Positions 1 through 64,000 of a stretch of DNA of 64,000 bases are shown in pieces. The translations under genes and the position numbers were made by a program. Within the stretch, counting starts at the first letter, position 1; every line of letters starts with the position of its first letter. Source of the stretch: Niastella vici (lineage in GTDB: Bacteria; Bacteroidota; Bacteroidia; Chitinophagales; Chitinophagaceae); NCBI RefSeq assembly GCF_002077945.1, contig NZ_LVYD01000042.1:124001-188000 (forward strand), in the 5' to 3' direction. The notes beneath the pieces are model-generated. The model was not told the DNA's origin, did no database searches, and saw only the letters and a program-made list of their open reading frames with translations.

Positions 1-44
1 TTAATAAAGGTATTATGAAGCAGTTAGTATAGGATAGCCTCTTT

Positions 45-192
45 TAATCAGTTTGTTACCGATTTTAACAAGGTGGGGAAGGTCAATGGTGAATGGGTTT
101 CTATTATTGCAGGTTCCTGATCAGTATTAAACCGTTGTTCTATCAGTGCTCGTGTCCGCTCTACAATTAATCAGTTTTTTACCAATATTAAC
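45..192. repeat. Pair of imperfect 25-bp direct repeats upstream of the AraC gene
   Basis: Two copies beginning TAATCAGTTT and ending TTAAC lie at 45-69 and 168-192, matching at about 22 of 25 positions and starting 123 bp apart. A related TTTGGTAATATTGGTTAA tract follows at 219-236. AraC-family proteins usually bind direct repeats of about this size, so these could be operators for the regulator that follows, or for a gene to the left of the window. The repeats are seen directly; the role is inferred. The segment 81-97 also carries the word GGTCAATGGTGAATGGG that recurs in other gaps (27.8 and 58.2 kb). No coding sequence is seen in 1-310. Confidence 0.5.
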
Positions 193-310
193 CTCATTGA
201 TCACAATACGGGAAAAATTTGGTAATATTGGTTAAACAGCCAGGCCACTGCACATGAATTTTGTCGTGGGGAGTTTTCAGCTGGCCAAAACTAAAAACAA
301 ATAATTGCAG

Positions 311-1189
311 ATGAAAGTCGTTCAGTTCACGATACCGGTTTCTTCAGAATCCTCTATCATGGTACAGGAAGATAAGTTACCACATTTTTACAATCACCTG
401 CACCGCCACAATGAAACACAGCTTACATGGATCATCAAAGGAGAGGGAACGCTCATTGCCGGCACCTGTATGCAGCGCTTTCAATCGGGTGATATCTATA
501 TCCTGGGCGCCAACCAGCCCCACCTGTTTAAAAGCGATCCGGTTTATTTTGAGAAGAACAGCCATAAAGACATCCATGCACTTACCCTGTTTGTTGACCT
601 GCGCGGCCCATTCGGCAAGATCCTCGATCTGCCCGAAATGAGCAACGTTAAAAAGTTTATGGAAGCCACCCGCAAGGGTTTACAGGTTCCGGCCTCGCAC
701 CAGCACGATATTATGAAAAAAATGTTGCTGGTGAAGGAAGCCCGCAACGGCATCAGACTGTCCTTCTTTATTCAACTGCTGCAAAACCTCAGCCGCATCA
801 AACAATATAAATCACTGTCTACAACCCATACTGAAAGCTCTATCACCGAATCGGAAGGATTGCGCATGAATGATATTTACCAGTACACCATGACGCATTA
901 TACCGAGAACATTACCCTGAAACAAATTGCCGATGTGGCCCATCTTACCCCACAGGCTTTTTGCCGGTATTTCAAAAAGCACACCTTGAAAACCTATGTG
1001 GCCTTTTTGAATGAAGTGCGTATCAATGAAGCCTGCAAAAAGATCGTGGCAGAAAATTTCGACAGCCTGGCTGCCGTTGCTTATCAAAGCGGCTTTAATA
1101 ATGCCGTTACCTTTAACCGGGTATTCAAAAAAATAACCGGACAACCACCCAAGAAATTCCTCACGGAGTATATGCAAAAAGTAAATTAG
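311..1189 (+). CDS. AraC family transcriptional regulator
   Basis: Cytoplasmic DNA-binding regulator of about 292 residues. The N-terminal ~150 residues read as a cupin-type sensor domain (HNETQLTWIIKGEGTL..., then GDIYILGANQPH), which in this family binds a small ligand, often a sugar. The C-terminal ~100 residues are a double helix-turn-helix HTH_18 domain: ITLKQIADVAHLTPQAFCRY gives the first recognition helix, and the classic end motif GFNNAVTFNRVFKKITGQPP follows. I start at the ATG at 311 rather than the upstream TTG at 305. The gene is followed by a strong terminator, so it is probably monocistronic. Its ligand and targets cannot be read from the window; a target to the left of position 1 is possible. 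Confidence 0.9.
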   Translation: MKVVQFTIPVSSESSIMVQEDKLPHFYNHLHRHNETQLTWIIKGEGTLIAGTCMQRFQSGDIYILGANQPHLFKSDPVYFEKNSHKDIHALTLFVDLRGPFGKILDLPEMSNVKKFMEATRKGLQVPASHQHDIMKKMLLVKEARNGIRLSFFIQLLQNLSRIKQYKSLSTTHTESSITESEGLRMNDIYQYTMTHYTENITLKQIADVAHLTPQAFCRYFKKHTLKTYVAFLNEVRINEACKKIVAENFDSLAAVAYQSGFNNAVTFNRVFKKITGQPPKKFLTEYMQKVN

Positions 1190-1207
1190 ATGCTTTTGCA
1201 AGCTGAT

Positions 1208-1259
1208 CGACCCGCCTGGTGTACGCAATAACATGCACCAGGCGGGTCGCTTCTTTTTT
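1208..1259 (+). terminator. Rho-independent terminator after the AraC gene
   Basis: A perfect 14-bp stem (CGACCCGCCTGGTG pairing with 1236-1249) with a 14-nt loop is followed by TTCTTTTTTA. It begins 19 bp after the stop codon. Confidence 0.9.
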
Positions 1260-1290
1260 ATATAGCTGCCAACCACACATCTTTTATATT

Positions 1291-1395
1291 CATAACTTAT
1301 CATCGCCTGACTGGCACTCCCCAAAGGATAAGTTGAAAATAAATGTGTTTCCCCGAAAACTTTGTCATTAATTTGACCGCCTTCAATAACCTGCA
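1291..1395 (+). promoter_or_regulatory. Promoter region conserved between the two giant T9SS genes (copy 1)
   Basis: About 105 nt here closely match 5426-5530, although the flanking sequence has diverged. Within it, TTTC (1348-1351) and TAATTTG (1369-1375) sit 17 bp apart, close to the Bacteroidetes -33 TTTG / -7 TAnnTTTG pattern. Copy 2 has the better -33 (TTTG). This implies a leader of about 150 nt before the start at 1535. The match is seen; promoter function is inferred. Confidence 0.55.
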
Positions 1396-1534
1396 CTTCA
1401 TAAAGTAACACAAACACCAACAGTTACACGAAACACCGCTAATCTACATTTTCATAACCTTATCAGCTTAACACACCAACGGCGTAAGAACGTCCTGGGA
1501 TAGTATTGCCATATTAGAATTAAATTCCATTGAT

Positions 1535-4500
1535 ATGAAAAGACAACTACCTAAACTCTTAGCGTTCCTCTTATTATTTTTTTTATTTAGCAACTATTTA
1601 TCGGCTACGCCTGAATGCCCTATTATCAGCGGCAAGTTCAACCAGCCCGACGGCACCACCGTAGATGCTTCGGCAACCGGCTGGTATCTCGATGCATCGC
1701 ATGTAGCTTCTACCGGCTATTTTGCCGTAAAATCGAACCGCCTGCATGCACAGGAACTCGGCGGCGAAGGCGTTTGGTATTCACGCGTATTTTCAACGGC
1801 AGGTTATTCCGATTTTCAGGTGGCCGTAAAAGTCACTGCTGAAGGCGACATGAACAGTTCGGAATACGTAAAGATCTATTATAAAATAGATGGCGGGGCC
1901 GAAACCCTCCTTGATTCACGCACCGGTAATTTCGGCACCATTGATTTTACTTCCGGCACACTTACGGGCAGTAATGTGCAGCTCGTAGTCAGGATCTATA
2001 ACTATAACAACGGCGGCTCACAAACCTCCAAGTACTATATTGAAGAATACCGGGTATTCAAAGAGAAAGGCCCCTGCGCGGTTTCAGCCATTTCGGTAAC
2101 GGCGGCGGCAGCCAATTCAGGCGTGCTTACCTGCAGTAACGCATCCCTGGCCCTGTCGGCCACTGCTACCGGTTCAGGCACTACCACCTGGAGCTGGTCG
2201 GGCCCCAATGGGTATACGTCAACCGCCCAAAACCCAACCATCACCACGGCAGGCACTTACACAGTGGTTGCTACCAACAGCACGGGCACCGGTTCGGCCA
2301 GCGTTACCGTTACAGAGAACAAAACCGCGCCTGTAGTTACAGCCACCGGCGGCGCCCTGGCCTGTGGTTCCTGTGTAAGCATCAGTGCTACCTCCGATAT
2401 CAGCAACGCCACCTATAGCTGGTCGGGGCCGAACAGTTTTACCTCAACGGCCCAGAACCCCACTGTTTGTACAGCCGGCACCTATACTGTAACGGCCACC
2501 AACCCGGCCAACGGGTGCAGCACCCAGCAATCAGTATCAGTATCAGCCAGCGCCATAACGACCTTCTGGCTTGAGGACTTTACCGGTTTAAGCAATGGCA
2601 CCACCTCCGATGCCGGCACAACCGCCTGGACCTCTTCAAGCACCGGCACTTCCGGCACCTATTCGGTTCAAAACAATGAATTCAAGGTCTCATACAGCGG
2701 TCAGAATGTGCTTACCTGGACCTCGCAGGTAATTGACATTTCCTCAAAAGCCAATGTGAGCTTTTCGGTTGACCTGCGCAGTGAACTGGCCAGTACCAGC
2801 GATGCGTTTGAAACGGCCGATTATGTACGGGTGTATTATAAACTGAACGGCGGCGCAGAGACCCTTGTATATGAAGATCTGGCCGGCATTGGCAGCACCA
2901 CCAATACAACAGGTTCCGCTACCATAAGCTCTGCAACCCTTAATGGCAGTACCCTGCAGATCATCATCAGGGCAAGCGACAGTGACCCTACCGAGCGCTA
3001 CTTTTTTGACAACATCAAAGTAAGCGGCAGCACCGCAGGCACAGCGACTGTTACACCTTCAGTGACCGGCACCGTAACCTGTACGGCACCGGCGCAATTG
3101 TCGGCAACGGCCAGCAGCACCGTATCGGCCTGGGCCTGGACGGGGCCAAACAGCTTTACTTCTACCCTGCAAAACCCAACAGTAAGTGCAGGCGGCCAAT
3201 ATATAGTTACAGCCACCCTTTCTTCAGGCTGTACAGTATCGGCCACTACCACGGTGACAGAAAATAAAACGGCTCCCGATATTACCGCTACCGGTGGAAC
3301 CATAGCCTGTTTGCCAACCATTACCCTGAACGTGAGTTCAACAGTAAGTGGCGCAACGTATACCTGGACCGGCCCGGGCAATTTCACCAGTACTTCCAAA
3401 AACCCAGCCGTTAGTACCATAGGCACCTATACTGCTACGGTAACTAATCCTGCCAATGGTTGCACGGCCTCGCAATCGGTAACCGTAACTTCCGGCGCCG
3501 CAGCAGCTACCAGCTTTTGGGTAGAAGATTTTTCAGGCCTCGCCAATGGTACCGTTTCAGATGCGGGCGCCACTGCCTGGACGGCAACAACCAGCGGAAC
3601 CGGCACTTATTCTGTACAGAACAATGAATTCAAAACTTCTTTCAGCGGCCAGGCCGAAGGCGTATGGACCTCGCAGGTGATTGATATTTCGGGAAAATCA
3701 AGCGCCACTATTTCGGTTGACCTGCGTAGTGAAACCGCCTCTACCAGCGATTATTTTGAGACCACCGATTACGTAAGAGTATACTACAAATTGAACGGCG
3801 GGGCCGAAACACTGGTTTATGAAGACCTGGCCGGCATAGGTAGTACCACCAATACCACAGGTTCTGTTACGGTAACATCTGCAGCCCTTACCGGCAGCAC
3901 CCTGCAGGTGATCATAAAAACCAACAACTCAGACCCTACCGAACGGTATTTCTTTGATAATATAAAACTGACCGGCGCCGCTAATTTAAGCGAAACCGCT
4001 ACCGCCACCGCAACCAGTATCATTACCTGTACCAATGCATCGGCCTCCCTATTCGGTTCGGCTGCATCGGCTGGGGTAAATTATAGCTGGACGGGGCCGA
4101 ACGGATATACATCCACCCAACAAAACCCGGTTGTAACTATTCCCGGTATATATACCTTAACGGTACTTAACCCTTCAACCGGATGCAGCGGCAGCGACAC
4201 CGCTTTTGTTGCCGGCGACACTACTCACCCCGTTGTAACTGCCACGCATAATGGCAGCATAACCTGTTTAACGCCCAGCATTGGCATCACGGCTACGGCT
4301 TCATCAACAAGCACGAATTACAACTGGAGCGGGCCAAATAGTTTCAGTGCAACCACTTTAACAGCGACAATATCCCATGGCGGTACCTATACATTTACAG
4401 CGAGCTACCCAACCAACGGCTGTTCTTCAACTGCCATTACCACAGTAGAAGAAAACACCACGCCACCGGGTGAGATCTCTATTAATAACTCCGGTACTAT

Positions 4501-5263
4501 TACCTGCCTTACCAACAGCGTAACCATTTCGGGCAGTTCTTCCACAACAGGCGTGAATTATTTATGGCAGGGGCCCAACAATTACAGCGCCACCTCTTCC
4601 TCGGCCACGGTAACGCATGGCGGCACTTATACGTTAACGGCGACCAGCCCCAATAACGGCTGTACATCGAGCAAGTCAATAACAGTGGCAGAGAATACCA
4701 CAGCCCCCTCTTTAACAATTGAGAACAGCAGCCCCATCAGCTGTGGCAACCCAACAGTTACCCTCACGGCCATTACCGATGCAACCAATGCATCTTATTT
4801 ATGGTTAGGTACTGATTTTGTAGATGTGGCAGCATCAACTACCACCAGCGCAGCCGGTTTATACTTCATTACAGTGACCAACAATGTCAATGGCTGTAAT
4901 ACAACCAGCTTCACCGAGGTTACAGAAGATTATTCCGATTGCGCCGCCAGGAAAGGGACAACAGCGGTTGCTGTGCAAAATTCAGCTGCCGCCATGGTAA
5001 CCAGCTTTACGTATAAAGCATACCCGAACCCGGTTACCACCAATAGCGTCATTGAATTTGCATCGCCCCAAAACACCCAGGCTACCCTGCGTATATACAA
5101 TATGATGGGGGCCTGTGAAAAAGTATTGTTTAACGGAACCGTGACGGCCAACCAGCTATACCGGGTTGCTGTACCGGTTACTACATTACAGGCAGGCGCT
5201 TATTATTTTATCATCAATAGTGGCGGCAGGTCCTATACCGGCAAACTCGTGATCGTGAAATAA
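1535..5263 (+). CDS. Large secreted repeat protein with T9SS type A sorting domain (paralog 1)
   Basis: Protein of 1242 residues, predicted to be exported by Sec and then across the outer membrane by T9SS. It has a signal peptide (MKRQLPKLLAFLLLFFLFSN, cleavage likely near LSA-TPEC). Two kinds of module alternate: jelly-roll-like blocks of about 150 residues (starting near residues 30, 342 and 658, with YYKLNGGAETL in each) and Ig/PKD-like blocks with the signature WSGPNxFTSTxQNP...AGTYTVTATNPxNGC. The last ~80 residues (YKAYPNPV ... GKLVIVK) form the T9SS C-terminal domain. No catalytic motif is seen, so a surface adhesin or matrix protein is likely. It is paralogous to the next gene, with which it shares the N-terminal ~180 residues almost identically. 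Confidence 0.85.
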   Translation: MKRQLPKLLAFLLLFFLFSNYLSATPECPIISGKFNQPDGTTVDASATGWYLDASHVASTGYFAVKSNRLHAQELGGEGVWYSRVFSTAGYSDFQVAVKVTAEGDMNSSEYVKIYYKIDGGAETLLDSRTGNFGTIDFTSGTLTGSNVQLVVRIYNYNNGGSQTSKYYIEEYRVFKEKGPCAVSAISVTAAAANSGVLTCSNASLALSATATGSGTTTWSWSGPNGYTSTAQNPTITTAGTYTVVATNSTGTGSASVTVTENKTAPVVTATGGALACGSCVSISATSDISNATYSWSGPNSFTSTAQNPTVCTAGTYTVTATNPANGCSTQQSVSVSASAITTFWLEDFTGLSNGTTSDAGTTAWTSSSTGTSGTYSVQNNEFKVSYSGQNVLTWTSQVIDISSKANVSFSVDLRSELASTSDAFETADYVRVYYKLNGGAETLVYEDLAGIGSTTNTTGSATISSATLNGSTLQIIIRASDSDPTERYFFDNIKVSGSTAGTATVTPSVTGTVTCTAPAQLSATASSTVSAWAWTGPNSFTSTLQNPTVSAGGQYIVTATLSSGCTVSATTTVTENKTAPDITATGGTIACLPTITLNVSSTVSGATYTWTGPGNFTSTSKNPAVSTIGTYTATVTNPANGCTASQSVTVTSGAAAATSFWVEDFSGLANGTVSDAGATAWTATTSGTGTYSVQNNEFKTSFSGQAEGVWTSQVIDISGKSSATISVDLRSETASTSDYFETTDYVRVYYKLNGGAETLVYEDLAGIGSTTNTTGSVTVTSAALTGSTLQVIIKTNNSDPTERYFFDNIKLTGAANLSETATATATSIITCTNASASLFGSAASAGVNYSWTGPNGYTSTQQNPVVTIPGIYTLTVLNPSTGCSGSDTAFVAGDTTHPVVTATHNGSITCLTPSIGITATASSTSTNYNWSGPNSFSATTLTATISHGGTYTFTASYPTNGCSSTAITTVEENTTPPGEISINNSGTITCLTNSVTISGSSSTTGVNYLWQGPNNYSATSSSATVTHGGTYTLTATSPNNGCTSSKSITVAENTTAPSLTIENSSPISCGNPTVTLTAITDATNASYLWLGTDFVDVAASTTTSAAGLYFITVTNNVNGCNTTSFTEVTEDYSDCAARKGTTAVAVQNSAAAMVTSFTYKAYPNPVTTNSVIEFASPQNTQATLRIYNMMGACEKVLFNGTVTANQLYRVAVPVTTLQAGAYYFIINSGGRSYTGKLVIVK

Positions 5264-5284
5264 GCCATTTTGAATATATTGTCA

Positions 5285-5311
5285 GGCCCCGTTTACCACG
5301 GGGCCTTTTTT
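5285..5311 (+). terminator. Rho-independent terminator after paralog 1
   Basis: Perfect 8-bp stem GGCCCCGT/ACGGGGCC with a 5-nt loop and a run of six T, 22 bp after the stop codon. Confidence 0.9.
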
Positions 5312-5425
5312 ATTCTATAAGATCAACTACCAGCTACCGTTATTCAAATTAAAGAGTCTCTTAATTTATAATTCCTCTTAATAAGTGTAAATATCTATGT
5401 TCAAACGTTATGTGGCAGATTATTC

Positions 5426-5530
5426 TAACTTATCAACGACTGATTCGCATACGCAAAGGAATACACGTAAAATAAATGTGTTTGCCCCAAAACTTTGTTA
5501 TTAATTTGACCGTCTTCAATAACCTGCACA
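5426..5530 (+). promoter_or_regulatory. Promoter region conserved between the two giant T9SS genes (copy 2)
   Basis: This is the second copy of the 1291-1395 element. TTTG at 5481-5484 is followed after 17 bp by TAATTTG at 5502-5508, a good match to the Bacteroidetes promoter pattern. The downstream ~195 nt of leader differ from copy 1 and contain a small hairpin (GCCGTGCC aatga GGCATGGC, near 5608-5628) and an ATGGGT/ACCCAT pair that ends just before the start codon at 5726. Function is inferred from conservation and motif. Confidence 0.55.
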
Positions 5531-5725
5531 TAAGGTAGTATAAGCAAGCTACCTGCCTTTTCCTACAAAGCGGACAACTGATAAGCATACACATCATCAA
5601 CTGCGCCGTGCCAATGAGGCATGGCCAAACACATTAACAAAACCTATGGGTATTACCCTAACCTGTTCTGTGTGGAGCGGGAATGGGAATACTATGCACA
5701 CAACCGTAGATAAACACCCATAAAT

Positions 5726-8700
5726 ATGCAAAGACGATTACCTAAACCGTTTACTTTATTACTATTTTTCTTTTTACTTAGTAATTACCTGTCCGCCACG
5801 CCCGAATGCCCCATTGTTTCGGGTAAGTTTGAGTTGGCCGATGGTACTACATCCGATGCATCGGCAACAGGATGGTACCTCGATGCATCGAAAGTAGCCT
5901 CCACCGGCATTTTTGCCGTAAAATCAAAACGCGTGCATGCCCAGGAGCTGGGTGGTGAAGGCATCTGGTATTCGCGGGTATTTTCAACCGCGGGGTATTC
6001 CGATTTCCAGGTAGCTGTAAAAGTCTCCTCTGAAGGCGATATGAACAGTTCGGAATACGTAAAGATCTATTACAAAATTAACGGCGGCGCCGAAACGCTG
6101 CTGGATTCGCGTACCGGTAATTTCGGCACCATCGACTTTACTTCGGGCACGCTTACCGGCAGCAATGTGCAGCTGGTGGTAAAGATCTATAACTATAATA
6201 ATGGCGGTTCGCAAACCTCCAAGTACTACATTGAAGAGTACCGGGTGTTTAAAGAAAAAGGGCCCTGCGCGGTTTCTGCTATCAATGTAACAGCCACTGC
6301 AGCAAATGGGGGCATATTAACCTGCGCCAGTCCCTCTTTGGGTTTATCTGCCACGGCAACCGGTTCGGGCACTACCACCTGGAGCTGGTCGGGCCCTAAT
6401 GGCTATACCTCCACGGCACAAAATCCCACTATTACAGCAGCCGGTACGTATACTGTAGTGGCTACCAACAGCAGTGGTACCGGATCAGCCAGTGTTGCTG
6501 TTACAGAGAATAAAACGGCGCCGGTGATCACCGCAACCGGTGGCGCACTGGCCTGCGGGTCGTGCGTAACCATCAGCGCCACCTCCAATGTAAGCGGCGC
6601 TACCTATAGATGGTCGGGACCGAACAGTTTTACGTCGACGGCTCAAAACCCCACCGTTTGTACAGCCGGCACTTATACGGTCACGGTAACGAACCCCACA
6701 AACGGGTGCAGCGCCCAGCAATCGGTATCGGTAACGGCGGGTTCATCTGCCGCCACCACCTTCTGGCTCGAAGATTTTGCCGGCCTGAGTAATGGCACTA
6801 CCTCCGATGCAGGAAGCACTGCATGGACAACCTCTGTTACCGGATCTGGAACCTATTCAGTACAAAACAATGAATTCAAAACTTCGTTCAGCGGCAGCCA
6901 GGGCGTAGGCATCTGGACCTCCCAGTCGATAGACATTTCCTCAAAAACGAATGTCAGCTTTTCGGTTGATCTGCGCAGTGAATTAGCCAGCAGCAGTGAT
7001 GCCTTCGAAACCGCAGACTATATCCGGGTTTATTACAAGTTGAACGGCGGCGCCGAGACCCTGGTATATGAAGACCTCGCCGGCCTTGGAAGCACCACCA
7101 ACACCAATGCTTCTGCTACCATTAATTCGGCTTCCCTGAACGGAAGCACCCTGCAGATCATCATTAAAACCAGTAATTCAGATCCTACGGAACGTTACTA
7201 CTTTGATAATATCAAAGTAACCGGCACCAGCAGCAGTACCGGAACCGTTACCGTTACGCCAACAGTAAACGGAACTGTAACCTGTACCGCCACGGCGCAA
7301 TTGTCGGCAACTGCCAGCAGCTCGGTGAGTTCCTGGGCCTGGACGGGGCCAAACGGGTTTACTTCTTCTGTACAAAACCCGGCAGTAAGTGCAGGCGGGC
7401 AATATGTTGTAACCGCTACCCTGGCTTCGGGCTGTGCGGCATCTGCTACCATCACCGTTCCTGAAAATAAAACAGCGCCTGATATCACCGCTACTGGCGG
7501 AAACCTGGCCTGTTTATCGAGCATTACACTGAATGTAAGCTCAACAGTCAGCGGCGCTACCTACAAATGGACGGGACCTAATAGTTTTACGAGCACTTCG
7601 AAAAACCCCAGCGTAACCGCAGCAGGCACTTACACCGCAACCGTAACCAATCCGGCAAACGGCTGTACTGCTTCGCAATCGGTATCAGTAACGGCAGGTT
7701 CATCGGCGCCCGCCACCTTCTGGCTCGAGGATTTTTCCGACATCAGCAATGGCGCCACATCCGACGCAGGCGCTACCGCCTGGACGTCAACAGCCAGCGG
7801 CAGTGGTACCTACTCAGTACAAAACAATGAATTCAAAACTTCGTTCGACGATCAGTACGAAGGTGTATGGACTTCACAGGCAATAAACATTGCAGGCAAA
7901 ACGAATGTAACCTTCTCCGTTGACCTGCGCAGTGAAGTAACCAGCGGTTCATTTGAAACTGCCGATTACATCCGCGTTTATTATAAATTAAACGGCGGTG
8001 CAGAAACGCTGGTATTTGAAGACCTTGCCGGCCTGGGTTCAACCACCACCGGCACAGCCTCTACTACCTTCACGTCTGCAGCGCTCAATGGCAGCACCCT
8101 GCAGGTGATCATCAAAACCAGCAATTCCGGTTCTGCCGAGCGGTATTATTTCGATAATATAAAGCTTTCAGGAAGCAGTCTTGCCACGGAGACGGTTACT
8201 GCAACCGGCGGTACAATTACCTGTACCACTTCATCGGTCACTTTGCTTGGCAATTCAACAGCTGGCGGCGTAAGCTATAGCTGGACAGGCCCGAATAACT
8301 TCACGTCTACTGCACAAAACCCTGTTGTAACTGCAAGCGGTATTTATACATTGACCGTTCAAAACCCTGCTACCGGGTGCAGTGGAACCGATACGGCCCT
8401 TGTTGCCCTGAACACCACTGCGCCAGGCGCCACAGCCAGCGCCAGCGGAACGCTCAGCTGTAGCGGCGGATCTTCGGTTACTCTTTCAGGAGGTTCTTCT
8501 ACTTCCGGCGTTACGTACAGCTGGACGGGCCCGAACAATTTCACTTCTACTGCACAAAACCCGGCAGTTACTGTGGCCGGCACTTATACTGTAACTGTTA
8601 CAAATCCAGCAAACGGTTGTACCAGTACGGCAAACACTACTGTTACAATGAGCACTAGCAGTACCGGCACCTTCTGGCTCGAGGATTTTTCAGGTCTGAG

Positions 8701-11635
8701 CAATGGTACTACCTCCGACGCGGGTACTACCGCCTGGACGTCCACTGCCAGCGGCAGCGGTACCTACTCAGTACAAAACAATGAATTCAAAACTTCGTTC
8801 GACGATCAGTACGAAGGAGTATGGACTTCACAGGCAATAAACATTGCAGGCAAAACGAATGTAACCTTCTCGGTTGACCTGCGCAGTGAAGTAACCAGCG
8901 GCTCATTTGAAACAGCCGATTATATTCGCGTATATTATAAATTGAACGGCGGTGCAGAGACGCTGGTATTTGAAGACCTTGCAGGCCTGGGTTCAACCAC
9001 CACCGGCACAGCCTCTACTACCTTCACCTCCGCAGCGCTCAATGGCAGCACCCTGCAGGTGATCATCAAAACCAGCAATTCCGGTTCTGCCGAGCGGTAT
9101 TATTTCGATAATGTACAGGTTGCAGGAACCACCCAGTCTGCGCTGAATGCAGTGGCAACGGCTACCGATGTACTTACCTGTACCCGAAACAGTGTGCCAA
9201 TGACCGGCAGCACCTCGGCTACATCGGCTGTAAATTACAGCTGGACGGGCCCTGGCAACTTTACGAGCGCCGTGCAAAATCCATCGGCTACCACCGCAGG
9301 TATTTATACATTGACCGTTACCGACCCGTCAACAGGTTGTACCGGCAGTGATACTGCGCTGGTTTCATTAAACAATACAGCACCCGGCGCCACGGCGGCA
9401 GCCAACGGTGCACTTACCTGCACCAGCAGTTCGACTACTTTGTCGGGTTCTTCTACCACTTCGGGAGTAAGTTATAGCTGGACGGGCCCGAACAACTTTA
9501 CAGCTACCACCCAGAACCCTGCAGTTACTGCAGCCGGCACTTATTATTTAACGGTAACCAATCCTGTAAATGGTTGTACCAGCACCGCAACAGCTACTGT
9601 TACCCAAAGCAACACTGTTTCGAGCACCTGGCTGGAAGATTTCACTTTGGCCAATGGCACCACAGCAGATGCAGGCACCACCCCATGGACGACCAGCGTA
9701 AACCCATCTACAGCCCTGTTCTCTGTGCTCAATAATGAGTTCCGTGTCAGTAACAGTTCTACCAACACGGGTGCTGAAGGTGTATGGACCTCGGGAGCCA
9801 TCAACATCACAGGAAAAACCAATGCTGCTATCTCGGCTACTGTAAGAAGTGCCGTTATCAATGGCGCTGTGATGAACACCGATCCTTTATATGGTGATTA
9901 CATCCGGTTCTATTACAAACTCAACAATGGTACTGAGGTATTATTTGCCGAAAAAACCGCTGGCATAAATAATCACAGCACTACACCAACGCCCGTTTCC
10001 ATATCCCTTTCAGGACTGAATGCCAGCACGCTGCAGATCGTGGTAAGGGCAAAGGCTACCGGCAACGATGAGTTTTATTATTTCGATGATGTACAGGCCA
10101 TAGCATCAGGCCCCAGTAATATAACCGCCAGTGCAACCGGCGGCGCTATGAACTGTATTAATAATTCGGTCACGCTTCAGGGCAGCACTGCGGCATCAGG
10201 CGCAAGCTATACCTGGGGCGGGCCGAATGGTTATACATCCACGGCACAGAACCCGGTTGTAACAACGGCAGGTACCTATACCTTAACAGTTGCCCTGGGA
10301 AGCTGTACAGCCACCGCAACAGCTGCTGTTACAAAGGATACAACGCGCCCCGGTATAAGCGCTACAGCCAATCCTATAAAGCTTACCTGCGTGGCTACGC
10401 CCGCTACCTTAACCGGCAGCTCTACAACATCGGGCGTTACCTATAGCTGGAGCAACGGCGTTGGCGTAATAGCCACCACGCCCGTTACTTCAGTAACAAC
10501 ACCCGGCACGTATATGTTAACAGTTACCAACCCGGCCAACGGCTGTTTATCAACCAGCCAGGTTATTGTAACGCAGGATATAGAAACCCCAACCGGTGTA
10601 ACGGCATCGCACACGGGTATTATCACCTGTAACAACCCCAGCATAGCCATCAGCGCCACGGTTTCATCACCCAGCTTAACCTACCGCTGGAGCGGACCGA
10701 ACGGGTATACCGCTACTACATTAAATGCATCAGTAAACAAAGGTGGTACTTATATTATCACGGCCACCAACCCAACAAATGGCTGTTTTGCCACCGCCAG
10801 CACCATTGTTGAAGAGAATACGGCGCCGCCGGGAGAGATCTCTATCAATAACTCCGGTATCATTACCTGTTTGAATACCAGCATAACCATCTCGGGTTAT
10901 TCTTCTTCATCGGGAGTGAACTATGTTTGGGAAGGCCCTAATAAGTATTCTTCCAATTCCTCATCGGCCAACGTTATGCACGGTGGTGTTTATACCCTTA
11001 CCGCCACCAACCCCGGTAATGGTTGTAAATCGAGCAAATCGACCAACGTAGTGGAAAACACTACCGCACCGGCGTTCACTATTAGTAATACCAGCCCAAT
11101 AACGTGCACTAACCCAAGTGCTACGCTTACGGCCAATACCACCACGCCTGGCGCTCAATTTATGTGGGTAGGCCCTGACTTTGTAAGTGTTGACCCATCG
11201 GCAACAGTTGTTGGAGCCGGTATTTATTACATCACCGTAACAGACCCATCGAACGGATGTAATGCAACCGACTTTACAGAAGTAAAAGAAGACTATTCAA
11301 ATTGCGGCCGCAAATCAACCACTGGCACAGCAACAGGCGCCACCACACAAAATACGCCAGCATCAGTTGTTACCAGCTTTACGTATAAAGCATATCCCAA
11401 CCCGGTAGCAACAAACGGTGTTATTGAATTCACCTCGCCACAAAGTGCCAATACCAGTGTAAGCCTGTACAATGCGCTGGGCACTTGTGCGAAAGTGCTG
11501 TTCAGAGGCGTTATAACCGCCAATCGCCCGTACCAGGTAGCAGTACCTGCCACCCAATTACCGGCAGGCGCTTATTATTATATCATCAATACCGGTGGAA
11601 AATCATATACCGGGAAGCTGATGATCGTGAAATAA
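5726..11635 (+). CDS. Giant secreted repeat protein with T9SS type A sorting domain (paralog 2)
   Basis: Protein of 1969 residues with the same plan as its upstream neighbour: a signal peptide (residues 1-24), an N-terminal module almost identical to paralog 1, then alternating jelly-roll-like blocks (WLEDF at about residues 344, 663, 981 and 1301) and many Ig/PKD-like WxGPN blocks, ending in a T9SS C-terminal domain (YKAYPNPV ... GKLMIVK). It is longer than paralog 1 because modules have been duplicated; two jelly-roll blocks are nearly identical at the DNA level. No enzyme motif is visible. A surface adhesin, gliding-related or biofilm protein is plausible; which one cannot be decided from sequence. 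A strong terminator follows. Confidence 0.85.
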   Translation: MQRRLPKPFTLLLFFFLLSNYLSATPECPIVSGKFELADGTTSDASATGWYLDASKVASTGIFAVKSKRVHAQELGGEGIWYSRVFSTAGYSDFQVAVKVSSEGDMNSSEYVKIYYKINGGAETLLDSRTGNFGTIDFTSGTLTGSNVQLVVKIYNYNNGGSQTSKYYIEEYRVFKEKGPCAVSAINVTATAANGGILTCASPSLGLSATATGSGTTTWSWSGPNGYTSTAQNPTITAAGTYTVVATNSSGTGSASVAVTENKTAPVITATGGALACGSCVTISATSNVSGATYRWSGPNSFTSTAQNPTVCTAGTYTVTVTNPTNGCSAQQSVSVTAGSSAATTFWLEDFAGLSNGTTSDAGSTAWTTSVTGSGTYSVQNNEFKTSFSGSQGVGIWTSQSIDISSKTNVSFSVDLRSELASSSDAFETADYIRVYYKLNGGAETLVYEDLAGLGSTTNTNASATINSASLNGSTLQIIIKTSNSDPTERYYFDNIKVTGTSSSTGTVTVTPTVNGTVTCTATAQLSATASSSVSSWAWTGPNGFTSSVQNPAVSAGGQYVVTATLASGCAASATITVPENKTAPDITATGGNLACLSSITLNVSSTVSGATYKWTGPNSFTSTSKNPSVTAAGTYTATVTNPANGCTASQSVSVTAGSSAPATFWLEDFSDISNGATSDAGATAWTSTASGSGTYSVQNNEFKTSFDDQYEGVWTSQAINIAGKTNVTFSVDLRSEVTSGSFETADYIRVYYKLNGGAETLVFEDLAGLGSTTTGTASTTFTSAALNGSTLQVIIKTSNSGSAERYYFDNIKLSGSSLATETVTATGGTITCTTSSVTLLGNSTAGGVSYSWTGPNNFTSTAQNPVVTASGIYTLTVQNPATGCSGTDTALVALNTTAPGATASASGTLSCSGGSSVTLSGGSSTSGVTYSWTGPNNFTSTAQNPAVTVAGTYTVTVTNPANGCTSTANTTVTMSTSSTGTFWLEDFSGLSNGTTSDAGTTAWTSTASGSGTYSVQNNEFKTSFDDQYEGVWTSQAINIAGKTNVTFSVDLRSEVTSGSFETADYIRVYYKLNGGAETLVFEDLAGLGSTTTGTASTTFTSAALNGSTLQVIIKTSNSGSAERYYFDNVQVAGTTQSALNAVATATDVLTCTRNSVPMTGSTSATSAVNYSWTGPGNFTSAVQNPSATTAGIYTLTVTDPSTGCTGSDTALVSLNNTAPGATAAANGALTCTSSSTTLSGSSTTSGVSYSWTGPNNFTATTQNPAVTAAGTYYLTVTNPVNGCTSTATATVTQSNTVSSTWLEDFTLANGTTADAGTTPWTTSVNPSTALFSVLNNEFRVSNSSTNTGAEGVWTSGAINITGKTNAAISATVRSAVINGAVMNTDPLYGDYIRFYYKLNNGTEVLFAEKTAGINNHSTTPTPVSISLSGLNASTLQIVVRAKATGNDEFYYFDDVQAIASGPSNITASATGGAMNCINNSVTLQGSTAASGASYTWGGPNGYTSTAQNPVVTTAGTYTLTVALGSCTATATAAVTKDTTRPGISATANPIKLTCVATPATLTGSSTTSGVTYSWSNGVGVIATTPVTSVTTPGTYMLTVTNPANGCLSTSQVIVTQDIETPTGVTASHTGIITCNNPSIAISATVSSPSLTYRWSGPNGYTATTLNASVNKGGTYIITATNPTNGCFATASTIVEENTAPPGEISINNSGIITCLNTSITISGYSSSSGVNYVWEGPNKYSSNSSSANVMHGGVYTLTATNPGNGCKSSKSTNVVENTTAPAFTISNTSPITCTNPSATLTANTTTPGAQFMWVGPDFVSVDPSATVVGAGIYYITVTDPSNGCNATDFTEVKEDYSNCGRKSTTGTATGATTQNTPASVVTSFTYKAYPNPVATNGVIEFTSPQSANTSVSLYNALGTCAKVLFRGVITANRPYQVAVPATQLPAGAYYYIINTGGKSYTGKLMIVK
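7715..9112 (+). repeat. Two nearly identical 444-bp in-frame segments inside paralog 2
   Basis: Segments 7715-8158 and 8669-9112 are offset by exactly 954 bp (318 codons) and differ at few positions, most of them synonymous or in the first ~40 codons. Each encodes one jelly-roll-like module. The identity is far higher than between the other modules of the gene, which points to recent duplication or gene conversion. Confidence 0.9.
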
Positions 11636-11660
11636 GTTTCCGGATTTCACTTATACATAA

Positions 11661-11697
11661 AGGAGGTTATCGCAAATTGCGATAACCTCCTTTTTTT
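11661..11697 (+). terminator. Rho-independent terminator after paralog 2
   Basis: Perfect 14-bp stem (AGGAGGTTATCGCA, loop AAT, reverse complement at 11678-11691) followed by seven T. The remaining gap to 12043 holds no gene that I can see; TTTG at 11971 and TACTTTG at 11991-11997 may be the promoter of the next gene. Confidence 0.95.
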
Positions 11698-12042
11698 ACA
11701 ACACATAATACTATTTGCGTAAACGGAATTACACGAAGCACAATTCGTAGAACAACCAGCGATCATTCAGCAATCACCATACACATTGTAATAATTGCAA
11801 ACGTGTGCATACTTCACGTATAAGCTTCCGCATTTTTAAAATCCCCTGAAACGCAGTAGCAGCATACATTTCAGCAAACATCGTATTTAAACGAGAAATA
11901 AATAACGGCAATCAGTAATGTATAAACATATACCAGAAACATATATACGTAGAATAAAAAGAATAGTGTGTTTGAAATGAATAATTGCCTTACTTTGTTC
12001 CTGTTATCACCCAAAGCGAGAACCCAATTAAAATCCGAACCG

Positions 12043-13956
12043 ATGAAACAAATCTACCGTTTATACGGTATCCCCCGCCGTATTCAAAGTACCACGCTTC
12101 TGACAGCCCTTTCATTTTCACTCTGTTTATTGTTAACCGCAACCAGCCAGGCACAGGTAAATGCCTATGCCCGCGTTACGGCTATCAATACTGCCAGAAC
12201 GCAATTGACGATCGACAATCTTAATGAAACCTATCACACGTTTGCAGCCAATGAAAGAGTGATCGTTCTGCAAATGCAGGATAATGTTATAGGCACCAAC
12301 ACTTCGAACAATGCGAGTTTTGGTAATTTGAGCGCCATTTCCAACGCCGGCTTTTACTACATGGGCGTTATCAGCGCCATCAACACAGGCAGAACCATCA
12401 TTACGCTGACAGCAGCTATGCCCAACACCTTTACGATCGGGACAAACAGCAATGTACAGGTGGTAAGCCTTACCACGCTCAGCACCGGCAATTACACTAC
12501 CACGGCTAACATTCCCGCTGTAGCATGGAATGGGATCACGGGTGGAGTAGTGGCCATTGAGGTTGGTGGCACGCTGACACTGAAGAACAATATCACCGCC
12601 GATGGACAGGGTTTTGCCGGTGGCAACATTTCGACCGTTAACGATAGCGCCTGCGCGCCGGGTGTATACCGCATCAACTCTACCAGATATGGCGCCAAAG
12701 GACAAGGGATCTATTTAAGTACCAGCACCTGGTATAACTATGCCCGGGGCCATTTATTGAATGGGGGCGGCGGCGGCAACTTTAACAATGCCGGCGGCGC
12801 CGGTGGCGGTAATTATTCTGCCGGTGGCGATGGTGGGGCAGGGTATACCTGCAGCGGCACCCCCTCGGGTGGGGTGGGTGGTATTGCACTCAACACTTAC
12901 CTGCTGGCAGGCACCCGCCTGTTCATGGGTGGCGGCGGCGGCGGCGGCCAGGGTAATAACAGTACTCAAACAGCCGGCGCGGCCGGTGGTGGCATTGTTA
13001 TTATAAAAGCCAATGCCATTACAACCAGTTGCAGCTCCTCTAACGTACGTATTTCGGCCAATGGCGCTACTGCTGCCAACAGCGGTGGCGATGGAGCCGG
13101 CGGAGCCGGAGCCGGTGGCACCATTCTTTTCCAGGTAAACAGTTTTACCGTTCCTTCTACCTGCCCGTTGCAAATACAGGCCAATGGCGGCGATGGCGGT
13201 AATGTGATCAACACCGATACCCATGGCGGCGGCGGCGGTGGTGGCCAGGGCGCTGTTCTTTTCGCGAACGCCGCACCTACAACCAACGTCACTACTACCA
13301 CAACACCCGGCACAGGAGGTTTGAACAGCAGCGCAAGCGGGGCCACCCATGCAGGCAGCGGCGCAGGCACTGCCAATTCAGGGGTTATTAGCGGTATTGG
13401 AATAATATTGCCGGTGCACCTGATCTATTTTGGTGCCGATAAATACGACCAGAAAGCATTATTACGCTGGACGGCCAGCGGCGAAGACAATACCGTGTTC
13501 ACTGTTCTACATGCCACAGATGGGATAAACTTTACAACCATTGGAACGGTAAAAGGTAACAGCAATGGCAATGCGGCCACCAATTACAGCTTTACCGATG
13601 CTAACCCTGCCCCCGGTATAAATTATTACCAGCTGCAGATCACAGGCGATCCCGGAACCCGCACCACCTACTCAAGCATTGTATCAGTGAATATAACGGA
13701 TGCTCAAAGTGTTGCGGTGGCATATCCTAATCCGGCGCATGATCATTTCAGCATCAGGGTGAACAATGAATACAATAACAAAGCTCACCAGGTCACTATT
13801 ACTGATCTTACCGGTAAATTGATGTACACAAATAACTACAAACCGGCAAACGGCATCATAACCGTAACGCCGGCACATTTCTTAAAACCGGGCTTGTATA
13901 TCTTTAAAATAACGAGCGAAGGATACGAGCAAACGGGTAAGTTGATGATACGATAA
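12043..13956 (+). CDS. Secreted glycine-rich protein with T9SS type A sorting domain
   Basis: Protein of about 637 residues. I start at ATG 12043 (MKQIYRLYGI...), not at the in-frame GTG at 11968, because this start puts a proper signal peptide (TTLLTALSFSLCLLLTATSQ, then AQ) near the N-terminus and leaves the TACTTTG promoter-like motif outside the gene. After ~180 residues of beta-rich sequence comes a glycine-rich, low-complexity stretch (GGGGGNFNNAGGAGGGNY and similar; roughly residues 245-440), then a short beta domain and a T9SS C-terminal domain (VAYPNPAHDHFSI ... GKLMIR). No catalytic residues are recognised; probably a surface structural protein. Glycine codons use GGC/GGT runs, giving local GC skew. 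Confidence 0.8.
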   Translation: MKQIYRLYGIPRRIQSTTLLTALSFSLCLLLTATSQAQVNAYARVTAINTARTQLTIDNLNETYHTFAANERVIVLQMQDNVIGTNTSNNASFGNLSAISNAGFYYMGVISAINTGRTIITLTAAMPNTFTIGTNSNVQVVSLTTLSTGNYTTTANIPAVAWNGITGGVVAIEVGGTLTLKNNITADGQGFAGGNISTVNDSACAPGVYRINSTRYGAKGQGIYLSTSTWYNYARGHLLNGGGGGNFNNAGGAGGGNYSAGGDGGAGYTCSGTPSGGVGGIALNTYLLAGTRLFMGGGGGGGQGNNSTQTAGAAGGGIVIIKANAITTSCSSSNVRISANGATAANSGGDGAGGAGAGGTILFQVNSFTVPSTCPLQIQANGGDGGNVINTDTHGGGGGGGQGAVLFANAAPTTNVTTTTTPGTGGLNSSASGATHAGSGAGTANSGVISGIGIILPVHLIYFGADKYDQKALLRWTASGEDNTVFTVLHATDGINFTTIGTVKGNSNGNAATNYSFTDANPAPGINYYQLQITGDPGTRTTYSSIVSVNITDAQSVAVAYPNPAHDHFSIRVNNEYNNKAHQVTITDLTGKLMYTNNYKPANGIITVTPAHFLKPGLYIFKITSEGYEQTGKLMIR

Positions 13957-13980
13957 TATGTTTTTGAGTGGACTGAATAG

Positions 13981-14008
13981 AGCCCCGATATTTATCGGGG
14001 CTTTTTTA
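13981..14008 (+). terminator. Rho-independent terminator
   Basis: AGCCCCGAT / ATCGGGGCT stem with a 4-nt loop and a T-run, 25 bp after the stop of the glycine-rich protein. It belongs to the CCCGA...TCGGG hairpin type seen repeatedly in this window. Confidence 0.9.
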
Positions 14009-14248
14009 TTTTTTAAAGTGTTGGTGACACGGGGTTGGGTTGAATGCATCATGAATTGGTTATTATGGCGCATCAGGGAGTAGATATACAATTTTCAGTA
14101 CTAACAATATAATATCCCGATATCACTATAGTGTATCCGGCACTCATTATATTGTAGCCAGATCTTATTATGGAGCGTCAGTAGGCTACTTTGTGATATC
14201 AGTAGCAAAGAATTCGACGTCCCGGAATAAGATTTGGCTATACCTAAG

Positions 14249-14479
14249 GAAGGTATGGTATAATCTTAGCCCGGGATGGAGCAAATCCATTCGGGTATGA
14301 TGAAAATCGAGTCTGGTATGATGAAATTCCATTCAGGTATGACCCAACCCGGGGCTGCCATGCACTAAAGTTGGTCGGGTAAGACGAAAAGTTGAATCAA
14401 AATGCGGCATCTTTATATCAAAATGTTACATTTTAAGTCAGGTATGCCGTTTAGTTATTCCGAAATGCGGTTATCGGAA
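14249..14479 (+). repeat. Degenerate tandem array with a 21-bp period
   Basis: Eleven consecutive 21-nt units can be laid out from 14249. Ten of them have ATG at positions 7-9 of the unit and one has AAG. The best-conserved units are 14291-14311 and 14312-14332, which share GGTATGATGAAA; GGTATG also occurs in units starting at 14249 and 14333. Being 7 codons long, the units read as heptapeptides in one frame (GYDENRV, WYDEIPF, RYDPTRG), but stops interrupt that frame at both ends, so a current gene is unlikely. The rest of the 13957-14588 gap shows only AT-rich sequence and a terminator. Confidence 0.6.
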
Positions 14480-14521
14480 CAAGTTTTACCCGGACCCGGG
14501 GTAGATAAGCCCGTAAGTAAC

Positions 14522-14554
14522 AAAAAAGGCTGTTCGCCAGTTGGCAAACAGCCT
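14522..14554 (-). terminator. Rho-independent terminator of the minus-strand T9SS gene
   Basis: On the minus strand an AGGCTGTTTGCC...GGCGAACAGCCT stem (one G-T pair) is followed by six T (14527 to 14522). It lies 35 bp beyond the stop of the gene ending at 14589. Confidence 0.85.
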
Positions 14555-14588
14555 CTTCTATTGTACGAAGATCATTATATGCACCTTT

Positions 14589-17378
14589 TTACTGCTTCAC
14601 CAACGTCGTCACGCTGGCATTGCCGCTTCCATCTTTCACATGTACATAATACACTCCTTTGCCAAGCGATCCTATCCAGAGCGGCAACTGATTCGCTCCT
14701 TTGGTCAGTTGTAACGTTTGGCGGACATGAATACGGCCCGAAACATCAGTTATATACAAACTGATCATCGATTGCTCAGGCGTATATACATATACATTGG
14801 TTACAGCCCCATTGGTAACCGAGGGTCTCAGTTGAACCAGGCCGGCACTGTTTAATAAAACCGACTGAATACCGGTGTACACCATTTCATTTTGCTGTGT
14901 TACAATTTGCAAACGATAATACACCATGCCACTGCCAGGCAGGTTGTCGGTATAATTATAAGCCGTTTTACCTGTTTCGCCATTCACTTTCCCGATAGCC
15001 ACAAACTTCACTCCATCCGTTGATCTTTGTATCGTAAAATATTTCGCCTCCAGTACCCCGGTGGTATTCCAGTTTAAGCCCACCGCTGCAGTACCTGTTT
15101 TTTGCGCAGTGAACGATCTTAACTCCACTGGTAATACACTTGTATTACTGGCCACACTGAACAGCGTAAGCGTGGTAAAAATTCCATCGGCACTGGTATA
15201 CGGGTTGGCGCCATTGGCGGCCGACACACTGCTCGACTCAACGATCGATGTACCATTCGACCTGATGACCATAGCCTTGGTTCTGTCAAAAGCAGATTGC
15301 TCTTCACCGCCCTGCCATCTCAATGAAAGCGTTACATTGCTTGCACCAGGCACAGCTTCCGTTACACTCCAGGTTCTGTCGACACCCGCATTAATTATAC
15401 CACCAGGTATCCGTTGGTCATTAACTGCAATGGTAAAATTATCGATGGTACCGGTATTGCTGAGCCGGAGGGGGTTATATGCAGCAGGCGTTGGCCCTAC
15501 CGGGAACAAAACAGCGCCATCCGTGGCATCTATTTGTTCAATACGTAATCCACCTATACCTGTATGTGCGGCGCCGGTACTGCCATCACCGGTAACTACC
15601 CAGCTGGTAGCAGAACCGGTAAACCCATTGGTAGCAATGGTATTGCTGCCATTCTTCATGGTAAGGAAATTAGTGCGCGTAGCCAGTTTGGCCGAGCCGC
15701 CCAGCACCAGGTTATTACTTATATCTACATTGCTCCTTAAATATTTATTACCGGTGCCGTTGATCTCCAGCGAGCCGTGGTTGGCCGGGAAAATTTCCTG
15801 ATCACGTGTAGCCGTATAAGCTACGGTTCCTGCCAAATTAAAAGGACCGGTCATATTATCAATTGTACCGCCACTGATGGTAAGACGGGCCGCATTTTCA
15901 ATTTCAAGGCTTTTATAGAAAGCAGTATTGGTTCCATCACTGATAAGCGGCATTTTGGTTGGCCAGTTGGGCACCAGCACGTCGATGGTATTATCAGGAA
16001 CACCACCGCACCAGTTCATTGGTTCCTGCCAGGCAGTATCTTTTGCACCCAGCCAGGTACCTGAACGGCGAACCGTCAGTACTTTATCCTGGGAAGTTGT
16101 AGGGGCGCCACAAAAACTGTTGCTCACAATTACCCGGTACCGCCAGCCATTTTTGGCAGTGGTAACAGTACCCAAACTAAGTGTGTTGGTATTAGCGGAG
16201 GCTTCGGTTGAATTTGACCAGGTAACACCACCGGTACCATTATCTGTTTGCCATTGGTATAACAGGGTAATACTACCCGAAGCCGTTACTTTAAAACCGG
16301 CCGGGCTGTTGGCGCAAACCGTGGTATCTTTTGGTTGAAGCGCCACGGAAGGCATGGTACGAACCGAGATAGCGCCGAGGCTCGAAGAAGCACAACCCAG
16401 TGTACTGGGATAACTGGCGATCAATTGCACCTGCCAGCTTGTACCGGCAGCCCCGGCAAAACCGGTTATATGCAAATTATTGGTTTGTGAACCACTGTAT
16501 CCTGTGCCATCGGTTATATCGGCAAAGGTACCACTGGGCAATTGCCGCAGTTGCCATTGATAGGCCATGGTAGCAGCACCGGAAGGCGTTGCAATAAAGG
16601 AAGTATCGCCGCCGGGGCAAATAGTAGCCAGCGTTGGTGCCACAACACCTAAACCCGAAAATACCGGCTTCGACAATACTTTTAATGTATCCAATGCAAC
16701 ACTGGTAGCAGAACACAAAGTGGTAGTATTGGTGGCAATATACCGGAACAAATAACCATTCATGGCCAGGGTTGCTGCGGGATAGGTTAAATCGTTGGAA
16801 TTGCTGCCGGAATAACCAGTAGCATTAGCCCATGAAACGCCATTGTCGGTGCTCAGCTGCCATTGGTAGCTGAGGGTAGCGTCGTTGGTCACCGCCAAAC
16901 CAGCCGTAGCGCCCACGCACACAGTGGTTGACCTGGTGGCCGATGAAACAGCCGGCGTGGCATTCACGGTAAGCAGGCCCCCGTTTGAAGTGGTAGTACC
17001 AGTTCCATCGGTGACCCGGCAACGGTATAAATTCCCGTTCAGGGCAGTGGAAACGTTCAGCACCGTGAGGGTAACGCCCGAGGCGCCGCTATAGCTGGCG
17101 CCATCTACAACATTGCTGTAACTGCCGCCACTGTTCACACTCACCTGCCATTGGTAGGTGACGGTGCCACTGGTACCGCTTACCGTACCAATAGTAAAGA
17201 CGGGGTTTGAACCGGCGCAAACCGTTTGATTGCCCGGCTGCTGGCCCAATACCGGCAGAAAAGGCAGCTCACGCGAAAAGGCTGCTGATATAATGCACAA
17301 CAGCCATAACATGCACAGAATAATTTTTAGTAATAGCCCCAGGTAAGCCTTCGGGGCCGAAGGTGTAAAAATTTTCAT
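14589..17378 (-). CDS. Secreted Ig-like repeat protein with T9SS type A sorting domain
   Basis: Protein of 929 residues. The N-terminus has a hydrophobic export signal (about residues 12-35, LLLKIILCMLWLLCIISAAF). Residues ~45-440 hold four or five Ig-like modules of about 90 residues, recognisable from YQWQ, a conserved Cys-Ala before the module core (TVCAGS, TVCVGA, TVCANS), and YRCRV/YRVIV strands. A middle domain (WLGAKDTAWQEPMNWCGGVP) resembles domains that precede beta-helical stretches in Bacteroidetes surface proteins. The C-terminus (LRPSVTNG ... GNASVTTLVKQ) is a divergent type A sorting domain. It is convergent with the glycine-rich protein gene. Surface adhesion is the likely role; no enzymatic motif is seen. 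Confidence 0.8.
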   Translation of the reverse strand: MKIFTPSAPKAYLGLLLKIILCMLWLLCIISAAFSRELPFLPVLGQQPGNQTVCAGSNPVFTIGTVSGTSGTVTYQWQVSVNSGGSYSNVVDGASYSGASGVTLTVLNVSTALNGNLYRCRVTDGTGTTTSNGGLLTVNATPAVSSATRSTTVCVGATAGLAVTNDATLSYQWQLSTDNGVSWANATGYSGSNSNDLTYPAATLAMNGYLFRYIATNTTTLCSATSVALDTLKVLSKPVFSGLGVVAPTLATICPGGDTSFIATPSGAATMAYQWQLRQLPSGTFADITDGTGYSGSQTNNLHITGFAGAAGTSWQVQLIASYPSTLGCASSSLGAISVRTMPSVALQPKDTTVCANSPAGFKVTASGSITLLYQWQTDNGTGGVTWSNSTEASANTNTLSLGTVTTAKNGWRYRVIVSNSFCGAPTTSQDKVLTVRRSGTWLGAKDTAWQEPMNWCGGVPDNTIDVLVPNWPTKMPLISDGTNTAFYKSLEIENAARLTISGGTIDNMTGPFNLAGTVAYTATRDQEIFPANHGSLEINGTGNKYLRSNVDISNNLVLGGSAKLATRTNFLTMKNGSNTIATNGFTGSATSWVVTGDGSTGAAHTGIGGLRIEQIDATDGAVLFPVGPTPAAYNPLRLSNTGTIDNFTIAVNDQRIPGGIINAGVDRTWSVTEAVPGASNVTLSLRWQGGEEQSAFDRTKAMVIRSNGTSIVESSSVSAANGANPYTSADGIFTTLTLFSVASNTSVLPVELRSFTAQKTGTAAVGLNWNTTGVLEAKYFTIQRSTDGVKFVAIGKVNGETGKTAYNYTDNLPGSGMVYYRLQIVTQQNEMVYTGIQSVLLNSAGLVQLRPSVTNGAVTNVYVYTPEQSMISLYITDVSGRIHVRQTLQLTKGANQLPLWIGSLGKGVYYVHVKDGSGNASVTTLVKQ

Positions 17379-17952
17379 ACGTACGGATTGTTTTAAATAG
17401 GTCAGGTATTTGATTTCTAAATCAGCAGATCATTGATCAATGGTGGCTGGAAATATGAAGAAGATGTCAGGAACACTGCAAGGTTATTTGCAGCTAAAGG
17501 GTTCTTCGATCCAGGGTTATTATTCTTTAATGATGCAACGTTAAATGTAGTTACTTTCCCTGTTTTCGCATATTCATTCCATGTATATAAAGCGTCGACA
17601 TATGAATATAAAGCCCGTTCATTATTAAGCAGGTAACAATGGCAGGAATAAAATATGTAAAATAATTATTATCGCCGGGCCCCTTCAACACTTCAACTTT
17701 GCCCAGTGCAAGCCCGCCCAGGGGCGGGTACACTACCAGGTGGGAACCATTCCTCCAATGGGAACAATGAGTACCCCCAACACTGTCGCACCATTCAACA
17801 CACCCCCACAAATCGCTATTTAGCAGGCTGTAAATTGATTTGTAACATATATAACCTATTCATTTCATATTACATATAATTTATTTTACCTTGCGACGTT
17901 TTTGAATGCAGCAGTAACAATATATTTTAACCGCTTAATCCAAACCCAAGTC
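17379..17952. other. 574-bp divergent intergenic region
   Basis: This region must carry the promoters for the minus-strand T9SS gene and the plus-strand OmpA gene. Short open frames occur in it (for example 17433-17636) but show no start signal, family resemblance or conservation clue. A GC palindrome (CCCGCC cag GGGCGGG, around 17714-17729) is visible, and TTTTACCTTGCG at about 17885-17896 is a weak -7-like candidate before the OmpA gene. Confidence 0.4.
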
Positions 17953-20205
17953 ATGAAAAAAAGCCTTGTAGCAGGCCTTATTAGTTGCGTACCCCTGATT
18001 GGTTTATCACAACAATTTACGGGTTACACCTACGACAATTACTCGGGTGTTCACGGCATGTTGCAAAACCCCGCCTCGGTGGCAGCCAGCAAGTATAAAG
18101 TGAATATCAACTGGTTTTCAATGAGCGCCATGGCAGGCAATACTGCTTATGAGCTTAAGAAAGACAATTTCACCCATTTCAAATTTTCAGATCTTCAGGA
18201 GAACAGGGATTACTTTAAATCGCCCAACAACAATAACAAGACGCTGTGGATGAATACCGATATCCTGGGCCCCTCGCTCATGATCACTACCGGTAAAAAA
18301 AGCGGTTTTGGCCTGTACACCCGCGTGCGTACGCTGGTGAATGAATTCAACCTGAGCGATAAAACGTTCCGCTCGTTCGGCAACGATTCAGCCTTCTACA
18401 ATACCACCATCCAGGAAAATAACCTGCAGGCAAAGGCCCATGCATTTGCCGATGCCGGGTTAACTTATGGCCGTATTATATACAGTTCGCCCAATCACCT
18501 GCTGAAAATGGGTATTACCGGAAAATTTGTGATGGGGCTTGCGGCCGCCTCCATATATTCGAATAAAGCACTGGTAAATATTACCAAGAACGATCACATT
18601 AACCAGCTCGAAGGCGATGTGAACGTACGCTATTCGGGTAACCTCGATGCAATGGACAATAAGGATAACGAGCTCCTGGACGTACTGAAAAAATCTACCA
18701 ACAATTATGGCTGGGGATTCGATCTGGGTTTCCAGTACGAATGGCGGCCCGACAACAGCGGCTGGCTTGCCACCGATCAAACGCCCTATAAATTGCGCAT
18801 AAACGCTTCAGTAAACGATATCGGATCGGTAAAATACAGCAATTCAGAGCATGGCAACAGCTATACCATGAATGCATCGGGATTAAGCACCGATGACCTC
18901 GATAAAAAAGATGGTGAAAGCATCGATGACTATTTTACCCGGCTCGAGAATATGCATATCATCACCAAGCAGGCACATGGCGACAATTTCAAGGTTAAAC
19001 TGCCCGGTACTTTCCGCTTTGATGCCGATTATCATCTTTACAAACGGCTGTTCATTAATGCAGGTACCGTAGTGAACCTTCTTAACAAAGACAAGAACCA
19101 GTACACCGCGCATTACGCAACTTCGTTCACAATTACACCCCGCCTCGAGAAAAAATGGTTCAGCCTTTATTCGCCCCTCTTTTATAATACGCTGAATAAA
19201 AAAATGGCCTGGGGTGCAGGTCTTCGCCTGGGACAGGTATTTGTAGGTTCATCTTCGATCCTGTCGAATTTCTTCTCCAACAAAAATGTAACTGCCGCCG
19301 ATTTCCATATAGGTATAACCACGTCGATTTACCAACGCGTAAAAACAAGACGCCACAAAGCCCCGGAAATGGTACAGGAAGCAGTTGTTGAAAAGAAAGA
19401 AGAACCGAAACCGGTTGAAACGCCCAAGCCACAAACCGTGGTTGAAACAAAAATTGATACCGTTGAAAAAAAGGTGGAAGTAATAAAAGAAGTTACCCAC
19501 GATAAAGACAATGACGGGGTTGTTGATGAAAAAGACGAATGTCCTGATGTACCGGGTGAGGTTACGTTGGCCGGCTGCCCCGATAAGGACAAAGATGGTA
19601 CTGCCGACAAAAACGACAAATGCCCCGATGTGCCCGGTACTGCCAAATACAATGGTTGTCCCATACCCGATACCGATGGTGATGGCATCAACGACGAAGA
19701 AGATAAATGCCCGCAGGTAGCCGGTACTGCCAAATACAATGGCTGTCCCATACCCGATACCGATGGCGATGGCATTAATGATGAAGAGGACAAATGCCCC
19801 AATACACCTGGTAAACCGGCCAACAATGGCTGTCCTGAAATAAAACAGGAAGTGGTGAAGAAAGTAGCCATTGCGGCAAAAGCCATTTACTACATGTCGG
19901 GCAAAGACATCATTCAAAAGGTTTCTTATCCCAAACTCGATATAGTAGTTAAGGTATTGAAAACCGACCCTGCATTACAGATCAGCATTGAAGGGCATAC
20001 CGATAACAAAGGAAACCAGGTAACCAACCTGAAGCTGAGCGCTAAGCGTGCTGAAGCGGTGAAGAAATACCTGATCAAAAAAGGTATTGCCGAAAACCGT
20101 ATTTCGGCCCAGGGCTTTGGCGATTCAAAACCAATTGCCACCAATGCCACTGCGGCCGGCCGTCAGAAGAACCGCCGCGTGGAGCTGCATTTGAACTATC
20201 AATAA
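17953..20205 (+). CDS. OmpA family protein with DUF5723-like barrel and thrombospondin type 3 repeats
   Basis: Outer-membrane protein of about 750 residues. I start at ATG 17953 (MKKSLVAGLISCVPLIGLSQ is a clean signal peptide), not the TTG at 17902. Residues ~20-440 resemble the DUF5723 barrel-like domain (YDNYSGVHGMLQNPASVAAS). A Pro/Glu/Lys/Val-rich linker (~445-495) leads to four calcium-binding thrombospondin type 3 repeats (DKDNDGVVDEKDECPDVPG, DTDGDGINDEEDKCP). The C-terminal ~120 residues are an OmpA peptidoglycan-binding domain (ISIEGHTDNKGN, LSAKRAEAVKKYL, NRRVELHL). Two repeat units are nearly identical in DNA, 87 bp apart (19636 and 19723). It probably anchors the outer membrane to the cell wall. 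A terminator follows directly. Confidence 0.88.
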   Translation: MKKSLVAGLISCVPLIGLSQQFTGYTYDNYSGVHGMLQNPASVAASKYKVNINWFSMSAMAGNTAYELKKDNFTHFKFSDLQENRDYFKSPNNNNKTLWMNTDILGPSLMITTGKKSGFGLYTRVRTLVNEFNLSDKTFRSFGNDSAFYNTTIQENNLQAKAHAFADAGLTYGRIIYSSPNHLLKMGITGKFVMGLAAASIYSNKALVNITKNDHINQLEGDVNVRYSGNLDAMDNKDNELLDVLKKSTNNYGWGFDLGFQYEWRPDNSGWLATDQTPYKLRINASVNDIGSVKYSNSEHGNSYTMNASGLSTDDLDKKDGESIDDYFTRLENMHIITKQAHGDNFKVKLPGTFRFDADYHLYKRLFINAGTVVNLLNKDKNQYTAHYATSFTITPRLEKKWFSLYSPLFYNTLNKKMAWGAGLRLGQVFVGSSSILSNFFSNKNVTAADFHIGITTSIYQRVKTRRHKAPEMVQEAVVEKKEEPKPVETPKPQTVVETKIDTVEKKVEVIKEVTHDKDNDGVVDEKDECPDVPGEVTLAGCPDKDKDGTADKNDKCPDVPGTAKYNGCPIPDTDGDGINDEEDKCPQVAGTAKYNGCPIPDTDGDGINDEEDKCPNTPGKPANNGCPEIKQEVVKKVAIAAKAIYYMSGKDIIQKVSYPKLDIVVKVLKTDPALQISIEGHTDNKGNQVTNLKLSAKRAEAVKKYLIKKGIAENRISAQGFGDSKPIATNATAAGRQKNRRVELHLNYQ

Positions 20206-20209
20206 ATAA

Positions 20210-20338
20210 ATTGGCAATTTGCAATAGGCAATTTGCAAGAAAGCCCCGACGGAACCGTCGGGGCTTTTTGATTTTGGGCAATAGGCAATGCTTAACGTTC
20301 AGTCTTCCTTGCCAATTGTCTATTGCCGATTGCTAATC
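20210..20338. repeat. Word-type inverted repeat (GGCAAT/ATTGCC words)
   Basis: Repeats of GGCAATTTGCAATAGGCAAT at 20212-20237 and GGCAATAGGCAAT at 20277-20289 face CCAATTGTCTATTGCCGATT at 20312-20331. A normal terminator lies in the middle. Its design matches the other word-type inverted repeats listed here. Confidence 0.6.
20242..20269 (+). terminator. Rho-independent terminator after the OmpA gene
   Basis: AGCCCCGACGG / CCGTCGGGGCT stem of 11 bp with TTTTTG following, 36 bp after the stop. The minimal loop means the inner pairs are probably open. Confidence 0.9.
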
Positions 20339-20358
20339 GTTTTTCACCAGTTCTCAAA

Positions 20359-20940
20359 TTATTTCTTCACCACATCAAACTTGCGGAAGATGGAGTGCAC
20401 ACTGCTTTGTATTTCTTTTTTGGTCACATTGCGGCTGTTGACCTCATCGGTGGTCCAGCCCTGCCAAATGGTTTTATCTGTTTTTGCATCTACCATTGTT
20501 ATAGTCAATGTGCCCTCTTGTACTTCGGCAGTATTATAATCGTATCCCATGAACGAAGAAGGATAGTAAATAGTCCCATACCGGCCATAAAACGGATTGT
20601 AATAAATACGCCGGTAAGGCATTGAATAAACAGGATTCGATTGTTCCCGGGTTGCTTTTTCAACCAGCAGATCATAGCTGATCAATACATCGGGCCGGCT
20701 CCTGTCTTCACGCCATCCTTCTTTTTGCAGCTGCGCATTCACAGCTTCATGTACATGACTTTTCATAAACTCATTCTGCCTGTGCCGCTCATTCTTCTTA
20801 TCCGTATTTTCTATCCAGGCATAGGTCTTATACCGGCTAAAATCGGCTGACTCGTCCTTTTCAACATAGGCCGGGGCCGCACAGCCAACCGCCAGTATGA
20901 TTGGTAAAATAAGAACTGGTATTGCTCTCAATATTCGCAT
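20359..20940 (-). CDS. DUF4136-type lipoprotein
   Basis: Predicted periplasmic or outer-membrane lipoprotein of 193 residues. The start at 20940 is decided by a strong ribosome binding site and by the signal peptide MRILRAIPVLILPIILAVGC, where the lipobox AVGC sets the lipidated cysteine at residue 20. The mature part (YKTYAWIENTDKKNE; VHEAVNAQLQKEGW; PDVLISYDL; GTLTITMVDAKTDKTIWQGW) matches the DUF4136 pattern seen in many Bacteroidetes and proteobacterial lipoproteins of unknown function. It is convergent with the OmpA gene and has no obvious operon partner. An in-frame upstream extension to 21114 is rejected because it has no signal peptide. Confidence 0.8.
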   Translation of the reverse strand: MRILRAIPVLILPIILAVGCAAPAYVEKDESADFSRYKTYAWIENTDKKNERHRQNEFMKSHVHEAVNAQLQKEGWREDRSRPDVLISYDLLVEKATREQSNPVYSMPYRRIYYNPFYGRYGTIYYPSSFMGYDYNTAEVQEGTLTITMVDAKTDKTIWQGWTTDEVNSRNVTKKEIQSSVHSIFRKFDVVKK

Positions 20941-20946
20941 CTCACG

Positions 20947-20954
20947 CCTCCTTT
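20947..20954 (-). promoter_or_regulatory. Strong Shine-Dalgarno sequence
   Basis: On the minus strand AAAGGAGG stands 6 nt before the ATG at 20940. Most other starts in this window lack such a site, as is usual in Bacteroidetes, so this one is exceptional and fixes the start. Confidence 0.8.
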
Positions 20955-21176
20955 TTGGGTTTAAATCACCTATATAATTTACGTTGAAAAGGCTATGCCG
21001 GTATCTAAGGCTTTGTGAAAGTATGTTTAAGGAAATGTTAGAATTTGAGGTGGGGAACCAAAAGCTCATCTGGGGACTCAAATGCCACTGATTCGTTGGC
21101 CGAAGCCTCCACAAAGGAGGATGAAGACACGCCTGCGCTCTTTTAAACCGCCTACGTCAGGGCTTCGGTGGGTAAT

Positions 21177-21265
21177 AAAAAAAAGGCAGCCCCTAAGACT
21201 AAGGGCTGCGAGTCACATGAGAAAATTATGCAGCAACCGTGGTTGTTCCCGGGTGATTGCTGCGG
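21177..21265 (-). terminator. Two hairpins ending in a T-run: terminator of an unassigned minus-strand transcript
   Basis: Reading the minus strand, an inverted repeat GCAGCAA/TTGCTGC (21231-21263) is followed by a 7-bp stem GCAGCCC/GGGCTGC (21186-21209), then a run of eight T (21184-21177). No recognised gene on the minus strand lies directly upstream; the nearest candidate is the 52-codon frame at 21382-21540. Confidence 0.6.
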
Positions 21266-21381
21266 CTATGTTTTACCCGGAAAAAATGTATGATAAGGTG
21301 AATTATCGTTCGTAATCAGCTTAGGACAGGTGGTCGGTATGGTTCGGGGGTCGGCAAAAGCCAACCTGCTCACTACAGAAT

Positions 21382-21540
21382 TTAATCCGCAAATGCATTT
21401 GAAATAATAGCGATAAAACAAATTGGATTAATCAGTGACCAGCCTGTCTGATTTTGGGTGTTATGGCTGGTGAATGGCCAAGCCTGAAACGGCAGCAATT
21501 CCTGATCGCTTGAAGAAATATTCAATGGAATCTTTCTCAT
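21382..21540 (-). CDS. Possible 52-residue peptide, unrecognised
   Basis: The frame starts at ATG 21540 (MRKIPLNISSSDQELLPFQA) and ends with a hydrophobic stretch (NPICFIAIISNAFAD). I do not recognise it. Support is only circumstantial: a free-standing minus-strand frame in a gap, a GAGGAG tract about 25 nt upstream, and two hairpins plus a T-run some 120-200 nt downstream on the same strand. It could equally be noncoding RNA. The rest of 20955-21786 shows no other likely gene. Confidence 0.25.
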   Translation of the reverse strand: MRKIPLNISSSDQELLPFQAWPFTSHNTQNQTGWSLINPICFIAIISNAFAD

Positions 21541-21678
21541 GGCTTTGTTTTTTCGGCTAATACTGAACTATGCTCCTCAATTGAACAGGCATGCAAGATA
21601 CAAAGTTGGTGGAATACTTGCTGAGTTTTTTTGCCTTTCGTTTTCTTTTAGCCTCAAGTTACCGAGTTTCCTAAGTGG

Positions 21679-21782
21679 TAATTTCTGATTTTGCGATTTA
21701 GAGATTTTTCGATTTCCTTTAATTTGAACCTTGCGAAAAGTCCGGAAATCTCTAAATCTCAAAATCCCGAAATCTCAAAATC
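21679..21782. repeat. Word-type inverted repeat (GATTTTGAGATTT words)
   Basis: The arm at 21679-21716 (containing GATTTAGAGATTTTTCGATT) faces the arm at 21743-21782, whose complement reads GATTTTGAGATTTCGGGATT followed by TTGAGATTTAGAGATTTCC. It lies immediately after the histidine kinase stop codon. Almost the same arm sequence occurs at 46090-46124 inside the nos operon. Confidence 0.8.
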
Positions 21783-21786
21783 GAAG

Positions 21787-23922
21787 CTACGCTCTCAATG
21801 CCGACACTAAATAAGAAATCTTTGAGTGTAACTCTTCGGGCCGGAAAGGTTTATGAATAAAATCAGTAAATCCTTTTTGCAGCAGATCGGCCTGCATATT
21901 ATCATAAACCGCAGCTGTAAATGCTACTGCGGGTATAGACGTGTTAATTTTACGTATTTCTTTCAGGGCAGTCGCGCCATCCATTTCAGGCATTTCAAGA
22001 TCGATCAGTAACAGATCGTACGTGCCTTTTTTAAACTGGGTCAGCGCTTCGCGGCCATTGGTTGCCTCACTAACTTTTATGCCCCACTTGGTTAAAAATC
22101 TTTTGGCGATAGAAAGGTTCACCGGATTATCTTCTGCGATCAACAACCGGATGCCTTCCAGCGAATCGAGGTGTTTAATGTTGTCTTCATTGATATAGCG
22201 CTTCCTGTTTTCGCAGATCTTCAGCTCAACCGTAAAGTGAAAAGCGCTCCCCTTTCCTTCCTCACTTTCCAGCAACAGATCGCTGTTGAACATATTTACG
22301 ATGCGCTTGGTGATGGCGAGCCCCAATCCGGTTCCACCATATTTACGGGTAGTATTTACATCAGCCTGCGTAAAGCTGTCGAAGATCTCTTTATGCTTGT
22401 TCTTGGGAATGCCGATACCTGTATCCATTACAATAAACTGCAGGGTCGACTTGGCGCTCGATGAGAACAACTTTCGAACCGCCATTGTGATGGCGCCCTG
22501 GTGGGTAAACTTGAGTGAATTGGCCAGCAGGTTGCTCAGCACCTGGTTCAACCGGGTTTCATCGGTAAAGAACTCCGCATCGAGGCGGTCGTCGATATCA
22601 ACTTTGAACTCCAGACCTTTCAATTTTATCTGGGGCGAGAACTGCGAAGCCAGTTTTTGCATGAACTCTTTTATATTCACCGGCACATCGGCCAGCTCCA
22701 CTTTACCGGCTTCCATTTTATTATAATCCAGAATATCGTTGATGAGCATCATCATATGCTCAGAAGAAAACTTCAAAATATCGAGGTGTTGTTCCTGCGT
22801 TGATAAATGTTCTTCCTGCAACAACAGATTGCTGGCGCCAATGATGCCATTCAGCGGGGTGCGTAACTCGTGGCTCATGTTGCTGAGGAAGCGCGATTTG
22901 GTGCGGGCGGCCGATTCTGCTTTTTCCTTGGCTTTCATTAATTCAAACTCGGCCATCTTCACGTTCGATACATCCAGGATACTGATCTTCGTATAACCGG
23001 TATCTTTGTAAATAAAGGGCACCACACTCACAAAGCCGTAAAAAGTGCGGCCTGTTTTGGCCGTAAGAGTAAGTTCGCCCTGCCAGGGCTTTGATTCGCC
23101 CGACAGCGCTTCTTTTATGGAATTGAACTGTTTTATGTGATGCTCCTCGAACCAGTGTTCAATATTGGTGCCTTCAATTTCGCGTTTTTCATTCACCTCA
23201 AACAGCTCCAGGGCGCGTTTATTACAACTGGCAATAATGTTGCTTTGGCTGAAAATAATAAATACCCCGTCGAGCGAGGTATTGAAGATGGTATCGCCGA
23301 ATGTTTTTTCCTGCAAAATGGCTACCTCATTGTCTTTATTCACCTGTAATATGGAATAAGAGAAAATGATGGTCATGGCCAGCGATATTACCAGGTTGCC
23401 GCTGTACAATTGCGCATACAGGGCTTCGTTGATAACCTGAACATTATTGATGTACGGACAGATCTTTACACAAACCAACGAGCATATAACTGTGATGGAG
23501 TATATTGATAACAGCTCTTTAAAATTACGGCGAATGCTCACCACAAACGTTAATACCACGAAGTAAGGAAAATACAGCAGGTACTCCCCCGCCCGCAACC
23601 CCTCGATATAACTTATTACGATGAGGTATAGGTTTATATTGATCACGGCGATAATGCGGCCTGTTTCGAGCTTTCGTTTGGAACCGAAATAAAATGCCAG
23701 CAGGAAGAAATAAGCCGAAGTAATGTTTACTAACGCGCTTATATATAGTTTGTGATAAAAATAGGAGAAAACGGAAATAAAGTTCAGCAGCAGGGCAAGC
23801 AGAATAAACTGGTTGAAGCGGATGATGCGCTTACGCAGATCTTTAGAAACGCCTTCATACAAGCCCGTATGAACTATATCCCGGTAAATAGACCAGACAA
23901 GATATAATATTTTCTCCTTCAT
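21787..23922 (-). CDS. Hybrid sensor histidine kinase / response regulator
   Basis: Inner-membrane sensor kinase of 711 residues. Residues ~35-195 contain about six hydrophobic segments and form a membrane sensor region with almost no periplasmic domain. A PAS domain follows (~205-320), then HisKA with the phospho-accepting H351 in SHELRTPLNGIIG, a HATPase domain (N-box QVLSNLLANSLKF, G1 box DTGIGIP, G2 GGTGLGLAI) and a C-terminal receiver whose phosphorylation site is D641 (LLLIDLEMPEMDG) with the conserved lysine in HKPF. Having its own receiver, it needs an Hpt protein to pass the phosphate on; exactly such a gene starts 77 bp away on the other strand. The signal sensed is unknown. Confidence 0.92.
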   Translation of the reverse strand: MKEKILYLVWSIYRDIVHTGLYEGVSKDLRKRIIRFNQFILLALLLNFISVFSYFYHKLYISALVNITSAYFFLLAFYFGSKRKLETGRIIAVININLYLIVISYIEGLRAGEYLLYFPYFVVLTFVVSIRRNFKELLSIYSITVICSLVCVKICPYINNVQVINEALYAQLYSGNLVISLAMTIIFSYSILQVNKDNEVAILQEKTFGDTIFNTSLDGVFIIFSQSNIIASCNKRALELFEVNEKREIEGTNIEHWFEEHHIKQFNSIKEALSGESKPWQGELTLTAKTGRTFYGFVSVVPFIYKDTGYTKISILDVSNVKMAEFELMKAKEKAESAARTKSRFLSNMSHELRTPLNGIIGASNLLLQEEHLSTQEQHLDILKFSSEHMMMLINDILDYNKMEAGKVELADVPVNIKEFMQKLASQFSPQIKLKGLEFKVDIDDRLDAEFFTDETRLNQVLSNLLANSLKFTHQGAITMAVRKLFSSSAKSTLQFIVMDTGIGIPKNKHKEIFDSFTQADVNTTRKYGGTGLGLAITKRIVNMFNSDLLLESEEGKGSAFHFTVELKICENRKRYINEDNIKHLDSLEGIRLLIAEDNPVNLSIAKRFLTKWGIKVSEATNGREALTQFKKGTYDLLLIDLEMPEMDGATALKEIRKINTSIPAVAFTAAVYDNMQADLLQKGFTDFIHKPFRPEELHSKISYLVSALRA

Positions 23923-23999
23923 AGAGTTATTGGATTAGAACGAAAGGTTTCATTCTACGGATAATTAATTAAACGAAAAAATGGATAAACTATTTTCCT

Positions 24000-24404
24000 A
24001 TGAGCGGAGCAAATTTCTCTAAAAAATTCATTTTCAATGAAAAAATCGACAGCGATTATCTTTATAGCCTGTATGAGGATGATTACCAGTATATAGAAGA
24101 AATATTCCAGACCACGCTGGCACACTTTGATGAAGATTATAATTCAATTAGAACAGCTTACGAATCAAATAATTTATTAGAACTAAAAAAGGCAATACAT
24201 AAAATCAAACCAACGTTTGGATTTGTAGGATTGCCGTTAGTACAACATATTTGCAAAGAATTTGAAGATCAGTGTCAAAGGGCAGGGTCTTCGAATGATT
24301 TAAAAACAGAATATCAACAAATTGTAACTACTTTAGCAGCCAGTAAAGACCTGATCGCAACGGAGTACAATAAGTTGAAAGAATTCAATTCCAATTTTTT
24401 ATGA
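24000..24404 (+). CDS. Stand-alone Hpt (histidine phosphotransfer) protein
   Basis: Small cytoplasmic protein of 134 residues, the normal length for a single Hpt domain. The motif AIHKIKPTFGFVGL contains H67, the expected phospho-accepting histidine, in the family pattern HxxKPxxxxxG. It would take phosphate from the receiver of the divergent hybrid kinase and give it to the LytTR regulator encoded next, whose start overlaps this gene's stop by 4 bp. The tight overlap implies co-translation and a fixed stoichiometry. Base composition is more AT-rich than the neighbours, as is common for such small proteins. Confidence 0.88.
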   Translation: MSGANFSKKFIFNEKIDSDYLYSLYEDDYQYIEEIFQTTLAHFDEDYNSIRTAYESNNLLELKKAIHKIKPTFGFVGLPLVQHICKEFEDQCQRAGSSNDLKTEYQQIVTTLAASKDLIATEYNKLKEFNSNFL

Positions 24405-25093
24405 AATGGACCTGTGTCATAGTAGAGGATTTGCAGGTAGCCGCAGATTATCTGGCAAAATGCTGCGAAAAAAGCGGACTGTTACAGGTGAAAGGACATT
24501 TTACCAACGTGGAAGAGGCGCTTGATTACCTGAATAAAAATTCCGTTGACATATTGTTTCTGGATGTAGAGATGCCCGGCGCTACCGGGTTCGACCTGCT
24601 CGATCAACTTGCTTATTATCCCAAGGTCATTCTTACCACTTCCAAATCGGAATACGCTTATAACGCATTTGAATACAATGTCACCGACTTTCTGAAAAAA
24701 CCGTTCACCTATCAACGTTTTCAGGAGGCCCTGAATAAACTCACTACCCCTGCCGGGGAAAATAACATCAGCAGCACAGCCTCTGATCATATCTTCATTA
24801 AATGCGATGGCAAGCTGGTTCGGCTGAATAATGATGAAATCCTGTTTATCGAAAGCATGGGCGACTATGTAAAATTCGTGACCACCGATAAAAAGTTCAT
24901 TACCCACAATACCATCAAGAACCTGGAAGAAAAGGTGAACCGGCAAACATTTATCAAGGTTCACAGGTCGTACATAATCAATATCAATAAGATAGACGAT
25001 ATCCGCGAAAACGACCTGTTTATTAAAGGGAACGAGATCCCGGTTAGTAAAGCCCATAAGGCCGACGTATTAAAGCGTTTAAACATCATCTGA
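24401..25093 (+). CDS. LytTR family response regulator
   Basis: DNA-binding response regulator of 230 residues. The receiver domain (1-120) has the acidic pocket VED at residues 8-10, the phosphorylation site D55 in LFLDVEMPGATG, and the conserved lysine in FLKKPFT. The LytTR domain (~130-230) shows the typical IFIKCDGKLVRLNNDEILFI, ESMGDYVKF and FIKVHRSYIINI elements. It is the probable end point of the phosphorelay kinase to receiver to Hpt to this protein. Target genes are not indicated. A hairpin terminator lies 270 bp downstream, but a promoter-like motif in between suggests that terminator may serve another transcript. Confidence 0.92.
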   Translation: MKWTCVIVEDLQVAADYLAKCCEKSGLLQVKGHFTNVEEALDYLNKNSVDILFLDVEMPGATGFDLLDQLAYYPKVILTTSKSEYAYNAFEYNVTDFLKKPFTYQRFQEALNKLTTPAGENNISSTASDHIFIKCDGKLVRLNNDEILFIESMGDYVKFVTTDKKFITHNTIKNLEEKVNRQTFIKVHRSYIININKIDDIRENDLFIKGNEIPVSKAHKADVLKRLNII

Positions 25094-25189
25094 TCTTCAT
25101 CGATATTTTCATCCTGTTTACCGGCATAAAGGCCCCAAATAGCTAATAATTTTCTCTTTGCCGGTGTTCGTAACCATCTTTGTTATAGC

Positions 25190-25399
25190 AGAAAAGTACA
25201 TAAAACGCAGACCCTTAATATACTGTGTAACTTATTAATTGTGACGGTTATCAATTATAAACCCTATCCCTGAACGGAAGAAAAAAGTGGAATCCCTCAA
25301 CACTATGAAAACTAGTGTGAACTAATCTCCAGCCTGCTCATGAAACGGATTTCATTAAAAAGCTGCCGGGCCCCAAAAAGGGTCCGGTTTCTTTTTTTA
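25190..25399 (+). ncRNA. Candidate small RNA 1 (with terminator at 25366-25399)
   Basis: A -7-like motif CATCTTTG at 25175-25182, within ACCATCTTTGTTA, precedes about 210 nt without a believable reading frame, ending in a terminator: CCGGGCCC/GGGTCCGG stem (25366-25387) and a T-rich tail to 25399. The same 13-nt motif occurs before candidate 2. The terminator is clear; an independent transcript is inferred. Alternative: a long 3' untranslated region of the LytTR gene. Confidence 0.35.
25366..25399 (+). terminator. Rho-independent terminator
   Basis: Eight-pair stem CCGGGCCC/GGGTCCGG (one G-T pair) with an A-rich loop and TTTCTTTTTTT. Confidence 0.85.
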
Positions 25400-25911
25400 T
25401 AATTATTTCTATGCTGTTTTCAGGGCGAAAACCCTACAACCCTGGATGCTGAAGGCTACCCAAATGGATGTTACTTAGGGCTGACTCGTGCACTGCCCTG
25501 TTAAAATGGTACCAAGAATGGGTGTTAGACTCTAGGTGAATGGCCTGGGTATTGCCTGCGGACTGCCTGAAGACTCCCTTGGGGTTGCACTGCAGCCATT
25601 GGATTCCTGTAGGGGCCCCAGAGTATCCCAATGCACCGCCCAGGGCATCTGGCTACCAGTTTCGGCATATAGGTACCATTACACTACTGTCTGCGCCGCT
25701 ATATTGTAAGTGTTTATTATTATGGTGATCGGGAAATAATGCGGTTCCAGCTCAGCTTATACCGTTTTAGCTACCCAATCACCCTGGATTTTATCTCACA
25801 TATTAGAGAAACCATTTACTCCCCCCGTGTTTTAACCCCTACCATCGAAGGTTTCCCCTTATTTGTCGAATAAAATTGTCCCCGGGACAAAGAATGACCA
25901 TCTTTGTTAAC

Positions 25912-26219
25912 GATCGAAAGTTCCTATAAAAAACCGAAAGACCCCGAAAGGGGAGATCCAGTTGAAGGCTTCACGGAGCCTGATATCCAAAGAAAAACCA
26001 TAGACCCGTTTTGTTCCAACAATCCATGAAAACCAACCGAAAATCTCCTCGAGAAAAAACCCTAAACATCCAGTTCCGATGAAAAGTCCAAGAATTTAAA
26101 ATCCATTATCTGAAAGGAGAACTACCCAAGAAAATCTGAGCCTATAGATGAATTAAATTTACTTAGAGACTACCCAAAGATTATTGAATTAAAAAAGCCG
26201 CCCCGTGAGGCGGCTTTTT
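25912..26219 (+). ncRNA. Candidate small RNA 2 (with terminator at 26195-26219)
   Basis: A TTG (25876-25878) and CATCTTTG (25899-25906) spaced 20 bp form a good Bacteroidetes-type promoter. The -33 overlaps a perfect palindrome TTGTCCC C GGGACAA (25876-25890) that could be an operator. About 305 nt follow with no convincing reading frame: A/C-rich sequence with repeated GAAAACC- and ATCC-like words and small hairpins (GACCCCGAAAGGGG; GGCTTCACGGAGCC). It ends in a strong terminator. The 5' ends of candidates 1 and 2 look related (GAAA..GT...ATAAAA..CG..AGACCC). Nothing else is seen in the 25400-25860 interval. Confidence 0.4.
26195..26219. terminator. Rho-independent terminator, possibly bidirectional
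   Basis: AAGCCGCC/GGCGGCTT stem of 8 bp with a 6-nt loop, TTTTT on the plus side and AAAAAA before it. Confidence 0.85.
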
Positions 26220-26304
26220 GCTTACCTCCGGCCCTCTAACCTAAAGGGGAGCTCGGCTATCGCGCTTTAAAGGGAATAATCAAAGACCGATTGGCCACTC
26301 AAAA

Positions 26305-26332
26305 CAAAAAGCCACCTTACAATAAGATGGCT
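26305..26332 (-). terminator. Terminator of the MBL-fold gene
   Basis: On the minus strand AGCCATCTT/AAGGTGGCT (one mismatch) is followed by TTTTTGTTTTG, 46 bp beyond the stop at 26378. Confidence 0.85.
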
Positions 26333-26377
26333 CTTTATAAAATATCTTCAACTTGGTGACCCTGTCAAATCTATTAA

Positions 26378-27781
26378 CTAAGTCAGCCCTATTTCATAAT
26401 GTAATTCCGGGATCTCCACATCGCCAAACCCTTTTTTAATTAACCGCTCGCGAAACTGTTGCTGCACATTGTACTCGCCATGCACCAGGAACAGGCGTTT
26501 TACCTGGCGCGGGTCCTGACAGGACAAAAACTGGCTCAGGTCCTCATAATCACCATGTGCACTCATGCTGTGGATGGCGCCTATTTCGGCATGCACTTCA
26601 TGCAATACGCCATAGATGTGCACTTCCTTTCTGCCCGATAACAGGCGTGCACCCAATGACTCAGGCTCGCAATAACCGGTCATTAAAATAGTATTGCGGC
26701 TGTTCTCTATATTATTGCTGATATGGTGTTTCACCCTGCCGGCCTCAGCCATACCACTGGCCGAAATAATGACGCAGGGTTCATTACGGAAGTTCAACAG
26801 CTTCGACTCCTGCACTGTTTTTATAAACTTCAATCCTTTGAAGCCAAAGGGGTCCGAATCTGACTCCAGCACCTTTTGAATGGTCTTGTTAAAATAACGC
26901 GGGTATCGTTTAACCAGTTCAGTTGTTTTTACACTGAGCGGACTATCCACAAAATAATCCAGATCGGGCAGCCGGCGCTCCAGTTCCAGCTGATTTAAAT
27001 GATACAGGATCTCCTGGGTACGGCCCACGCTGAAAGCGGGAATAATGAGCTTGCCTTTTTTCTGCAAACAGGTTTTTTCGATCCACTGCAACAACTGATC
27101 GGGTGTGGTAACATTCAGCTCGTGCAGGCTGTTGCCGTAGGTTGATTCCAATATAATATAATCGGCTTGCGGAAATTCAACAGGGGAACGCAGGATCACA
27201 TCGCGATAACGGCCCACATCGCCACTGAATGTAAGATGCGTGACCTTTCCATTCTCGGTTATCTTCAGATTTACAGCTGCGCTGCCAATAATATGGCCGG
27301 CATCGGTATACATCAGCTCTACAAACTCATCTACTGCATGCCATTGCCCGTATTCAACCGCTTTCAGGAACTGGAACGACTGTTCGGCATCTTCCCGGGT
27401 ATACAGGGGTTTCAGGTAAGGCTGGTGTTCGGCTGCTCTTTTCTTGTTCAGGTATTTCACATCGTCTTCCTGTATTTCGGCCGAATCAACCAGCAGTATT
27501 TCGGTGAGATCTTTGGTAGCCGGTGTACAAAATATGGTACCCTTAAAACCGTCGGCGGTTAGCTTGGGGATCAATCCGCTGTGGTCGATATGCGCATGCG
27601 ATAATATAAGGCAATCCACCTCAGCCGGGTTAAAGCCCCAGTTGCGGTTCAAATTATTGGTGGCCTGGCCCAGGCCCTGGAACATGCCGCAATCGAGTAA
27701 ATACTTTTTGCCATTGTTCAAAGTAAGTAAATGCTTTGAACCGGTAACGGTACGTGCAGCACCGTGAAATGCGATCTTCAT
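26378..27781 (-). CDS. MBL-fold beta-CASP metallohydrolase (RNA-processing exonuclease family)
   Basis: Cytoplasmic protein of 467 residues, full length for the CPSF-73-like bacterial family. The zinc-binding motif LSHAHIDHSG (HxHxDH) lies near residue 60, with further ligand motifs DAGHIIGS and FSGDVGR. The beta-CASP part has PAFSVGRTQEILY and SASGMAEAGRVKHH, and the C-terminal RNA-specific motif SMSAHGDYEDL...VHGEYN completes the active site. Homologues cleave RNA endo- or exonucleolytically; the substrate here is unknown. Monocistronic, with its own terminator and a word-type inverted repeat upstream. Confidence 0.9.
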   Translation of the reverse strand: MKIAFHGAARTVTGSKHLLTLNNGKKYLLDCGMFQGLGQATNNLNRNWGFNPAEVDCLILSHAHIDHSGLIPKLTADGFKGTIFCTPATKDLTEILLVDSAEIQEDDVKYLNKKRAAEHQPYLKPLYTREDAEQSFQFLKAVEYGQWHAVDEFVELMYTDAGHIIGSAAVNLKITENGKVTHLTFSGDVGRYRDVILRSPVEFPQADYIILESTYGNSLHELNVTTPDQLLQWIEKTCLQKKGKLIIPAFSVGRTQEILYHLNQLELERRLPDLDYFVDSPLSVKTTELVKRYPRYFNKTIQKVLESDSDPFGFKGLKFIKTVQESKLLNFRNEPCVIISASGMAEAGRVKHHISNNIENSRNTILMTGYCEPESLGARLLSGRKEVHIYGVLHEVHAEIGAIHSMSAHGDYEDLSQFLSCQDPRQVKRLFLVHGEYNVQQQFRERLIKKGFGDVEIPELHYEIGLT

Positions 27782-27837
27782 TATTGTAAAAAGTTTTGTT
27801 TGTTGTTCAATTCCATCATTGGCTCAAGAACTTTCAT

Positions 27838-27953
27838 GGTCAATGGTGAATGGTGAATGGTGAGTGGTGAATGGTGAAATCGCTCGCGAAATTTGAGATT
27901 AATAACCAATCTTGCACCGCCGGTTATTGCCCATTGTCCATTAACCATTCATC
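27838..27953. repeat. Word-type inverted repeat (GGTGAATGGT words)
   Basis: GGTCAATGGTGAATGGTGAA is followed by three more TGGTGAATGG-like words up to 27878. This arm faces CCCATTGTCCATTAACCATT at 27930-27949. The loop is about 50 nt. The word GGTCAATGGTGAATG also occurs at 81-95 and 58176-58190. Confidence 0.75.
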
Positions 27954-28425
27954 CTTTCCTTTTAAACGACCAGGTAATCAAACACTCCGCTACCTTCTCA
28001 CCCTGTTCATTGGTACCGGTTGCCGTAGCTACAAAGGTTTGTGCTTCGCCCGTGGCAACGGCTTGTTCTATGGCGTTCAACAACAAGGCGCCGTCTTTAC
28101 ATTCAAACCGGGTACGCCCCGTTGCTTTCTTGAAATAGCTGGCTTCAAACTTCACTACCAGCATCGATACGGGCGGTTTGCGCTTGTACACATGCGCCAT
28201 GGCCAGTGAGCCGGTGCTCATTTCAGCCGCCATGGCCAGGCAGGCAAAGTAGGTAGAACGGAAAGGATTTTGTGAGAACCATTTATACGGAACCGTCACC
28301 ACACAATGCTGTTCATCGATCTCTCTGATGCGCACACCCGAAAAGAAGGCGGCGGGCAGCTTCCAAAACAGGTATAACCTGAAAGCTACAGGATTACTTA
28401 GTTGTTGTATGAATTTATTTGGCAT
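27949..28425 (-). CDS. DUF4442 (hotdog-fold) protein, probable thioesterase-like
   Basis: Protein of 158 residues when started at ATG 28425 (MPNKFIQQLSNPVAFRLYLF); the longer frame from 28491 begins inside the lysA terminator region and is rejected. The sequence matches the DUF4442 hotdog family: NPFRSTYFACLAMAAEMSTG in the central helix and KFEASYFKKATGRTRFECKD in the strands. Members resemble acyl-CoA thioesterases, but no activity is assigned. It lies between lysA and the MBL gene in the same orientation, yet terminators flank lysA, so it probably has its own promoter. Confidence 0.78.
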   Translation of the reverse strand: MPNKFIQQLSNPVAFRLYLFWKLPAAFFSGVRIREIDEQHCVVTVPYKWFSQNPFRSTYFACLAMAAEMSTGSLAMAHVYKRKPPVSMLVVKFEASYFKKATGRTRFECKDGALLLNAIEQAVATGEAQTFVATATGTNEQGEKVAECLITWSFKRKG

Positions 28426-28459
28426 GGAGGAAAGGTTAGTTACATTCTTCAATGAATGT

Positions 28460-28487
28460 AAAAAAAATCCCGACGGTAACCGTCGGG
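28460..28487 (-). terminator. Terminator of lysA
   Basis: CCCGACGG/CCGTCGGG stem of 8 bp, followed on the minus strand by eight T with one interrupting A. The hairpin starts 12 bp past the lysA stop. Confidence 0.9.
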
Positions 28488-28499
28488 ACAATCTATAAT

Positions 28500-29714
28500 T
28501 TATAAAACTTCGATCTGGTTCTTCAGCAGGTCTTCAAATTCATCGCGTTTGCGAATAAGATGGGCTTTGCTATCTTTCACCAGCACTTCGGCCGGTTTCA
28601 GGCGCGAGTTAAAGTTCGACGACATTTCAAAACCATAGGCGCCGGCATTGTAAAATACCAGGTAATCGCCTTCCCGTACTTCATGCAACTTGCGGTCCCA
28701 GGCAAACGTATCGGTTTCACAAATATTCCCTACCACGGTATAGATCCTTTCGGGCCCGTTGGGGTTGCTGATATTTTCGATATGATGGTACGCTTCGTAA
28801 AACATGGGGCGTATGAGGTGGTTGAACCCGCTGTTGACACCTGCAAATACGGTAGCCGGCGTTTGTTTTACCACGTTTGTCTTTACCACAAAGTAACCGC
28901 ACTGGCTTACGAGGTACTTGCCCGGTTCAAACCAAACCTGTAGTTTTTTACCGGTCTCTTTTTCAAAATTCTTGAAGGCCACGGCCATCTTCTGGCCCAG
29001 CGTATTTACATCGGTTTCCGGATCATCGGGCTGATACGGCACTTTAAAGCCGCTGCCGAGGTCAATAAATTCCAGGTCGGGGAAATGGCTGGTGATCTCG
29101 AACATTACATCCAACCCTTCCAGGAACACGCCAATATCTTTGATCTCACTACCGGTATGCATATGCACGCCAGTCACCTTTAATTTGGTACTTTTTACAA
29201 CGCGCTCAATGTGCCGCATCTGGTGTATGGAGATACCGAATTTGCTATCTACGTGCCCGGTAGAGATCTTGAAATTGCCACCGGCCATAATGTGCGGATT
29301 GAGCCGGATGCAAACCGGGTAGCTGCTGCCAAACTTGTTACCGAACTGCTCCAGAATGGAGATATTATCAATATTAATATTTACACCCAGGTCCTTTGCC
29401 GCCACAATTTCCTGAAAGTCGACACAATTGGGTGTATACAAAATGTTCTTGGGATCGAAGCCAGCCTTCAGGGCCAGCTTTACTTCATAAATGCTCACAC
29501 AATCAACCCCGGCGCCCAGGCTGTTGACATACTTTAAAACATTTATATTGGTAAGTGCCTTACAGGCATAGTAAAAACGGGCATTGATCTTTCCAAATGC
29601 ACCCTTCAGCTTATCGTATTGCTCTTTAATTTTTTCGGCATGGTACACATACAGGGGGGTACCATATTCATTTGCTAACTGAATTAAAAACTCTCTTGAT
29701 AATTGCTGTGACAT
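28500..29714 (-). CDS. lysA: Diaminopimelate decarboxylase
   Basis: PLP enzyme of 404 residues that converts meso-diaminopimelate to L-lysine, the last step of lysine synthesis, in the cytoplasm. Fold type III: the PLP lysine is K52 in FYYACKALTN. The glycine-rich phosphate-binding loop ELxxxG-type segment corresponds to EFIDLGSGFKVPY, the active-site motif GNICETDTFAWDR supplies the CESxD-like cysteine, and EPGKYLV and NAGAYGFEMSSNFN complete the substrate pocket. Length is typical. It is monocistronic, flanked by a terminator downstream and a word-type inverted repeat upstream. Carboxynorspermidine decarboxylase is a related alternative but the CET motif favours LysA. Confidence 0.92.
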   Translation of the reverse strand: MSQQLSREFLIQLANEYGTPLYVYHAEKIKEQYDKLKGAFGKINARFYYACKALTNINVLKYVNSLGAGVDCVSIYEVKLALKAGFDPKNILYTPNCVDFQEIVAAKDLGVNINIDNISILEQFGNKFGSSYPVCIRLNPHIMAGGNFKISTGHVDSKFGISIHQMRHIERVVKSTKLKVTGVHMHTGSEIKDIGVFLEGLDVMFEITSHFPDLEFIDLGSGFKVPYQPDDPETDVNTLGQKMAVAFKNFEKETGKKLQVWFEPGKYLVSQCGYFVVKTNVVKQTPATVFAGVNSGFNHLIRPMFYEAYHHIENISNPNGPERIYTVVGNICETDTFAWDRKLHEVREGDYLVFYNAGAYGFEMSSNFNSRLKPAEVLVKDSKAHLIRKRDEFEDLLKNQIEVL

Positions 29715-29736
29715 AGTATGCGAATATAAGAACAGT

Positions 29737-29819
29737 TGGCCAGTTTACAGTTCACCCTTCAAAGTTTCAGCGTTGCCCGGCGATTGAGGCCCGTGAACTT
29801 TAAACGTTGAAGGCGAACT
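29737..29819. repeat. Word-type inverted repeat (CCTTCAA/TTGAAGG words)
   Basis: CAGTTCACCCTTCAAAGTTT at 29748-29767 faces an arm at 29791-29819 whose complement reads AGTTCGCCTTCAACGTTTAA. It sits between the lysA start and the scpB terminator. Confidence 0.5.
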
Positions 29820-29858
29820 AAAAAACAATGCGCATCTGCCGGTTGGCGAATGCGCATT
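29820..29858 (-). terminator. Terminator of scpB
   Basis: AATGCGCAT/ATGCGCATT stem of 9 bp with a 14-nt loop, followed on the minus strand by a run of T (29825-29820). Confidence 0.8.
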
Positions 29859-29881
29859 AATGCTATTTCAAAAAATGAGGG

Positions 29882-31036
29882 TTATTTCTTTTCGTCGTCT
29901 TTGTCGTGTTCGGTATCCTCATCGCCAGGCTCCTCCTCATCTTCCTCATCAATCGCCTCTTCTTCGTCTGCTTCATCGTCATCTGAACCGTTGTGCTCTT
30001 CGATCAGCTCGCCGTCTTCACCAACCTTGAAAGTGGTTGAATCATCATCGGCATAGGCTTCCTCTTCTTCGGGCGTAATGTAGGGCTCTTCATCCTCAAA
30101 CCCTTCTTCCTCTTCTTCTCCTTCATTATTGAAGGCTTCTTCTTCATCCCCTTCTTCATCATAACCTTCTTCGGCAATTTCATCCAGCACTTCGCCGGCT
30201 TCTTCATCCAGCGCTTCGGCTTCCTCGGCTATGGCTTCTTCATCGGTATCCAGTTCATAGCCTTCATCAGTTGTTTCGGCGTTCTCATCAACAATATCCT
30301 GACCCAGGGCGGCAGTAGTGCCTTCTTCTTCTCCACCTTCCCCGCCTTCATTTTCTTCGCTGTCTGTTACATCGGTACCATTCAGGTGGATGCCGTTCAG
30401 GGAAGGGGTAGTTTCTTCAGTATCCTCGCCTTCGGTGGAAGGAGTTATGATCACATCTCCAATAGCCGTGGGCGCCGCCACCATACTGTCGTCGAATACT
30501 TCTTTCAGCTTGGGCAGGTCTTCGGCTGAGTTCAAACCGAAATAATCCATGAAGTTTTTGGAAGTACCATACACCAGCGGGTGACCGGGCAGGGCTTCAT
30601 TTCGGCCTGTTATAACAATGAGGTCTTTTTCGAGTAATTTCTGAATGGCGTAATCACTGCTCACCCCGCGAATGGATTCAATTTCAGACTTTGTAACGGG
30701 TTGTTTATAAGCAATGATACTTAAGGTTTCCAGCGCCGCGGTACTCAGGCGTTTCAGGAATTTATCGCCGTTCAGCTGGGCAACCGTTTTATGAAAATCT
30801 CTTTTGGTAAGGAACTGCCAACCGCCACCGCTCTCCCGCACTTCGAATGGATAGAATTCGGCCTTGTACTTCTCCAGGATCCCTTCAATGGCCGATTCAA
30901 TCTGATCGAGCATAATCTTATCTTCCATAAAGCCAAAGGCCTGATTAATGAGATCAGTGATCTCCAAAGTGGTCAGTGGCTTTTCACTGGCAAAGATTAA
31001 CGCCTCTATATGAGGTATCAGGTTGGAAATTTCCAT
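29882..31036 (-). CDS. scpB: Chromosome segregation protein ScpB with long acidic tail
   Basis: Kleisin-associated subunit of the SMC-ScpAB condensin complex. Residues 1-190 are the conserved winged-helix pair (LIPHIEALIFASEKPLT; LSTAALETLSIIAYKQPVTK; IRGVSSDYAIQKLLEKDLI; LVYGTSKNFMDYFGL). This is the normal full length of ScpB. The remaining ~195 residues are an extremely acidic, disordered-looking extension dominated by Glu and Asp. Such a tail doubles the protein and is not part of the family fold. It could compete with DNA for SMC or modulate binding; that is speculation. Downstream of atpG by 70 bp in the same direction. Confidence 0.9.
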   Translation of the reverse strand: MEISNLIPHIEALIFASEKPLTTLEITDLINQAFGFMEDKIMLDQIESAIEGILEKYKAEFYPFEVRESGGGWQFLTKRDFHKTVAQLNGDKFLKRLSTAALETLSIIAYKQPVTKSEIESIRGVSSDYAIQKLLEKDLIVITGRNEALPGHPLVYGTSKNFMDYFGLNSAEDLPKLKEVFDDSMVAAPTAIGDVIITPSTEGEDTEETTPSLNGIHLNGTDVTDSEENEGGEGGEEEGTTAALGQDIVDENAETTDEGYELDTDEEAIAEEAEALDEEAGEVLDEIAEEGYDEEGDEEEAFNNEGEEEEEGFEDEEPYITPEEEEAYADDDSTTFKVGEDGELIEEHNGSDDDEADEEEAIDEEDEEEPGDEDTEHDKDDEKK

Positions 31037-31106
31037 CGTATTAGTTTATAGTTATCCGCAGTTTCCTGTCCCCGTAAGTTGGCCGGCCGAACGGGACCAT
31101 AAACTT

Positions 31107-31988
31107 TTAACCTTGTAATGCAGCTGCACCGCTCACGATCTCAGTCAATTCGGTGGTAATGGCTGCCTGGCGAGCCCGGTTGTATGATACTTTATAGTGC
31201 TTTAATAATTCGTTGGCGTTTTCGCTGGCTTTATCCATCGCAGTCATACGGGCGCCATGTTCCGAAGCATTGCCATCGAGTACGGCTTTGTACAATTGCG
31301 TGTTCAGGATCTTGGGCATCAGCTCGGCAATGAGCTCATCTTTGGCTGGTTCAAAAATGAAATCGCTTTTTTTGCCGCCTTCTTTCTTTTCTACTTTCGG
31401 AATGGGCAAAAAGCGCTCAACAGTGAACCGTTGCATGGCTGCATTGCGGAATTCGCTGTATATCAGTTCAATAACATCAAATTCTTTTGCTTCAAAAGCT
31501 TTTACAGCAGCCTGGGCCACTGCCTGAACGTTCTCAAATTTCAGGTGCAGGAACAGGTCTCTGTGGGTATCGTTGACCTTGTATTTATTTTTCTGGAAGA
31601 ATTCAGTGCCTTTTTTACCAATGCCCCAGATTTGCAGGGTGCCCCTGGCGTTTTGGGCAGCATATTTTTCCTGGATGGTGGTACGGGCCAGTTTTATTAC
31701 GTTGGTGTTATAAGCACCGCACAAACCGCGGTCGCTGGTAATAACGATCAACAGCACTTTCTCTACAGGGCGTTCAACAGCCAGGGCCATACCGCCATCG
31801 CCTTCGGCACCGCTGACAATATTGCTCAGCACTTCCTGCAGCTTGCGGGCGTAAGGGCGCATCTGAATGATGGCATCCTGTGCCTTTCTTAATTTGGCAG
31901 CGCTTACCATTTTCATTGCTTTGGTAATTTGCTGCATATTCTGCGTAGCCTTGATCTTATTACGAACTTCTTTTAACTGACCTGCCAT
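31107..31988 (-). CDS. atpG: F1F0 ATP synthase subunit gamma
   Basis: Central rotor-shaft subunit of the F1 motor, 293 residues, typical length. The N-terminal helix (AGQLKEVRNKIKATQNMQQI, then TKAMKMVSAAKLRKAQ) and the C-terminal helix (MDKASENANELLKHYKVSYN, then RARQAAITTELTEIVSGAAA) are the conserved coiled-coil pair; the middle contains ITSDRGLCGAYN. The gene upstream runs the other way, so atpG here is not adjacent to atpA or atpD, which must lie elsewhere. The promoter is probably the TACCTTTG at 32101-32094. The genes downstream (scpB) may be co-transcribed. Confidence 0.95.
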   Translation of the reverse strand: MAGQLKEVRNKIKATQNMQQITKAMKMVSAAKLRKAQDAIIQMRPYARKLQEVLSNIVSGAEGDGGMALAVERPVEKVLLIVITSDRGLCGAYNTNVIKLARTTIQEKYAAQNARGTLQIWGIGKKGTEFFQKNKYKVNDTHRDLFLHLKFENVQAVAQAAVKAFEAKEFDVIELIYSEFRNAAMQRFTVERFLPIPKVEKKEGGKKSDFIFEPAKDELIAELMPKILNTQLYKAVLDGNASEHGARMTAMDKASENANELLKHYKVSYNRARQAAITTELTEIVSGAAALQG

Positions 31989-32093
31989 GTTGCAAAGTTA
32001 TAATGTTGATTTGGTGCCAGGCAATTAGCTCTATAACGAATTAATAATCAGCGATATAGAGACAATAAATGGTCCTGTACTTTTAATCGGCTG

Positions 32094-32101
32094 CAAAGGT
32101 A
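32094..32101 (-). promoter_or_regulatory. -7 promoter element upstream of atpG
   Basis: On the minus strand TACCTTTG is an exact TAnnTTTG match, giving a leader of about 100 nt. No clear -33 TTTG is seen. The rest of the 31989-32331 gap holds AT-rich words (AACTCA, TTTTTAA) without a gene. Confidence 0.5.
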
Positions 32102-32331
32102 GCGGAAACAGGGGAAAATTCCTTGTTCTGTGTAAAATTCCGTATTGGATGTGAGTTTCCTGCCAGAAGCCAGTGATCCAGTTTCTAAGTTTTTAATTTT
32201 TAAGTTCTTAGTTCCGGTTCACGGTTACGGTTCATGAACTCATTAACTTACTAACTCACAAACTCAAAAACTCATTTTCAAATCTGCCAACCAGCCACTT
32301 TCGTAAATAAATCACTTTGAAACACCACTGA

Positions 32332-32988
32332 ATGAATATGCAAACTATTTTTATTACGGGTGGAACCGGATACATTGGTTCCCGGCTCATAAAAGCCCTG
32401 TTGCAGTCTGGCGGATTCCGCATTAAGGCGCTGGTACGAAAAGGTTCTGAGCATAAACTGCCACCCGGTTGCGAACTGGTCATCGGCAATGCCCTTGATG
32501 CCACCACCTACACAGCTGCCGCCGCCGGTGCTGATGTTTTTATTCACCTGATCGGTGTTGCCCACCCCTCCCCGGCCAAAAAAGCCGAATTTGAAACCAT
32601 CGATAAGGTGTCGGTTCAACAGGCGGCCCGGGCCATCAGCGACAACCAGCTGCCTCATGTAATATACCTGAGTGTTAGCCAGTACCCTGGCCGTATCATG
32701 AAGGAATACCGCGAAGTGCGGGCAGCCGGTGAATCAATGCTGACAACAAGCGGCGCCCGCTGCTCTTTCATCAGGCCCTGGTACGTTTTGGGCCCCGGCC
32801 ATTGGTGGCCTGTACTTTTCACGCCTTTGTATATGTTGACGCGGCTTATACCTGCTACCAGGGAACAAAGCCGGCAACAGGACCTCGTCACCATCAATCA
32901 AATGATCCACACCCTTTACTTTGCCATCAATCATCCGCCAGAAAATGGTGTACGCATTTATAATGTTCCTGACATAAAAGCGTTCTAG
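32332..32988 (+). CDS. NAD(P)-binding SDR / NmrA-like protein
   Basis: Cytoplasmic protein of 218 residues with a Rossmann fold. The nucleotide-binding motif GGTGYIGSRL is at residues ~8-17. VIGNALDATTY, ADVFIHLIGVAHPSP and VIYLSVSQYPG are typical of atypical extended SDRs, similar to the NDUFA9/NAD-epimerase group. The usual catalytic YxxxK is replaced here by a segment lacking the clear motif (MKEYREVRAAGE has Y and K in other spacing), so enzyme activity is doubtful. It is shorter than most relatives (~280-300), possibly lacking the C-terminal lid. Either the ATG at 32332 or the one at 32338 may be used. Substrate unknown. Confidence 0.75.
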   Translation: MNMQTIFITGGTGYIGSRLIKALLQSGGFRIKALVRKGSEHKLPPGCELVIGNALDATTYTAAAAGADVFIHLIGVAHPSPAKKAEFETIDKVSVQQAARAISDNQLPHVIYLSVSQYPGRIMKEYREVRAAGESMLTTSGARCSFIRPWYVLGPGHWWPVLFTPLYMLTRLIPATREQSRQQDLVTINQMIHTLYFAINHPPENGVRIYNVPDIKAF

Positions 32989-33100
32989 ATATCCATGCAT
33001 CTTGCCTGGCAGCAGCCCCGACTAAACCAGTCATGGCCTCGCAGTTATTTCGTGTAATTAACGTATTTGACAGAATTTTTCAGCATTTTTGTTATAAGAT

Positions 33101-33892
33101 ATGGCAAAAGCAAAAACGAAGAAAAGTAAGCCCGTTATCCTGATAACGAACGACGATGGTATAACAGCACCGGGTATACACAATCTGGTTGAAGCGGTGA
33201 AGGATCTCGGAAAGATAGTTGTTGTAGCCCCCGATAAACCGCAATCAGGCATGGGCCATGCTATTACTATAGGCCAACCTTTACGCCTGAGCTCAGTGAC
33301 TACTTTTTTTGAAGGTGTGGAAGCGTATCAATGCTCAGGCACCCCGGTTGATTGTGTGAAGCTGGCAGTAGACAAGATCCTGCATCGCAAACCCGATCTG
33401 TGTTTGAGCGGTATTAACCATGGCGCCAATCACTCGATCAATGTAATATATTCGGGTACCATGTCGGCCGCTGTGGAAGCCGCTATTGAAAGCATTCCCT
33501 CTGTTGGCTTTTCCCTGCTCGATTACAGCATCGATGCCGATTTTACCGCAGCCCGTAAATATGCCCGCCTCATTGTGGAGCAAATGCTGAAGAAAATACC
33601 GGAAAAACATACGGTACTGAATGTAAACTTTCCCCCTGTTGCACCCGAACTCATAAAAGGCGTTCGTATTTGCCGGCAGGCCTATGCGAAATATGAAGAA
33701 GATTTTGTTGAGCGCAACGACCCTAACGGCCGCAAATATTACTGGCTTACCGGTGAATTTGTGAATTTCGATAAAGGAAAAGATACCGATGTGTGGGCCC
33801 TTAAAAATAATTACGTGAGTATTGTACCGGTGCAATTTGACCTTACCAATTATCAACTGAAAGATAAGCTCGAAAAAACCTGGAAACTGTAA
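33101..33892 (+). CDS. surE: 5'/3'-nucleotidase SurE
   Basis: Metal-dependent nucleoside monophosphate phosphatase, 263 residues, typical length. The N-terminal ILITNDDG supplies the metal ligands D18 and D19 with N17; VVAPDKPQSGMGHAIT, SGTPVDCVKLA and LCLSGINHGANHS form the rest of the SurE active site. It is the first gene of a compact group surE - small membrane protein - (lpxB); its stop codon overlaps the next start by one base (TAATG). The role is in nucleotide turnover and survival under stress in other bacteria. Confidence 0.95.
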   Translation: MAKAKTKKSKPVILITNDDGITAPGIHNLVEAVKDLGKIVVVAPDKPQSGMGHAITIGQPLRLSSVTTFFEGVEAYQCSGTPVDCVKLAVDKILHRKPDLCLSGINHGANHSINVIYSGTMSAAVEAAIESIPSVGFSLLDYSIDADFTAARKYARLIVEQMLKKIPEKHTVLNVNFPPVAPELIKGVRICRQAYAKYEEDFVERNDPNGRKYYWLTGEFVNFDKGKDTDVWALKNNYVSIVPVQFDLTNYQLKDKLEKTWKL

Positions 33893-34188
33893 TGTTCAAA
33901 AAAGACAACCTTCGTTTTGGCATTTTGCTGGGCTTTATTGCCCCCCTGATAAGCCTTGTTGCCTATTATTTTATCAAGTTCTACCCCTTATACAGTGTAA
34001 AGGACTGTATAAACTTTGTTAGCGAGAATAAGAACCAGATCACCGCCATTTCGGTGCCCTGCCTGATCTTGAATATTGCCCTTTTCACATTTTATATCAA
34101 CACTCACCGCGACAAAACCGCCAAAGGCATTTTTGCCATCACGCTGGTTTATGCGATAACGGCGTTGTTAATGAAGTTTATTTTGTAA
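33892..34188 (+). CDS. Small membrane protein, three predicted transmembrane helices
   Basis: Hypothetical inner-membrane protein of 98 residues. Hydrophobic segments lie at about residues 9-28 (GILLGFIAPLISLVAYYFIK), 50-70 (TAISVPCLILNIALFTFYI) and 80-98. No enzyme motif is seen. It is translationally coupled to surE through TAATG and precedes lpxB by 165 bp. The same neighbourhood, surE with a small membrane protein and lpxB, is familiar to me from other Bacteroidetes, which suggests an envelope role, but its function is unknown. Confidence 0.75.
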   Translation: MFKKDNLRFGILLGFIAPLISLVAYYFIKFYPLYSVKDCINFVSENKNQITAISVPCLILNIALFTFYINTHRDKTAKGIFAITLVYAITALLMKFIL

Positions 34189-34218
34189 AAAAGTGCGCCC
34201 ATAGTGAATTATGATTTT

Positions 34219-34335
34219 GTTACCGGTTACCCGGTTCCGGTTGCCGGGCCTTGAATGTCGATCACTCTACCTGAAATCGGGTTCTCCGAATTCTTTGCCC
34301 GGTGACAGGTAACAGGCAACTGGTAACCGGCAACT
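34219..34335. repeat. Word-type inverted repeat (GGTTACC words) before lpxB
   Basis: GTTACCGGTTACCCGGTTCC followed by GGTTGCCGGGCC (34219-34250) faces GGTGACAGGTAACAGGCAAC plus TGGTAACCGGCAAC (34301-34334). The arms pair imperfectly over about 32 nt. The same word is used at 35468-35564 and 63585-63652. TATCTTTAC just before the lpxB start is a possible -7 element. Confidence 0.75.
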
Positions 34336-34353
34336 TTCTCTTATCTTTACCCC

Positions 34354-35466
34354 ATGCGTTATTACATTATAGCCGGTGAAGCGTCGGGTGATTTGCATGG
34401 CAGTAATCTTATCAAAGAGATCAGAAAATCAGATACCGCAGCCTCGATCCGTTGCTGGGGCGGCGACAGAATGCAACAGGCAGGTGGCGAACTGGTGAAG
34501 CATTACCGCAACCTGGCCTTTATGGGCTTTTGGGAAGTGGCCAAGAACCTGGGCACCATTTTGAAGAACCTGCAGTTCTGCAAAGATGATATTACCAAAT
34601 ACAAACCCGATGCGCTCATCCTCATCGATTACCCCGGTTTCAACTTACGCATAGCCGAATGGGCCAAACAACAGGGTTATAAGATCATTTATTATATTTC
34701 GCCGCAGGTATGGGCCTGGAAGGAGAACCGCGTGCACAAGATGAAACAGTGCATCGATAAAATGCTGGTGATACTTCCGTTCGAAAAAGATTATTACAAA
34801 AACAAATGGAACTGGGATGTTGAATACGTAGGCCATCCGCTTATAGAGGTGGTGGAAGAAGCGCAACTGGCGCCAGGCAGTACGCCCCTGGCCACCAAAC
34901 CCATTATTGCCCTGTTACCCGGCAGCCGAAAACAGGAAATTCTGAAAAAGCTGCCCATTATGCTGGAAGTTAGCCGCATGTTCCCCGCCTGCCAGTTCAT
35001 TGTGGCCAAAGCCCCCGGCCAGGAAGATAGTTTTTACGAGTCGGTGTTAGCGATGTACCCCAATGTTTCATCGGTGCGTGACTCCACTTATGCCTTGCTG
35101 TTGCAATCGAGGGCCGCGCTGGTGACCTCGGGTACCGCCACGCTGGAGACTGCCCTGTTCGGTGTTCCCGAAGTGGTGTGCTACAAGGGCAGCAATATTT
35201 CGTACCAGATCGCCAAACGGCTTATTAAAGTAAAATACATTTCGCTGGTGAACCTGATCATGGATAAGCTGGTGGTGAAAGAACTGATCCAGAACGATCT
35301 AACGCCGGGCAATCTGCGTAAACAACTCGACGACCTGCTTACCAACGAAGCTACCCAGCAACAACTGCGGGACGATTATGCCAGCTTGCGGCATTTGCTG
35401 GGCGAAGGGGGGCACGCGTCTTCGAGAGCTGCACAAATCATAAAAGAATATCTTGAGCAAAAATAA
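34354..35466 (+). CDS. lpxB: Lipid-A-disaccharide synthase
   Basis: GT19 glycosyltransferase of 370 residues that joins UDP-diacylglucosamine and lipid X to make the lipid A disaccharide on the inner face of the inner membrane. Characteristic motifs are IAGEASGDLHGSNL at the N-terminus, FMGFWEV, LIDYPGFNLRIA, YYISPQVWAWKE, PFEKDYY, VGHPLIE, ALLPGSRKQEI and the C-terminal VTSGTATLETALFGVPEVVCYK. The presence of lpxB confirms a Gram-negative envelope with lipid A. It is flanked on both sides by GGTTACC-type inverted repeats. Confidence 0.96.
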   Translation: MRYYIIAGEASGDLHGSNLIKEIRKSDTAASIRCWGGDRMQQAGGELVKHYRNLAFMGFWEVAKNLGTILKNLQFCKDDITKYKPDALILIDYPGFNLRIAEWAKQQGYKIIYYISPQVWAWKENRVHKMKQCIDKMLVILPFEKDYYKNKWNWDVEYVGHPLIEVVEEAQLAPGSTPLATKPIIALLPGSRKQEILKKLPIMLEVSRMFPACQFIVAKAPGQEDSFYESVLAMYPNVSSVRDSTYALLLQSRAALVTSGTATLETALFGVPEVVCYKGSNISYQIAKRLIKVKYISLVNLIMDKLVVKELIQNDLTPGNLRKQLDDLLTNEATQQQLRDDYASLRHLLGEGGHASSRAAQIIKEYLEQK

Positions 35467-35467
35467 G

Positions 35468-35564
35468 AACTGGTTACCAGTTACCGGTTTCAGGTTACCA
35501 GGCAATAATTCGGACGGCATTCAAGGCCCGGCAACCGGCAACCGGCACCCGGTAACCTGTAACT
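35468..35564. repeat. Word-type inverted repeat (GGTTACC words) after lpxB
   Basis: ACTGGTTACCAGTTACCGGT and TTCAGGTTACCAGG (35469-35502) face GCCCGGCAACCGGCAACCGG and CACCCGGTAACCTGTAAC (35526-35563). It lies between the convergent stops of lpxB and the small protein gene, so it may act as a two-way terminator even though no T-run is present. Confidence 0.75.
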
Positions 35565-35733
35565 ATTTCTTCATCATGACCAGCTTTACAATAATCACGA
35601 TCAACGCTATCAGGAACATGAACAGCGATATTCTGTTGATGCCATGCATATAGCGCATCCAGGTGGTATGCGGTGCGTTCGGGTCACGTTTCTTTAAATA
35701 AAAATACTCCTGCAATTGTCTCCAGACTCCCAT
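35563..35733 (-). CDS. Small membrane-anchored protein (DUF6728-like)
   Basis: Protein of 56 residues if started at ATG 35733 (MGVWRQLQEYFYLKKRDPNA). It has a conserved-looking N-terminal part (KKRDPNAPHTTWMRYMHGIN) and one C-terminal transmembrane helix (LFMFLIALIVIIVKLVMM) ending in lysines. I recall this as a short family common in Bacteroidetes and named DUF6728, but I cannot verify the name here. Function unknown. The longer frame to 35832 adds sequence unlike the family and is rejected. Confidence 0.65.
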   Translation of the reverse strand: MGVWRQLQEYFYLKKRDPNAPHTTWMRYMHGINRISLFMFLIALIVIIVKLVMMKK

Positions 35734-35926
35734 ATTATGACACTGTTTTTTTAGCGGAAATACAAATTTACAATATCTATAGAAGCGTACCAACGAATGC
35801 TGTTGCCTGTTGCCCAGCCGCCAGACAGCCATGCAGTTAATCTATCCCTAAATTTCCCGCTTCCATCCTAAAAAATGAGGGCTTACTTAAAAGCATCAGT
35901 AAATTGATAAACCTAAAAACTCAAGT

Positions 35927-38500
35927 ATGAAGAAAACACTGCTTCTCCTTATCCTTTCGCCGGGTTTGTTGCTAACCGCTGCCCGGGCCCAGGACAAAAA
36001 AGGGGCTGCGGCGCCCCCACCCGCAGTCGATACCACAAAGAAAAAACCGGCCGGCATTACCGATAAAGTAAAAAGCAGCCGCAAGATCGATGGCCTTTTC
36101 ACCATGTACCAGGACACGGCTACCGGCACGCTTCAACTGTATGTAAAGAAGAGCCAGCTGGGCAAAGAGTATATTTACCAGAGCTTTTCGCTCAGCGGCC
36201 CCAATTCATTGTACCTGAACCAGAGCATGCACCGCGCCACCGCGGTGTTCAAGATCGAAAAAGCATTCGACAAACTGGAATTCTCCGGCGTTAATACCCG
36301 TTTCTGGTACGATGCCAATAACCCCATCAGTAAAACGGCGGGTGTCGACAAACCCGAGGCCGTATTCCTGGTTGAAAAAACGGTTGCCGAAGATGCAGAT
36401 GGCTACCTCATCAGTGCCGACGGATTGTTCATCAGCGAAAAACTCGATCCGGTGAAACCGCTGCTGCCGCCCGGCATTCCACCCACGGCCATCTTTAACC
36501 TGGGTAACCTGAACCCGGCCAAATCACGTTATTCAAACGTTCGCTCCTTCCCCCATAATTCAGATATTATAGTCGATCTGGCTTATGACAACCCCGCACC
36601 TTACAATAATGGCACCAACGACATTACTGATGCCCGTTATGTGCGGGTGCGCATGCAACACAGCCTTATCGAAATGCCGCAGAACGATTTCCACCCCCGC
36701 CGCGACGACCCGCGGGTAGGTTATTTTTCAGAACAGATCACCGACCAAACAAGCATCAGCCCTGTTCCGTATAAAGACATTATCCATCGCTGGTACCTGA
36801 AGAAAAAAGACCCGAATGCAGCATTGAGCGAACCGGTTGAACCCATCGTTTACTGGATCGAGAATACCACCCCGGTTGAATACCGCCAAACCATCATCGA
36901 TGCCGGGTTAAAATGGAACGAAGCATTTGAAAAGGCCGGGTTCAGGAACGCCATTCAAATGAAGATAATGCCCGATGATGCCGACTGGGACCCTGCCGAT
37001 ATCCGTTATAATGTGATCCGCTGGGTTTCATCGGCACAACCGGTATACGGTGCTATAGGGCCCAGCTTTGTAAATCCTAAAACAGGGCAGATCATTGGCG
37101 CCGATATCACTATCGAATGGTTCTCGGGCAGCGCAACGCCTATCTATGATGAGCTGTTCAGAGGTTTTTCAGCTAATGGCAATACCCTGCAATTTCCCGG
37201 TATGAACCCGCAGCATGAAGAAAACTGTACCCTGGCCAGTGAACTGAAAAGCCAACTGCTCACGGGTATGACCGTTCTCGATGCCACCGGCGCTTCGGCC
37301 AATGACATAAAGGAAATGCACAAGCAGTTCCTTACCTACCTCATTATGCATGAAATGGGTCATACACTGGGGCTGAACCATAATATGAAGGCCAGCCAAA
37401 TGCTGTCGCCCACCGAAATCAACAATACCGAGATCACCCACAAGCTGGGTCTTATTGGTTCTGTAATGGATTATCCCGCCATCAATATTGCTTTAGACAG
37501 AAGCAAACAGGGCGATTATTATACCACCAAGGCCGGTCCCTACGATCTTTGGGCTATTGAATATGGTTATACGCCTTTTAATGAAGGAGAAGAAGCGGCC
37601 GGACTTAAAACAATCGTTGCCCGCAGCACCGATCCCCAACTCGTATTCGGCAACGATGGCGATGATATGCGTTCCCCGGGTAAAGCCATGGACCCACGGG
37701 TGAATGTGAATGAACTAACCAGTGATGCCATCGGGTATGCAGAAGACCGGTTTAAATTGGTGAACCAGACCATGGGCAAACTGGTGCAAAAGTATTCGAA
37801 GGATGGCCAGTCGTATGCCGAGCTGCGCTCGCGTTATGGCACCCTGCTGAGCCAACGGTACAGCATGGTGGCAGCCGTAAGCCGCTATATAGGCGGCGTG
37901 CAGATCGACAGAAGCTTCCCTGAACAAAAATCCGGGGTTAAACCGTATACACCTGTTCCACTGGCTACGCAAAAACGGGCCATGGAAGTGCTGAATAAAT
38001 ATGTATTTGCTCCCGATGCCTTTGATGCCGACGCCCAGGTATTTGCCTGGCTGCAACCGCAACGCCGGGGATTTAACCAGAACAATTCAGGCGATGATTT
38101 CAGGGCAACGAGTACCCTGTTATCTATTCAAACAGATGCGGCACTTTCGCACATATTGCATTCAGCCACTTTGTTGCGTATGACCAACAGCCGTTTATAT
38201 GGCAATCAATACAGCGTTGCCACCATGATGGGCGACCTGCAGAAAGGCATTTTCAGTGCCGACATTGCCACCAACGTAAACGTATACCGCCAGAACCTGC
38301 AAACCTATTTTGTACGGCAACTGGTGTCTATTGTAAATCCGCAAAACCAGGGTGTTGATGATGTGTCAAAAGCAGCTGCGCTGTATACGCTGAAAAAGAT
38401 CAAAACACAACTGGCCACTGCTGTATCGACCAATGATGAAACAAAGGCCCACCGCGCCAACCTGTTGTTCATGATCGATAAAGCACTGGAAGTAAAATAA
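35927..38500 (+). CDS. Large secreted zinc-dependent metalloprotease (DUF5117/DUF4953 type)
   Basis: Protein of 857 residues with a signal peptide (MKKTLLLLILSPGLLLTAAR, cleavage near RAQ). The active-site motif HEMGHTLGLNHN at H475-N486 is the extended metzincin pattern HExxHxxGxxHN, with H475, H479 and H485 as zinc ligands and E476 as catalytic base; a Met-turn candidate (GSVMDYP) follows about 35 residues later. The N-terminal half (GLFTMYQDTATGTLQLYVKK...) matches the DUF5118/DUF5117 domains found with this protease type in Bacteroidetes. It is probably periplasmic or outer-membrane linked. Substrate unknown. No T9SS domain is seen. It is monocistronic with a hairpin-rich 3' region. Confidence 0.9.
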   Translation: MKKTLLLLILSPGLLLTAARAQDKKGAAAPPPAVDTTKKKPAGITDKVKSSRKIDGLFTMYQDTATGTLQLYVKKSQLGKEYIYQSFSLSGPNSLYLNQSMHRATAVFKIEKAFDKLEFSGVNTRFWYDANNPISKTAGVDKPEAVFLVEKTVAEDADGYLISADGLFISEKLDPVKPLLPPGIPPTAIFNLGNLNPAKSRYSNVRSFPHNSDIIVDLAYDNPAPYNNGTNDITDARYVRVRMQHSLIEMPQNDFHPRRDDPRVGYFSEQITDQTSISPVPYKDIIHRWYLKKKDPNAALSEPVEPIVYWIENTTPVEYRQTIIDAGLKWNEAFEKAGFRNAIQMKIMPDDADWDPADIRYNVIRWVSSAQPVYGAIGPSFVNPKTGQIIGADITIEWFSGSATPIYDELFRGFSANGNTLQFPGMNPQHEENCTLASELKSQLLTGMTVLDATGASANDIKEMHKQFLTYLIMHEMGHTLGLNHNMKASQMLSPTEINNTEITHKLGLIGSVMDYPAINIALDRSKQGDYYTTKAGPYDLWAIEYGYTPFNEGEEAAGLKTIVARSTDPQLVFGNDGDDMRSPGKAMDPRVNVNELTSDAIGYAEDRFKLVNQTMGKLVQKYSKDGQSYAELRSRYGTLLSQRYSMVAAVSRYIGGVQIDRSFPEQKSGVKPYTPVPLATQKRAMEVLNKYVFAPDAFDADAQVFAWLQPQRRGFNQNNSGDDFRATSTLLSIQTDAALSHILHSATLLRMTNSRLYGNQYSVATMMGDLQKGIFSADIATNVNVYRQNLQTYFVRQLVSIVNPQNQGVDDVSKAAALYTLKKIKTQLATAVSTNDETKAHRANLLFMIDKALEVK

Positions 38501-38504
38501 ACGA

Positions 38505-38673
38505 GGAGTGCCTACCTTGCGGGGGCACTTTCATCAACAATAAAGGAGGGTCCCTTCGCCAGTAGGCGGAAAGCTCACCTTCATAAACATAAAAGGTGAG
38601 CCCTCACTGAAAGAGGACCAAACTATCACCAATAAAAAAACCATCGTCCCGATATACCGGGAGATGGTTTTTT
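38505..38673. terminator. Hairpin-rich 3' region ending in a bidirectional terminator
   Basis: Successive stems are visible: AGTGCC/GGCACT (about 38507-38530), CGCC agta GGCG (near 38558-38569), and a perfect GCTCACCTT/AAGGTGAGC with a short loop (38572-38601). The last hairpin, CCATCGTCCCG/CGGGAGATGG (38641-38667) with flanking A7 and T6, can terminate both the protease gene and the facing gene that ends at 38707. Confidence 0.75.
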
Positions 38674-38706
38674 ATTTGTAAACATCAAAACAACACAAGC
38701 AGAATG

Positions 38707-39168
38707 CTACCTGAAAAACCTTGCCAGGGGAAGTGATTTTTTATTGCGGTTCATGGTAGATCTCAATCCTTTCTCAATAGTATACACCTTATCGCGCGGT
38801 TCTTCATCATTAAGGGCAAGCGACAGATCGCAATAACCGCTTTCGAGATTAAATGTCATAATAAGCACGATCACCTTTTGCCCCCAGAAATTGAAAGCAT
38901 TGTTATGCACCAGCTCAATTGATACTTCTTCTACATTTTCATCAAATTGTTCGTACCCGAAATCATTAATGGAGCGCAGCTTTTCGGTTCCTGATTGTTT
39001 TTGAATGGTGAGCGTAATGAATGGGCTTAAGGGCCTGTCGCTTCCTTTTTCGAGATTCAACAGCAGAATGCGGGGAATATTCTGGTTAATGTAACTCTCG
39101 ATCCGTTGAAATAATGATTTGTCCAGGGTGTAAGGGCCGAGGTGTTTTTGCAGACTGTAACGTTGCAT
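38707..39168 (-). CDS. Hypothetical protein, 153 residues
   Basis: I do not recognise a family. It is a soluble, charged protein with mixed alpha/beta pattern: an N-terminal helix-rich part (SLFQRIESYINQNIPRILLL), then strands (PLSPFITLTIQKQSG; FWGQKVIVLIMTFNLESGY) and a basic C-terminus (MNRNKKSLPLARFF). No signal peptide, membrane segment or metal motif is seen. The start at 39168 has no alternative nearby. It stands alone, convergent with the protease. It is likely a real gene because of its length, codon use like its neighbours and own terminator. Confidence 0.65.
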   Translation of the reverse strand: MQRYSLQKHLGPYTLDKSLFQRIESYINQNIPRILLLNLEKGSDRPLSPFITLTIQKQSGTEKLRSINDFGYEQFDENVEEVSIELVHNNAFNFWGQKVIVLIMTFNLESGYCDLSLALNDEEPRDKVYTIEKGLRSTMNRNKKSLPLARFFR

Positions 39169-39287
39169 AGCTCATTGGTTTTGATGGTGAATCAATTGCT
39201 ATGCTATTAATCAGAGGCTACTTTGTATGTTAAATATAACTAATACCCGTAATATAGAAAAATAATTTACCCCCTGCCCCCTAAAGG

Positions 39288-39376
39288 GGGAGTATAGTTG
39301 CCGATTACCAGTTACTGCGCTTCATTTCATCCCGCCTAGGCGGGACCGTTTCACAGCCTGCCCCGACGTGTCGGGG
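39288..39376. repeat. Cluster of short GC-rich palindromes
   Basis: Three perfect inverted repeats follow one another: CCCCCTAAAGGGGG (39289-39302 region), TCCCGCCTAGGCGGGA (39330-39345) and CCCCGACGTGTCGGGG (39361-39376). None has a T-run. Similar CCCGA-type stems serve as terminators elsewhere in the window. Confidence 0.6.
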
Positions 39377-39529
39377 TTTCACGACTCCATTAGCACCTTA
39401 TTAAATTATCACATTCTCTCTAACACTACGTACTACCGTTTAGCCGCGCTTAAACAATACGGTCATTCTACACAAACAGGGTAGCCGAAATTTGCAAACC
39501 GCCTGTTGGCTGTGCTATTTTTACATCAG

Positions 39530-39801
39530 CAAGCCAGGAAACAAGATCAAGTGCCCGCTGAAACCAACAAAACCTTATCCCGACCGAAGATCCTTTGAAA
39601 AACTAAACCGTTGATGGAGCGTACCCTTGAAGTTCCCAACCAGAGCCCGTTTATAATCCGAACCCGAAAACTGAAACCTTATCGCTATCCAATCCTACTG
39701 AAAGATCCCTGAAAACCATCCTTTTGGAAAACAAATCCGCCAAAAGAGATTGTCCTCCGCCGCCTCCCGGTAACTACCGGGATGGCGGGGAGGATTTTTT
39801 T
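39530..39801 (+). ncRNA. Candidate small RNA 3 (with terminator at 39753-39801)
   Basis: TTTG (about 39491-39494) and TATTTTTA (about 39516-39523), about 21 bp apart, resemble a promoter. They precede ~270 nt without a credible frame; composition is A/C-rich with repeated CTGAAA, GAAAAC and ATCC words, like candidate 2. It ends in a very strong plus-strand terminator, although no plus-strand gene lies within 1.2 kb upstream. CCAGAGCCCGTTT (39638-39650 region) resembles CCATAGACCCGTTT in candidate 2. Confidence 0.4.
39753..39801 (+). terminator. Strong rho-independent terminator without an assigned gene
   Basis: TCCTCC-gCCGCC-tCCCGGTA pairs with TACCGGG-a-TGGCGG-gGAGGA across a 1-3 nt loop (39753-39794), followed by seven T. 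Its direction fits only a plus-strand transcript. Confidence 0.85.
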
Positions 39802-39812
39802 ATGTACAGGTG

Positions 39813-40208
39813 CTAAATAATCGACTTCGGATCGTTTGAAGGAGAAACTTTGATCAGCATCATGGTGGCAATGGAGCGGGCCCGTTGTTTTATAAGCTCG
39901 GCCATGTCGCCTTTAAACAGTTCATCTACAGTGGCCAGGAATAACTCCTGCCAACGGGCAAAATGGGCTGCGCTCAGCGGCGATTTCTGGTGCAGCTGCA
40001 CATGAGCCACCATGGGGTTGCCTTTAAACCCGCCGGTTTGAAAAAGGATGTTCTCCCAAAAATCGTACATGCGGGGTAAATGCTGCTCCCAGTTCACTTT
40101 GGCCACATCATTGAACAGGTATCCGATGGTTTCATCGGCCCGCACCTTTGTATAAAATGTATCTACCAGTTGTTTTATATCTGCTCTGTCCTTTATGTCT
40201 TGCATCAT
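39813..40208 (-). CDS. Group III truncated hemoglobin
   Basis: Haem protein of 131 residues, a normal length for group III (P) truncated globins. The pattern VDTFYTKVRADETIGYLFND, then HLPRMYDFWENILFQTGGFKGNPMV, HVQLHQKSPLSAAHFARW and ELFLATVDELF is characteristic; the proximal haem histidine is in the HFARW segment. These globins are associated with NO handling. It is the last gene of the nos operon and its start overlaps nosY by 4 bp, so it is probably made together with the N2O reductase system and may protect it from NO. No terminator for the operon is obvious just after it. Confidence 0.92.
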   Translation of the reverse strand: MMQDIKDRADIKQLVDTFYTKVRADETIGYLFNDVAKVNWEQHLPRMYDFWENILFQTGGFKGNPMVAHVQLHQKSPLSAAHFARWQELFLATVDELFKGDMAELIKQRARSIATMMLIKVSPSNDPKSII

Positions 40209-40972
40209 AAGTCTTTACGGTTAAATTTTCTGACCGACCACCACAAAGGCATACCGGCCCAGGTGGTCATGATCAACAAGGTTGCTACTATACCCCATTG
40301 ATAACCAAAGAAATCCCTGAATATTGCGCTGGTAGCTCCCATGAGTGCCGAAATATCGAGCTTCAACAATATGAGGATACGCGCCAGGTCTATGGGATTT
40401 AAACAACTGAACACGATCATTGGTTTTTCCATAGGGTAATCCATAAACTGGAACAACAGGAACAACACAATACCGTCAAAAATAAGGGTAAAATAAAACC
40501 ATAATAAAATGGCCACTCCAATTCCCTTTGCTTTATCGCGGGTTAATACCGAAGCCAGCAAGGCAATGGCCACAAAAATGATGGTTATCAGCAAACCCAT
40601 GGCCGTCATCATAATGCCCACATCTGAAGGGGCATAAATAAGCACCGGCACTCCACAGCCCACTAAAAATGCCACACACAGCGAAGCCGCCAGTCCGGTG
40701 AAGATGCTTAACCAGATATTCACCCGCCGCAATGGTTGCGATACCAGCAGCTCAATGAACTCTGACGCATTATATACATATATAGTGGAAAACACAATGC
40801 TCACCAGCGGAACAATGATCAATACCAGGTTCAGCAAACTCAGGATGCCTTTCGATGGATTGTCTTCGAGGTTGAACACACTCATCGATATTACCGCTAA
40901 AAACAGCGTGTAGGCAATAACGATCCGGTTCCGCAACAGATCGAGCAATACGTATTTGATGATCTTTTTCAT
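40205..40972 (-). CDS. nosY: Nitrous oxide reductase ABC transporter, permease NosY
   Basis: Inner-membrane permease of 255 residues with about six hydrophobic helices (for example IVIAYTLFLAVISMSVF, LLNLVLIIVPLVSIVFSTIY, MMTAMGLLITIIFVAIALLA, WGIVATLLIMTTWAGMPLWW). It contains the NosY-type segment EFIELLVSQPLRRVNIWLS and the DKAKGIG motif. With NosF it forms the ABC complex that works with NosD in building the sulfur-containing CuZ centre of NosZ. It is separated from nosF by an 85-bp gap containing two copies of a dispersed repeat, and it overlaps the globin gene by 4 bp. Confidence 0.9.
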   Translation of the reverse strand: MKKIIKYVLLDLLRNRIVIAYTLFLAVISMSVFNLEDNPSKGILSLLNLVLIIVPLVSIVFSTIYVYNASEFIELLVSQPLRRVNIWLSIFTGLAASLCVAFLVGCGVPVLIYAPSDVGIMMTAMGLLITIIFVAIALLASVLTRDKAKGIGVAILLWFYFTLIFDGIVLFLLFQFMDYPMEKPMIVFSCLNPIDLARILILLKLDISALMGATSAIFRDFFGYQWGIVATLLIMTTWAGMPLWWSVRKFNRKDL

Positions 40973-40989
40973 GTTAATTTATTTATGCG

Positions 40990-41044
40990 CTTCGACTTCG
41001 CTCAGCGCTTTATACCGCCCTTCGATCCTTCGACTTCGCTCAGG
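40990..41044. repeat. Two copies of the CTTCGACTTCGCTCAG element
   Basis: CTTCGACTTCGCTCAG occurs at 40990-41005 and again at 41028-41043, in the only sizeable gap between nosF and nosY. Related copies stand at 53616-53631 (CTTCGACTCCGCTCAG) and 58263-58278 (CTTCGGCTCCGCTCAA). It is a dispersed intergenic repeat; its function is unknown. Confidence 0.75.
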
Positions 41045-41057
41045 ACGCTCAGAACGT

Positions 41058-41762
41058 TCACGATCCCATTACCTGCGCAATGGCCCTTGATAATTTCTTT
41101 TCGCCGGTATCTTCCTGTAACTGGTTGAGCGATTTATGAAAGCGCAGCCTGCCTTCTTCCATATAGATCACTTCGGTAACAATATCGTCGAGGTCGCTCA
41201 GGATATGCGAGGTAATGAGCACCAGTTTGCCTGCCTGTTTTTCTTTCCTGATCTTTTCTTTCAGTATTTCGGTCGACAGCGGATCGAGCCCGGCAGTTGG
41301 CTCATCGAGTATCAGTACATCGGGGTTGAACAGGAAGGCCAGCGAGGCGCTTACCTTTTGCCGGGTGCCGCCCGACAAGTTACCCATGCGTTTGTGCAGC
41401 ATACCATCAAGTTTGAATAAATGAATAAGCTCTTCATCGAGCTGCACTGCCGATTGTTTGCGAATGTCTTTCATCATATCGAGCACCTGGGCAATCGTCA
41501 TATTCTCAGGATAGCGGCCGATCTGCGGCATATACCCAATGGCCGACCGGTATTGCCAGTTATGCGCGATGTTCTGTTTGTTGAAAGTGATAAAGCCGCT
41601 ATCGGGTACCACCATGCCCAGCAGGCATTTAATAAAGGTGGTTTTGCCCGAACCGTTTGGTCCTATAAGCGAGATGGTTTGTCCTTTGTTACAGGTGGCG
41701 CTAATGTTGTCGAGCGCGGTCAGCTTTCCAAACTTTTTGGTAACACTTGTTGCAATGATCAT
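41058..41762 (-). CDS. nosF: Nitrous oxide reductase ABC transporter, ATPase NosF
   Basis: ATP-binding subunit of 234 residues. Walker A is GPNGSGKTTFIKC, the Q-loop is YMPQIGRYPENMT, the ABC signature LSGGTRQKVSASLAF, Walker B DVLILDEPTAGLDPL and the switch histidine ITSHILSDLDD. These features and its place between nosD and nosY identify NosF rather than a general ABC ATPase. It powers sulfur or copper delivery for the CuZ site together with NosY and NosD. The start overlaps the nosD stop by 4 bp (ATGA). Confidence 0.93.
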   Translation of the reverse strand: MIIATSVTKKFGKLTALDNISATCNKGQTISLIGPNGSGKTTFIKCLLGMVVPDSGFITFNKQNIAHNWQYRSAIGYMPQIGRYPENMTIAQVLDMMKDIRKQSAVQLDEELIHLFKLDGMLHKRMGNLSGGTRQKVSASLAFLFNPDVLILDEPTAGLDPLSTEILKEKIRKEKQAGKLVLITSHILSDLDDIVTEVIYMEEGRLRFHKSLNQLQEDTGEKKLSRAIAQVMGS

Positions 41763-43003
41763 AAGCTGAGATTTTTAAATGCTTTCATTCTGGGTTGATC
41801 ATCTTTCAAATTCTCGGGAATGAAACCGGGAATTGTTTTCTCTGCCTTGTCGAGCAGGCCGGTGATAAAGCTTCTGAACAACATCATGGTAACGGGGTTA
41901 CGTTCTGCGATCATCGCATACAGGCTTACCGGCCGGTATGGCACATCCCCCACTCCATCGTGGTTCAGGTCGTAGCCTTCATATTTATCCCAGTAATTGT
42001 TGTTAAAGGTGTTCAATACCAGCGTGCCGTTGGTGGCCACATCAAAGCTGTTGCCCTGAAAATTATTTTGTGTAATGGTATTGTCGTTACAACTTGCCTG
42101 CACCTTCAGGGCCCAACCATTATTATCAAATAAGTTCTGTGCTATGTGAATGCGGTTGGTTCCTTCCATATAAATACCGGTGGTATTGCGCACAAACCGG
42201 TTGCGCTCGATGCGGCTGTCGCTGATTTCTTTTAATAATATGCCATAGGCAGCGCCGCCCCAATTCTCACTAAACAGGTTCTGCAACATGGTAACGCCTT
42301 TTGAGAACATCACCGCCACCCCGGCGCCATTATTCTTAAACTGGTTGGCCATGTAGGTATCGTCGTTCGAAAACATAAAATGCAATCCATACCGAACATT
42401 GCCCGTGCTAATATTATTTTTAATGAGCGAGTTGGTCACAAATTCAAAATAGATGCCGTCGCGGTGACCAGTAATGGTATTGTTGAGGATCTGCATGCTG
42501 TCGCTCTTCCAGCAATGGATGCCATTGGCTGAGGTAATTTCATTCACCGCATTGGAGTGAAGCGTATTATTTGAGATGGTACAGCTAACCGCATGCTGTG
42601 AATAAATGCCGAAGAAAGTATCATCGAGCTTGTTATTGCGGATAATGACGTGCCGGCTGTTGAGAATGCGAATGGCGGCAATATCATTATACCCTGAGTA
42701 ACCTGAATGTTGTATGGCAAACCCTTCCACCACTACCCGGCTGCTTTTAATGACCATGATCTCGTATTTCTTTTGGCCGTCGAGCACGGGATAACCGATG
42801 CCTTTAATGTAAAGCGGCTTGTTTACGATGATGGTCGGCTGCCGGTACACGCCGCGTTCAACCAGGAGAGTATCGCCCGGCATTGCGTTATCAATAGCCT
42901 CCTGAAGCGATTGTAACGGGCCTGCCGGACGCACGATCCATGTTTTGGCATAAGTCGTCATAGCCAGCACTATGAGGCTTAGGACCAGGCTGCATTTTCT
43001 CAT
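41759..43003 (-). CDS. nosD: Periplasmic copper-site maturation protein NosD
   Basis: Periplasmic protein of 414 residues. I start at ATG 43003, which gives a signal peptide (MRKCSLVLSLIVLAMTTYAK) and a 4-bp gap to the nosL stop; the longer frame from 43036 would overlap nosL and bury the signal. The mature part is a right-handed beta-helix of CASH/parallel beta-helix repeats (PLQSLQEAIDNAMPGDTLLV; repeated N-N-x-I/L pattern such as ISNNTLHSNAVNEI and NNTITGHRDGIYFE; GxGDVPYRP near the end). NosD interacts with NosFY during CuZ assembly in NosZ. Confidence 0.92.
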   Translation of the reverse strand: MRKCSLVLSLIVLAMTTYAKTWIVRPAGPLQSLQEAIDNAMPGDTLLVERGVYRQPTIIVNKPLYIKGIGYPVLDGQKKYEIMVIKSSRVVVEGFAIQHSGYSGYNDIAAIRILNSRHVIIRNNKLDDTFFGIYSQHAVSCTISNNTLHSNAVNEITSANGIHCWKSDSMQILNNTITGHRDGIYFEFVTNSLIKNNISTGNVRYGLHFMFSNDDTYMANQFKNNGAGVAVMFSKGVTMLQNLFSENWGGAAYGILLKEISDSRIERNRFVRNTTGIYMEGTNRIHIAQNLFDNNGWALKVQASCNDNTITQNNFQGNSFDVATNGTLVLNTFNNNYWDKYEGYDLNHDGVGDVPYRPVSLYAMIAERNPVTMMLFRSFITGLLDKAEKTIPGFIPENLKDDQPRMKAFKNLSL

Positions 43004-43007
43004 ATGA

Positions 43008-44030
43008 CTATTGAGCGATTTCATTCCAGTGTACATTTTTTCCGTTCACTTGTTGTTTGGCTTGTTCGCGGTTTCCTTCGTTCAAAAAAGCAGCGGTGTT
43101 ACTCCCCATCGGGCTGTGCAGGTCGCTGCTTTGTAACAGGAAACTTTCACTGGCATGTACAAACTCTTTTGGCGTGGAGTACTCAAGCAGGTATATACCT
43201 GCCAGATCGGTTTTTCGCATATTGGAGGATCTTAAAAACGAGGTGATGCAGTGTATGTCATCGAACTTATACACTTTCCCTTTTCTGGTGATAACCTCAC
43301 CGCCAAACCGCTGATCGAGGATGGTCATTTTGCAAAAGTCACAGGCATCCTTTCCGAACTCAATGGGTTGCGGACCGGTACTGCAACTGCTGCAACAGAT
43401 CAGCATGAATACAGCGGCAGTGCTTAAAGCCGTCCTTATATTGGTAAACGACTTCTTATTCTTTCTGCGCAATTCCAGCCAGGCGGCCAGAACCATTAAC
43501 ACACCGGCGCCAACAAATATCCAGCCACCGGCATCGGGTACGCTCCAGGCGCCAAAGTTCAGCAACTGTTTATACCCGATCAATGGTGGTTGATACGACA
43601 TGCCCGGTACCTGAATGGGCGCAGCAGGATTAAGATTATGTCCATAGTTATATTCCCAACGATAGAAATCGACCATGGCAACAATAGCGAACAACAGGTA
43701 ACTTCCTATACAAGTATAAAAGACCCATCGGCGGTTAACAATGGCTGCCAGTAAGCCAAACACTACAAAACCGCCGATGATATAAGGCAACACGGTAAAT
43801 TCAATAAAGTCATTTGCGTGTAGCGTGCGCATGCCTATATAGTGGTTCAACCCATTCACGACCTCTACATCTCCGCCCAGCTTGCCGGCAAATATTTGCA
43901 ATGCCAGTCCTTCAGGATATTGGGGGGCGCTTAACTCAATACGCCAGATGGGCAGGAATAAAACTCCTATCAGTGACAGCGCACAAATTGCTATTATTAT
44001 TCTTGACGTAGTTGTTAACCTGTTGTTCAT
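43008..44030 (-). CDS. nosL: Membrane protein fused to copper chaperone NosL
   Basis: Two-part protein of 340 residues. Residues 1-~190 have about four transmembrane helices (IIIAICALSLIGVLFLPIW; LPYIIGGFVVFGLLAAIVN; VFYTCIGSYLLFAIVAMVDF; GGWIFVGAGVLMVLAAWLEL). Residues ~210-340 are a NosL domain beginning with an internal lipoprotein-like signal (AAVFMLICCSSCSTG) followed by the copper-binding CDFCKMTILDQRFGGEVITR. NosL delivers copper to NosZ. In related bacteria I know these two parts as separate neighbouring genes, so a fusion is notable. The internal start of a NosL lipoprotein cannot be excluded. It lies 41 bp after nosZ in the same operon. Confidence 0.88.
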   Translation of the reverse strand: MNNRLTTTSRIIIAICALSLIGVLFLPIWRIELSAPQYPEGLALQIFAGKLGGDVEVVNGLNHYIGMRTLHANDFIEFTVLPYIIGGFVVFGLLAAIVNRRWVFYTCIGSYLLFAIVAMVDFYRWEYNYGHNLNPAAPIQVPGMSYQPPLIGYKQLLNFGAWSVPDAGGWIFVGAGVLMVLAAWLELRRKNKKSFTNIRTALSTAAVFMLICCSSCSTGPQPIEFGKDACDFCKMTILDQRFGGEVITRKGKVYKFDDIHCITSFLRSSNMRKTDLAGIYLLEYSTPKEFVHASESFLLQSSDLHSPMGSNTAAFLNEGNREQAKQQVNGKNVHWNEIAQ

Positions 44031-44071
44031 AATAAAAACTTTTATCGGTTACAAAAGCTGACAGAACGCTT

Positions 44072-46051
44072 TTATTTGGCAGCTTCTGCCTCATTTGTCT
44101 TACCCAAACTAAAACTGATGGGTACATTATTGCCGGGGCCCGACACGCGGATGTAACCACTCATTTCCTGGTGCAGGGCACTGCAGAAGTCGGTACAATA
44201 GAAGGGATAAACGCCTGCTTTTTCGGGAATCCATTTCAGGGTTTGTGTTTCACCGGGCATTATCAGTAACTCGGCATTGTTGGCGCCTTTTACTGCAAAG
44301 CCGTGTGGAATATCCCAATCCTGTTCAAGGTTGGTGATATGGAAGTATACTTCATCGCCTACTTTCACGCCTTCAATATTATCTGGTGCAAAGTGGCTGC
44401 GGATAGAAGTTGCGTATACATGCACTTTGTTTCCTTCGCGTACTACTTTTGATTCTTTCTCCCCTTTGGTTACATAGGCATTGGCGTTGTCGTCGATGCG
44501 GTAGAATTTGGTAGAATTCTTTGAGATGAGATCGGCTGAAACTGCTTGTGCATAGTGCGGTTCACCAATGGTGGGGAAGTCGAGGATCAGCTGCATTTTA
44601 TCACCGGTGATGTCGAAGATCTGTGCGGCTTGTGCCAGTTCGGGCCCGGTAGGCAAATAGCGGTCCTTGGTGATCTTGTTATAGGCAATTACATATTTGG
44701 CATTCGGTTTACGGCTGTCGCCACCTGGTATACACAGGTGACCAATGGAATAATAAGTAGGCACACGGTCAAGCACTTTCAGGTCTTTGATATTCCATTT
44801 TACGATCTCTGACGACACAAAGAAAGAGGTATAGGCATTTCCTTTTCCGTCAAACTCGGTGTGCAGGGGGCCTAAGCCTGGTTTCTGCACTTCACCATAC
44901 AAGGCTGCTTCATATTTGATAACAGGGATGCCTTCAAACTCGCCATCGAAAGCTTTGTCGGCAATGGCCTTTTGAATTTTGGTGTAAGAGAACACGGGTA
45001 TCAGTGCGGCCAGTTTACCACTGCCTACAATGTATTCACCACTGGGGTCAACGTCGCAACCGTGTGGTGATTTGGGGCAGGGAATAAAATAACAGATGTC
45101 TTTCAATACGGCGGGATCGAGCACTGTAACTTCATTCAGGGTCTCAGAAGTGGCGGTATGTGATTTTTCATCGTAACGGCAGTGTGAATACTTTGATGCT
45201 TTCTTTACGCCTTTGCCTGCTTTCAGGTATTCTTCTGCTTTTTTCCAGTTAACTGCAAGAATGAAATCCTTGTCGCGCTGCGAAGCGTTTACTTCCAACA
45301 GGGTGTTGGCCTGTTCTGAATTATAGCAGCTGAAGAAGAACCAGCCATGGCTTGGGCCTTTACCGGCGTGGCTCAGGTCGAAGTTAACGCCTGGTGTTTG
45401 CAGCTGGAAGGCGATATTCATGTTACCGGTAGTTTTGTCAACACTGATAAAGCTCAGCGAGCCCTTGAAGTTCTGTTTGTAGGAACTGATGGGCACATCC
45501 TGGTTATCGCCGATGGGCACACTAAACCGGGTACCAGCTACCACGTATTCGGTGTTTTCGGTAATAAAGGGAGAAGAGTGGTTACCGGCGCTGTTGGGCA
45601 ATTCAATGATCTCGGCGGTACGGAACGTTTTGAGATCAACGCGGGCAACACGGGGAGTGTTGTTGGCATTGGCAAATACCCAGCGGCCATCTATTTCCCC
45701 ATTGGTTTGCGACAGCTCGGTATGGTGCAGGTCGTCCCAGGGTACAAAACCATGCGAAGTGTTCAGCATAGCTTTGGTGTTCTCGCTATAACCATATCCT
45801 TTTTCAGGGTCTACTGAAAAAACGGGTATCACGCGCAGCAACCGGCCCGAGGGCAAGCCATATACAGACATTTGTCCGCTAAAGCCGCCGGAAACGAAAT
45901 TGTAGAACTCATCGTACTTACCGGGGGCTACATACGCTTTGATAGCAGCATCGCCACTTACGGCGGTAGCCGCGTTGTTGGGTTTACAGGCGGTTAGCCA
46001 GGAGGCAGCCGCAACTGATATTATGAGGAACGTTTGATTGAAGGGTTTCAT
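44072..46051 (-). CDS. nosZ: Nitrous oxide reductase, clade II (Sec-dependent)
   Basis: Periplasmic copper enzyme of 659 residues that reduces N2O to N2. It has a lipoprotein signal with lipobox LTAC (C22) instead of a twin-arginine signal, the mark of clade II (atypical) NosZ. The beta-propeller carries the CuZ histidine motifs DDLHH (H109, H110), SHGWFFF, SPHGCDV, PLHTEFD, GHLCIPGG and GEPHYAQ. The cupredoxin domain at the C-terminus holds the CuA site C619-x3-C623-x3-H627-x2-M630 (CTDFCSALHQEM) with an upstream IPHGFAV histidine. All expected ligands appear present, so it should be active. It is preceded by a cytochrome c gene in the same operon. Confidence 0.97.
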   Translation of the reverse strand: MKPFNQTFLIISVAAASWLTACKPNNAATAVSGDAAIKAYVAPGKYDEFYNFVSGGFSGQMSVYGLPSGRLLRVIPVFSVDPEKGYGYSENTKAMLNTSHGFVPWDDLHHTELSQTNGEIDGRWVFANANNTPRVARVDLKTFRTAEIIELPNSAGNHSSPFITENTEYVVAGTRFSVPIGDNQDVPISSYKQNFKGSLSFISVDKTTGNMNIAFQLQTPGVNFDLSHAGKGPSHGWFFFSCYNSEQANTLLEVNASQRDKDFILAVNWKKAEEYLKAGKGVKKASKYSHCRYDEKSHTATSETLNEVTVLDPAVLKDICYFIPCPKSPHGCDVDPSGEYIVGSGKLAALIPVFSYTKIQKAIADKAFDGEFEGIPVIKYEAALYGEVQKPGLGPLHTEFDGKGNAYTSFFVSSEIVKWNIKDLKVLDRVPTYYSIGHLCIPGGDSRKPNAKYVIAYNKITKDRYLPTGPELAQAAQIFDITGDKMQLILDFPTIGEPHYAQAVSADLISKNSTKFYRIDDNANAYVTKGEKESKVVREGNKVHVYATSIRSHFAPDNIEGVKVGDEVYFHITNLEQDWDIPHGFAVKGANNAELLIMPGETQTLKWIPEKAGVYPFYCTDFCSALHQEMSGYIRVSGPGNNVPISFSLGKTNEAEAAK

Positions 46052-46089
46052 AAATCTATTTTATTAGAAGATTATTTTAAAAAATTTTG

Positions 46090-46186
46090 GATTTTGAGAT
46101 CTCGGGATTTTGAGATTTAGAAATAGTACAGCCTGCCTGAAATAAATGAAATCCCAAAATCTCTAAATCGCTCAATCAGAAATCCT
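46090..46186. repeat. Word-type inverted repeat (GATTTTGAGATTT words) inside the nos operon
   Basis: GATTTTGAGATCTCGGGATT with TTGAGATTTAG (46090-46120) faces 46149-46186, whose complement carries GATTTAGAGATTTTGGGATT. It fills the gap between the cytochrome c stop and nosZ. The arm matches the complement of 21743-21782 at about 33 of 36 positions. Confidence 0.8.
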
Positions 46187-46655
46187 ATTTCACCCCGTCG
46201 TTCTTCCGCATGAACTCATAGGCATTCCGGGCTTCTTCATCGGTAAGATTTTGATTGGGCATGCGCACCAGGCATATTTCCAACATGGCCTGCGCTTTGG
46301 AATCTTTCTGCAACATTTCATCGGTGTTGGTAACGAAATTCAGGATCCACTCGGGTTTGTGGCGTTTGGTTACATCCTTCCAACCCGGGCCAACCAGCTT
46401 TTCTTCAGTCAGCTTGTGGCAGGAGGAACATTTTACATCATACACTTTTTGTCCGGCAGTGGCCAGGGCATTGTCGAGCGTGGGGCTAACAGTAACGTTG
46501 GTAAATTTGCCTGTACCTCTTTCGGGGTCATAAGACGGATTACCATTTTCTGTTGTTGTGGCAGTTTGATCTGCAGTCGCTTCTTTTTTAGGTGCATTAC
46601 CCGAGCAGGCGTATAAACCAACGGCGATGCTCAGTATCAGTATCATTTTATTCAT
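46185..46655 (-). CDS. Class I cytochrome c lipoprotein
   Basis: Small haem lipoprotein of 156 residues. The signal MNKMILILSIAVGLYAC ends in lipobox LYAC (C17). A Thr/Ala-rich linker follows, then one haem-c site C76-S-S-C79-H80 (CSSCHKLTEEKLVGPGW) with the likely axial methionine in RMPNQNLTDEEA. As the first gene of the nos operon it is the obvious candidate to pass electrons from the quinone/cytochrome bc chain to the CuA site of NosZ. Such cytochromes accompany nosZ in clade II clusters. The operon promoter and a Crp-type palindrome lie immediately upstream. Confidence 0.92.
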   Translation of the reverse strand: MNKMILILSIAVGLYACSGNAPKKEATADQTATTTENGNPSYDPERGTGKFTNVTVSPTLDNALATAGQKVYDVKCSSCHKLTEEKLVGPGWKDVTKRHKPEWILNFVTNTDEMLQKDSKAQAMLEICLVRMPNQNLTDEEARNAYEFMRKNDGVK

Positions 46656-46677
46656 ATACGTTGTTTGTATTACCCCA

Positions 46678-46725
46678 CAAGATTACGCCGCCCTACAGGG
46701 GGTATTTATGATTGAAGTCATAAAT
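46678..46725 (-). promoter_or_regulatory. nos operon promoter with Crp/Fnr-type palindrome
   Basis: ATTTATGA-N6-TCATAAAT at 46704-46725 is a perfect 8+8 palindrome with Crp-like N6 spacing. On the minus strand, TAATCTTG (46685-46678) differs by one base from TAnnTTTG. A start point 5-6 nt after it would be near 46672, putting the palindrome centre at about -42, the position used for activation by Crp/Fnr proteins bound next to polymerase. The palindrome is seen; promoter and activation are inferred. Confidence 0.6.
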
Positions 46726-46963
46726 GGGGATGAAGAGAACCTCATTTAACCGTTAACTGTTTGCGAACTGACATTCATCATGTACTTTTTGGGCGGTGCA
46801 TAATCACAAAAACAAGTGTGGTGGCGGCTTTCAGGGTACGCAGGCTGTCTGCCGCCGGGGCAGGCTGCTGGTACCGGCTGATATAAATCATACCCATTGC
46901 TGCATAAGATCATGTGTAAGCGGGAACACCGGGTCTAGTTTTGATGCTGTTAATAACCCACTT

Positions 46964-47563
46964 ATGATGATCGATATTGACCTCCTGCTCACCTGGGGCG
47001 CTACTTATAAAAAAGTGCAACGCGATGAGATCATATTTCATGAAGGCGGCATTGCCAGTTTTTATTACCAGGTGGTAAGTGGTTCTGTGCGATGGGTAAG
47101 TATTAATGAAGAAGGCCGCGAATTCATTCAGCTGATGTTAGAAAAAGGCGAAAGCTTTGGTGAGCTGCCTTTGTTCGATGATGGGCCATATGCCGCCACG
47201 GCCATTGCGCAGGAAGACACAGTAATAATAAGGTTACATAAAAGCAATTTCCTGCAATTGGTCAAAGACAACCCCGATATTCATTTTGCTTTTACAAAAC
47301 TGCTGGCCGAACGCATGCGGTTCAAATTCCTCACCATTCGCGAGCTGGCTTATTACAATCCCGAACACCGCATCAGCACGCTGCTGAATTATTTTAAAAA
47401 GAACAGCAAGCATACCTGTCCCAACTGCAAGCAGGTAAAGCTTACCCGCCAGCAAATAGCAGATATGACGGGGCTGCGGGTTGAAACAGTGATCAGGGCC
47501 ATGCGGCATTTGCACGATAAAGGAGAATTGGTTATTGATAAGGGGAAAGTGTATGCTTCCTGA
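46964..47563 (+). CDS. Crp/Fnr family transcriptional regulator
   Basis: Regulator of about 199 residues from ATG 46964 (MMIDIDLLLTWGATYKKVQR); the frame from 46796 adds a non-homologous leader. Residues 10-120 are a cyclic-nucleotide-binding fold (GDELFHEGG-like DEIIFHEGGIASFYYQVVSG; GESFGELPLFDDGPYAATAI). The C-terminal winged helix has LTRQQIADMTGLRVETVIRA as recognition helix. No N-terminal Cys cluster is present, so it is not a classic [4Fe-4S] FNR; two cysteines occur as CPNCK between the domains. Divergent from the nos operon, it is the likely N2O/NO or redox switch for it. Confidence 0.88.
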   Translation: MMIDIDLLLTWGATYKKVQRDEIIFHEGGIASFYYQVVSGSVRWVSINEEGREFIQLMLEKGESFGELPLFDDGPYAATAIAQEDTVIIRLHKSNFLQLVKDNPDIHFAFTKLLAERMRFKFLTIRELAYYNPEHRISTLLNYFKKNSKHTCPNCKQVKLTRQQIADMTGLRVETVIRAMRHLHDKGELVIDKGKVYAS

Positions 47564-47698
47564 TCCTTATCTACAGGTACAACATTGATCCACATTTTAC
47601 AGAGGTATAATAATTGCAACCTTGAGAACGGCAAGCACACTGTTAAAAGGAATTAAACCCTGCCCCATTAATTTACTTAATACCTAAATTACTTATCT

Positions 47699-48259
47699 AT
47701 GGCTATTCAAACCAATGCAGGCTCAAAGTCAGCATCCCGTGCGTCGGTTATGCCCGATTCAAAATTGCATCAATTCTTTATGCAACAAATACAGGATGTA
47801 TACTGGGCAGAAAAGAAACTGGTGAAAACATTGCCGAAGCTGGCAGAAGCAGCTACATCCGCCCGCCTGAGACAGGCGTTTAACGACCATCTTGAACAAA
47901 CCATTAACCATGTTACCCGGCTTGAACATGTATTTAACCTGATGGGCGAAGAACCCAGGGCATTGAAATGCCCGGCTATGGCGGGCATTATTGATGAAGG
48001 TGCAGATATTATCGATGAAACAGATAACGGCAGCGCCCAGCGTGATGTGGGTTTGATTTTTGCAGCACAAAAAGCTGAACACTATGAAATAGCTACTTAC
48101 GGTGGGTTGGTAACGTTAGCCCGCACTATGGGGCACGATGATGCGGCTGAGCTGCTCGATCAAACCCTGGCAGAAGAAAAGGTTACAGACAGCTTGCTGA
48201 CCAAGATCGCTGAAGAAGAGGCCAATGTGAAAGCAAGTAATGAAAAATTCGAAAGTTGA
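47699..48259 (+). CDS. Ferritin-like DUF892 (YciE/YciF) protein
   Basis: Protein of 186 residues with a four-helix ferritin-like fold. Motifs: KLHQFFMQQIQDVYWAEKKL, LRQAFNDHLEQTINHVTRLE, DVGLIFAAQKAEHYEIATYG and LDQTLAEEKVTDSLLTKIAE. The E, ExxH and HxE-like residues in the second and third helices match a di-metal site. Relatives (YciE/YciF) are stress-induced and of uncertain function; metal or oxidative-stress handling is likely. It is a single gene with two hairpins after it. Confidence 0.9.
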   Translation: MAIQTNAGSKSASRASVMPDSKLHQFFMQQIQDVYWAEKKLVKTLPKLAEAATSARLRQAFNDHLEQTINHVTRLEHVFNLMGEEPRALKCPAMAGIIDEGADIIDETDNGSAQRDVGLIFAAQKAEHYEIATYGGLVTLARTMGHDDAAELLDQTLAEEKVTDSLLTKIAEEEANVKASNEKFES

Positions 48260-48291
48260 TCCCAACCAATCAGTAGTAGTCGGCGATAAAC

Positions 48292-48364
48292 AATAAAGAC
48301 GTTTCAGGACTGTCTTTATTACAACAGAAGCCACCCTGTTTCAGCCGGGGTGGTTTCTCTTTTA
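48292..48364 (+). terminator. Two hairpins after the DUF892 gene
   Basis: The first stem is AATAAAGAC/GTCTTTATT (48292-48320), a perfect 9 bp. The second is CCACCC/GGGTGG (48331-48353) with a T-rich tail TTTCTCTTTT. The following gap also holds TCCCGATAGTTATCGGGA at 48380-48397, but no gene before 48614. Confidence 0.75.
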
Positions 48365-48613
48365 CGTTTCAACACTTCGTCCCGATAGTTATCGGGATCC
48401 CTGCAAGCCCGCTCCACGCTTTTAGCCCACCCCTTCAACTTTCACCGGCGTGCGTACACGCCCTCAGGGCCTAAGCCCCATACGTTAACGAAATTATAAA
48501 TAATGGTTTTATGCCATACTAAGTGTCAATAAGTACCAGGCCGGAATAATATCCACAGTTGAAATGCGTTCTGGATTTACGCGTTAATATTGTATTCACT
48601 AAGAGGCAGTGTG

Positions 48614-50083
48614 ATGAAACTTTTACCATCTGATCAATTAACCAACGCACAGGTAAAGACCGGGTTGCACCTGATCTTAAAGGACGGCCTGGCTACCGAA
48701 ACCATGAATACGCTTACTGCAGGCACCTTCCTGACAGCCATAGCTTTGTATATGGGCGCTTCAAACGTTCAGATCGGTATACTGGCGGCCCTGCCCACCC
48801 TCACCAATATTTTTCAACTGGTATCTGTATGGCTGGTTCAACGGTTCAATAACCGCCGCGCCATTACTGTTACCGGCGCCATTTGCGCCCGCATACCTTT
48901 ACTGGTGATAGGCACACTGCCTTTATTGTTCAGCAACAGTGCCAGTGTGAGCGCCCTAATCTTTTTGCTTTCGTTCCAATACCTGTTTGCTTCTATTGCC
49001 GGCGGCAGCTGGAACTCCTGGATGCGCGACCTTATTCCCCAACAAATACTGGGCAGCTATTTTTCACACCGCAGCCGCCTGATGCAGATATTGAATGTAA
49101 CGCTCAGCCTGTGCATTGCCATGAGCATCGATTATATTAAGGTACATTACCCTGCACATGAGATCACCGCTTATGCAGTGATGTTTATCATCAGCGGTGT
49201 TACCGGTATGTGGGGTGTATATGCCCTGGCCCGTACCCCCGAACCCAAATCAAAACCAATCAACGATAATATTGTAAAGCTTTTCACCAAACCGCTTACT
49301 GTAAGCAATTTCAGAAAGCTGCTGGTGTTTAACTCCTGCTGGATCTTTGCCTTCAACCTGGTAACACCCTTCTTTTCGGTATACATGATGAAGACCCTGG
49401 GGTTGCCCCTGGTGTATGTTATCAGTTTGACCATCGTTAGCCAGGTGAGCAGCATTACCTCTATAAAAATGTGGGGAAGCTGTTCAGACAGGTACAGCAA
49501 TAAAACTATTATTCGCATTTGCGCACCGGTATATATTGGCTGCATCATGGCCTGGTCGGTGATCGGCGTTATGAGCTCAGCCTTTATGCTGCCCTTGCTG
49601 GTAGTTATACATATGCTAATGGGTGCTTCCAATGCCGGAATCACCCTGGCCCTGCAGAACATTGGCCTTAAGCTGGCGCCTGCCGACGAAGGCATTGTTT
49701 ACCTGGTCACCAAGAATATTGTTACCGCTGTTTTTTCAGCCACCGCTCCCCTGGTGGGTGGGTTACTGGCCGACTTCTTTACCAGCCATTTTGTAATTCA
49801 TTTGTTTGGCCGTGGCCAATGGAACCTGTTCTTTATGGCCGGCGCCGTGGTTGGTGTTTTATCCATGAAGCTGTTAAGGGCCGTACAGGAAAATGGCGAG
49901 CTCGATAAAAAATTACTCGTTGCCGAACTGCAACACCTTTTCAAAAGACGGGTACGCAACTGGCATCATCTTCCTGTGTTACGCCGTTGGTTCTACCTGC
50001 GCACTGCTGTAGCCTTTAAAAAAGGACGGTTCCTTCACCTCGATGAGCTCATTCAATTCAAGGGTTGGAAGGAGAAGCCATAA
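48614..50083 (+). CDS. MFS transporter
   Basis: Inner-membrane permease of 489 residues from ATG 48614 (MKLLPSDQLTNAQVKTGLHL), which is preceded by AAGAGG; the TTG at 48590 is rejected. About 11-12 hydrophobic helices are seen, including LTAGTFLTAIALYMGASNVQ, IGILAALPTLTNIFQLVSVW and MLPLLVVIHMLMGASNAGIT. The early loop VQRFNNRRAITVTGA resembles the MFS A-motif. Substrate unknown; the C-terminal soluble tail of ~80 residues (HLFKRRVRNWHHLPVLRRWF) is unusually long. It stands alone, convergent with clcA. Confidence 0.85.
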   Translation: MKLLPSDQLTNAQVKTGLHLILKDGLATETMNTLTAGTFLTAIALYMGASNVQIGILAALPTLTNIFQLVSVWLVQRFNNRRAITVTGAICARIPLLVIGTLPLLFSNSASVSALIFLLSFQYLFASIAGGSWNSWMRDLIPQQILGSYFSHRSRLMQILNVTLSLCIAMSIDYIKVHYPAHEITAYAVMFIISGVTGMWGVYALARTPEPKSKPINDNIVKLFTKPLTVSNFRKLLVFNSCWIFAFNLVTPFFSVYMMKTLGLPLVYVISLTIVSQVSSITSIKMWGSCSDRYSNKTIIRICAPVYIGCIMAWSVIGVMSSAFMLPLLVVIHMLMGASNAGITLALQNIGLKLAPADEGIVYLVTKNIVTAVFSATAPLVGGLLADFFTSHFVIHLFGRGQWNLFFMAGAVVGVLSMKLLRAVQENGELDKKLLVAELQHLFKRRVRNWHHLPVLRRWFYLRTAVAFKKGRFLHLDELIQFKGWKEKP

Positions 50084-50158
50084 CCGGCAGCCGCAAATCG
50101 TGAACCGGCAATGCACCTACACACCAACACCCCGGCGTGCAAGCCGGTGATCACAGCA

Positions 50159-51553
50159 TCAACCTTTCACCTCTTCAACCTTCTTCTCCTCCGGTTCAGG
50201 CGGTATCGCTTCGTGATGTATATCGTGAATGTATTGCGCTTTCAGGTGATCATAAAATGAATGGCGATCAACCAGGTACGACACCAGACTGGCCACCATA
50301 CCCGCCAACAACAAATGAAAGATAACATTGTGGCGGTCGGTCATTTCAAGCACCAGGATGGCCGAGGTGAATGGCGTACGGGTAACTCCGGTAAGAAAGC
50401 CCACCATGCCGGCCAGTATCAGCAGGTTTACATTGGTTGGTGATACATTGAACCATTCGGCCATAACGGCGCCAACAGTGGCGCCTGCGGTTAGGGCAGG
50501 TGCAAAAACCCCACCCGCTGCTCCACTGGTAAATGATAATACGGGACCAACAATACGGATGATGGGCATATACCAGGGCAAATGTTTATCGGCTGTAAAC
50601 AGGGTATGGGTCATGATCTCCTTTCCCGAACCCAATGTTCTTTCGCTCACCCAATAGGCCAATGAGGCCAGCACCAGGGCACAGGCGGTGAGGTAAATAA
50701 TTCTTTTGGGTATCGATTTCAGGGAACGCGTCCATTTCATGATCGATAATATAACCCGGCCCATGCCGCTGCCCAGCAGGCCGGTTACAAGCCCCACAGC
50801 AATAACGCCAAAGAAAATATAGCCCGATAAATTGCTTACATCGGGATAACCCAGGTATAAATAAGGGCCCAGTAAACCCTGTGCGGTTAAACCGGCAATG
50901 ATCACGGCCGTGAACAGGGCTGTTTTAAAATAACTGATATGGGTACGGGTTACTTCTTCCATGGCAAATACTACCCCACCCAGCGGTGTGTTAAAAGCCG
51001 CCGCCAGTCCGGCCGAAGCGCCCGCCATGATCATATTCCGTTTCGAGATCTTCGGCCACCACGATGGCAGCCATTGATTGATGGCCCTGAACACCGAGCC
51101 GGCGATCTGAATGGTAGGCCCTTCCCTTCCAACCACACCCCCGCCAAACACCATGATAATGCTCGATACGATCTTAACTATGATAATGCGTATGCTCAGT
51201 AAATTCTTAACCTTATCAATATATTTAGGGGTGGCCAATTCTACCGCCGCAATCACCTGTGGAATGCCGCTGCCTCTGGCGGCCGGCGCAAACTTATAAC
51301 AAAGCCACCAGGCAGTAATAAAACAAACCGGCATAACAATGAACAGCCACCATACGCCGTGGTGCAACATCCAGGCGGTACCCATTTCGGCCCAGGAAAA
51401 TAATTTGGCATAGAATACGGCTACAAGTCCTGTTATTACCGATGCCACCCAAAAAGGAATAGCCTGTAATAAATTATCCTTGAACCGTTCATTATGCAAC
51501 CGGTCGTATACGCGTTTAAGGCGTTTGTGCAGGGCAGTGAAAAGATGCTTCAT
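50159..51553 (-). CDS. clcA: Voltage-gated ClC-type chloride channel / Cl-/H+ antiporter
   Basis: Inner-membrane protein of 464 residues. The ion-selectivity motifs of the ClC family are clear: RGSGIPQV (GSGIP), GGGVVGREGPTIQIAGS (GREGP) and TSGAAGGVFAPALTAGA (GGxFxP), with the C-terminal Tyr region. A proton-glutamate position is present in the second motif (REGP), which favours a Cl-/H+ antiporter such as ClcA over a passive channel. No CBS domains are attached. The gene is monocistronic. Its role in acid or anion homeostasis is inferred from the family. Confidence 0.93.
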   Translation of the reverse strand: MKHLFTALHKRLKRVYDRLHNERFKDNLLQAIPFWVASVITGLVAVFYAKLFSWAEMGTAWMLHHGVWWLFIVMPVCFITAWWLCYKFAPAARGSGIPQVIAAVELATPKYIDKVKNLLSIRIIIVKIVSSIIMVFGGGVVGREGPTIQIAGSVFRAINQWLPSWWPKISKRNMIMAGASAGLAAAFNTPLGGVVFAMEEVTRTHISYFKTALFTAVIIAGLTAQGLLGPYLYLGYPDVSNLSGYIFFGVIAVGLVTGLLGSGMGRVILSIMKWTRSLKSIPKRIIYLTACALVLASLAYWVSERTLGSGKEIMTHTLFTADKHLPWYMPIIRIVGPVLSFTSGAAGGVFAPALTAGATVGAVMAEWFNVSPTNVNLLILAGMVGFLTGVTRTPFTSAILVLEMTDRHNVIFHLLLAGMVASLVSYLVDRHSFYDHLKAQYIHDIHHEAIPPEPEEKKVEEVKG

Positions 51554-51825
51554 ATTTGATACTGTACCTGTTATTGAAAAAATAGCTGGTCAAAATTCCG
51601 GGCCAGGCCCAATGCCTGCCCCACTTTGGCGGGCAGCCGGGAAATCGCCGGGTTTATCGTATGGCATGCATGGCAGCAGGTCGGTGTGTAAAATTATAAC
51701 AGGATCTATTCGGGCACAAATATAGACGCACGCGTAGGAAGCAGACATTAGAATCGTATGAGAAATAAAAAGCTCCATCCCGGCTGAACCGGAACGGGGT
51801 TAAATAGTTGAAGCTCAGGAAAGAC

Positions 51826-52554
51826 CTAAAAATGCAAGCCTATCCCTGCCAATGTATTTACAGTTCCTTGCTTGTATTTATTTTTTATAGTTATATCTCC
51901 GCCAGGTATGGCAGTATATGTCCATTCCATTTTGCCTGTTGTATTAAAAGAACTGATATCTAACAGTACATACAGATTGCGGTTTAGTTTATATTCCAGT
52001 CCCAGGCTCACCTGGTAACAGAATGACCAGGGCAATGATCTTCCTGTATCCATACTACTGACAGTCGATGTTCCGTCTTGATTAGAACCATAGAAATCGC
52101 GTTTAGGGATAACAATTTTGCTAACGCCGGCAGTCAGTTTGGTTAGCAACACCAATTCCCCTTCCGAAGTTAAAGGGGTAACCAGGAAACCTCCACCCAT
52201 CAGCTTGAACGTCTGCCAGTTTGTGAAATCCATATGAGTCAACTTCACACCAGGAATTTGCGATTCTATATCTTTCCTGTAAGCATCCTTATCCTGTGGA
52301 TGTGAGCTTAACCCATATGATAGTAAAACACCTACATTTTGACGCAAATAATACCCTACAGAAAGATGTGCAGCCAATCCCGTCTTTGCAAACCCGGGTA
52401 CTTCATCGTCTTTGTATTTTGTCGAAGCAAATCGCCCAATGGGGAAAGAGGGGCCGACGCCTATTTCGGCCAGGAACTTTGGTTGCTTTTTCTGTGCATG
52501 CAAAGCAATAGTAAGCAATAGGAAAGCGGTAAACAGGGTTATAGTTCTTTTCAT
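51826..52554 (-). CDS. Outer membrane beta-barrel protein
   Basis: Protein of 242 residues with signal peptide MKRTITLFTAFLLLTIALHA (cleavage near AQ). Alternating hydrophobic patterns and aromatic-Gly turns (AEIGVGPSFPIGRFA; VGYYLRQNVGVLLSYGLS; ISSFNTTGKMEWTYTAI), ending in the terminal strand NTLAGIGLHF with a final Phe, are typical of small outer-membrane barrels of the PorT/OMP_b-brl_2 kind. Function unknown. A decayed partial copy of this gene lies just upstream (52713-52892), so the locus has undergone duplication. Confidence 0.78.
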   Translation of the reverse strand: MKRTITLFTAFLLLTIALHAQKKQPKFLAEIGVGPSFPIGRFASTKYKDDEVPGFAKTGLAAHLSVGYYLRQNVGVLLSYGLSSHPQDKDAYRKDIESQIPGVKLTHMDFTNWQTFKLMGGGFLVTPLTSEGELVLLTKLTAGVSKIVIPKRDFYGSNQDGTSTVSSMDTGRSLPWSFCYQVSLGLEYKLNRNLYVLLDISSFNTTGKMEWTYTAIPGGDITIKNKYKQGTVNTLAGIGLHF

Positions 52555-52712
52555 GAGTAATAATTTAGAATAATATCTCCATACATGATACTTCCCCTGT
52601 CCTTACTGGTTATAGGGGCAAGATAGAAATAATTATGAAGAAGGAATGAAAGTGGCAGTTAACGATTACTTATAAATCGCTAAAACAGGATAAGATATGA
52701 CAGCCGTTGAGC

Positions 52713-52892
52713 CTATAATCTAAGCCCCACGCCAGCCTGGGCATTTACAGACCCCAGTTTAAATTTTCTTTTTTGAGGTGGAGCAATCACAATTGGCCCA
52801 CTGCCTGTATAAACATTACCGGGAGAAATAAATACGTATTCATTATAAGTTGTAGTAGTATTAAAGGAACTGATGTCGAAAAGCGCCCTTTG
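52713..52892 (-). pseudogene. C-terminal remnant of a duplicated beta-barrel gene
   Basis: Minus-strand translation ending at the TAG at 52713 gives ALFDISSFNTTTTYNEYVFI and, further on, GSVNAQAGVGLRL, matching LLDISSFNTTGKMEW and GTVNTLAGIGLHF of the intact gene. Immediately upstream (52896-52950), sequence resembling the intact gene's own 5' flank (GGGCAAGAT...GAAGAA...GTTAACGA at 52608-52665) is joined on, so most of the coding region seems deleted. No start codon remains. The rest of 52555-53118 shows no gene. Confidence 0.7.
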
Positions 52893-53118
52893 GTAATGGG
52901 GCGCAAGATATAATTATTATTCAGAAGAAGAAAACAACGGCGCTTAACGAACCCATTTGTGCGTTAACAAAAGAGGCTGCGGGCAGTATCAGTAAAAAGT
53001 TCATTTCTGATACAGCACGTGCAGACTTTTACCACTCAAATTATAGAGCAGTACAAAAAATTTTCGGGTGAAGATTTTTCAAGTTATCAGTACGCATAAA
53101 ACGCCCGCTGTTGTTCTA

Positions 53119-53394
53119 TTACTCAACAGCCAGGGGATGTGATTTCCAGCGCTCCAGTTTGTGTATGTTACGGGTGTAAAAGCCGGTCAGGAAACCAGGA
53201 AAGCCAACCTCTTTTAATTTGCCTTTTACCCGTTCTTTCATATCATCAACTGTAATGTTCCGCACTGTGAATTTTCCATCCTGGAAACAGTGACTGCAAT
53301 ACATGGTGCTTCTGGTGCCATCTGCATGGGTGCCACCATTATCCCGTTTCATAGGCATACCGCAGGATTGACAGCATTTGTAGGCTCTTTCCAT
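53119..53394 (-). CDS. Small zinc-ribbon protein
   Basis: Protein of 91 residues. A four-cysteine zinc ribbon CCQSCGMPM...YCSHCF (with CxxC pairs near residues 8-11 and 33-36) fits the putative zinc ribbon family often annotated Zn_ribbon_2. The rest is basic with an amphipathic helix (VDDMKERVKGKLKEVGFPGF) and a conserved-looking RNIHKLERWKSHP end. Metal-binding or nucleic-acid-related; role unknown. Single gene. Confidence 0.8.
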   Translation of the reverse strand: MERAYKCCQSCGMPMKRDNGGTHADGTRSTMYCSHCFQDGKFTVRNITVDDMKERVKGKLKEVGFPGFLTGFYTRNIHKLERWKSHPLAVE

Positions 53395-53615
53395 AACAGT
53401 CGATTTAGAATATTTCTAATTTACAAAATTCTTCCAAATGATGAGCACCGATTGGCAATTGTTTCCGATTTTTTTAAATTAATAGCTGAAGATGGGTCAT
53501 AAATTGCCCCTAATGTGGCTTTTTTACGCATTTTTCTAATCAAATATTAATAGTGATCCCGACAAATTAAAGCCCCTCATAAGCCTGTAAATGCGCTAAA
53601 TGGATTTATGCAATT

Positions 53616-53631
53616 CTTCGACTCCGCTCAG
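53616..53631. repeat. Single copy of the CTTCGACTYCGCTCAG element
   Basis: CTTCGACTCCGCTCAG differs by one base from the two copies in the nosF-nosY gap. Apart from this and the terminator next to exuT, the 53395-53731 gap holds no gene. Confidence 0.65.
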
Positions 53632-53672
53632 CACTTGGCTCTGTTCAATTATTCGACTTGGCTCATAACAGA

Positions 53673-53708
53673 AACGGGGAAGGACCCGCATTCGGTTCCT
53701 TCCCCGTT
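53673..53708 (-). terminator. Terminator of the galacturonate operon
   Basis: Perfect 12-bp stem AACGGGGAAGGA/TCCTTCCCCGTT with a 12-nt loop, 24 bp beyond the transporter stop. The minus-strand tail is only weakly T-rich (TTTCTGTTATG). Confidence 0.75.
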
Positions 53709-53731
53709 CTCTTATTATAAATTCGAAATTA

Positions 53732-55027
53732 TTACAATTCTACCCGTTTCATTTTCGGCACCAGGAAGTGCATGATGACCCAGGCCAGCAGGTAAACGCT
53801 GCTACACACTGCAAACATGATATAGTAGGCCACTTCAATTTTCCCGATACTGCGATAGTGTACAAACAGGTTCTTTTGCACAGCAGCGGTAAACAATATA
53901 CCACCCAATGCGCCAAACATACCACCAATACCGGTTACCGAAGCTGTTGTATGCTTGGGGAACATATCACTTACCGTAGTGAAAATATTGGCGCTCCATG
54001 CCTGGTGTGCCGATGCTGCAATACCGATCACAATAACGGCCAGCCACATGTTCACACCTCCGGCTACCTGTGCAAAAAAGATGGGAATTACAAAGAATGC
54101 ATAAATGAGCATGGAAGTTTTCCTGGCTTTGAAAGCTGCCCAGTTATTATTGATCAACTTCATGGGAAGCCATCCTCCGCCTACACTTCCTATAGTGGAA
54201 ATGGTATATACCAGGGCAACAGGTAATGATACCGCTGTTCCTTTCAATCCATACTGACTTTCGAGAAAATCGGGTAACCAGAAGAGATAGAACCACCAGA
54301 TGGGGTCGGTAAGCAGTTTACCAATGGCAAAGGCCCAGGTTTGCCTGAAGGAGAGTAATTTAAACCATGAAACGCTGGGTTTTACCTGCTCCAGCGCAGG
54401 CGTTTCGTCCTTATCACTGTGAATATAATCGAATTCGGCCTGTGTTAATTTCTTATGGCGCTTGGGCACTTCATAATAAATAAACCAAAGCACCAACCAG
54501 ATAAAACCTAATCCGCCGGTAAGCCCAAATGCCCATTTCCAGTTTAGCTTTTCCACAATAAAAGGAACGGCCGCGGGTGCTATAATGGCGCCTATGTTGG
54601 CGCCTGAGTTAAAGATACCTGTTGCCAGCGCTCTTTCTTTTTTAGGGAACCACTCGGCTACTGTTTTTATCGCTGCAGGAAAATTACCTGCTTCTGTTAC
54701 ACCCAATGCAGCACGGGCCACGCCAAAACCAAATACAGTATTAGCCAACGCATGCAACACAGCTGCCAAACTCCATAAACCGGTAGCTACTGCATACCCG
54801 ATCTTTGTTCCTAACTTGTCAACAACACGTCCGGCCAATAATAAACCAATAGCATAGGCCACTTTAAAGGCAATCTCTACATTCGCATAATCACCATCAT
54901 TCCAACCCAGATCTTTAGTAAAGGTCGATTTCAATAAACTGATTACAGACCGGTCGAGGTAATTAATTGTGGTAGCAAAGAACACCAAACCGCAAATCGT
55001 CCACCGGTATTTTCCTATAGCTTGCAT
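53732..55027 (-). CDS. exuT: Hexuronate-type MFS transporter
   Basis: Inner-membrane symporter of 431 residues in the anion:cation symporter (ACS) MFS family. I choose ATG 55027 (MQAIGKYRWTICGLVFFATT), with AAAAGGA upstream, over 55087. Motifs include INYLDRSVISLL, the loop ALGVTEAGNFPAAIKTVAEW and FPKKERALATGIFNSGANIG, which match ExuT/GudP-like hexuronate permeases. As the last gene of the galacturonate operon it should import galacturonate and/or glucuronate monomers released by the periplasmic pectinases. The exact substrate is inferred from context. Confidence 0.88.
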   Translation of the reverse strand: MQAIGKYRWTICGLVFFATTINYLDRSVISLLKSTFTKDLGWNDGDYANVEIAFKVAYAIGLLLAGRVVDKLGTKIGYAVATGLWSLAAVLHALANTVFGFGVARAALGVTEAGNFPAAIKTVAEWFPKKERALATGIFNSGANIGAIIAPAAVPFIVEKLNWKWAFGLTGGLGFIWLVLWFIYYEVPKRHKKLTQAEFDYIHSDKDETPALEQVKPSVSWFKLLSFRQTWAFAIGKLLTDPIWWFYLFWLPDFLESQYGLKGTAVSLPVALVYTISTIGSVGGGWLPMKLINNNWAAFKARKTSMLIYAFFVIPIFFAQVAGGVNMWLAVIVIGIAASAHQAWSANIFTTVSDMFPKHTTASVTGIGGMFGALGGILFTAAVQKNLFVHYRSIGKIEVAYYIMFAVCSSVYLLAWVIMHFLVPKMKRVEL

Positions 55028-55090
55028 GTCAGTCCTTTTAGGGAAGAAAGACGTGCCACGCTGTTGTAACGTGGCACTTCCTTTCAATTA

Positions 55091-55747
55091 TTATTGTATG
55101 TTATTTAGTATTTCCAAGACCTGCTTTGTTTGCGTCGTCAGTTTATCATATTCTTTATTTTGTAGAACACTCTTACTGATCAGTTTGCTGCCCATTCCTA
55201 CGGCTACCACCCCATTACTAAACCATTCTTTAATGTTTTCGGCTGTGGTATCTACACCGCCGGTAGGCATAAACAACATACCGGGGAACAATTCCTTAAT
55301 TGCTGAAATATAAGACGGACCAACCACACTGCCCGGAAATATTTTCACCATTTTAGCGCCATTCATTTCGGCGGTGAAGACCTCGGTAGGTGTTAAACAA
55401 CCGGGAATCCATAATAAACCTGCATCCTGCACCACTTTGGCAACAGGCGGGTATACTACCGGACTAATAATAAAATCAGCGCCGGCATTGATGAACGTTT
55501 CTGCATCGGCCACAGTTTTCACCGTACCAATGCCCAGCAGCATGCCGGGCATGCTTTCGTTCACTACTTTACGTAATGCCTTAAAGTTTTCTACGGCTTC
55601 TGCACCACGGTTGGTGTATTCCACCGCCTTAATGCCGGCTGCGTATAATGCCTTTAATACATTTATGCTTACTTCTGTATCCTTGTGAAAATACAGCGGC
55701 AACATTTTCTGCTGCGTTATCTGTCCTAATATGTCTTGTTGCGTCAT
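55091..55747 (-). CDS. kdgA: 2-dehydro-3-deoxyphosphogluconate (KDPG) aldolase
   Basis: Cytoplasmic class I aldolase of 218 residues. It splits KDPG to pyruvate and glyceraldehyde-3-phosphate. The Schiff-base lysine is in KMVKIFPGSVVG (the VKxFP motif), the general acid/base glutamate region is VEYTNRGAEAV (family EVTxRT), and the phosphate-binding end is FMPTGGV. Length is typical of KDPG/KHG aldolases. Its start overlaps the kdgK stop by 4 bp (ATGA). It performs the final step of the uronate route of this operon. Confidence 0.92.
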   Translation of the reverse strand: MTQQDILGQITQQKMLPLYFHKDTEVSINVLKALYAAGIKAVEYTNRGAEAVENFKALRKVVNESMPGMLLGIGTVKTVADAETFINAGADFIISPVVYPPVAKVVQDAGLLWIPGCLTPTEVFTAEMNGAKMVKIFPGSVVGPSYISAIKELFPGMLFMPTGGVDTTAENIKEWFSNGVVAVGMGSKLISKSVLQNKEYDKLTTQTKQVLEILNNIQ

Positions 55748-56754
55748 GCTTTTTTTATAGATGCGTTTATGTCTTCAACCGATTTATTGGTAGCGTCGCC
55801 TTTAATGAACAGTTTTTGAAAGGCGGCTGCGGTGGCAAATTCAAGAATATCCTGCGGTGCCTGCTTCTTGTAAAAACCATAGATCAACCCGGCCATGTAA
55901 CAATCGCCACTGCCTACTTTATCAATTACCGTTTCGGTGGTGTATTCCTGTGAAACATGCAATTGATCTCCGGTATATAAAGTTGTATAATATAAAATGC
56001 CTTTATGATCGAACCGGTAGGTATTGGCCACTGCCTTGCAGCGTGGGTATTGTTTGATGATCTCTTTGGAGCTTATCAATGCCTGTTCGAGGTACATCTC
56101 TTTTTTGTCAGTGGTAACCAGGTCGGGATGAACCGGCACCTGTAACATTTTTTCAGCAGCCCATACATTACCCATGATAAGGTCACAATATGGGGCCAGG
56201 CGTTTCATTACTTCATGTACCGGTACTCCGTACTGCCATAATTTGGCGCGGTAGTTCAGGTCAATGGAAACGGTGATGCCTTTTTTGTTACATACCTGCA
56301 TTACCTCTTCACATACATCGGCCGCATCGGCATTCAGGGCCGGACAAATAGCACTTACATGGAACCAGCTAACTCCATCGAGGATAGCATCCCAGTTGAT
56401 AGTGCCTTTTTGCAGGCTGGCGAATGATGATCCGGCACGGTCATAGATAACACCGGCATTCTTTACATCGAGCCCCTGTGGCAGGTAATACAACCCGATA
56501 CGCTGTCCGCCATACTGAATAGCCGAGGTATCGATGTTACTTTGCTGCAGGGACTTGACTATCTGTTGTGATAAATAATTATCGGGTAAACCTGTGCAGT
56601 ATTTCACCGGTATGTTCCAGAGGGCCAGCGCCCGGGCTACATTGAGCTCAGCGCCGCCAACATGTACGGGCATTGATGTATTTGCCAGCCATTGTCCTTC
56701 TGTATCAGGCGATAACCGCAGCAGTAATTCTCCAAAGCTTAGCACGTTGCCCAT
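55744..56754 (-). CDS. kdgK: 2-keto-3-deoxygluconate kinase
   Basis: PfkB-family sugar kinase of 336 residues. N-terminal substrate-binding pattern GELLLRLSPDTEGQW... VGGAELNVARAL is typical of KdgK, with the sugar-binding GGAExNVA. The C-terminal ATP/anion-hole motif DKVGSGDCYMAGLIYGF (family GAGDxF) contains the catalytic aspartate. It phosphorylates 2-keto-3-deoxygluconate to KDPG. It is coupled to uxaC upstream by a TAATG overlap and to kdgA downstream by a 4-bp overlap. Confidence 0.92.
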   Translation of the reverse strand: MGNVLSFGELLLRLSPDTEGQWLANTSMPVHVGGAELNVARALALWNIPVKYCTGLPDNYLSQQIVKSLQQSNIDTSAIQYGGQRIGLYYLPQGLDVKNAGVIYDRAGSSFASLQKGTINWDAILDGVSWFHVSAICPALNADAADVCEEVMQVCNKKGITVSIDLNYRAKLWQYGVPVHEVMKRLAPYCDLIMGNVWAAEKMLQVPVHPDLVTTDKKEMYLEQALISSKEIIKQYPRCKAVANTYRFDHKGILYYTTLYTGDQLHVSQEYTTETVIDKVGSGDCYMAGLIYGFYKKQAPQDILEFATAAAFQKLFIKGDATNKSVEDINASIKKA

Positions 56755-58157
56755 TACCAGTTGAAATAATTTTTAGCGTTGTTAAAACAAATGTCCTGGA
56801 TCACTTTTCCTACCCAGTCAATATCTGCGGGCATTTCGCCATTCTCGATATCATCGCCGAACATGTTACACAACAGGCGGCGGAAGTATTCGTGGCGGGG
56901 AAATGACAAGAAACTTCTTGAATCGGTCAACATGCCTACAAACTTGCTCAGCAGTCCCATGTTCGAAAGGGCATTGATCTGTTTGGTCATGCCATCTTTT
57001 TGATCGAGGAACCACCAGCCAGAGCCAAACTGTACCTTGCCGGCCACACTGCCATCATTGAAGTTACCGATCATGGTAGCCATCAATTCATTGTCGGCAG
57101 GATTCAAATTGTAAAGGATTGTTTTTGCCAGTTGATTTTCTGCATCGAGCCTGTTGAGGAATTTCGCGAGCTGGCGTGCCTGTGAGAAATCGCCGATAGA
57201 ATCCCAGCCGGTATCGGGTCCAAGGCGTTTCAACATACGGCTGTTGTTGTTACGCAACGCGCCAAGGTGGTATTGCTGTACCCAGCCTTTTTCCCAATCC
57301 CAACGCGCAAATTCAACCAGCATGGCCGATTTGAATTTCAGGTTCTCTTCAAACGTCAGCTCTTTTCCACTTCTTATTTTAGTAAAGATGTTCCTGATCT
57401 CGGTTTCGGTATAGTCTTCAGCATAGATCTGCTCCAGACCATGGTCGCTTACCGAGCAGCCCATGGTAGCAAAGAAATCGTGCTGTTTTTTTAACGCCGA
57501 TAAATAATCGCCGTAGTTGCTGCCAACTGAGGTATTGGAAGCGGCTTCCACCTTTGCCACATACGCATTAAAGGTAGCGGCATCGTCAACGTTCATAGCT
57601 TTATCGGGACGATAGGCTGGCAACACTTTCACTTCAAAGTTGTCGGCCTTTATTTTCTTATGGAACTCGAGGTTATCGACAGGATCATCGGTAGTGCACA
57701 CCACTTTTACATTCATCTTGCGCAACAGGCCGCGAACAGAGTAATCCTTTGTTTGCAGTTTTGCAGTAGCCTCTTCGTAAACTTTTTTAGCGGTTCTGCC
57801 ATCCAGAATATCGTGTATGCCAAAGTAACGTTGCAGCTCGAGATGCGTCCAGTGATACAGCGGATTGCGCAATGTATAGGGAACTGTTTCGGCCCATTTT
57901 TCAAACTTCTCGTAATCGCTTTTACTGCCGGTGATGAACTCTTCATTTATACCGTTGGTTCGCATAGCGCGCCATTTGTAGTGGTCGCCATATAACCAGA
58001 TCTGGGTCAGGTTCTCGAAACGGGTATCATTGGCTATTTGATCGGGAGGTAAGTGACAATGATAATCGATAATAGGCATTTGTTTGGCAAACTCATGATA
58101 CAGCTTCTGTGCAGTTGGTGTTTGCAGTAAAAAATGCTCGTCAACAAACTTTTTCAT
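56754..58157 (-). CDS. uxaC: Glucuronate/galacturonate isomerase
   Basis: Cytoplasmic uronate isomerase of 467 residues from ATG 58157 (MKKFVDEHFLLQTPTAQKLY). It turns galacturonate into tagaturonate, or glucuronate into fructuronate. The amidohydrolase-fold metal motif IIDYHCHLPPDQIA (HxH) lies near residue 30; WTHLELQRYFGI, TTDDPVDNLEFH, VLPAYRPDKAMNV and SDHGLEQIYAEDY are characteristic UxaC segments. Translation of kdgK is coupled to its stop. A word-type inverted repeat and a CTTCGGCTCCGCTCAA copy separate it from uxaA. Confidence 0.95.
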   Translation of the reverse strand: MKKFVDEHFLLQTPTAQKLYHEFAKQMPIIDYHCHLPPDQIANDTRFENLTQIWLYGDHYKWRAMRTNGINEEFITGSKSDYEKFEKWAETVPYTLRNPLYHWTHLELQRYFGIHDILDGRTAKKVYEEATAKLQTKDYSVRGLLRKMNVKVVCTTDDPVDNLEFHKKIKADNFEVKVLPAYRPDKAMNVDDAATFNAYVAKVEAASNTSVGSNYGDYLSALKKQHDFFATMGCSVSDHGLEQIYAEDYTETEIRNIFTKIRSGKELTFEENLKFKSAMLVEFARWDWEKGWVQQYHLGALRNNNSRMLKRLGPDTGWDSIGDFSQARQLAKFLNRLDAENQLAKTILYNLNPADNELMATMIGNFNDGSVAGKVQFGSGWWFLDQKDGMTKQINALSNMGLLSKFVGMLTDSRSFLSFPRHEYFRRLLCNMFGDDIENGEMPADIDWVGKVIQDICFNNAKNYFNW

Positions 58158-58168
58158 TTGGCCGATTT

Positions 58169-58278
58169 GGTGAATGGTCAATGGTGAATGATGAGTTGCC
58201 TCACTACATTCACCATTGACCTGCTATTAAAATTTATTTTTTTTGATCTCCGCCCTTCTACTCTTCGGCTCCGCTCAA
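58169..58278. repeat. Word-type inverted repeat (GGTCAATGGTGAATG) plus CTTCG element
   Basis: GGTGAATGGTCAATGGTGAA (58169-58188) faces ACATTCACCATTGACCTG (58206-58223), giving at least 15 perfect pairs. CTTCGGCTCCGCTCAA follows at 58263-58278. It occupies the gap between uxaA and uxaC inside the operon, so it must be transcribed if the operon is one unit. Confidence 0.8.
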
Positions 58279-58296
58279 AGCAAGCCCGCTCAAGGT

Positions 58297-59952
58297 TTAC
58301 AAAGACACCCCGCGCTTCCAGGGAATAAAATCATCCTGTCCATGGCGTACGGCGCTGATCTCCAGCTCGCCGCTGGCCACTTTTATCACATAATCCAGGA
58401 TGCGTTCACCGGCCTGCTCAATGGTTTCCTCCCCTTCGATGATGGTGCCGGTATTGATATCAATGATATCACGCATTTTATTATACAAAACGGTATTGCT
58501 GCTCAGTTTAATTACCGGTGCAATGGGATTACCGGTTGGTGTACCCAAACCAGTGGTGAACAACACTACATTGGCGCCGCTGGCAACTTCTGCAGTTGTT
58601 GATTCCACGTCGTTACCGGGTGTGCACAGCAGGTTTAAACCCGATTTGGTTACTTTTTCGGGATAGTCCAATACATCTGCTACCGGTGAAGTACCGCCTT
58701 TTTTGGCAGCGCCGGCCGATTTAATAGCATCGGTGATAAGGCCATCCTTGATATTACCGGGCGAAGGGTTCATATCGAACCCACTGCCTACGGCTACAGC
58801 TCTTGCATTATAGGTCTTCATCAAATGCGAAAAGCGTTTAGCAGTATCCACCTGAACACAGCGGTCGCTGAGGCCCTGCTCTACCCCACACAGTTCAGGG
58901 AATTCGGAAAGAATTACTGAACCGCCGAGGCCCACCAGCAGATCGGAGGTATAACCGATTGCGGGGTTGGCTGAAATACCTGAGAAACCGTCGCTGCCAC
59001 CACATTCCAAACCAATGCACAGTTTGCTCAGCGGAGCGGGTTGGCGTTCGTTTTGATTGGCCAGTATTAAACCGGCGAATGTATGTTTAATGGCTGCAGC
59101 CAGCAGATCCGATTCCATTCCGATCTTCTGTTGCTCCAGTATATACAATGGTTTGGCGAAGTTGGCATCGCGTTTTTTGATCTCTTCTTCCAGAATGGAC
59201 ACCTGTGCGTTCTGGCAACCAAGGCTCAGCACGGTTGCACCGGCGCAGTTGGGGTGGGTAATGTAACCGGCCAGCAATCCGCACAATGCCTGTGCATCCT
59301 GCCGGGTACCGCCACAACCGCCTTCGTGGTTAAGGAACTTGATACCATCTACGTTGGGGAATAAACGCTTTCCCTGCTCATCACCCGATTCAGTGCGGAT
59401 ATCGGCATTCAGGATATCTTCCACACTTTTACCGGTCTTGTACAGATCGATCAGTTGCTGCGCCTGGTACTTGTATTTCCTGTTACGGCCGTAACCCAGG
59501 TCGCGCACCAGCGATTCCTGCAATACATCGAGGTTGCGGTTCTCGCAAAACACCATGGGAATAACCAGCCAGTAGTTCGCTGTTCCCACCTCTCCATTGG
59601 GGCGATGATAGCCCATAAAGGTGCGGCCGCTAAATTTCGATACATCGGGCTTCTTCCACTCGGTGTTGCGTTTTTCGCTTATTTCAAAATCGTTTGCAGC
59701 GTGTTTTACATTGGCTGTTGAAATAAGGCCGCCTTTTTTAATGAGTGACTGGGCCTTTCCAACCAATACGCCATACATGATGATAGAGTCGCCGGTTTGC
59801 AGTTCAGTAGCCGCGAATTTGTGTTTGGCTGCAACATCTTCCTGCAGCGTAAAATCCTGGCCATTCAATGATACTGTTTCATTTTTTGATAAGTTGGTCA
59901 ATGCTACCACCACATTATCATCTTCATGAACTTTTAAAACCTTTTTCTTCAT
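58297..59952 (-). CDS. uxaA: Altronate dehydratase (SAF plus catalytic domain)
   Basis: Cytoplasmic Fe-dependent dehydratase of 551 residues that converts altronate to 2-keto-3-deoxygluconate. The N-terminal ~95 residues are a SAF-type domain (VLKVHEDDNVVVALTNLSKN). The C-terminal domain carries the UxaA motifs FMGYHRPNGEVGTANYWLVI, LNHEGGCGGTRQDAQALCGL, HPNCAGATVLSLGCQNAQ, LGLECGGSDGFSGISANPA and the C-terminal ENIVLFTTGLGTPTG-like segment. Cysteines in GGCGG, GCQ and ECGG may hold the metal. Translation is coupled to uxaB by TAATG. Confidence 0.94.
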   Translation of the reverse strand: MKKKVLKVHEDDNVVVALTNLSKNETVSLNGQDFTLQEDVAAKHKFAATELQTGDSIIMYGVLVGKAQSLIKKGGLISTANVKHAANDFEISEKRNTEWKKPDVSKFSGRTFMGYHRPNGEVGTANYWLVIPMVFCENRNLDVLQESLVRDLGYGRNRKYKYQAQQLIDLYKTGKSVEDILNADIRTESGDEQGKRLFPNVDGIKFLNHEGGCGGTRQDAQALCGLLAGYITHPNCAGATVLSLGCQNAQVSILEEEIKKRDANFAKPLYILEQQKIGMESDLLAAAIKHTFAGLILANQNERQPAPLSKLCIGLECGGSDGFSGISANPAIGYTSDLLVGLGGSVILSEFPELCGVEQGLSDRCVQVDTAKRFSHLMKTYNARAVAVGSGFDMNPSPGNIKDGLITDAIKSAGAAKKGGTSPVADVLDYPEKVTKSGLNLLCTPGNDVESTTAEVASGANVVLFTTGLGTPTGNPIAPVIKLSSNTVLYNKMRDIIDINTGTIIEGEETIEQAGERILDYVIKVASGELEISAVRHGQDDFIPWKRGVSL

Positions 59953-61466
59953 TACGCCAATACTTTTTTGGTCTGATGTGTTTTAATTGTATTTATAACA
60001 CCGGATTCCAGCAACGAAGCCATATTATCTTTTACTGCCTGGGCAAAACCGGGGATGGCACTCAGATCGGCTCCCCACAGGTTGGTATCGGCCAACACTT
60101 CATCGGCCAGTTGCGCCGGTTCCAGCTTGCTCCATTTTTCAAAGAAATAGGCGGCGAAATCGTCCTGAATATGGTATTCTTTACCTTGCCATTCGCCGTA
60201 AAATTTATCCTGTTTCTTATTTACGGGCTTCAAAAATAACAGATAAGCAGCAAATCCCAGAGCAATATTCTCAGGCACCGCATTTATCCGCTCTGCATAT
60301 TTCAGGATCACGGGCACATTACGCATCTTCATTTTTGAAGTATACTGCATGGTAATGTTGATCCAGTGATGTTCAATATTCGGGTTGGCGAAACGGTCTA
60401 ATACTTTTTGACCAAACGATTGGGACACGCCATTTTCTACATTGTAAGGAATGCCGGTGGCTATTTCATTTAACATCAGCCGGCTGATAAATGTTTGCAT
60501 CCCGGCATCGTCCATAGCCTGTTTTACGGTTCCAAAACCGGCCAGGTAGGCCAATCCGCACGACAATGTATGTGTACCATTGAGCATACGTAGCTTCAAT
60601 TCCCTGAACAGGTTGATATTGGGGGCAATTACCACGCCTTCGTCAACCGAGGCAAAAGTAAGAACCGATTTAATGTGCTCGCCGCCCTCGATAGCCCAAA
60701 GCCGGTATACCTCTGACATGATGAGCAGCTCATCTTTATAGCCGTATTGTTTTTCCAGTTGTTCGCGAATGGCGCTGTCGGGTTTACCGGGTACAATGCG
60801 GTCGACCAGGGAGCTGCAGAAATAGTTGCAGTTCTCGAGCCATTGAATGAAGGTATCGTCGAGGCCGTTGAGGTGGGCCAGCTCCAGCACGATGGATTCC
60901 AGTTTTTTACCGTTATCGGGGATCAGCTCGGTAGGTACTATGACCATACCGCTTTGGCGGCTGCCGTCGAAAGCCTTGTAGCGTTCCAACAAAAACGCCA
61001 GCAATTTACCGGGGTAAGAAACCGGCGGCAGGCGGTGGATATCATCCTGCACCAGCTGAATGCCCACTTCGGTGGTATTTGAAATGATGATCTGCATATT
61101 GGGATTATGCGCACATTGCAAGATCTCGCTCCACTCATCTTTTGCGCTCAATACGCGGCTGATAGAAGAATTAACGATGTTCTCTTCCACTTTTTTTCCG
61201 CCTTCCAAACCACGAACGCATAAAGTATACAAGCCATCCTGTTTATCGAATGCAGAAGAATCGCTGTCGGTTGATTTTACCACTACCACCCGGCCATTGA
61301 ACACGCCCTGGCGGTTGGCCTTGTCAATAAAATAATCGGGTAACCCACGTAATAGCACGCCTGTGCCAAACTGCAATACTTTTTCAGGAAGTTCAAAAAC
61401 TGTTTCAGCAGGCGTTGCTATATCCTGCGCACTGATATTTTTCAGGTTGTACCTCGAGAGGATCAT
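59952..61466 (-). CDS. uxaB: Tagaturonate reductase
   Basis: Cytoplasmic NADH-dependent dehydrogenase of 504 residues in the mannitol/polyol dehydrogenase family, reducing tagaturonate to altronate. The N-terminal nucleotide-binding region is VLQFGTGVLLRGLPDYFIDK with RVVVVKSTDSDS; NCNYFCSSLVDRIVPGKPD and the helical C-terminal domain with KLRMLNGTHTLSCGLAYLAG contain the catalytic lysine/His region typical of the family. A fructuronate reductase (UxuB) role is possible but UxaA next door favours the galacturonate branch. It is the first gene of the catabolic core; a 164-bp gap precedes it, where a promoter may lie. Confidence 0.93.
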   Translation of the reverse strand: MILSRYNLKNISAQDIATPAETVFELPEKVLQFGTGVLLRGLPDYFIDKANRQGVFNGRVVVVKSTDSDSSAFDKQDGLYTLCVRGLEGGKKVEENIVNSSISRVLSAKDEWSEILQCAHNPNMQIIISNTTEVGIQLVQDDIHRLPPVSYPGKLLAFLLERYKAFDGSRQSGMVIVPTELIPDNGKKLESIVLELAHLNGLDDTFIQWLENCNYFCSSLVDRIVPGKPDSAIREQLEKQYGYKDELLIMSEVYRLWAIEGGEHIKSVLTFASVDEGVVIAPNINLFRELKLRMLNGTHTLSCGLAYLAGFGTVKQAMDDAGMQTFISRLMLNEIATGIPYNVENGVSQSFGQKVLDRFANPNIEHHWINITMQYTSKMKMRNVPVILKYAERINAVPENIALGFAAYLLFLKPVNKKQDKFYGEWQGKEYHIQDDFAAYFFEKWSKLEPAQLADEVLADTNLWGADLSAIPGFAQAVKDNMASLLESGVINTIKTHQTKKVLA

Positions 61467-61630
61467 ACTCTACGCGTTTAAGTTTTTAATAATCAATTTA
61501 TGACCGTTGTTTGTTTTAGGATCGGCCAATTATGCAATATCTGTTGTATTCCATTAATTTCTATCCTGCACTGACCTTGTTCACATGCTATTAACCACGC
61601 TCATTGTGATGACAACCAGCGGCTAATATA

Positions 61631-63571
61631 TTATTTCCGTGTTCCCTGCTGCAATAACCATTTGGCCAGTTCGTAAGCTGCCTTGGCATTTTCATACTCG
61701 GCCGGTATTTTACGGCCATCGGTATATTCATTGTACAGCCAGGGATCGCCTACGGCAAATACAGCTCCTTTACCATATTTGGCTACCGCCATTATTACGT
61801 CATTATCCACTTTAACCAACGGTTTGGCCGGGGCCTTTGTTTCAATGATGCTGATCTCCTTCAAATAGGTCTTTTTGGTTTGTTTGAAGATCTCGTTGCC
61901 GGGCTGAATGGGTACGGCGCCGGTTTCGTATTGATTGCCCTGCACAAAATTGCGGCCCCGGTTGCTGAAATTGATACCAAATGCATTGGCCAGCTTATTA
62001 AAATGGGCCAGGTCGCAATTTACGCTGTCGTTCGCCATCAAGACCAGCACACCACCTTTTTGCACCCAGGCGCTAATGGCCTTTACATGGGTTTCATCCA
62101 CGTAATTGGGGTTCTTGTTATCATGTAAGTTATCAGGGTCGGCAATGATGTATACATCGGTTTTAGCCAGGTTGCCGGCAGTAGGTGCGGCTTCAAGGGT
62201 ATTGAGCGTTGCACCGTAACTGCTGAACGCCCCGCCCAGGAAACTGAACCCGTTATAGCTCATTTCGTTCCAGGTATAATGCGTGGGGTACTGAAACCCG
62301 TTCAGGTTCTTTTTGTCTTCGTGGTTGAAATAATAATCAACCGTAACGGTTTTGCCTTTACCGGGCATTTCGGCGGGCAGGTTCTCCATTTCAGCACCTG
62401 CCAGCAGGTAAGCGCCTATCCCCTTCCAGTCGTTCACGATAACCGGTTCGCTCATATAGTAGGCAAAGCTGCCATCGCGGTAGGGATTGCCACCAAGGCC
62501 GGACACTTTTACGGTTCCCTTCAATTGTACCTGTCCTTCTGCATTCTTATCAACAAAGGTCTTCAAAATGCCTTCGTATCCCTTTTTGGCATTTGCCCAA
62601 TAAGTAGCAGGCAGATACCCTTTTCTGATGCCTTTTGCGATGGTATACACCAGCATACTGGAAGCCGATGCTTCGAGGTAGTTTTTTGGGGTAGAAGGCA
62701 TATCCACTATATCGTACCACAAGCCGGTTTTGGCGTCCTGTACTTTTGTTACGGCTTTGGTGAACCGGTTCAGGATAGCGATAATGGTATCGCGGCCGGG
62801 GTGATTGGCGGGAAAATAATCCAGCGCATCAACCATGGCCATACCGTACCAGCCTAATGCACGCGCCCAGAAAAGGGGCGAAGTACCGGTTTGTTTGTTA
62901 GCCCATTTTTGTTCTTTCGATTCATCGTACCCATGGTACAGCAACCCTGTTTTGGGGTCGCGGGCATGCCGCTCAATTGAAGCGAACTGCCGGGTAATGT
63001 CGTTGAAGGCGGAATCTTCCCCAAACAACATGGCATATTCTGCATAAAAAGGCTGGCCCATATACAAACCATCGAGCCATACCTGCCAGGGGTATACTTT
63101 TTTATGCCAGAAGCTGCCTTCTTTGGTGCGGGGGTGATTTTTTAACTGGCTGCGCAACAGGTCGGCGGCCTTTTTATATTTGGCCTTTTCGGTTACGCGG
63201 TACAACAGCAATACATTTTTACCATTGTTTACATGGTCAATATTAAATTCGTCGGGTTCATATCCTCTTATATTGCCATCCTCATCGACCCAGGCATCAA
63301 TGCTTTTCTGAATATATTTGAAATAACTGGCGTCGCCGGTGGCATACCATAATGCTTCCATACCCTTACATACCACCCCCATATCATAGCTCCATTTGGC
63401 GGGCTTTTTGGCCAGCGAATCGTTCCACCAGCTCATCACCGAGGCGGCCATACCCTGCGACCAGTTTTCTTTACCTGCCGGCACTACACCGGGCATGGAT
63501 ATACCCTGCTGGGCGAAAGTGTTAAGTGAAACAGTTGTACATATAGCAATCAAAGCGCGTGAAAACTTCAT
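61631..63571 (-). CDS. GH105 unsaturated rhamnogalacturonyl hydrolase with extra C-terminal domain
   Basis: Secreted/periplasmic enzyme of 646 residues with signal peptide MKFSRALIAICTTVSLNTFA (then QQG). Residues ~35-385 form the alpha/alpha-barrel of GH88/GH105 (YDMGVVCKGMEALWYATGD; FNIDHVNNGKNVLLLYR; WARALGWYGMAMVDAL; KNYLEASASSMLVYTIAKG), which removes the unsaturated uronic acid left by pectate or rhamnogalacturonan lyases. Residues ~400-640 form an additional domain resembling DUF4350/glutamine-amidotransferase-like folds (DVYIIADPDNLHDNKNPNYV; GGVLVLMANDSVNC; GKGAVFAVGDPWLYNEY). It fits directly with the galacturonate operon downstream. Confidence 0.9.
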   Translation of the reverse strand: MKFSRALIAICTTVSLNTFAQQGISMPGVVPAGKENWSQGMAASVMSWWNDSLAKKPAKWSYDMGVVCKGMEALWYATGDASYFKYIQKSIDAWVDEDGNIRGYEPDEFNIDHVNNGKNVLLLYRVTEKAKYKKAADLLRSQLKNHPRTKEGSFWHKKVYPWQVWLDGLYMGQPFYAEYAMLFGEDSAFNDITRQFASIERHARDPKTGLLYHGYDESKEQKWANKQTGTSPLFWARALGWYGMAMVDALDYFPANHPGRDTIIAILNRFTKAVTKVQDAKTGLWYDIVDMPSTPKNYLEASASSMLVYTIAKGIRKGYLPATYWANAKKGYEGILKTFVDKNAEGQVQLKGTVKVSGLGGNPYRDGSFAYYMSEPVIVNDWKGIGAYLLAGAEMENLPAEMPGKGKTVTVDYYFNHEDKKNLNGFQYPTHYTWNEMSYNGFSFLGGAFSSYGATLNTLEAAPTAGNLAKTDVYIIADPDNLHDNKNPNYVDETHVKAISAWVQKGGVLVLMANDSVNCDLAHFNKLANAFGINFSNRGRNFVQGNQYETGAVPIQPGNEIFKQTKKTYLKEISIIETKAPAKPLVKVDNDVIMAVAKYGKGAVFAVGDPWLYNEYTDGRKIPAEYENAKAAYELAKWLLQQGTRK

Positions 63572-63584
63572 GATAGAATTTTTT

Positions 63585-63652
63585 GTTTCCGGTTTCAGGT
63601 TCCAGGTTGCAAGTTACAAGTACCCTGTAACCTGAAACCTGCTACCTGTAAC
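63585..63652. repeat. Word-type inverted repeat (CAGGTTACC words)
   Basis: GTTTCCGGTTTCAGGTTCCA with GGTTGCAAGTTAC (63585-63618) faces CTGTAACCTGAAACCTGCTA and CCTGTAACGG (63624-63652). The loop is only a few nucleotides. It separates the GH105 gene from the GH28 gene and uses the same word as the repeats around lpxB. Confidence 0.75.
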
Positions 63653-63680
63653 GGCCGTTTATTTACTTAATGCCTGTTTT

Positions 63681-64000
63681 TTATTTTATAGTAACATTTT
63701 GCTCTGATGCTCCAAACTCATATTGGACCTTTTCTTTGGCTTTTGAGGCATCGGTATTAAGGATATTGATATTTTTCGTTCTATCGCCAGCTACCCGGAA
63801 TAATAATTCCGAATTATTTTTATATTCCAGCTTATCAAAGGTGAGATGGTCGCTGTTGATGATATCAACCACCGGATTGGTTTGCTTGCTCAGTATTTTG
63901 ATATTTTTAAAGGTAATACCCGATGCTTCCTGGCAATCGATGCCTTTATCGGCCTGCAATACCATGTTCTCGAGGCGAACATCTTTTACATGCATTTCGG
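63681..64000 (-). CDS. Polygalacturonase-like GH28 protein, C-terminal part
   Basis: The gene runs past the right edge of the window; only the last ~106 codons are seen. The visible part is a right-handed beta-helix repeat (HVKDVRLENMVLQADKGIDC, ASGITFKNIKILSKQTNPVV, INSDHLTFDKLEYKN), as found at the C-terminus of GH28 pectinases in Bacteroidetes. Catalytic aspartates would lie outside the window. Its place at the head of a GH105-uxaBAC cluster supports a pectin-degrading role. The start codon is not in the window. Confidence 0.65.
   Translation of the reverse strand, partial: EMHVKDVRLENMVLQADKGIDCQEASGITFKNIKILSKQTNPVVDIINSDHLTFDKLEYKNNSELLFRVAGDRTKNINILNTDASKAKEKVQYEFGASEQNVTIK

Follow-up and report, generated by a model that had tools for sequence, protein, structure and literature searches.

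GATTT, an inverted repeat found between genes of Niastella vici, is best read as a palindromic element, dispersed and non-autonomous and about 100 bp long, most likely REPIN-like and copied in trans by an HUH (Y1) transposase, a reading to which we assign a probability of about 0.55. A single strand exposed in replication would fold into a hairpin with an asymmetric loop of some 22 nt between arms of about four degenerate octamer words, and a transposase of the IS200/RAYT kind would cut and rejoin this hairpin in trans. The element would spread as a complete unit, facing either way, into gaps between genes, often just past a stop codon, and in the genus word families of similar architecture would replace one another over a shared set of sites that tolerate them.

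Two copies lie in the window (the 64,000 nucleotides of contig NZ_LVYD01000042.1 analysed here, positions 124,001 to 188,000). The first, W1 (21680-21782), is situated between a DUF4136 gene (20359-21114, minus strand) and a gene for a hybrid histidine kinase (21787-23922, minus strand), beginning 4 nt past the stop codon of the latter. Its left outer end, AATTTCT (21680-21686, plus strand), is the family consensus end, and is followed by a left arm of four GATTT words with an 8-nt period (21687-21715, plus), a 22-nt loop whose reverse complement aligns with the family loop (21716-21737, minus) and a right arm of five AAATC words and one degenerate inner word (21738-21782, minus); the right side has no AGAAATT end. 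The second, W2 (46090-46184), occupies the gap between nosZ (44072-46051, minus strand) and a cytochrome c gene (46185-46655, minus strand), starting immediately past the stop codon of the latter. It has two arms of four words each (46090-46118, plus; 46149-46177, minus), a loop of 30 nt instead of the usual 22 (46119-46148; excluded from the loop comparison below) and a right outer end AGAAATC (46178-46184, minus), the consensus being AGAAATT.

The original prediction held that these two gaps share an inverted repeat made from one short word repeated with variations, and in this it was right: each locus has its facing arm (21687-21715 with 21738-21782, and 46090-46118 with 46149-46177), the arms consist of about four words GATTTNGN each, and 46090-46125 agrees with the reverse complement of 21747-21782 in 33 of 36 letters, whereas the best score obtained from 20 dinucleotide-shuffled windows was 20-25 of 36. 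The matching part of W1 is, however, shorter than the 21743-21782 first proposed. With up to one mismatch, GATTTTGAGATTT occurs nine times in the window, always at W1 or W2 (0.15 expected; nine reached in none of 100 shuffles). Folded as RNA, W1 gave z = -4.2 (plus strand) and -3.1 (minus strand), and W2, the weaker hairpin, -1.0 and -1.4; neither has a terminator-like site, and an Rfam 15 scan of the window returned no match at the gathering score.

Copies and distribution of the unit

That W1 and W2 might be the only copies is contradicted by a search of the whole 10.06-Mb genome, in which the pattern GATTTNGNGATTTNGNGATTT matched 113 + 110 times (223 strict matches), against 0 + 3 for the reversed pattern used as a control. 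Among the matches listed we count at least 46 sites, and the copies are spread over the genome. A looser search of 864 kb, DNA fetched mostly around GATTT matches, gave 50 elements, of which 47 have both arms, all of them in the order GATTT, loop, AAATC; two of the 48 examined fall within an ORF of 90 aa or more (as delimited by a simple greedy caller). Nine 20-kb stretches not chosen for their GATTT matches (180 kb) held no GATTT element and five word arrays. The unit, an intergenic inverted repeat about 100 bp long, has the consensus AATTTCT-GATTT(NGNGATTT)x3-about 22 nt-(AAATCNCN)x3-AAATC-AGAAATT, and the edge profile of 47 elements likewise reads AATTTCT / AGAAATT.

When 24 loops of 18-24 nt (from 40 parsed elements) were compared, 15 had a partner scoring above every shuffled comparison, 13 loops lying in the plus and 11 in the minus orientation. 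One copy on a different contig of the same genome shares 94% identity along 95 bp, and another, in a different species, 92% along 85 bp. From these homologous loops in both orientations, together with near-identical distant copies, it follows that complete units have been copied. Of the early suggestion that the repeat is a mobile or self-propagating intergenic element, the dispersal, the intergenic position and the homologous loops in both orientations have therefore been upheld; movement itself has not, no enzyme being tied to GATTT, and in the compared sequences we noticed no excision, transposition event, target duplication of the MITE kind (not systematically sought; flanks are too diverged between species) or precise empty site. 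The element is absent from every sibling whose gap was read (0/9 at the W1 site, 0/6 at the W2 site), and no clean empty site was seen.

The GATTT family is expanded in one genus (Niastella/Longitalea). Of 59 genomes searched, ten have the strict pattern: our own, another eight from the genus, and G044, which belongs to a different family of the same order; the sole genus member without it has a genome that is 61% complete (G008, 61% complete, was retained in the analyses). Across the family, 16 of 394 genomes carry the inverted pattern, including nine of the ten of the genus, with 150 matches in our own genome (several per element), then 113, 90, 79, 55, 51, 18, 11 and 1, and none in G009; the seven family genomes outside the genus had 1-5 each. 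Direct arrays of the octamer are present in other phyla too, among the matches listed (one look at direct arrays covered loci L039-L129 and left out L130-L156). The inverted pattern was also seen on one viral contig.

Word arrays at shared sites

GATTT is one of many word families that have a common architecture and common sites. In our own DNA a scan of repeat lags found 48 arrays at period 7, 41 at period 8 and 19 at period 14; no other period between 4 and 15 had more than four, and the shuffles together gave one. The period-8 count is inflated, because most of the 20-kb stretches were picked for holding GATTT matches. In the window there are a GGTTNCC-type inverted array of period 7 with arms 78% complementary (34219-34334, intergenic), period-7 arrays of GGT[G/C]AAT (27835-27878, plus strand, intergenic; 58168-58190, plus), of CCGGCAA/GGTTNCC (35527-35554, minus, intergenic) and of GGTTNCA (63585-63611, plus, intergenic), and a period-8 array of AACTCANA (32250-32274, plus, intergenic). 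Further words in our own DNA include GGT[G/C]AAT, GTTNCC, AAGTA[A/G]G and GGTTNCA. A strict detector returned 22 inverted array pairs, none of them GATTT, of which 20 had G in excess of C, one had the two equal and one had C in excess. By eye, GATTT seemed commonly to be nested within other word hairpins, an idea that was rejected when flank complementarity exceeded the 95% background level in only three of 47 elements, 1.1 being expected.

How stable are the words at a given site? Across ten species and 62 orthologous junctions (those of 107 that were represented in at least three species), 124 of 270 gaps of at least 40 bp hold arrays of 7-8-nt words, with lag 7 in 92 and lag 8 in 48 and 0-8 at lags 5, 6, 9, 10 and 11; the detector found 0-1 arrays in five dinucleotide shuffles and one in 259 coding stretches of matched length. 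Pairs of species occupied at the same junction numbered 224, compared with 162.4 expected, a value reached in none of 2000 permutations (gaps of at least 40 bp, with occupancy permuted within bins of gap length, context and own or sibling origin, and kinship left uncorrected). Words, scored by a threshold on common 6-mers, were shared by 50 of 229 same-site pairs and by 509 of 6830 different-site pairs, a contrast that was stable at five thresholds (0.1-0.4); the remaining 179 same-site pairs fell below the threshold, and sister species shared words at 2/6, 2/6, 2/9 and 0/5 same-site pairs. Thus, sites are reused, and some words are inherited but most are different. The two sites in the window illustrate this: by eye, four of nine siblings have other words at the W1 site (GAAGTCNG in G007, GAAGCAAG in G006, GTTGACNA in G008 and G001), and of the six siblings read at the W2 site G005, G001 and G004 have other words and G003, G002 and G007 have none. 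In the gap separating a gene for an amino-acid kinase (by our reading an aspartokinase) from that for fructose-1,6-bisphosphatase, GATTT is present by eye in five of eight species.

It is possible, if on balance unlikely, that such arrays grow in place, replication slippage multiplying a 7-8-nt word in one half of a hairpin and copying templated by the hairpin writing the other half, with gene conversion spreading words between sites and no need of a transposase. This would suit the periods of 7 or 8, to which there are few exceptions, the lack of any noticed target duplication (again, not systematically sought), the absence of a canonical REP foot, and the occurrence of different words at one site, which in one case lie beside a terminator-like hairpin. 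In this last case, the convergent junction L184 7172, all ten species are occupied, with at least six different words by our reading, and in at least eight of nine siblings we read arrays of different words on one or both sides of the terminator-like hairpin, an arrangement that simple insertion does not explain and that therefore counts against transposition of a REPIN-like unit. Growth in place, on the other hand, does not account for homologous loops in both orientations or for unlinked copies that are 92-94% identical, both of which need whole-unit copying. Moreover, if one arm served directly as template for the other, their spacers should match, and in 40 of the 47 two-armed elements (of which 31, 29 and 25 spacer pairs have the middle G on both sides) the NGN spacer letters pair between the arms in 61 of 170 cases, with 71.7 expected (P = 0.97); when G-U pairs are allowed there are 94, compared with 96.2 expected, and in one of the six position classes P falls to 0.03. 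Compensatory pairing is accordingly rejected for the spacer positions overall: the letters of the word are conserved, while those of the spacers vary independently in the two arms.

Folding and gene context

The original prediction had also looked to folding, with compensatory changes, as a check on the family. The folding was there, 41 of 44 elements having z below -2 (median z -3.9, median -27.9 kcal/mol), but, as described above, the spacers show no excess of pairing. The hairpin still folds because the words of its arms match, and the constraint would seem to lie on the word, or on the process of copying, rather than on perfect pairing.

This bears on the improbable idea that the family exists for the sake of a selected RNA hairpin at the 3' ends of mRNAs, acting as terminator or stabiliser. 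The strong folds are what would be expected of it, as is the gene context of the arrays in our own DNA, where their density per kb of gap is 2.11 between convergent, 1.47 between co-directional and 0.52 between divergent genes, where co-directional arrays are nearer a stop codon in 51 cases and nearer a start in 29, and where the median distance between non-divergent arrays and the nearest stop is 41.5 nt. For arrays no more than 60 nt from a stop, G outnumbers C on the sense strand of the gene in 64 of 82 cases in our own DNA and in 58 of 69 in the siblings. In the siblings, however, the depletion between divergent genes is mild (1.63 convergent, 1.55 co-directional and 1.16 divergent), and co-directional arrays are about evenly placed (41 nearer the stop, 40 nearer the start), so that the preference for 3' ends is clear in our own sample (which was picked by GATTT matches) and weak in the siblings. 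Further points against an RNA role are the lack of compensatory pairing in the spacers, the absence of a GATTT element from the W1 and W2 sites of the siblings read, and the weak association with T-tracts, which adjoin 19 of the 94 ends of elements when the background for the genome as a whole is 11.7% and intergenic DNA is richer in T; as a class, then, the elements do not have the GC-rich stem plus T-tract of intrinsic terminators.

Conserved word letters and independent spacers in the two arms would also be expected of arrays of binding sites for a nucleoid or regulatory protein (DNA- or RNA-binding) that keeps the word under selection, but we think this most improbable in view of the many unrelated words that share one architecture and occupy the same sites in different species. 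Chance or low-complexity similarity, conceivable for AT-rich and repetitive sequence, can be dismissed, as originally predicted, because a dispersed intergenic family stands out against both the shuffles and the reversed-pattern control.

A conserved Y1 gene and the place of GATTT among known repeats

Which enzyme might copy such units? The genome has one match to PF01797 at E <= 0.001 (two more distant relatives were found later), and in all ten genomes one full-length Y1 copy is found at the same place, between the genes for DAHP synthase/chorismate mutase and dehydroquinate synthase; seven of the ten have one or two further weak matches. The product is small (about 142 aa), has a single domain, matches the IS200 model NF033573 (59.5 bits; cut-off 55) and scores 22.5 bits with the RAYT model NF047646, under the curated cut-off of 80 bits. 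In nine of the ten genomes a SAAT-type array lies just upstream of the gene, and on that side alone, its word being GGT[G/C]AAT in G000, G002, G005, G006, G007 and G008, and CG[T/G][G/C]AAT in G001, G003 and G004; G009 has no array there. Genome-wide matches to the GG and CG types, respectively, were 264 and 4 in G000, 51 and 27 in G002, 145 and 48 in G005, 222 and 8 in G006, 352 and 43 in G007, 54 and 64 in G008, 39 and 400 in G001, 3 and 182 in G003, 2 and 70 in G004, and 4 and 1 in G009. That G009 retains the Y1 gene with hardly any SAAT array in its genome, yet has 19 other word arrays in 100 kb, is a point against the REPIN-like reading.

The fraction of C-type words at the Y1 locus is correlated with that in the genome (Spearman 0.87, permutation P = 0.0019, n = 9 with G009 left out, nine species being few and the permutation ignoring phylogeny), and all four sister contrasts have the same sign. 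G008 is a misfit (0.14 at the locus, 0.54 in the genome), and the correlation is not decisive, as a homogenised ordinary copy would give the same pattern. When aro and histidine-kinase DNA was used to build a tree, G005 came out as the partner of G001 and G008 as that of G004, which implies that the Y1 locus has switched word type more than once; the Y1 alignment alone, which is short, gives different and weakly supported pairings. A stronger point is the stability of word type at the Y1 junction, where 27 of 36 pairs share words, compared with a median of 1 in 6 for 17 other junctions; elsewhere, SAAT arrays make up 13 of 137 occupied species-junction cases. One junction, at position 28492 of the window, is more stable still (10/10 pairs share words) and adjoins no transposase gene, which also counts against the REPIN-like reading.

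A pair of RAYT-like genes (products of about 204 and 175 aa) was considered for GATTT and rejected: it is present in nine of the ten genomes, among them the ones in which GATTT elements are few or absent, and in contrast to the Y1 gene its longer member had no detectable word array within 1.5 kb in any of the nine. A 199-aa protein (L316:1186-1785), the one ortholog scanned, scored 72.6 bits with NF047646, just under 80. At the edge of one RAYT-like locus (L317) a short GTTAACAA-like stretch was seen by eye. No transposase gene flanked by GATTT was found. The SAAT family, we infer, owes its movement to the Y1 enzyme; more tentatively, the same or a similar enzyme may move GATTT.

Like REPINs, GATTT elements are multi-copy intergenic inverted doublets that form hairpins, as their two-armed structure and rarity in ORFs indicate, and SAAT arrays flank a single-copy RAYT/Y1 gene that is putatively their own. 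In the passages drawn on here, REPIN/RAYT systems comprise high-copy intergenic inverted-repeat hairpins copied as units, with loops less conserved than arms (PMC3116915; PMC6006769; PMC8266576), and one word family here, SAAT, has an array beside a syntenic Y1 transposase gene. Unlike REPINs, however, the arms here are tandem degenerate 7-8-nt words, and there are many word families per genome, differing between species at the same sites. The GT[AG]G tetranucleotide of canonical REPs was absent from the foot of the GATTT hairpin (edge profile of 47 elements), and no copies flanked a cognate RAYT/Y1 gene (the Y1 gene has SAAT words, and the RAYT-like gene no array in 9/9 genomes); for these two reasons we do not file GATTT as a REPIN. 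With the TnpA of IS200/IS605 the Y1 protein has the match to NF033573 in common, but it is encoded by a single copy at a fixed place and not by a multi-copy insertion sequence.

Another parallel is offered by the Y1 genes of subclass 2.6 (TnpA-Y1), which in the relevant passages of a 2018 survey of HuH enzymes are mostly from Bacteroidetes and flanked by atypical structures without GT[AG]G (PMC6006769). The likeness extends to the non-canonical hairpins beside the gene and to copies elsewhere in the genome; those same passages describe no word arrays, and the Y1 gene here passes the IS200 model. Direct repeats of the heptamer TAACTGA form dispersed intergenic arrays of patchy occurrence across distant phyla, including five Bacteroidetes, with other heptamers mixed in (Microcystis, Gramella, Aequorivita and Elizabethkingia) and with close relatives whose matching junctions lack repeats, according to the parts of that study used here (PMC4679880). 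They differ in that they were studied as a single word, in direct and not inverted arrays that in the main species lie mostly upstream of start codons, and those parts mention neither inverted word arms nor exchange of words at the same junction. The GGGNATC repeats of Xanthomonas and Nostoc resemble ours in their G-rich 7-nt words, their preference for four units, and their location near stop codons on the sense strand with few between divergent genes, but they are direct, G-quadruplex-forming arrays, and the abstract mentions no inverted arms or word replacement (PMC4692102). With its octamer, two free positions and inverted arms, GATTT does not conform to a direct array of a near-fixed heptamer of either kind. 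Parts of the system therefore have precedent, in the atypical Y1 flanks and in the several heptamers per genome of the passages cited (PMC6006769; PMC4679880). Among the literature matches listed (titles and the starts of abstracts; open access), hairpins of degenerate words that change their words at fixed sites were without precedent, and literal searches for the GATTT word brought up no related report. STRR repeats are cyanobacterial.

A bolder reading, rather unlikely on balance, is a general class of bacterial element in which a 7-8-nt period, inverted arms and a G-rich 5' arm are conserved and the word is free to change, the many interchangeable families of a genus swapping at the same sites within species-level time, and in which a domesticated HUH transposase co-evolves with one family and perhaps reads the periodic hairpin shape in all. 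For annotators there is a caution, in that word arrays may create spurious ORFs, terminators and small-RNA calls. Small intergenic palindromes are usually described as one family per enzyme with a fixed motif. Since sister species here often have different words at the same junctions, the long-standing question of how REP-like repeats and domesticated transposases co-evolve and switch specificity can be put to the test on ten genomes and one small protein (about 142 aa).

Orthologous junctions in ten species

At one convergent gene junction (locus L184, positions 7172-7251; orthologues in loci L238-L253), tandem arrays of degenerate 7-8-nt words are present in all ten species, N. vici and its nine relatives in Niastella and Longitalea, and in at least eight of these nine relatives they were seen by eye to flank a terminator-like hairpin on one or both sides. 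The highest word stability among the junctions examined was found at window positions 28492-28499 and its orthologues: the gap in N. vici is only 8 bp and has no array, and the corresponding junctions of five relatives carry GTTATTN arrays, with words shared within each of 10/10 pairs.

Other repeats in N. vici

A second word family, besides GATTT, is represented in the window by an inverted period-7 array of GGTTNCC words (34219-34334), in a gap flanked by two plus-strand genes. Elsewhere in the genome, a GGTAACT array extends for 640 bp (L180:13807-14446); reversed, GGTSAAT (S = G or C) reads as this word, which is why the reversed control pattern gave 105+15 matches in the genome. The inverted repeat at window 11651-11701 (25 nt, 88% complementary, 1-nt gap) directly follows a 1969-aa ORF, its second arm merging into T-rich sequence, and looks like an ordinary terminator.

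The GATTT octamer outside the genus

Among the matches listed, direct arrays of the degenerate octamer GATTTNGN occur in unrelated phyla (L050-L129), including Acidobacteria, Deltaproteobacteria, Xenococcus, Colwellia and Shewanella; by eye, the inverted arm is mostly missing from them. The inverted GATTT pattern (GATTT words, loop, AAATC) is present in one IMG/VR viral contig (L332:4032-4082).

A RAYT-like gene pair

Tandem RAYT-like genes, with products of about 204 and 175 aa, are present in nine of the ten genomes (in N. vici L189:4022-5455, equivalent to contig C1:704021-705454; further loci L316-L331). When translations of the L316 pair were compared by eye, HLH in the longer protein was replaced by SYI in the shorter. 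No repeats were detected within 1.5 kb of the longer gene in the nine genomes, and the pair could be domesticated or inactive.
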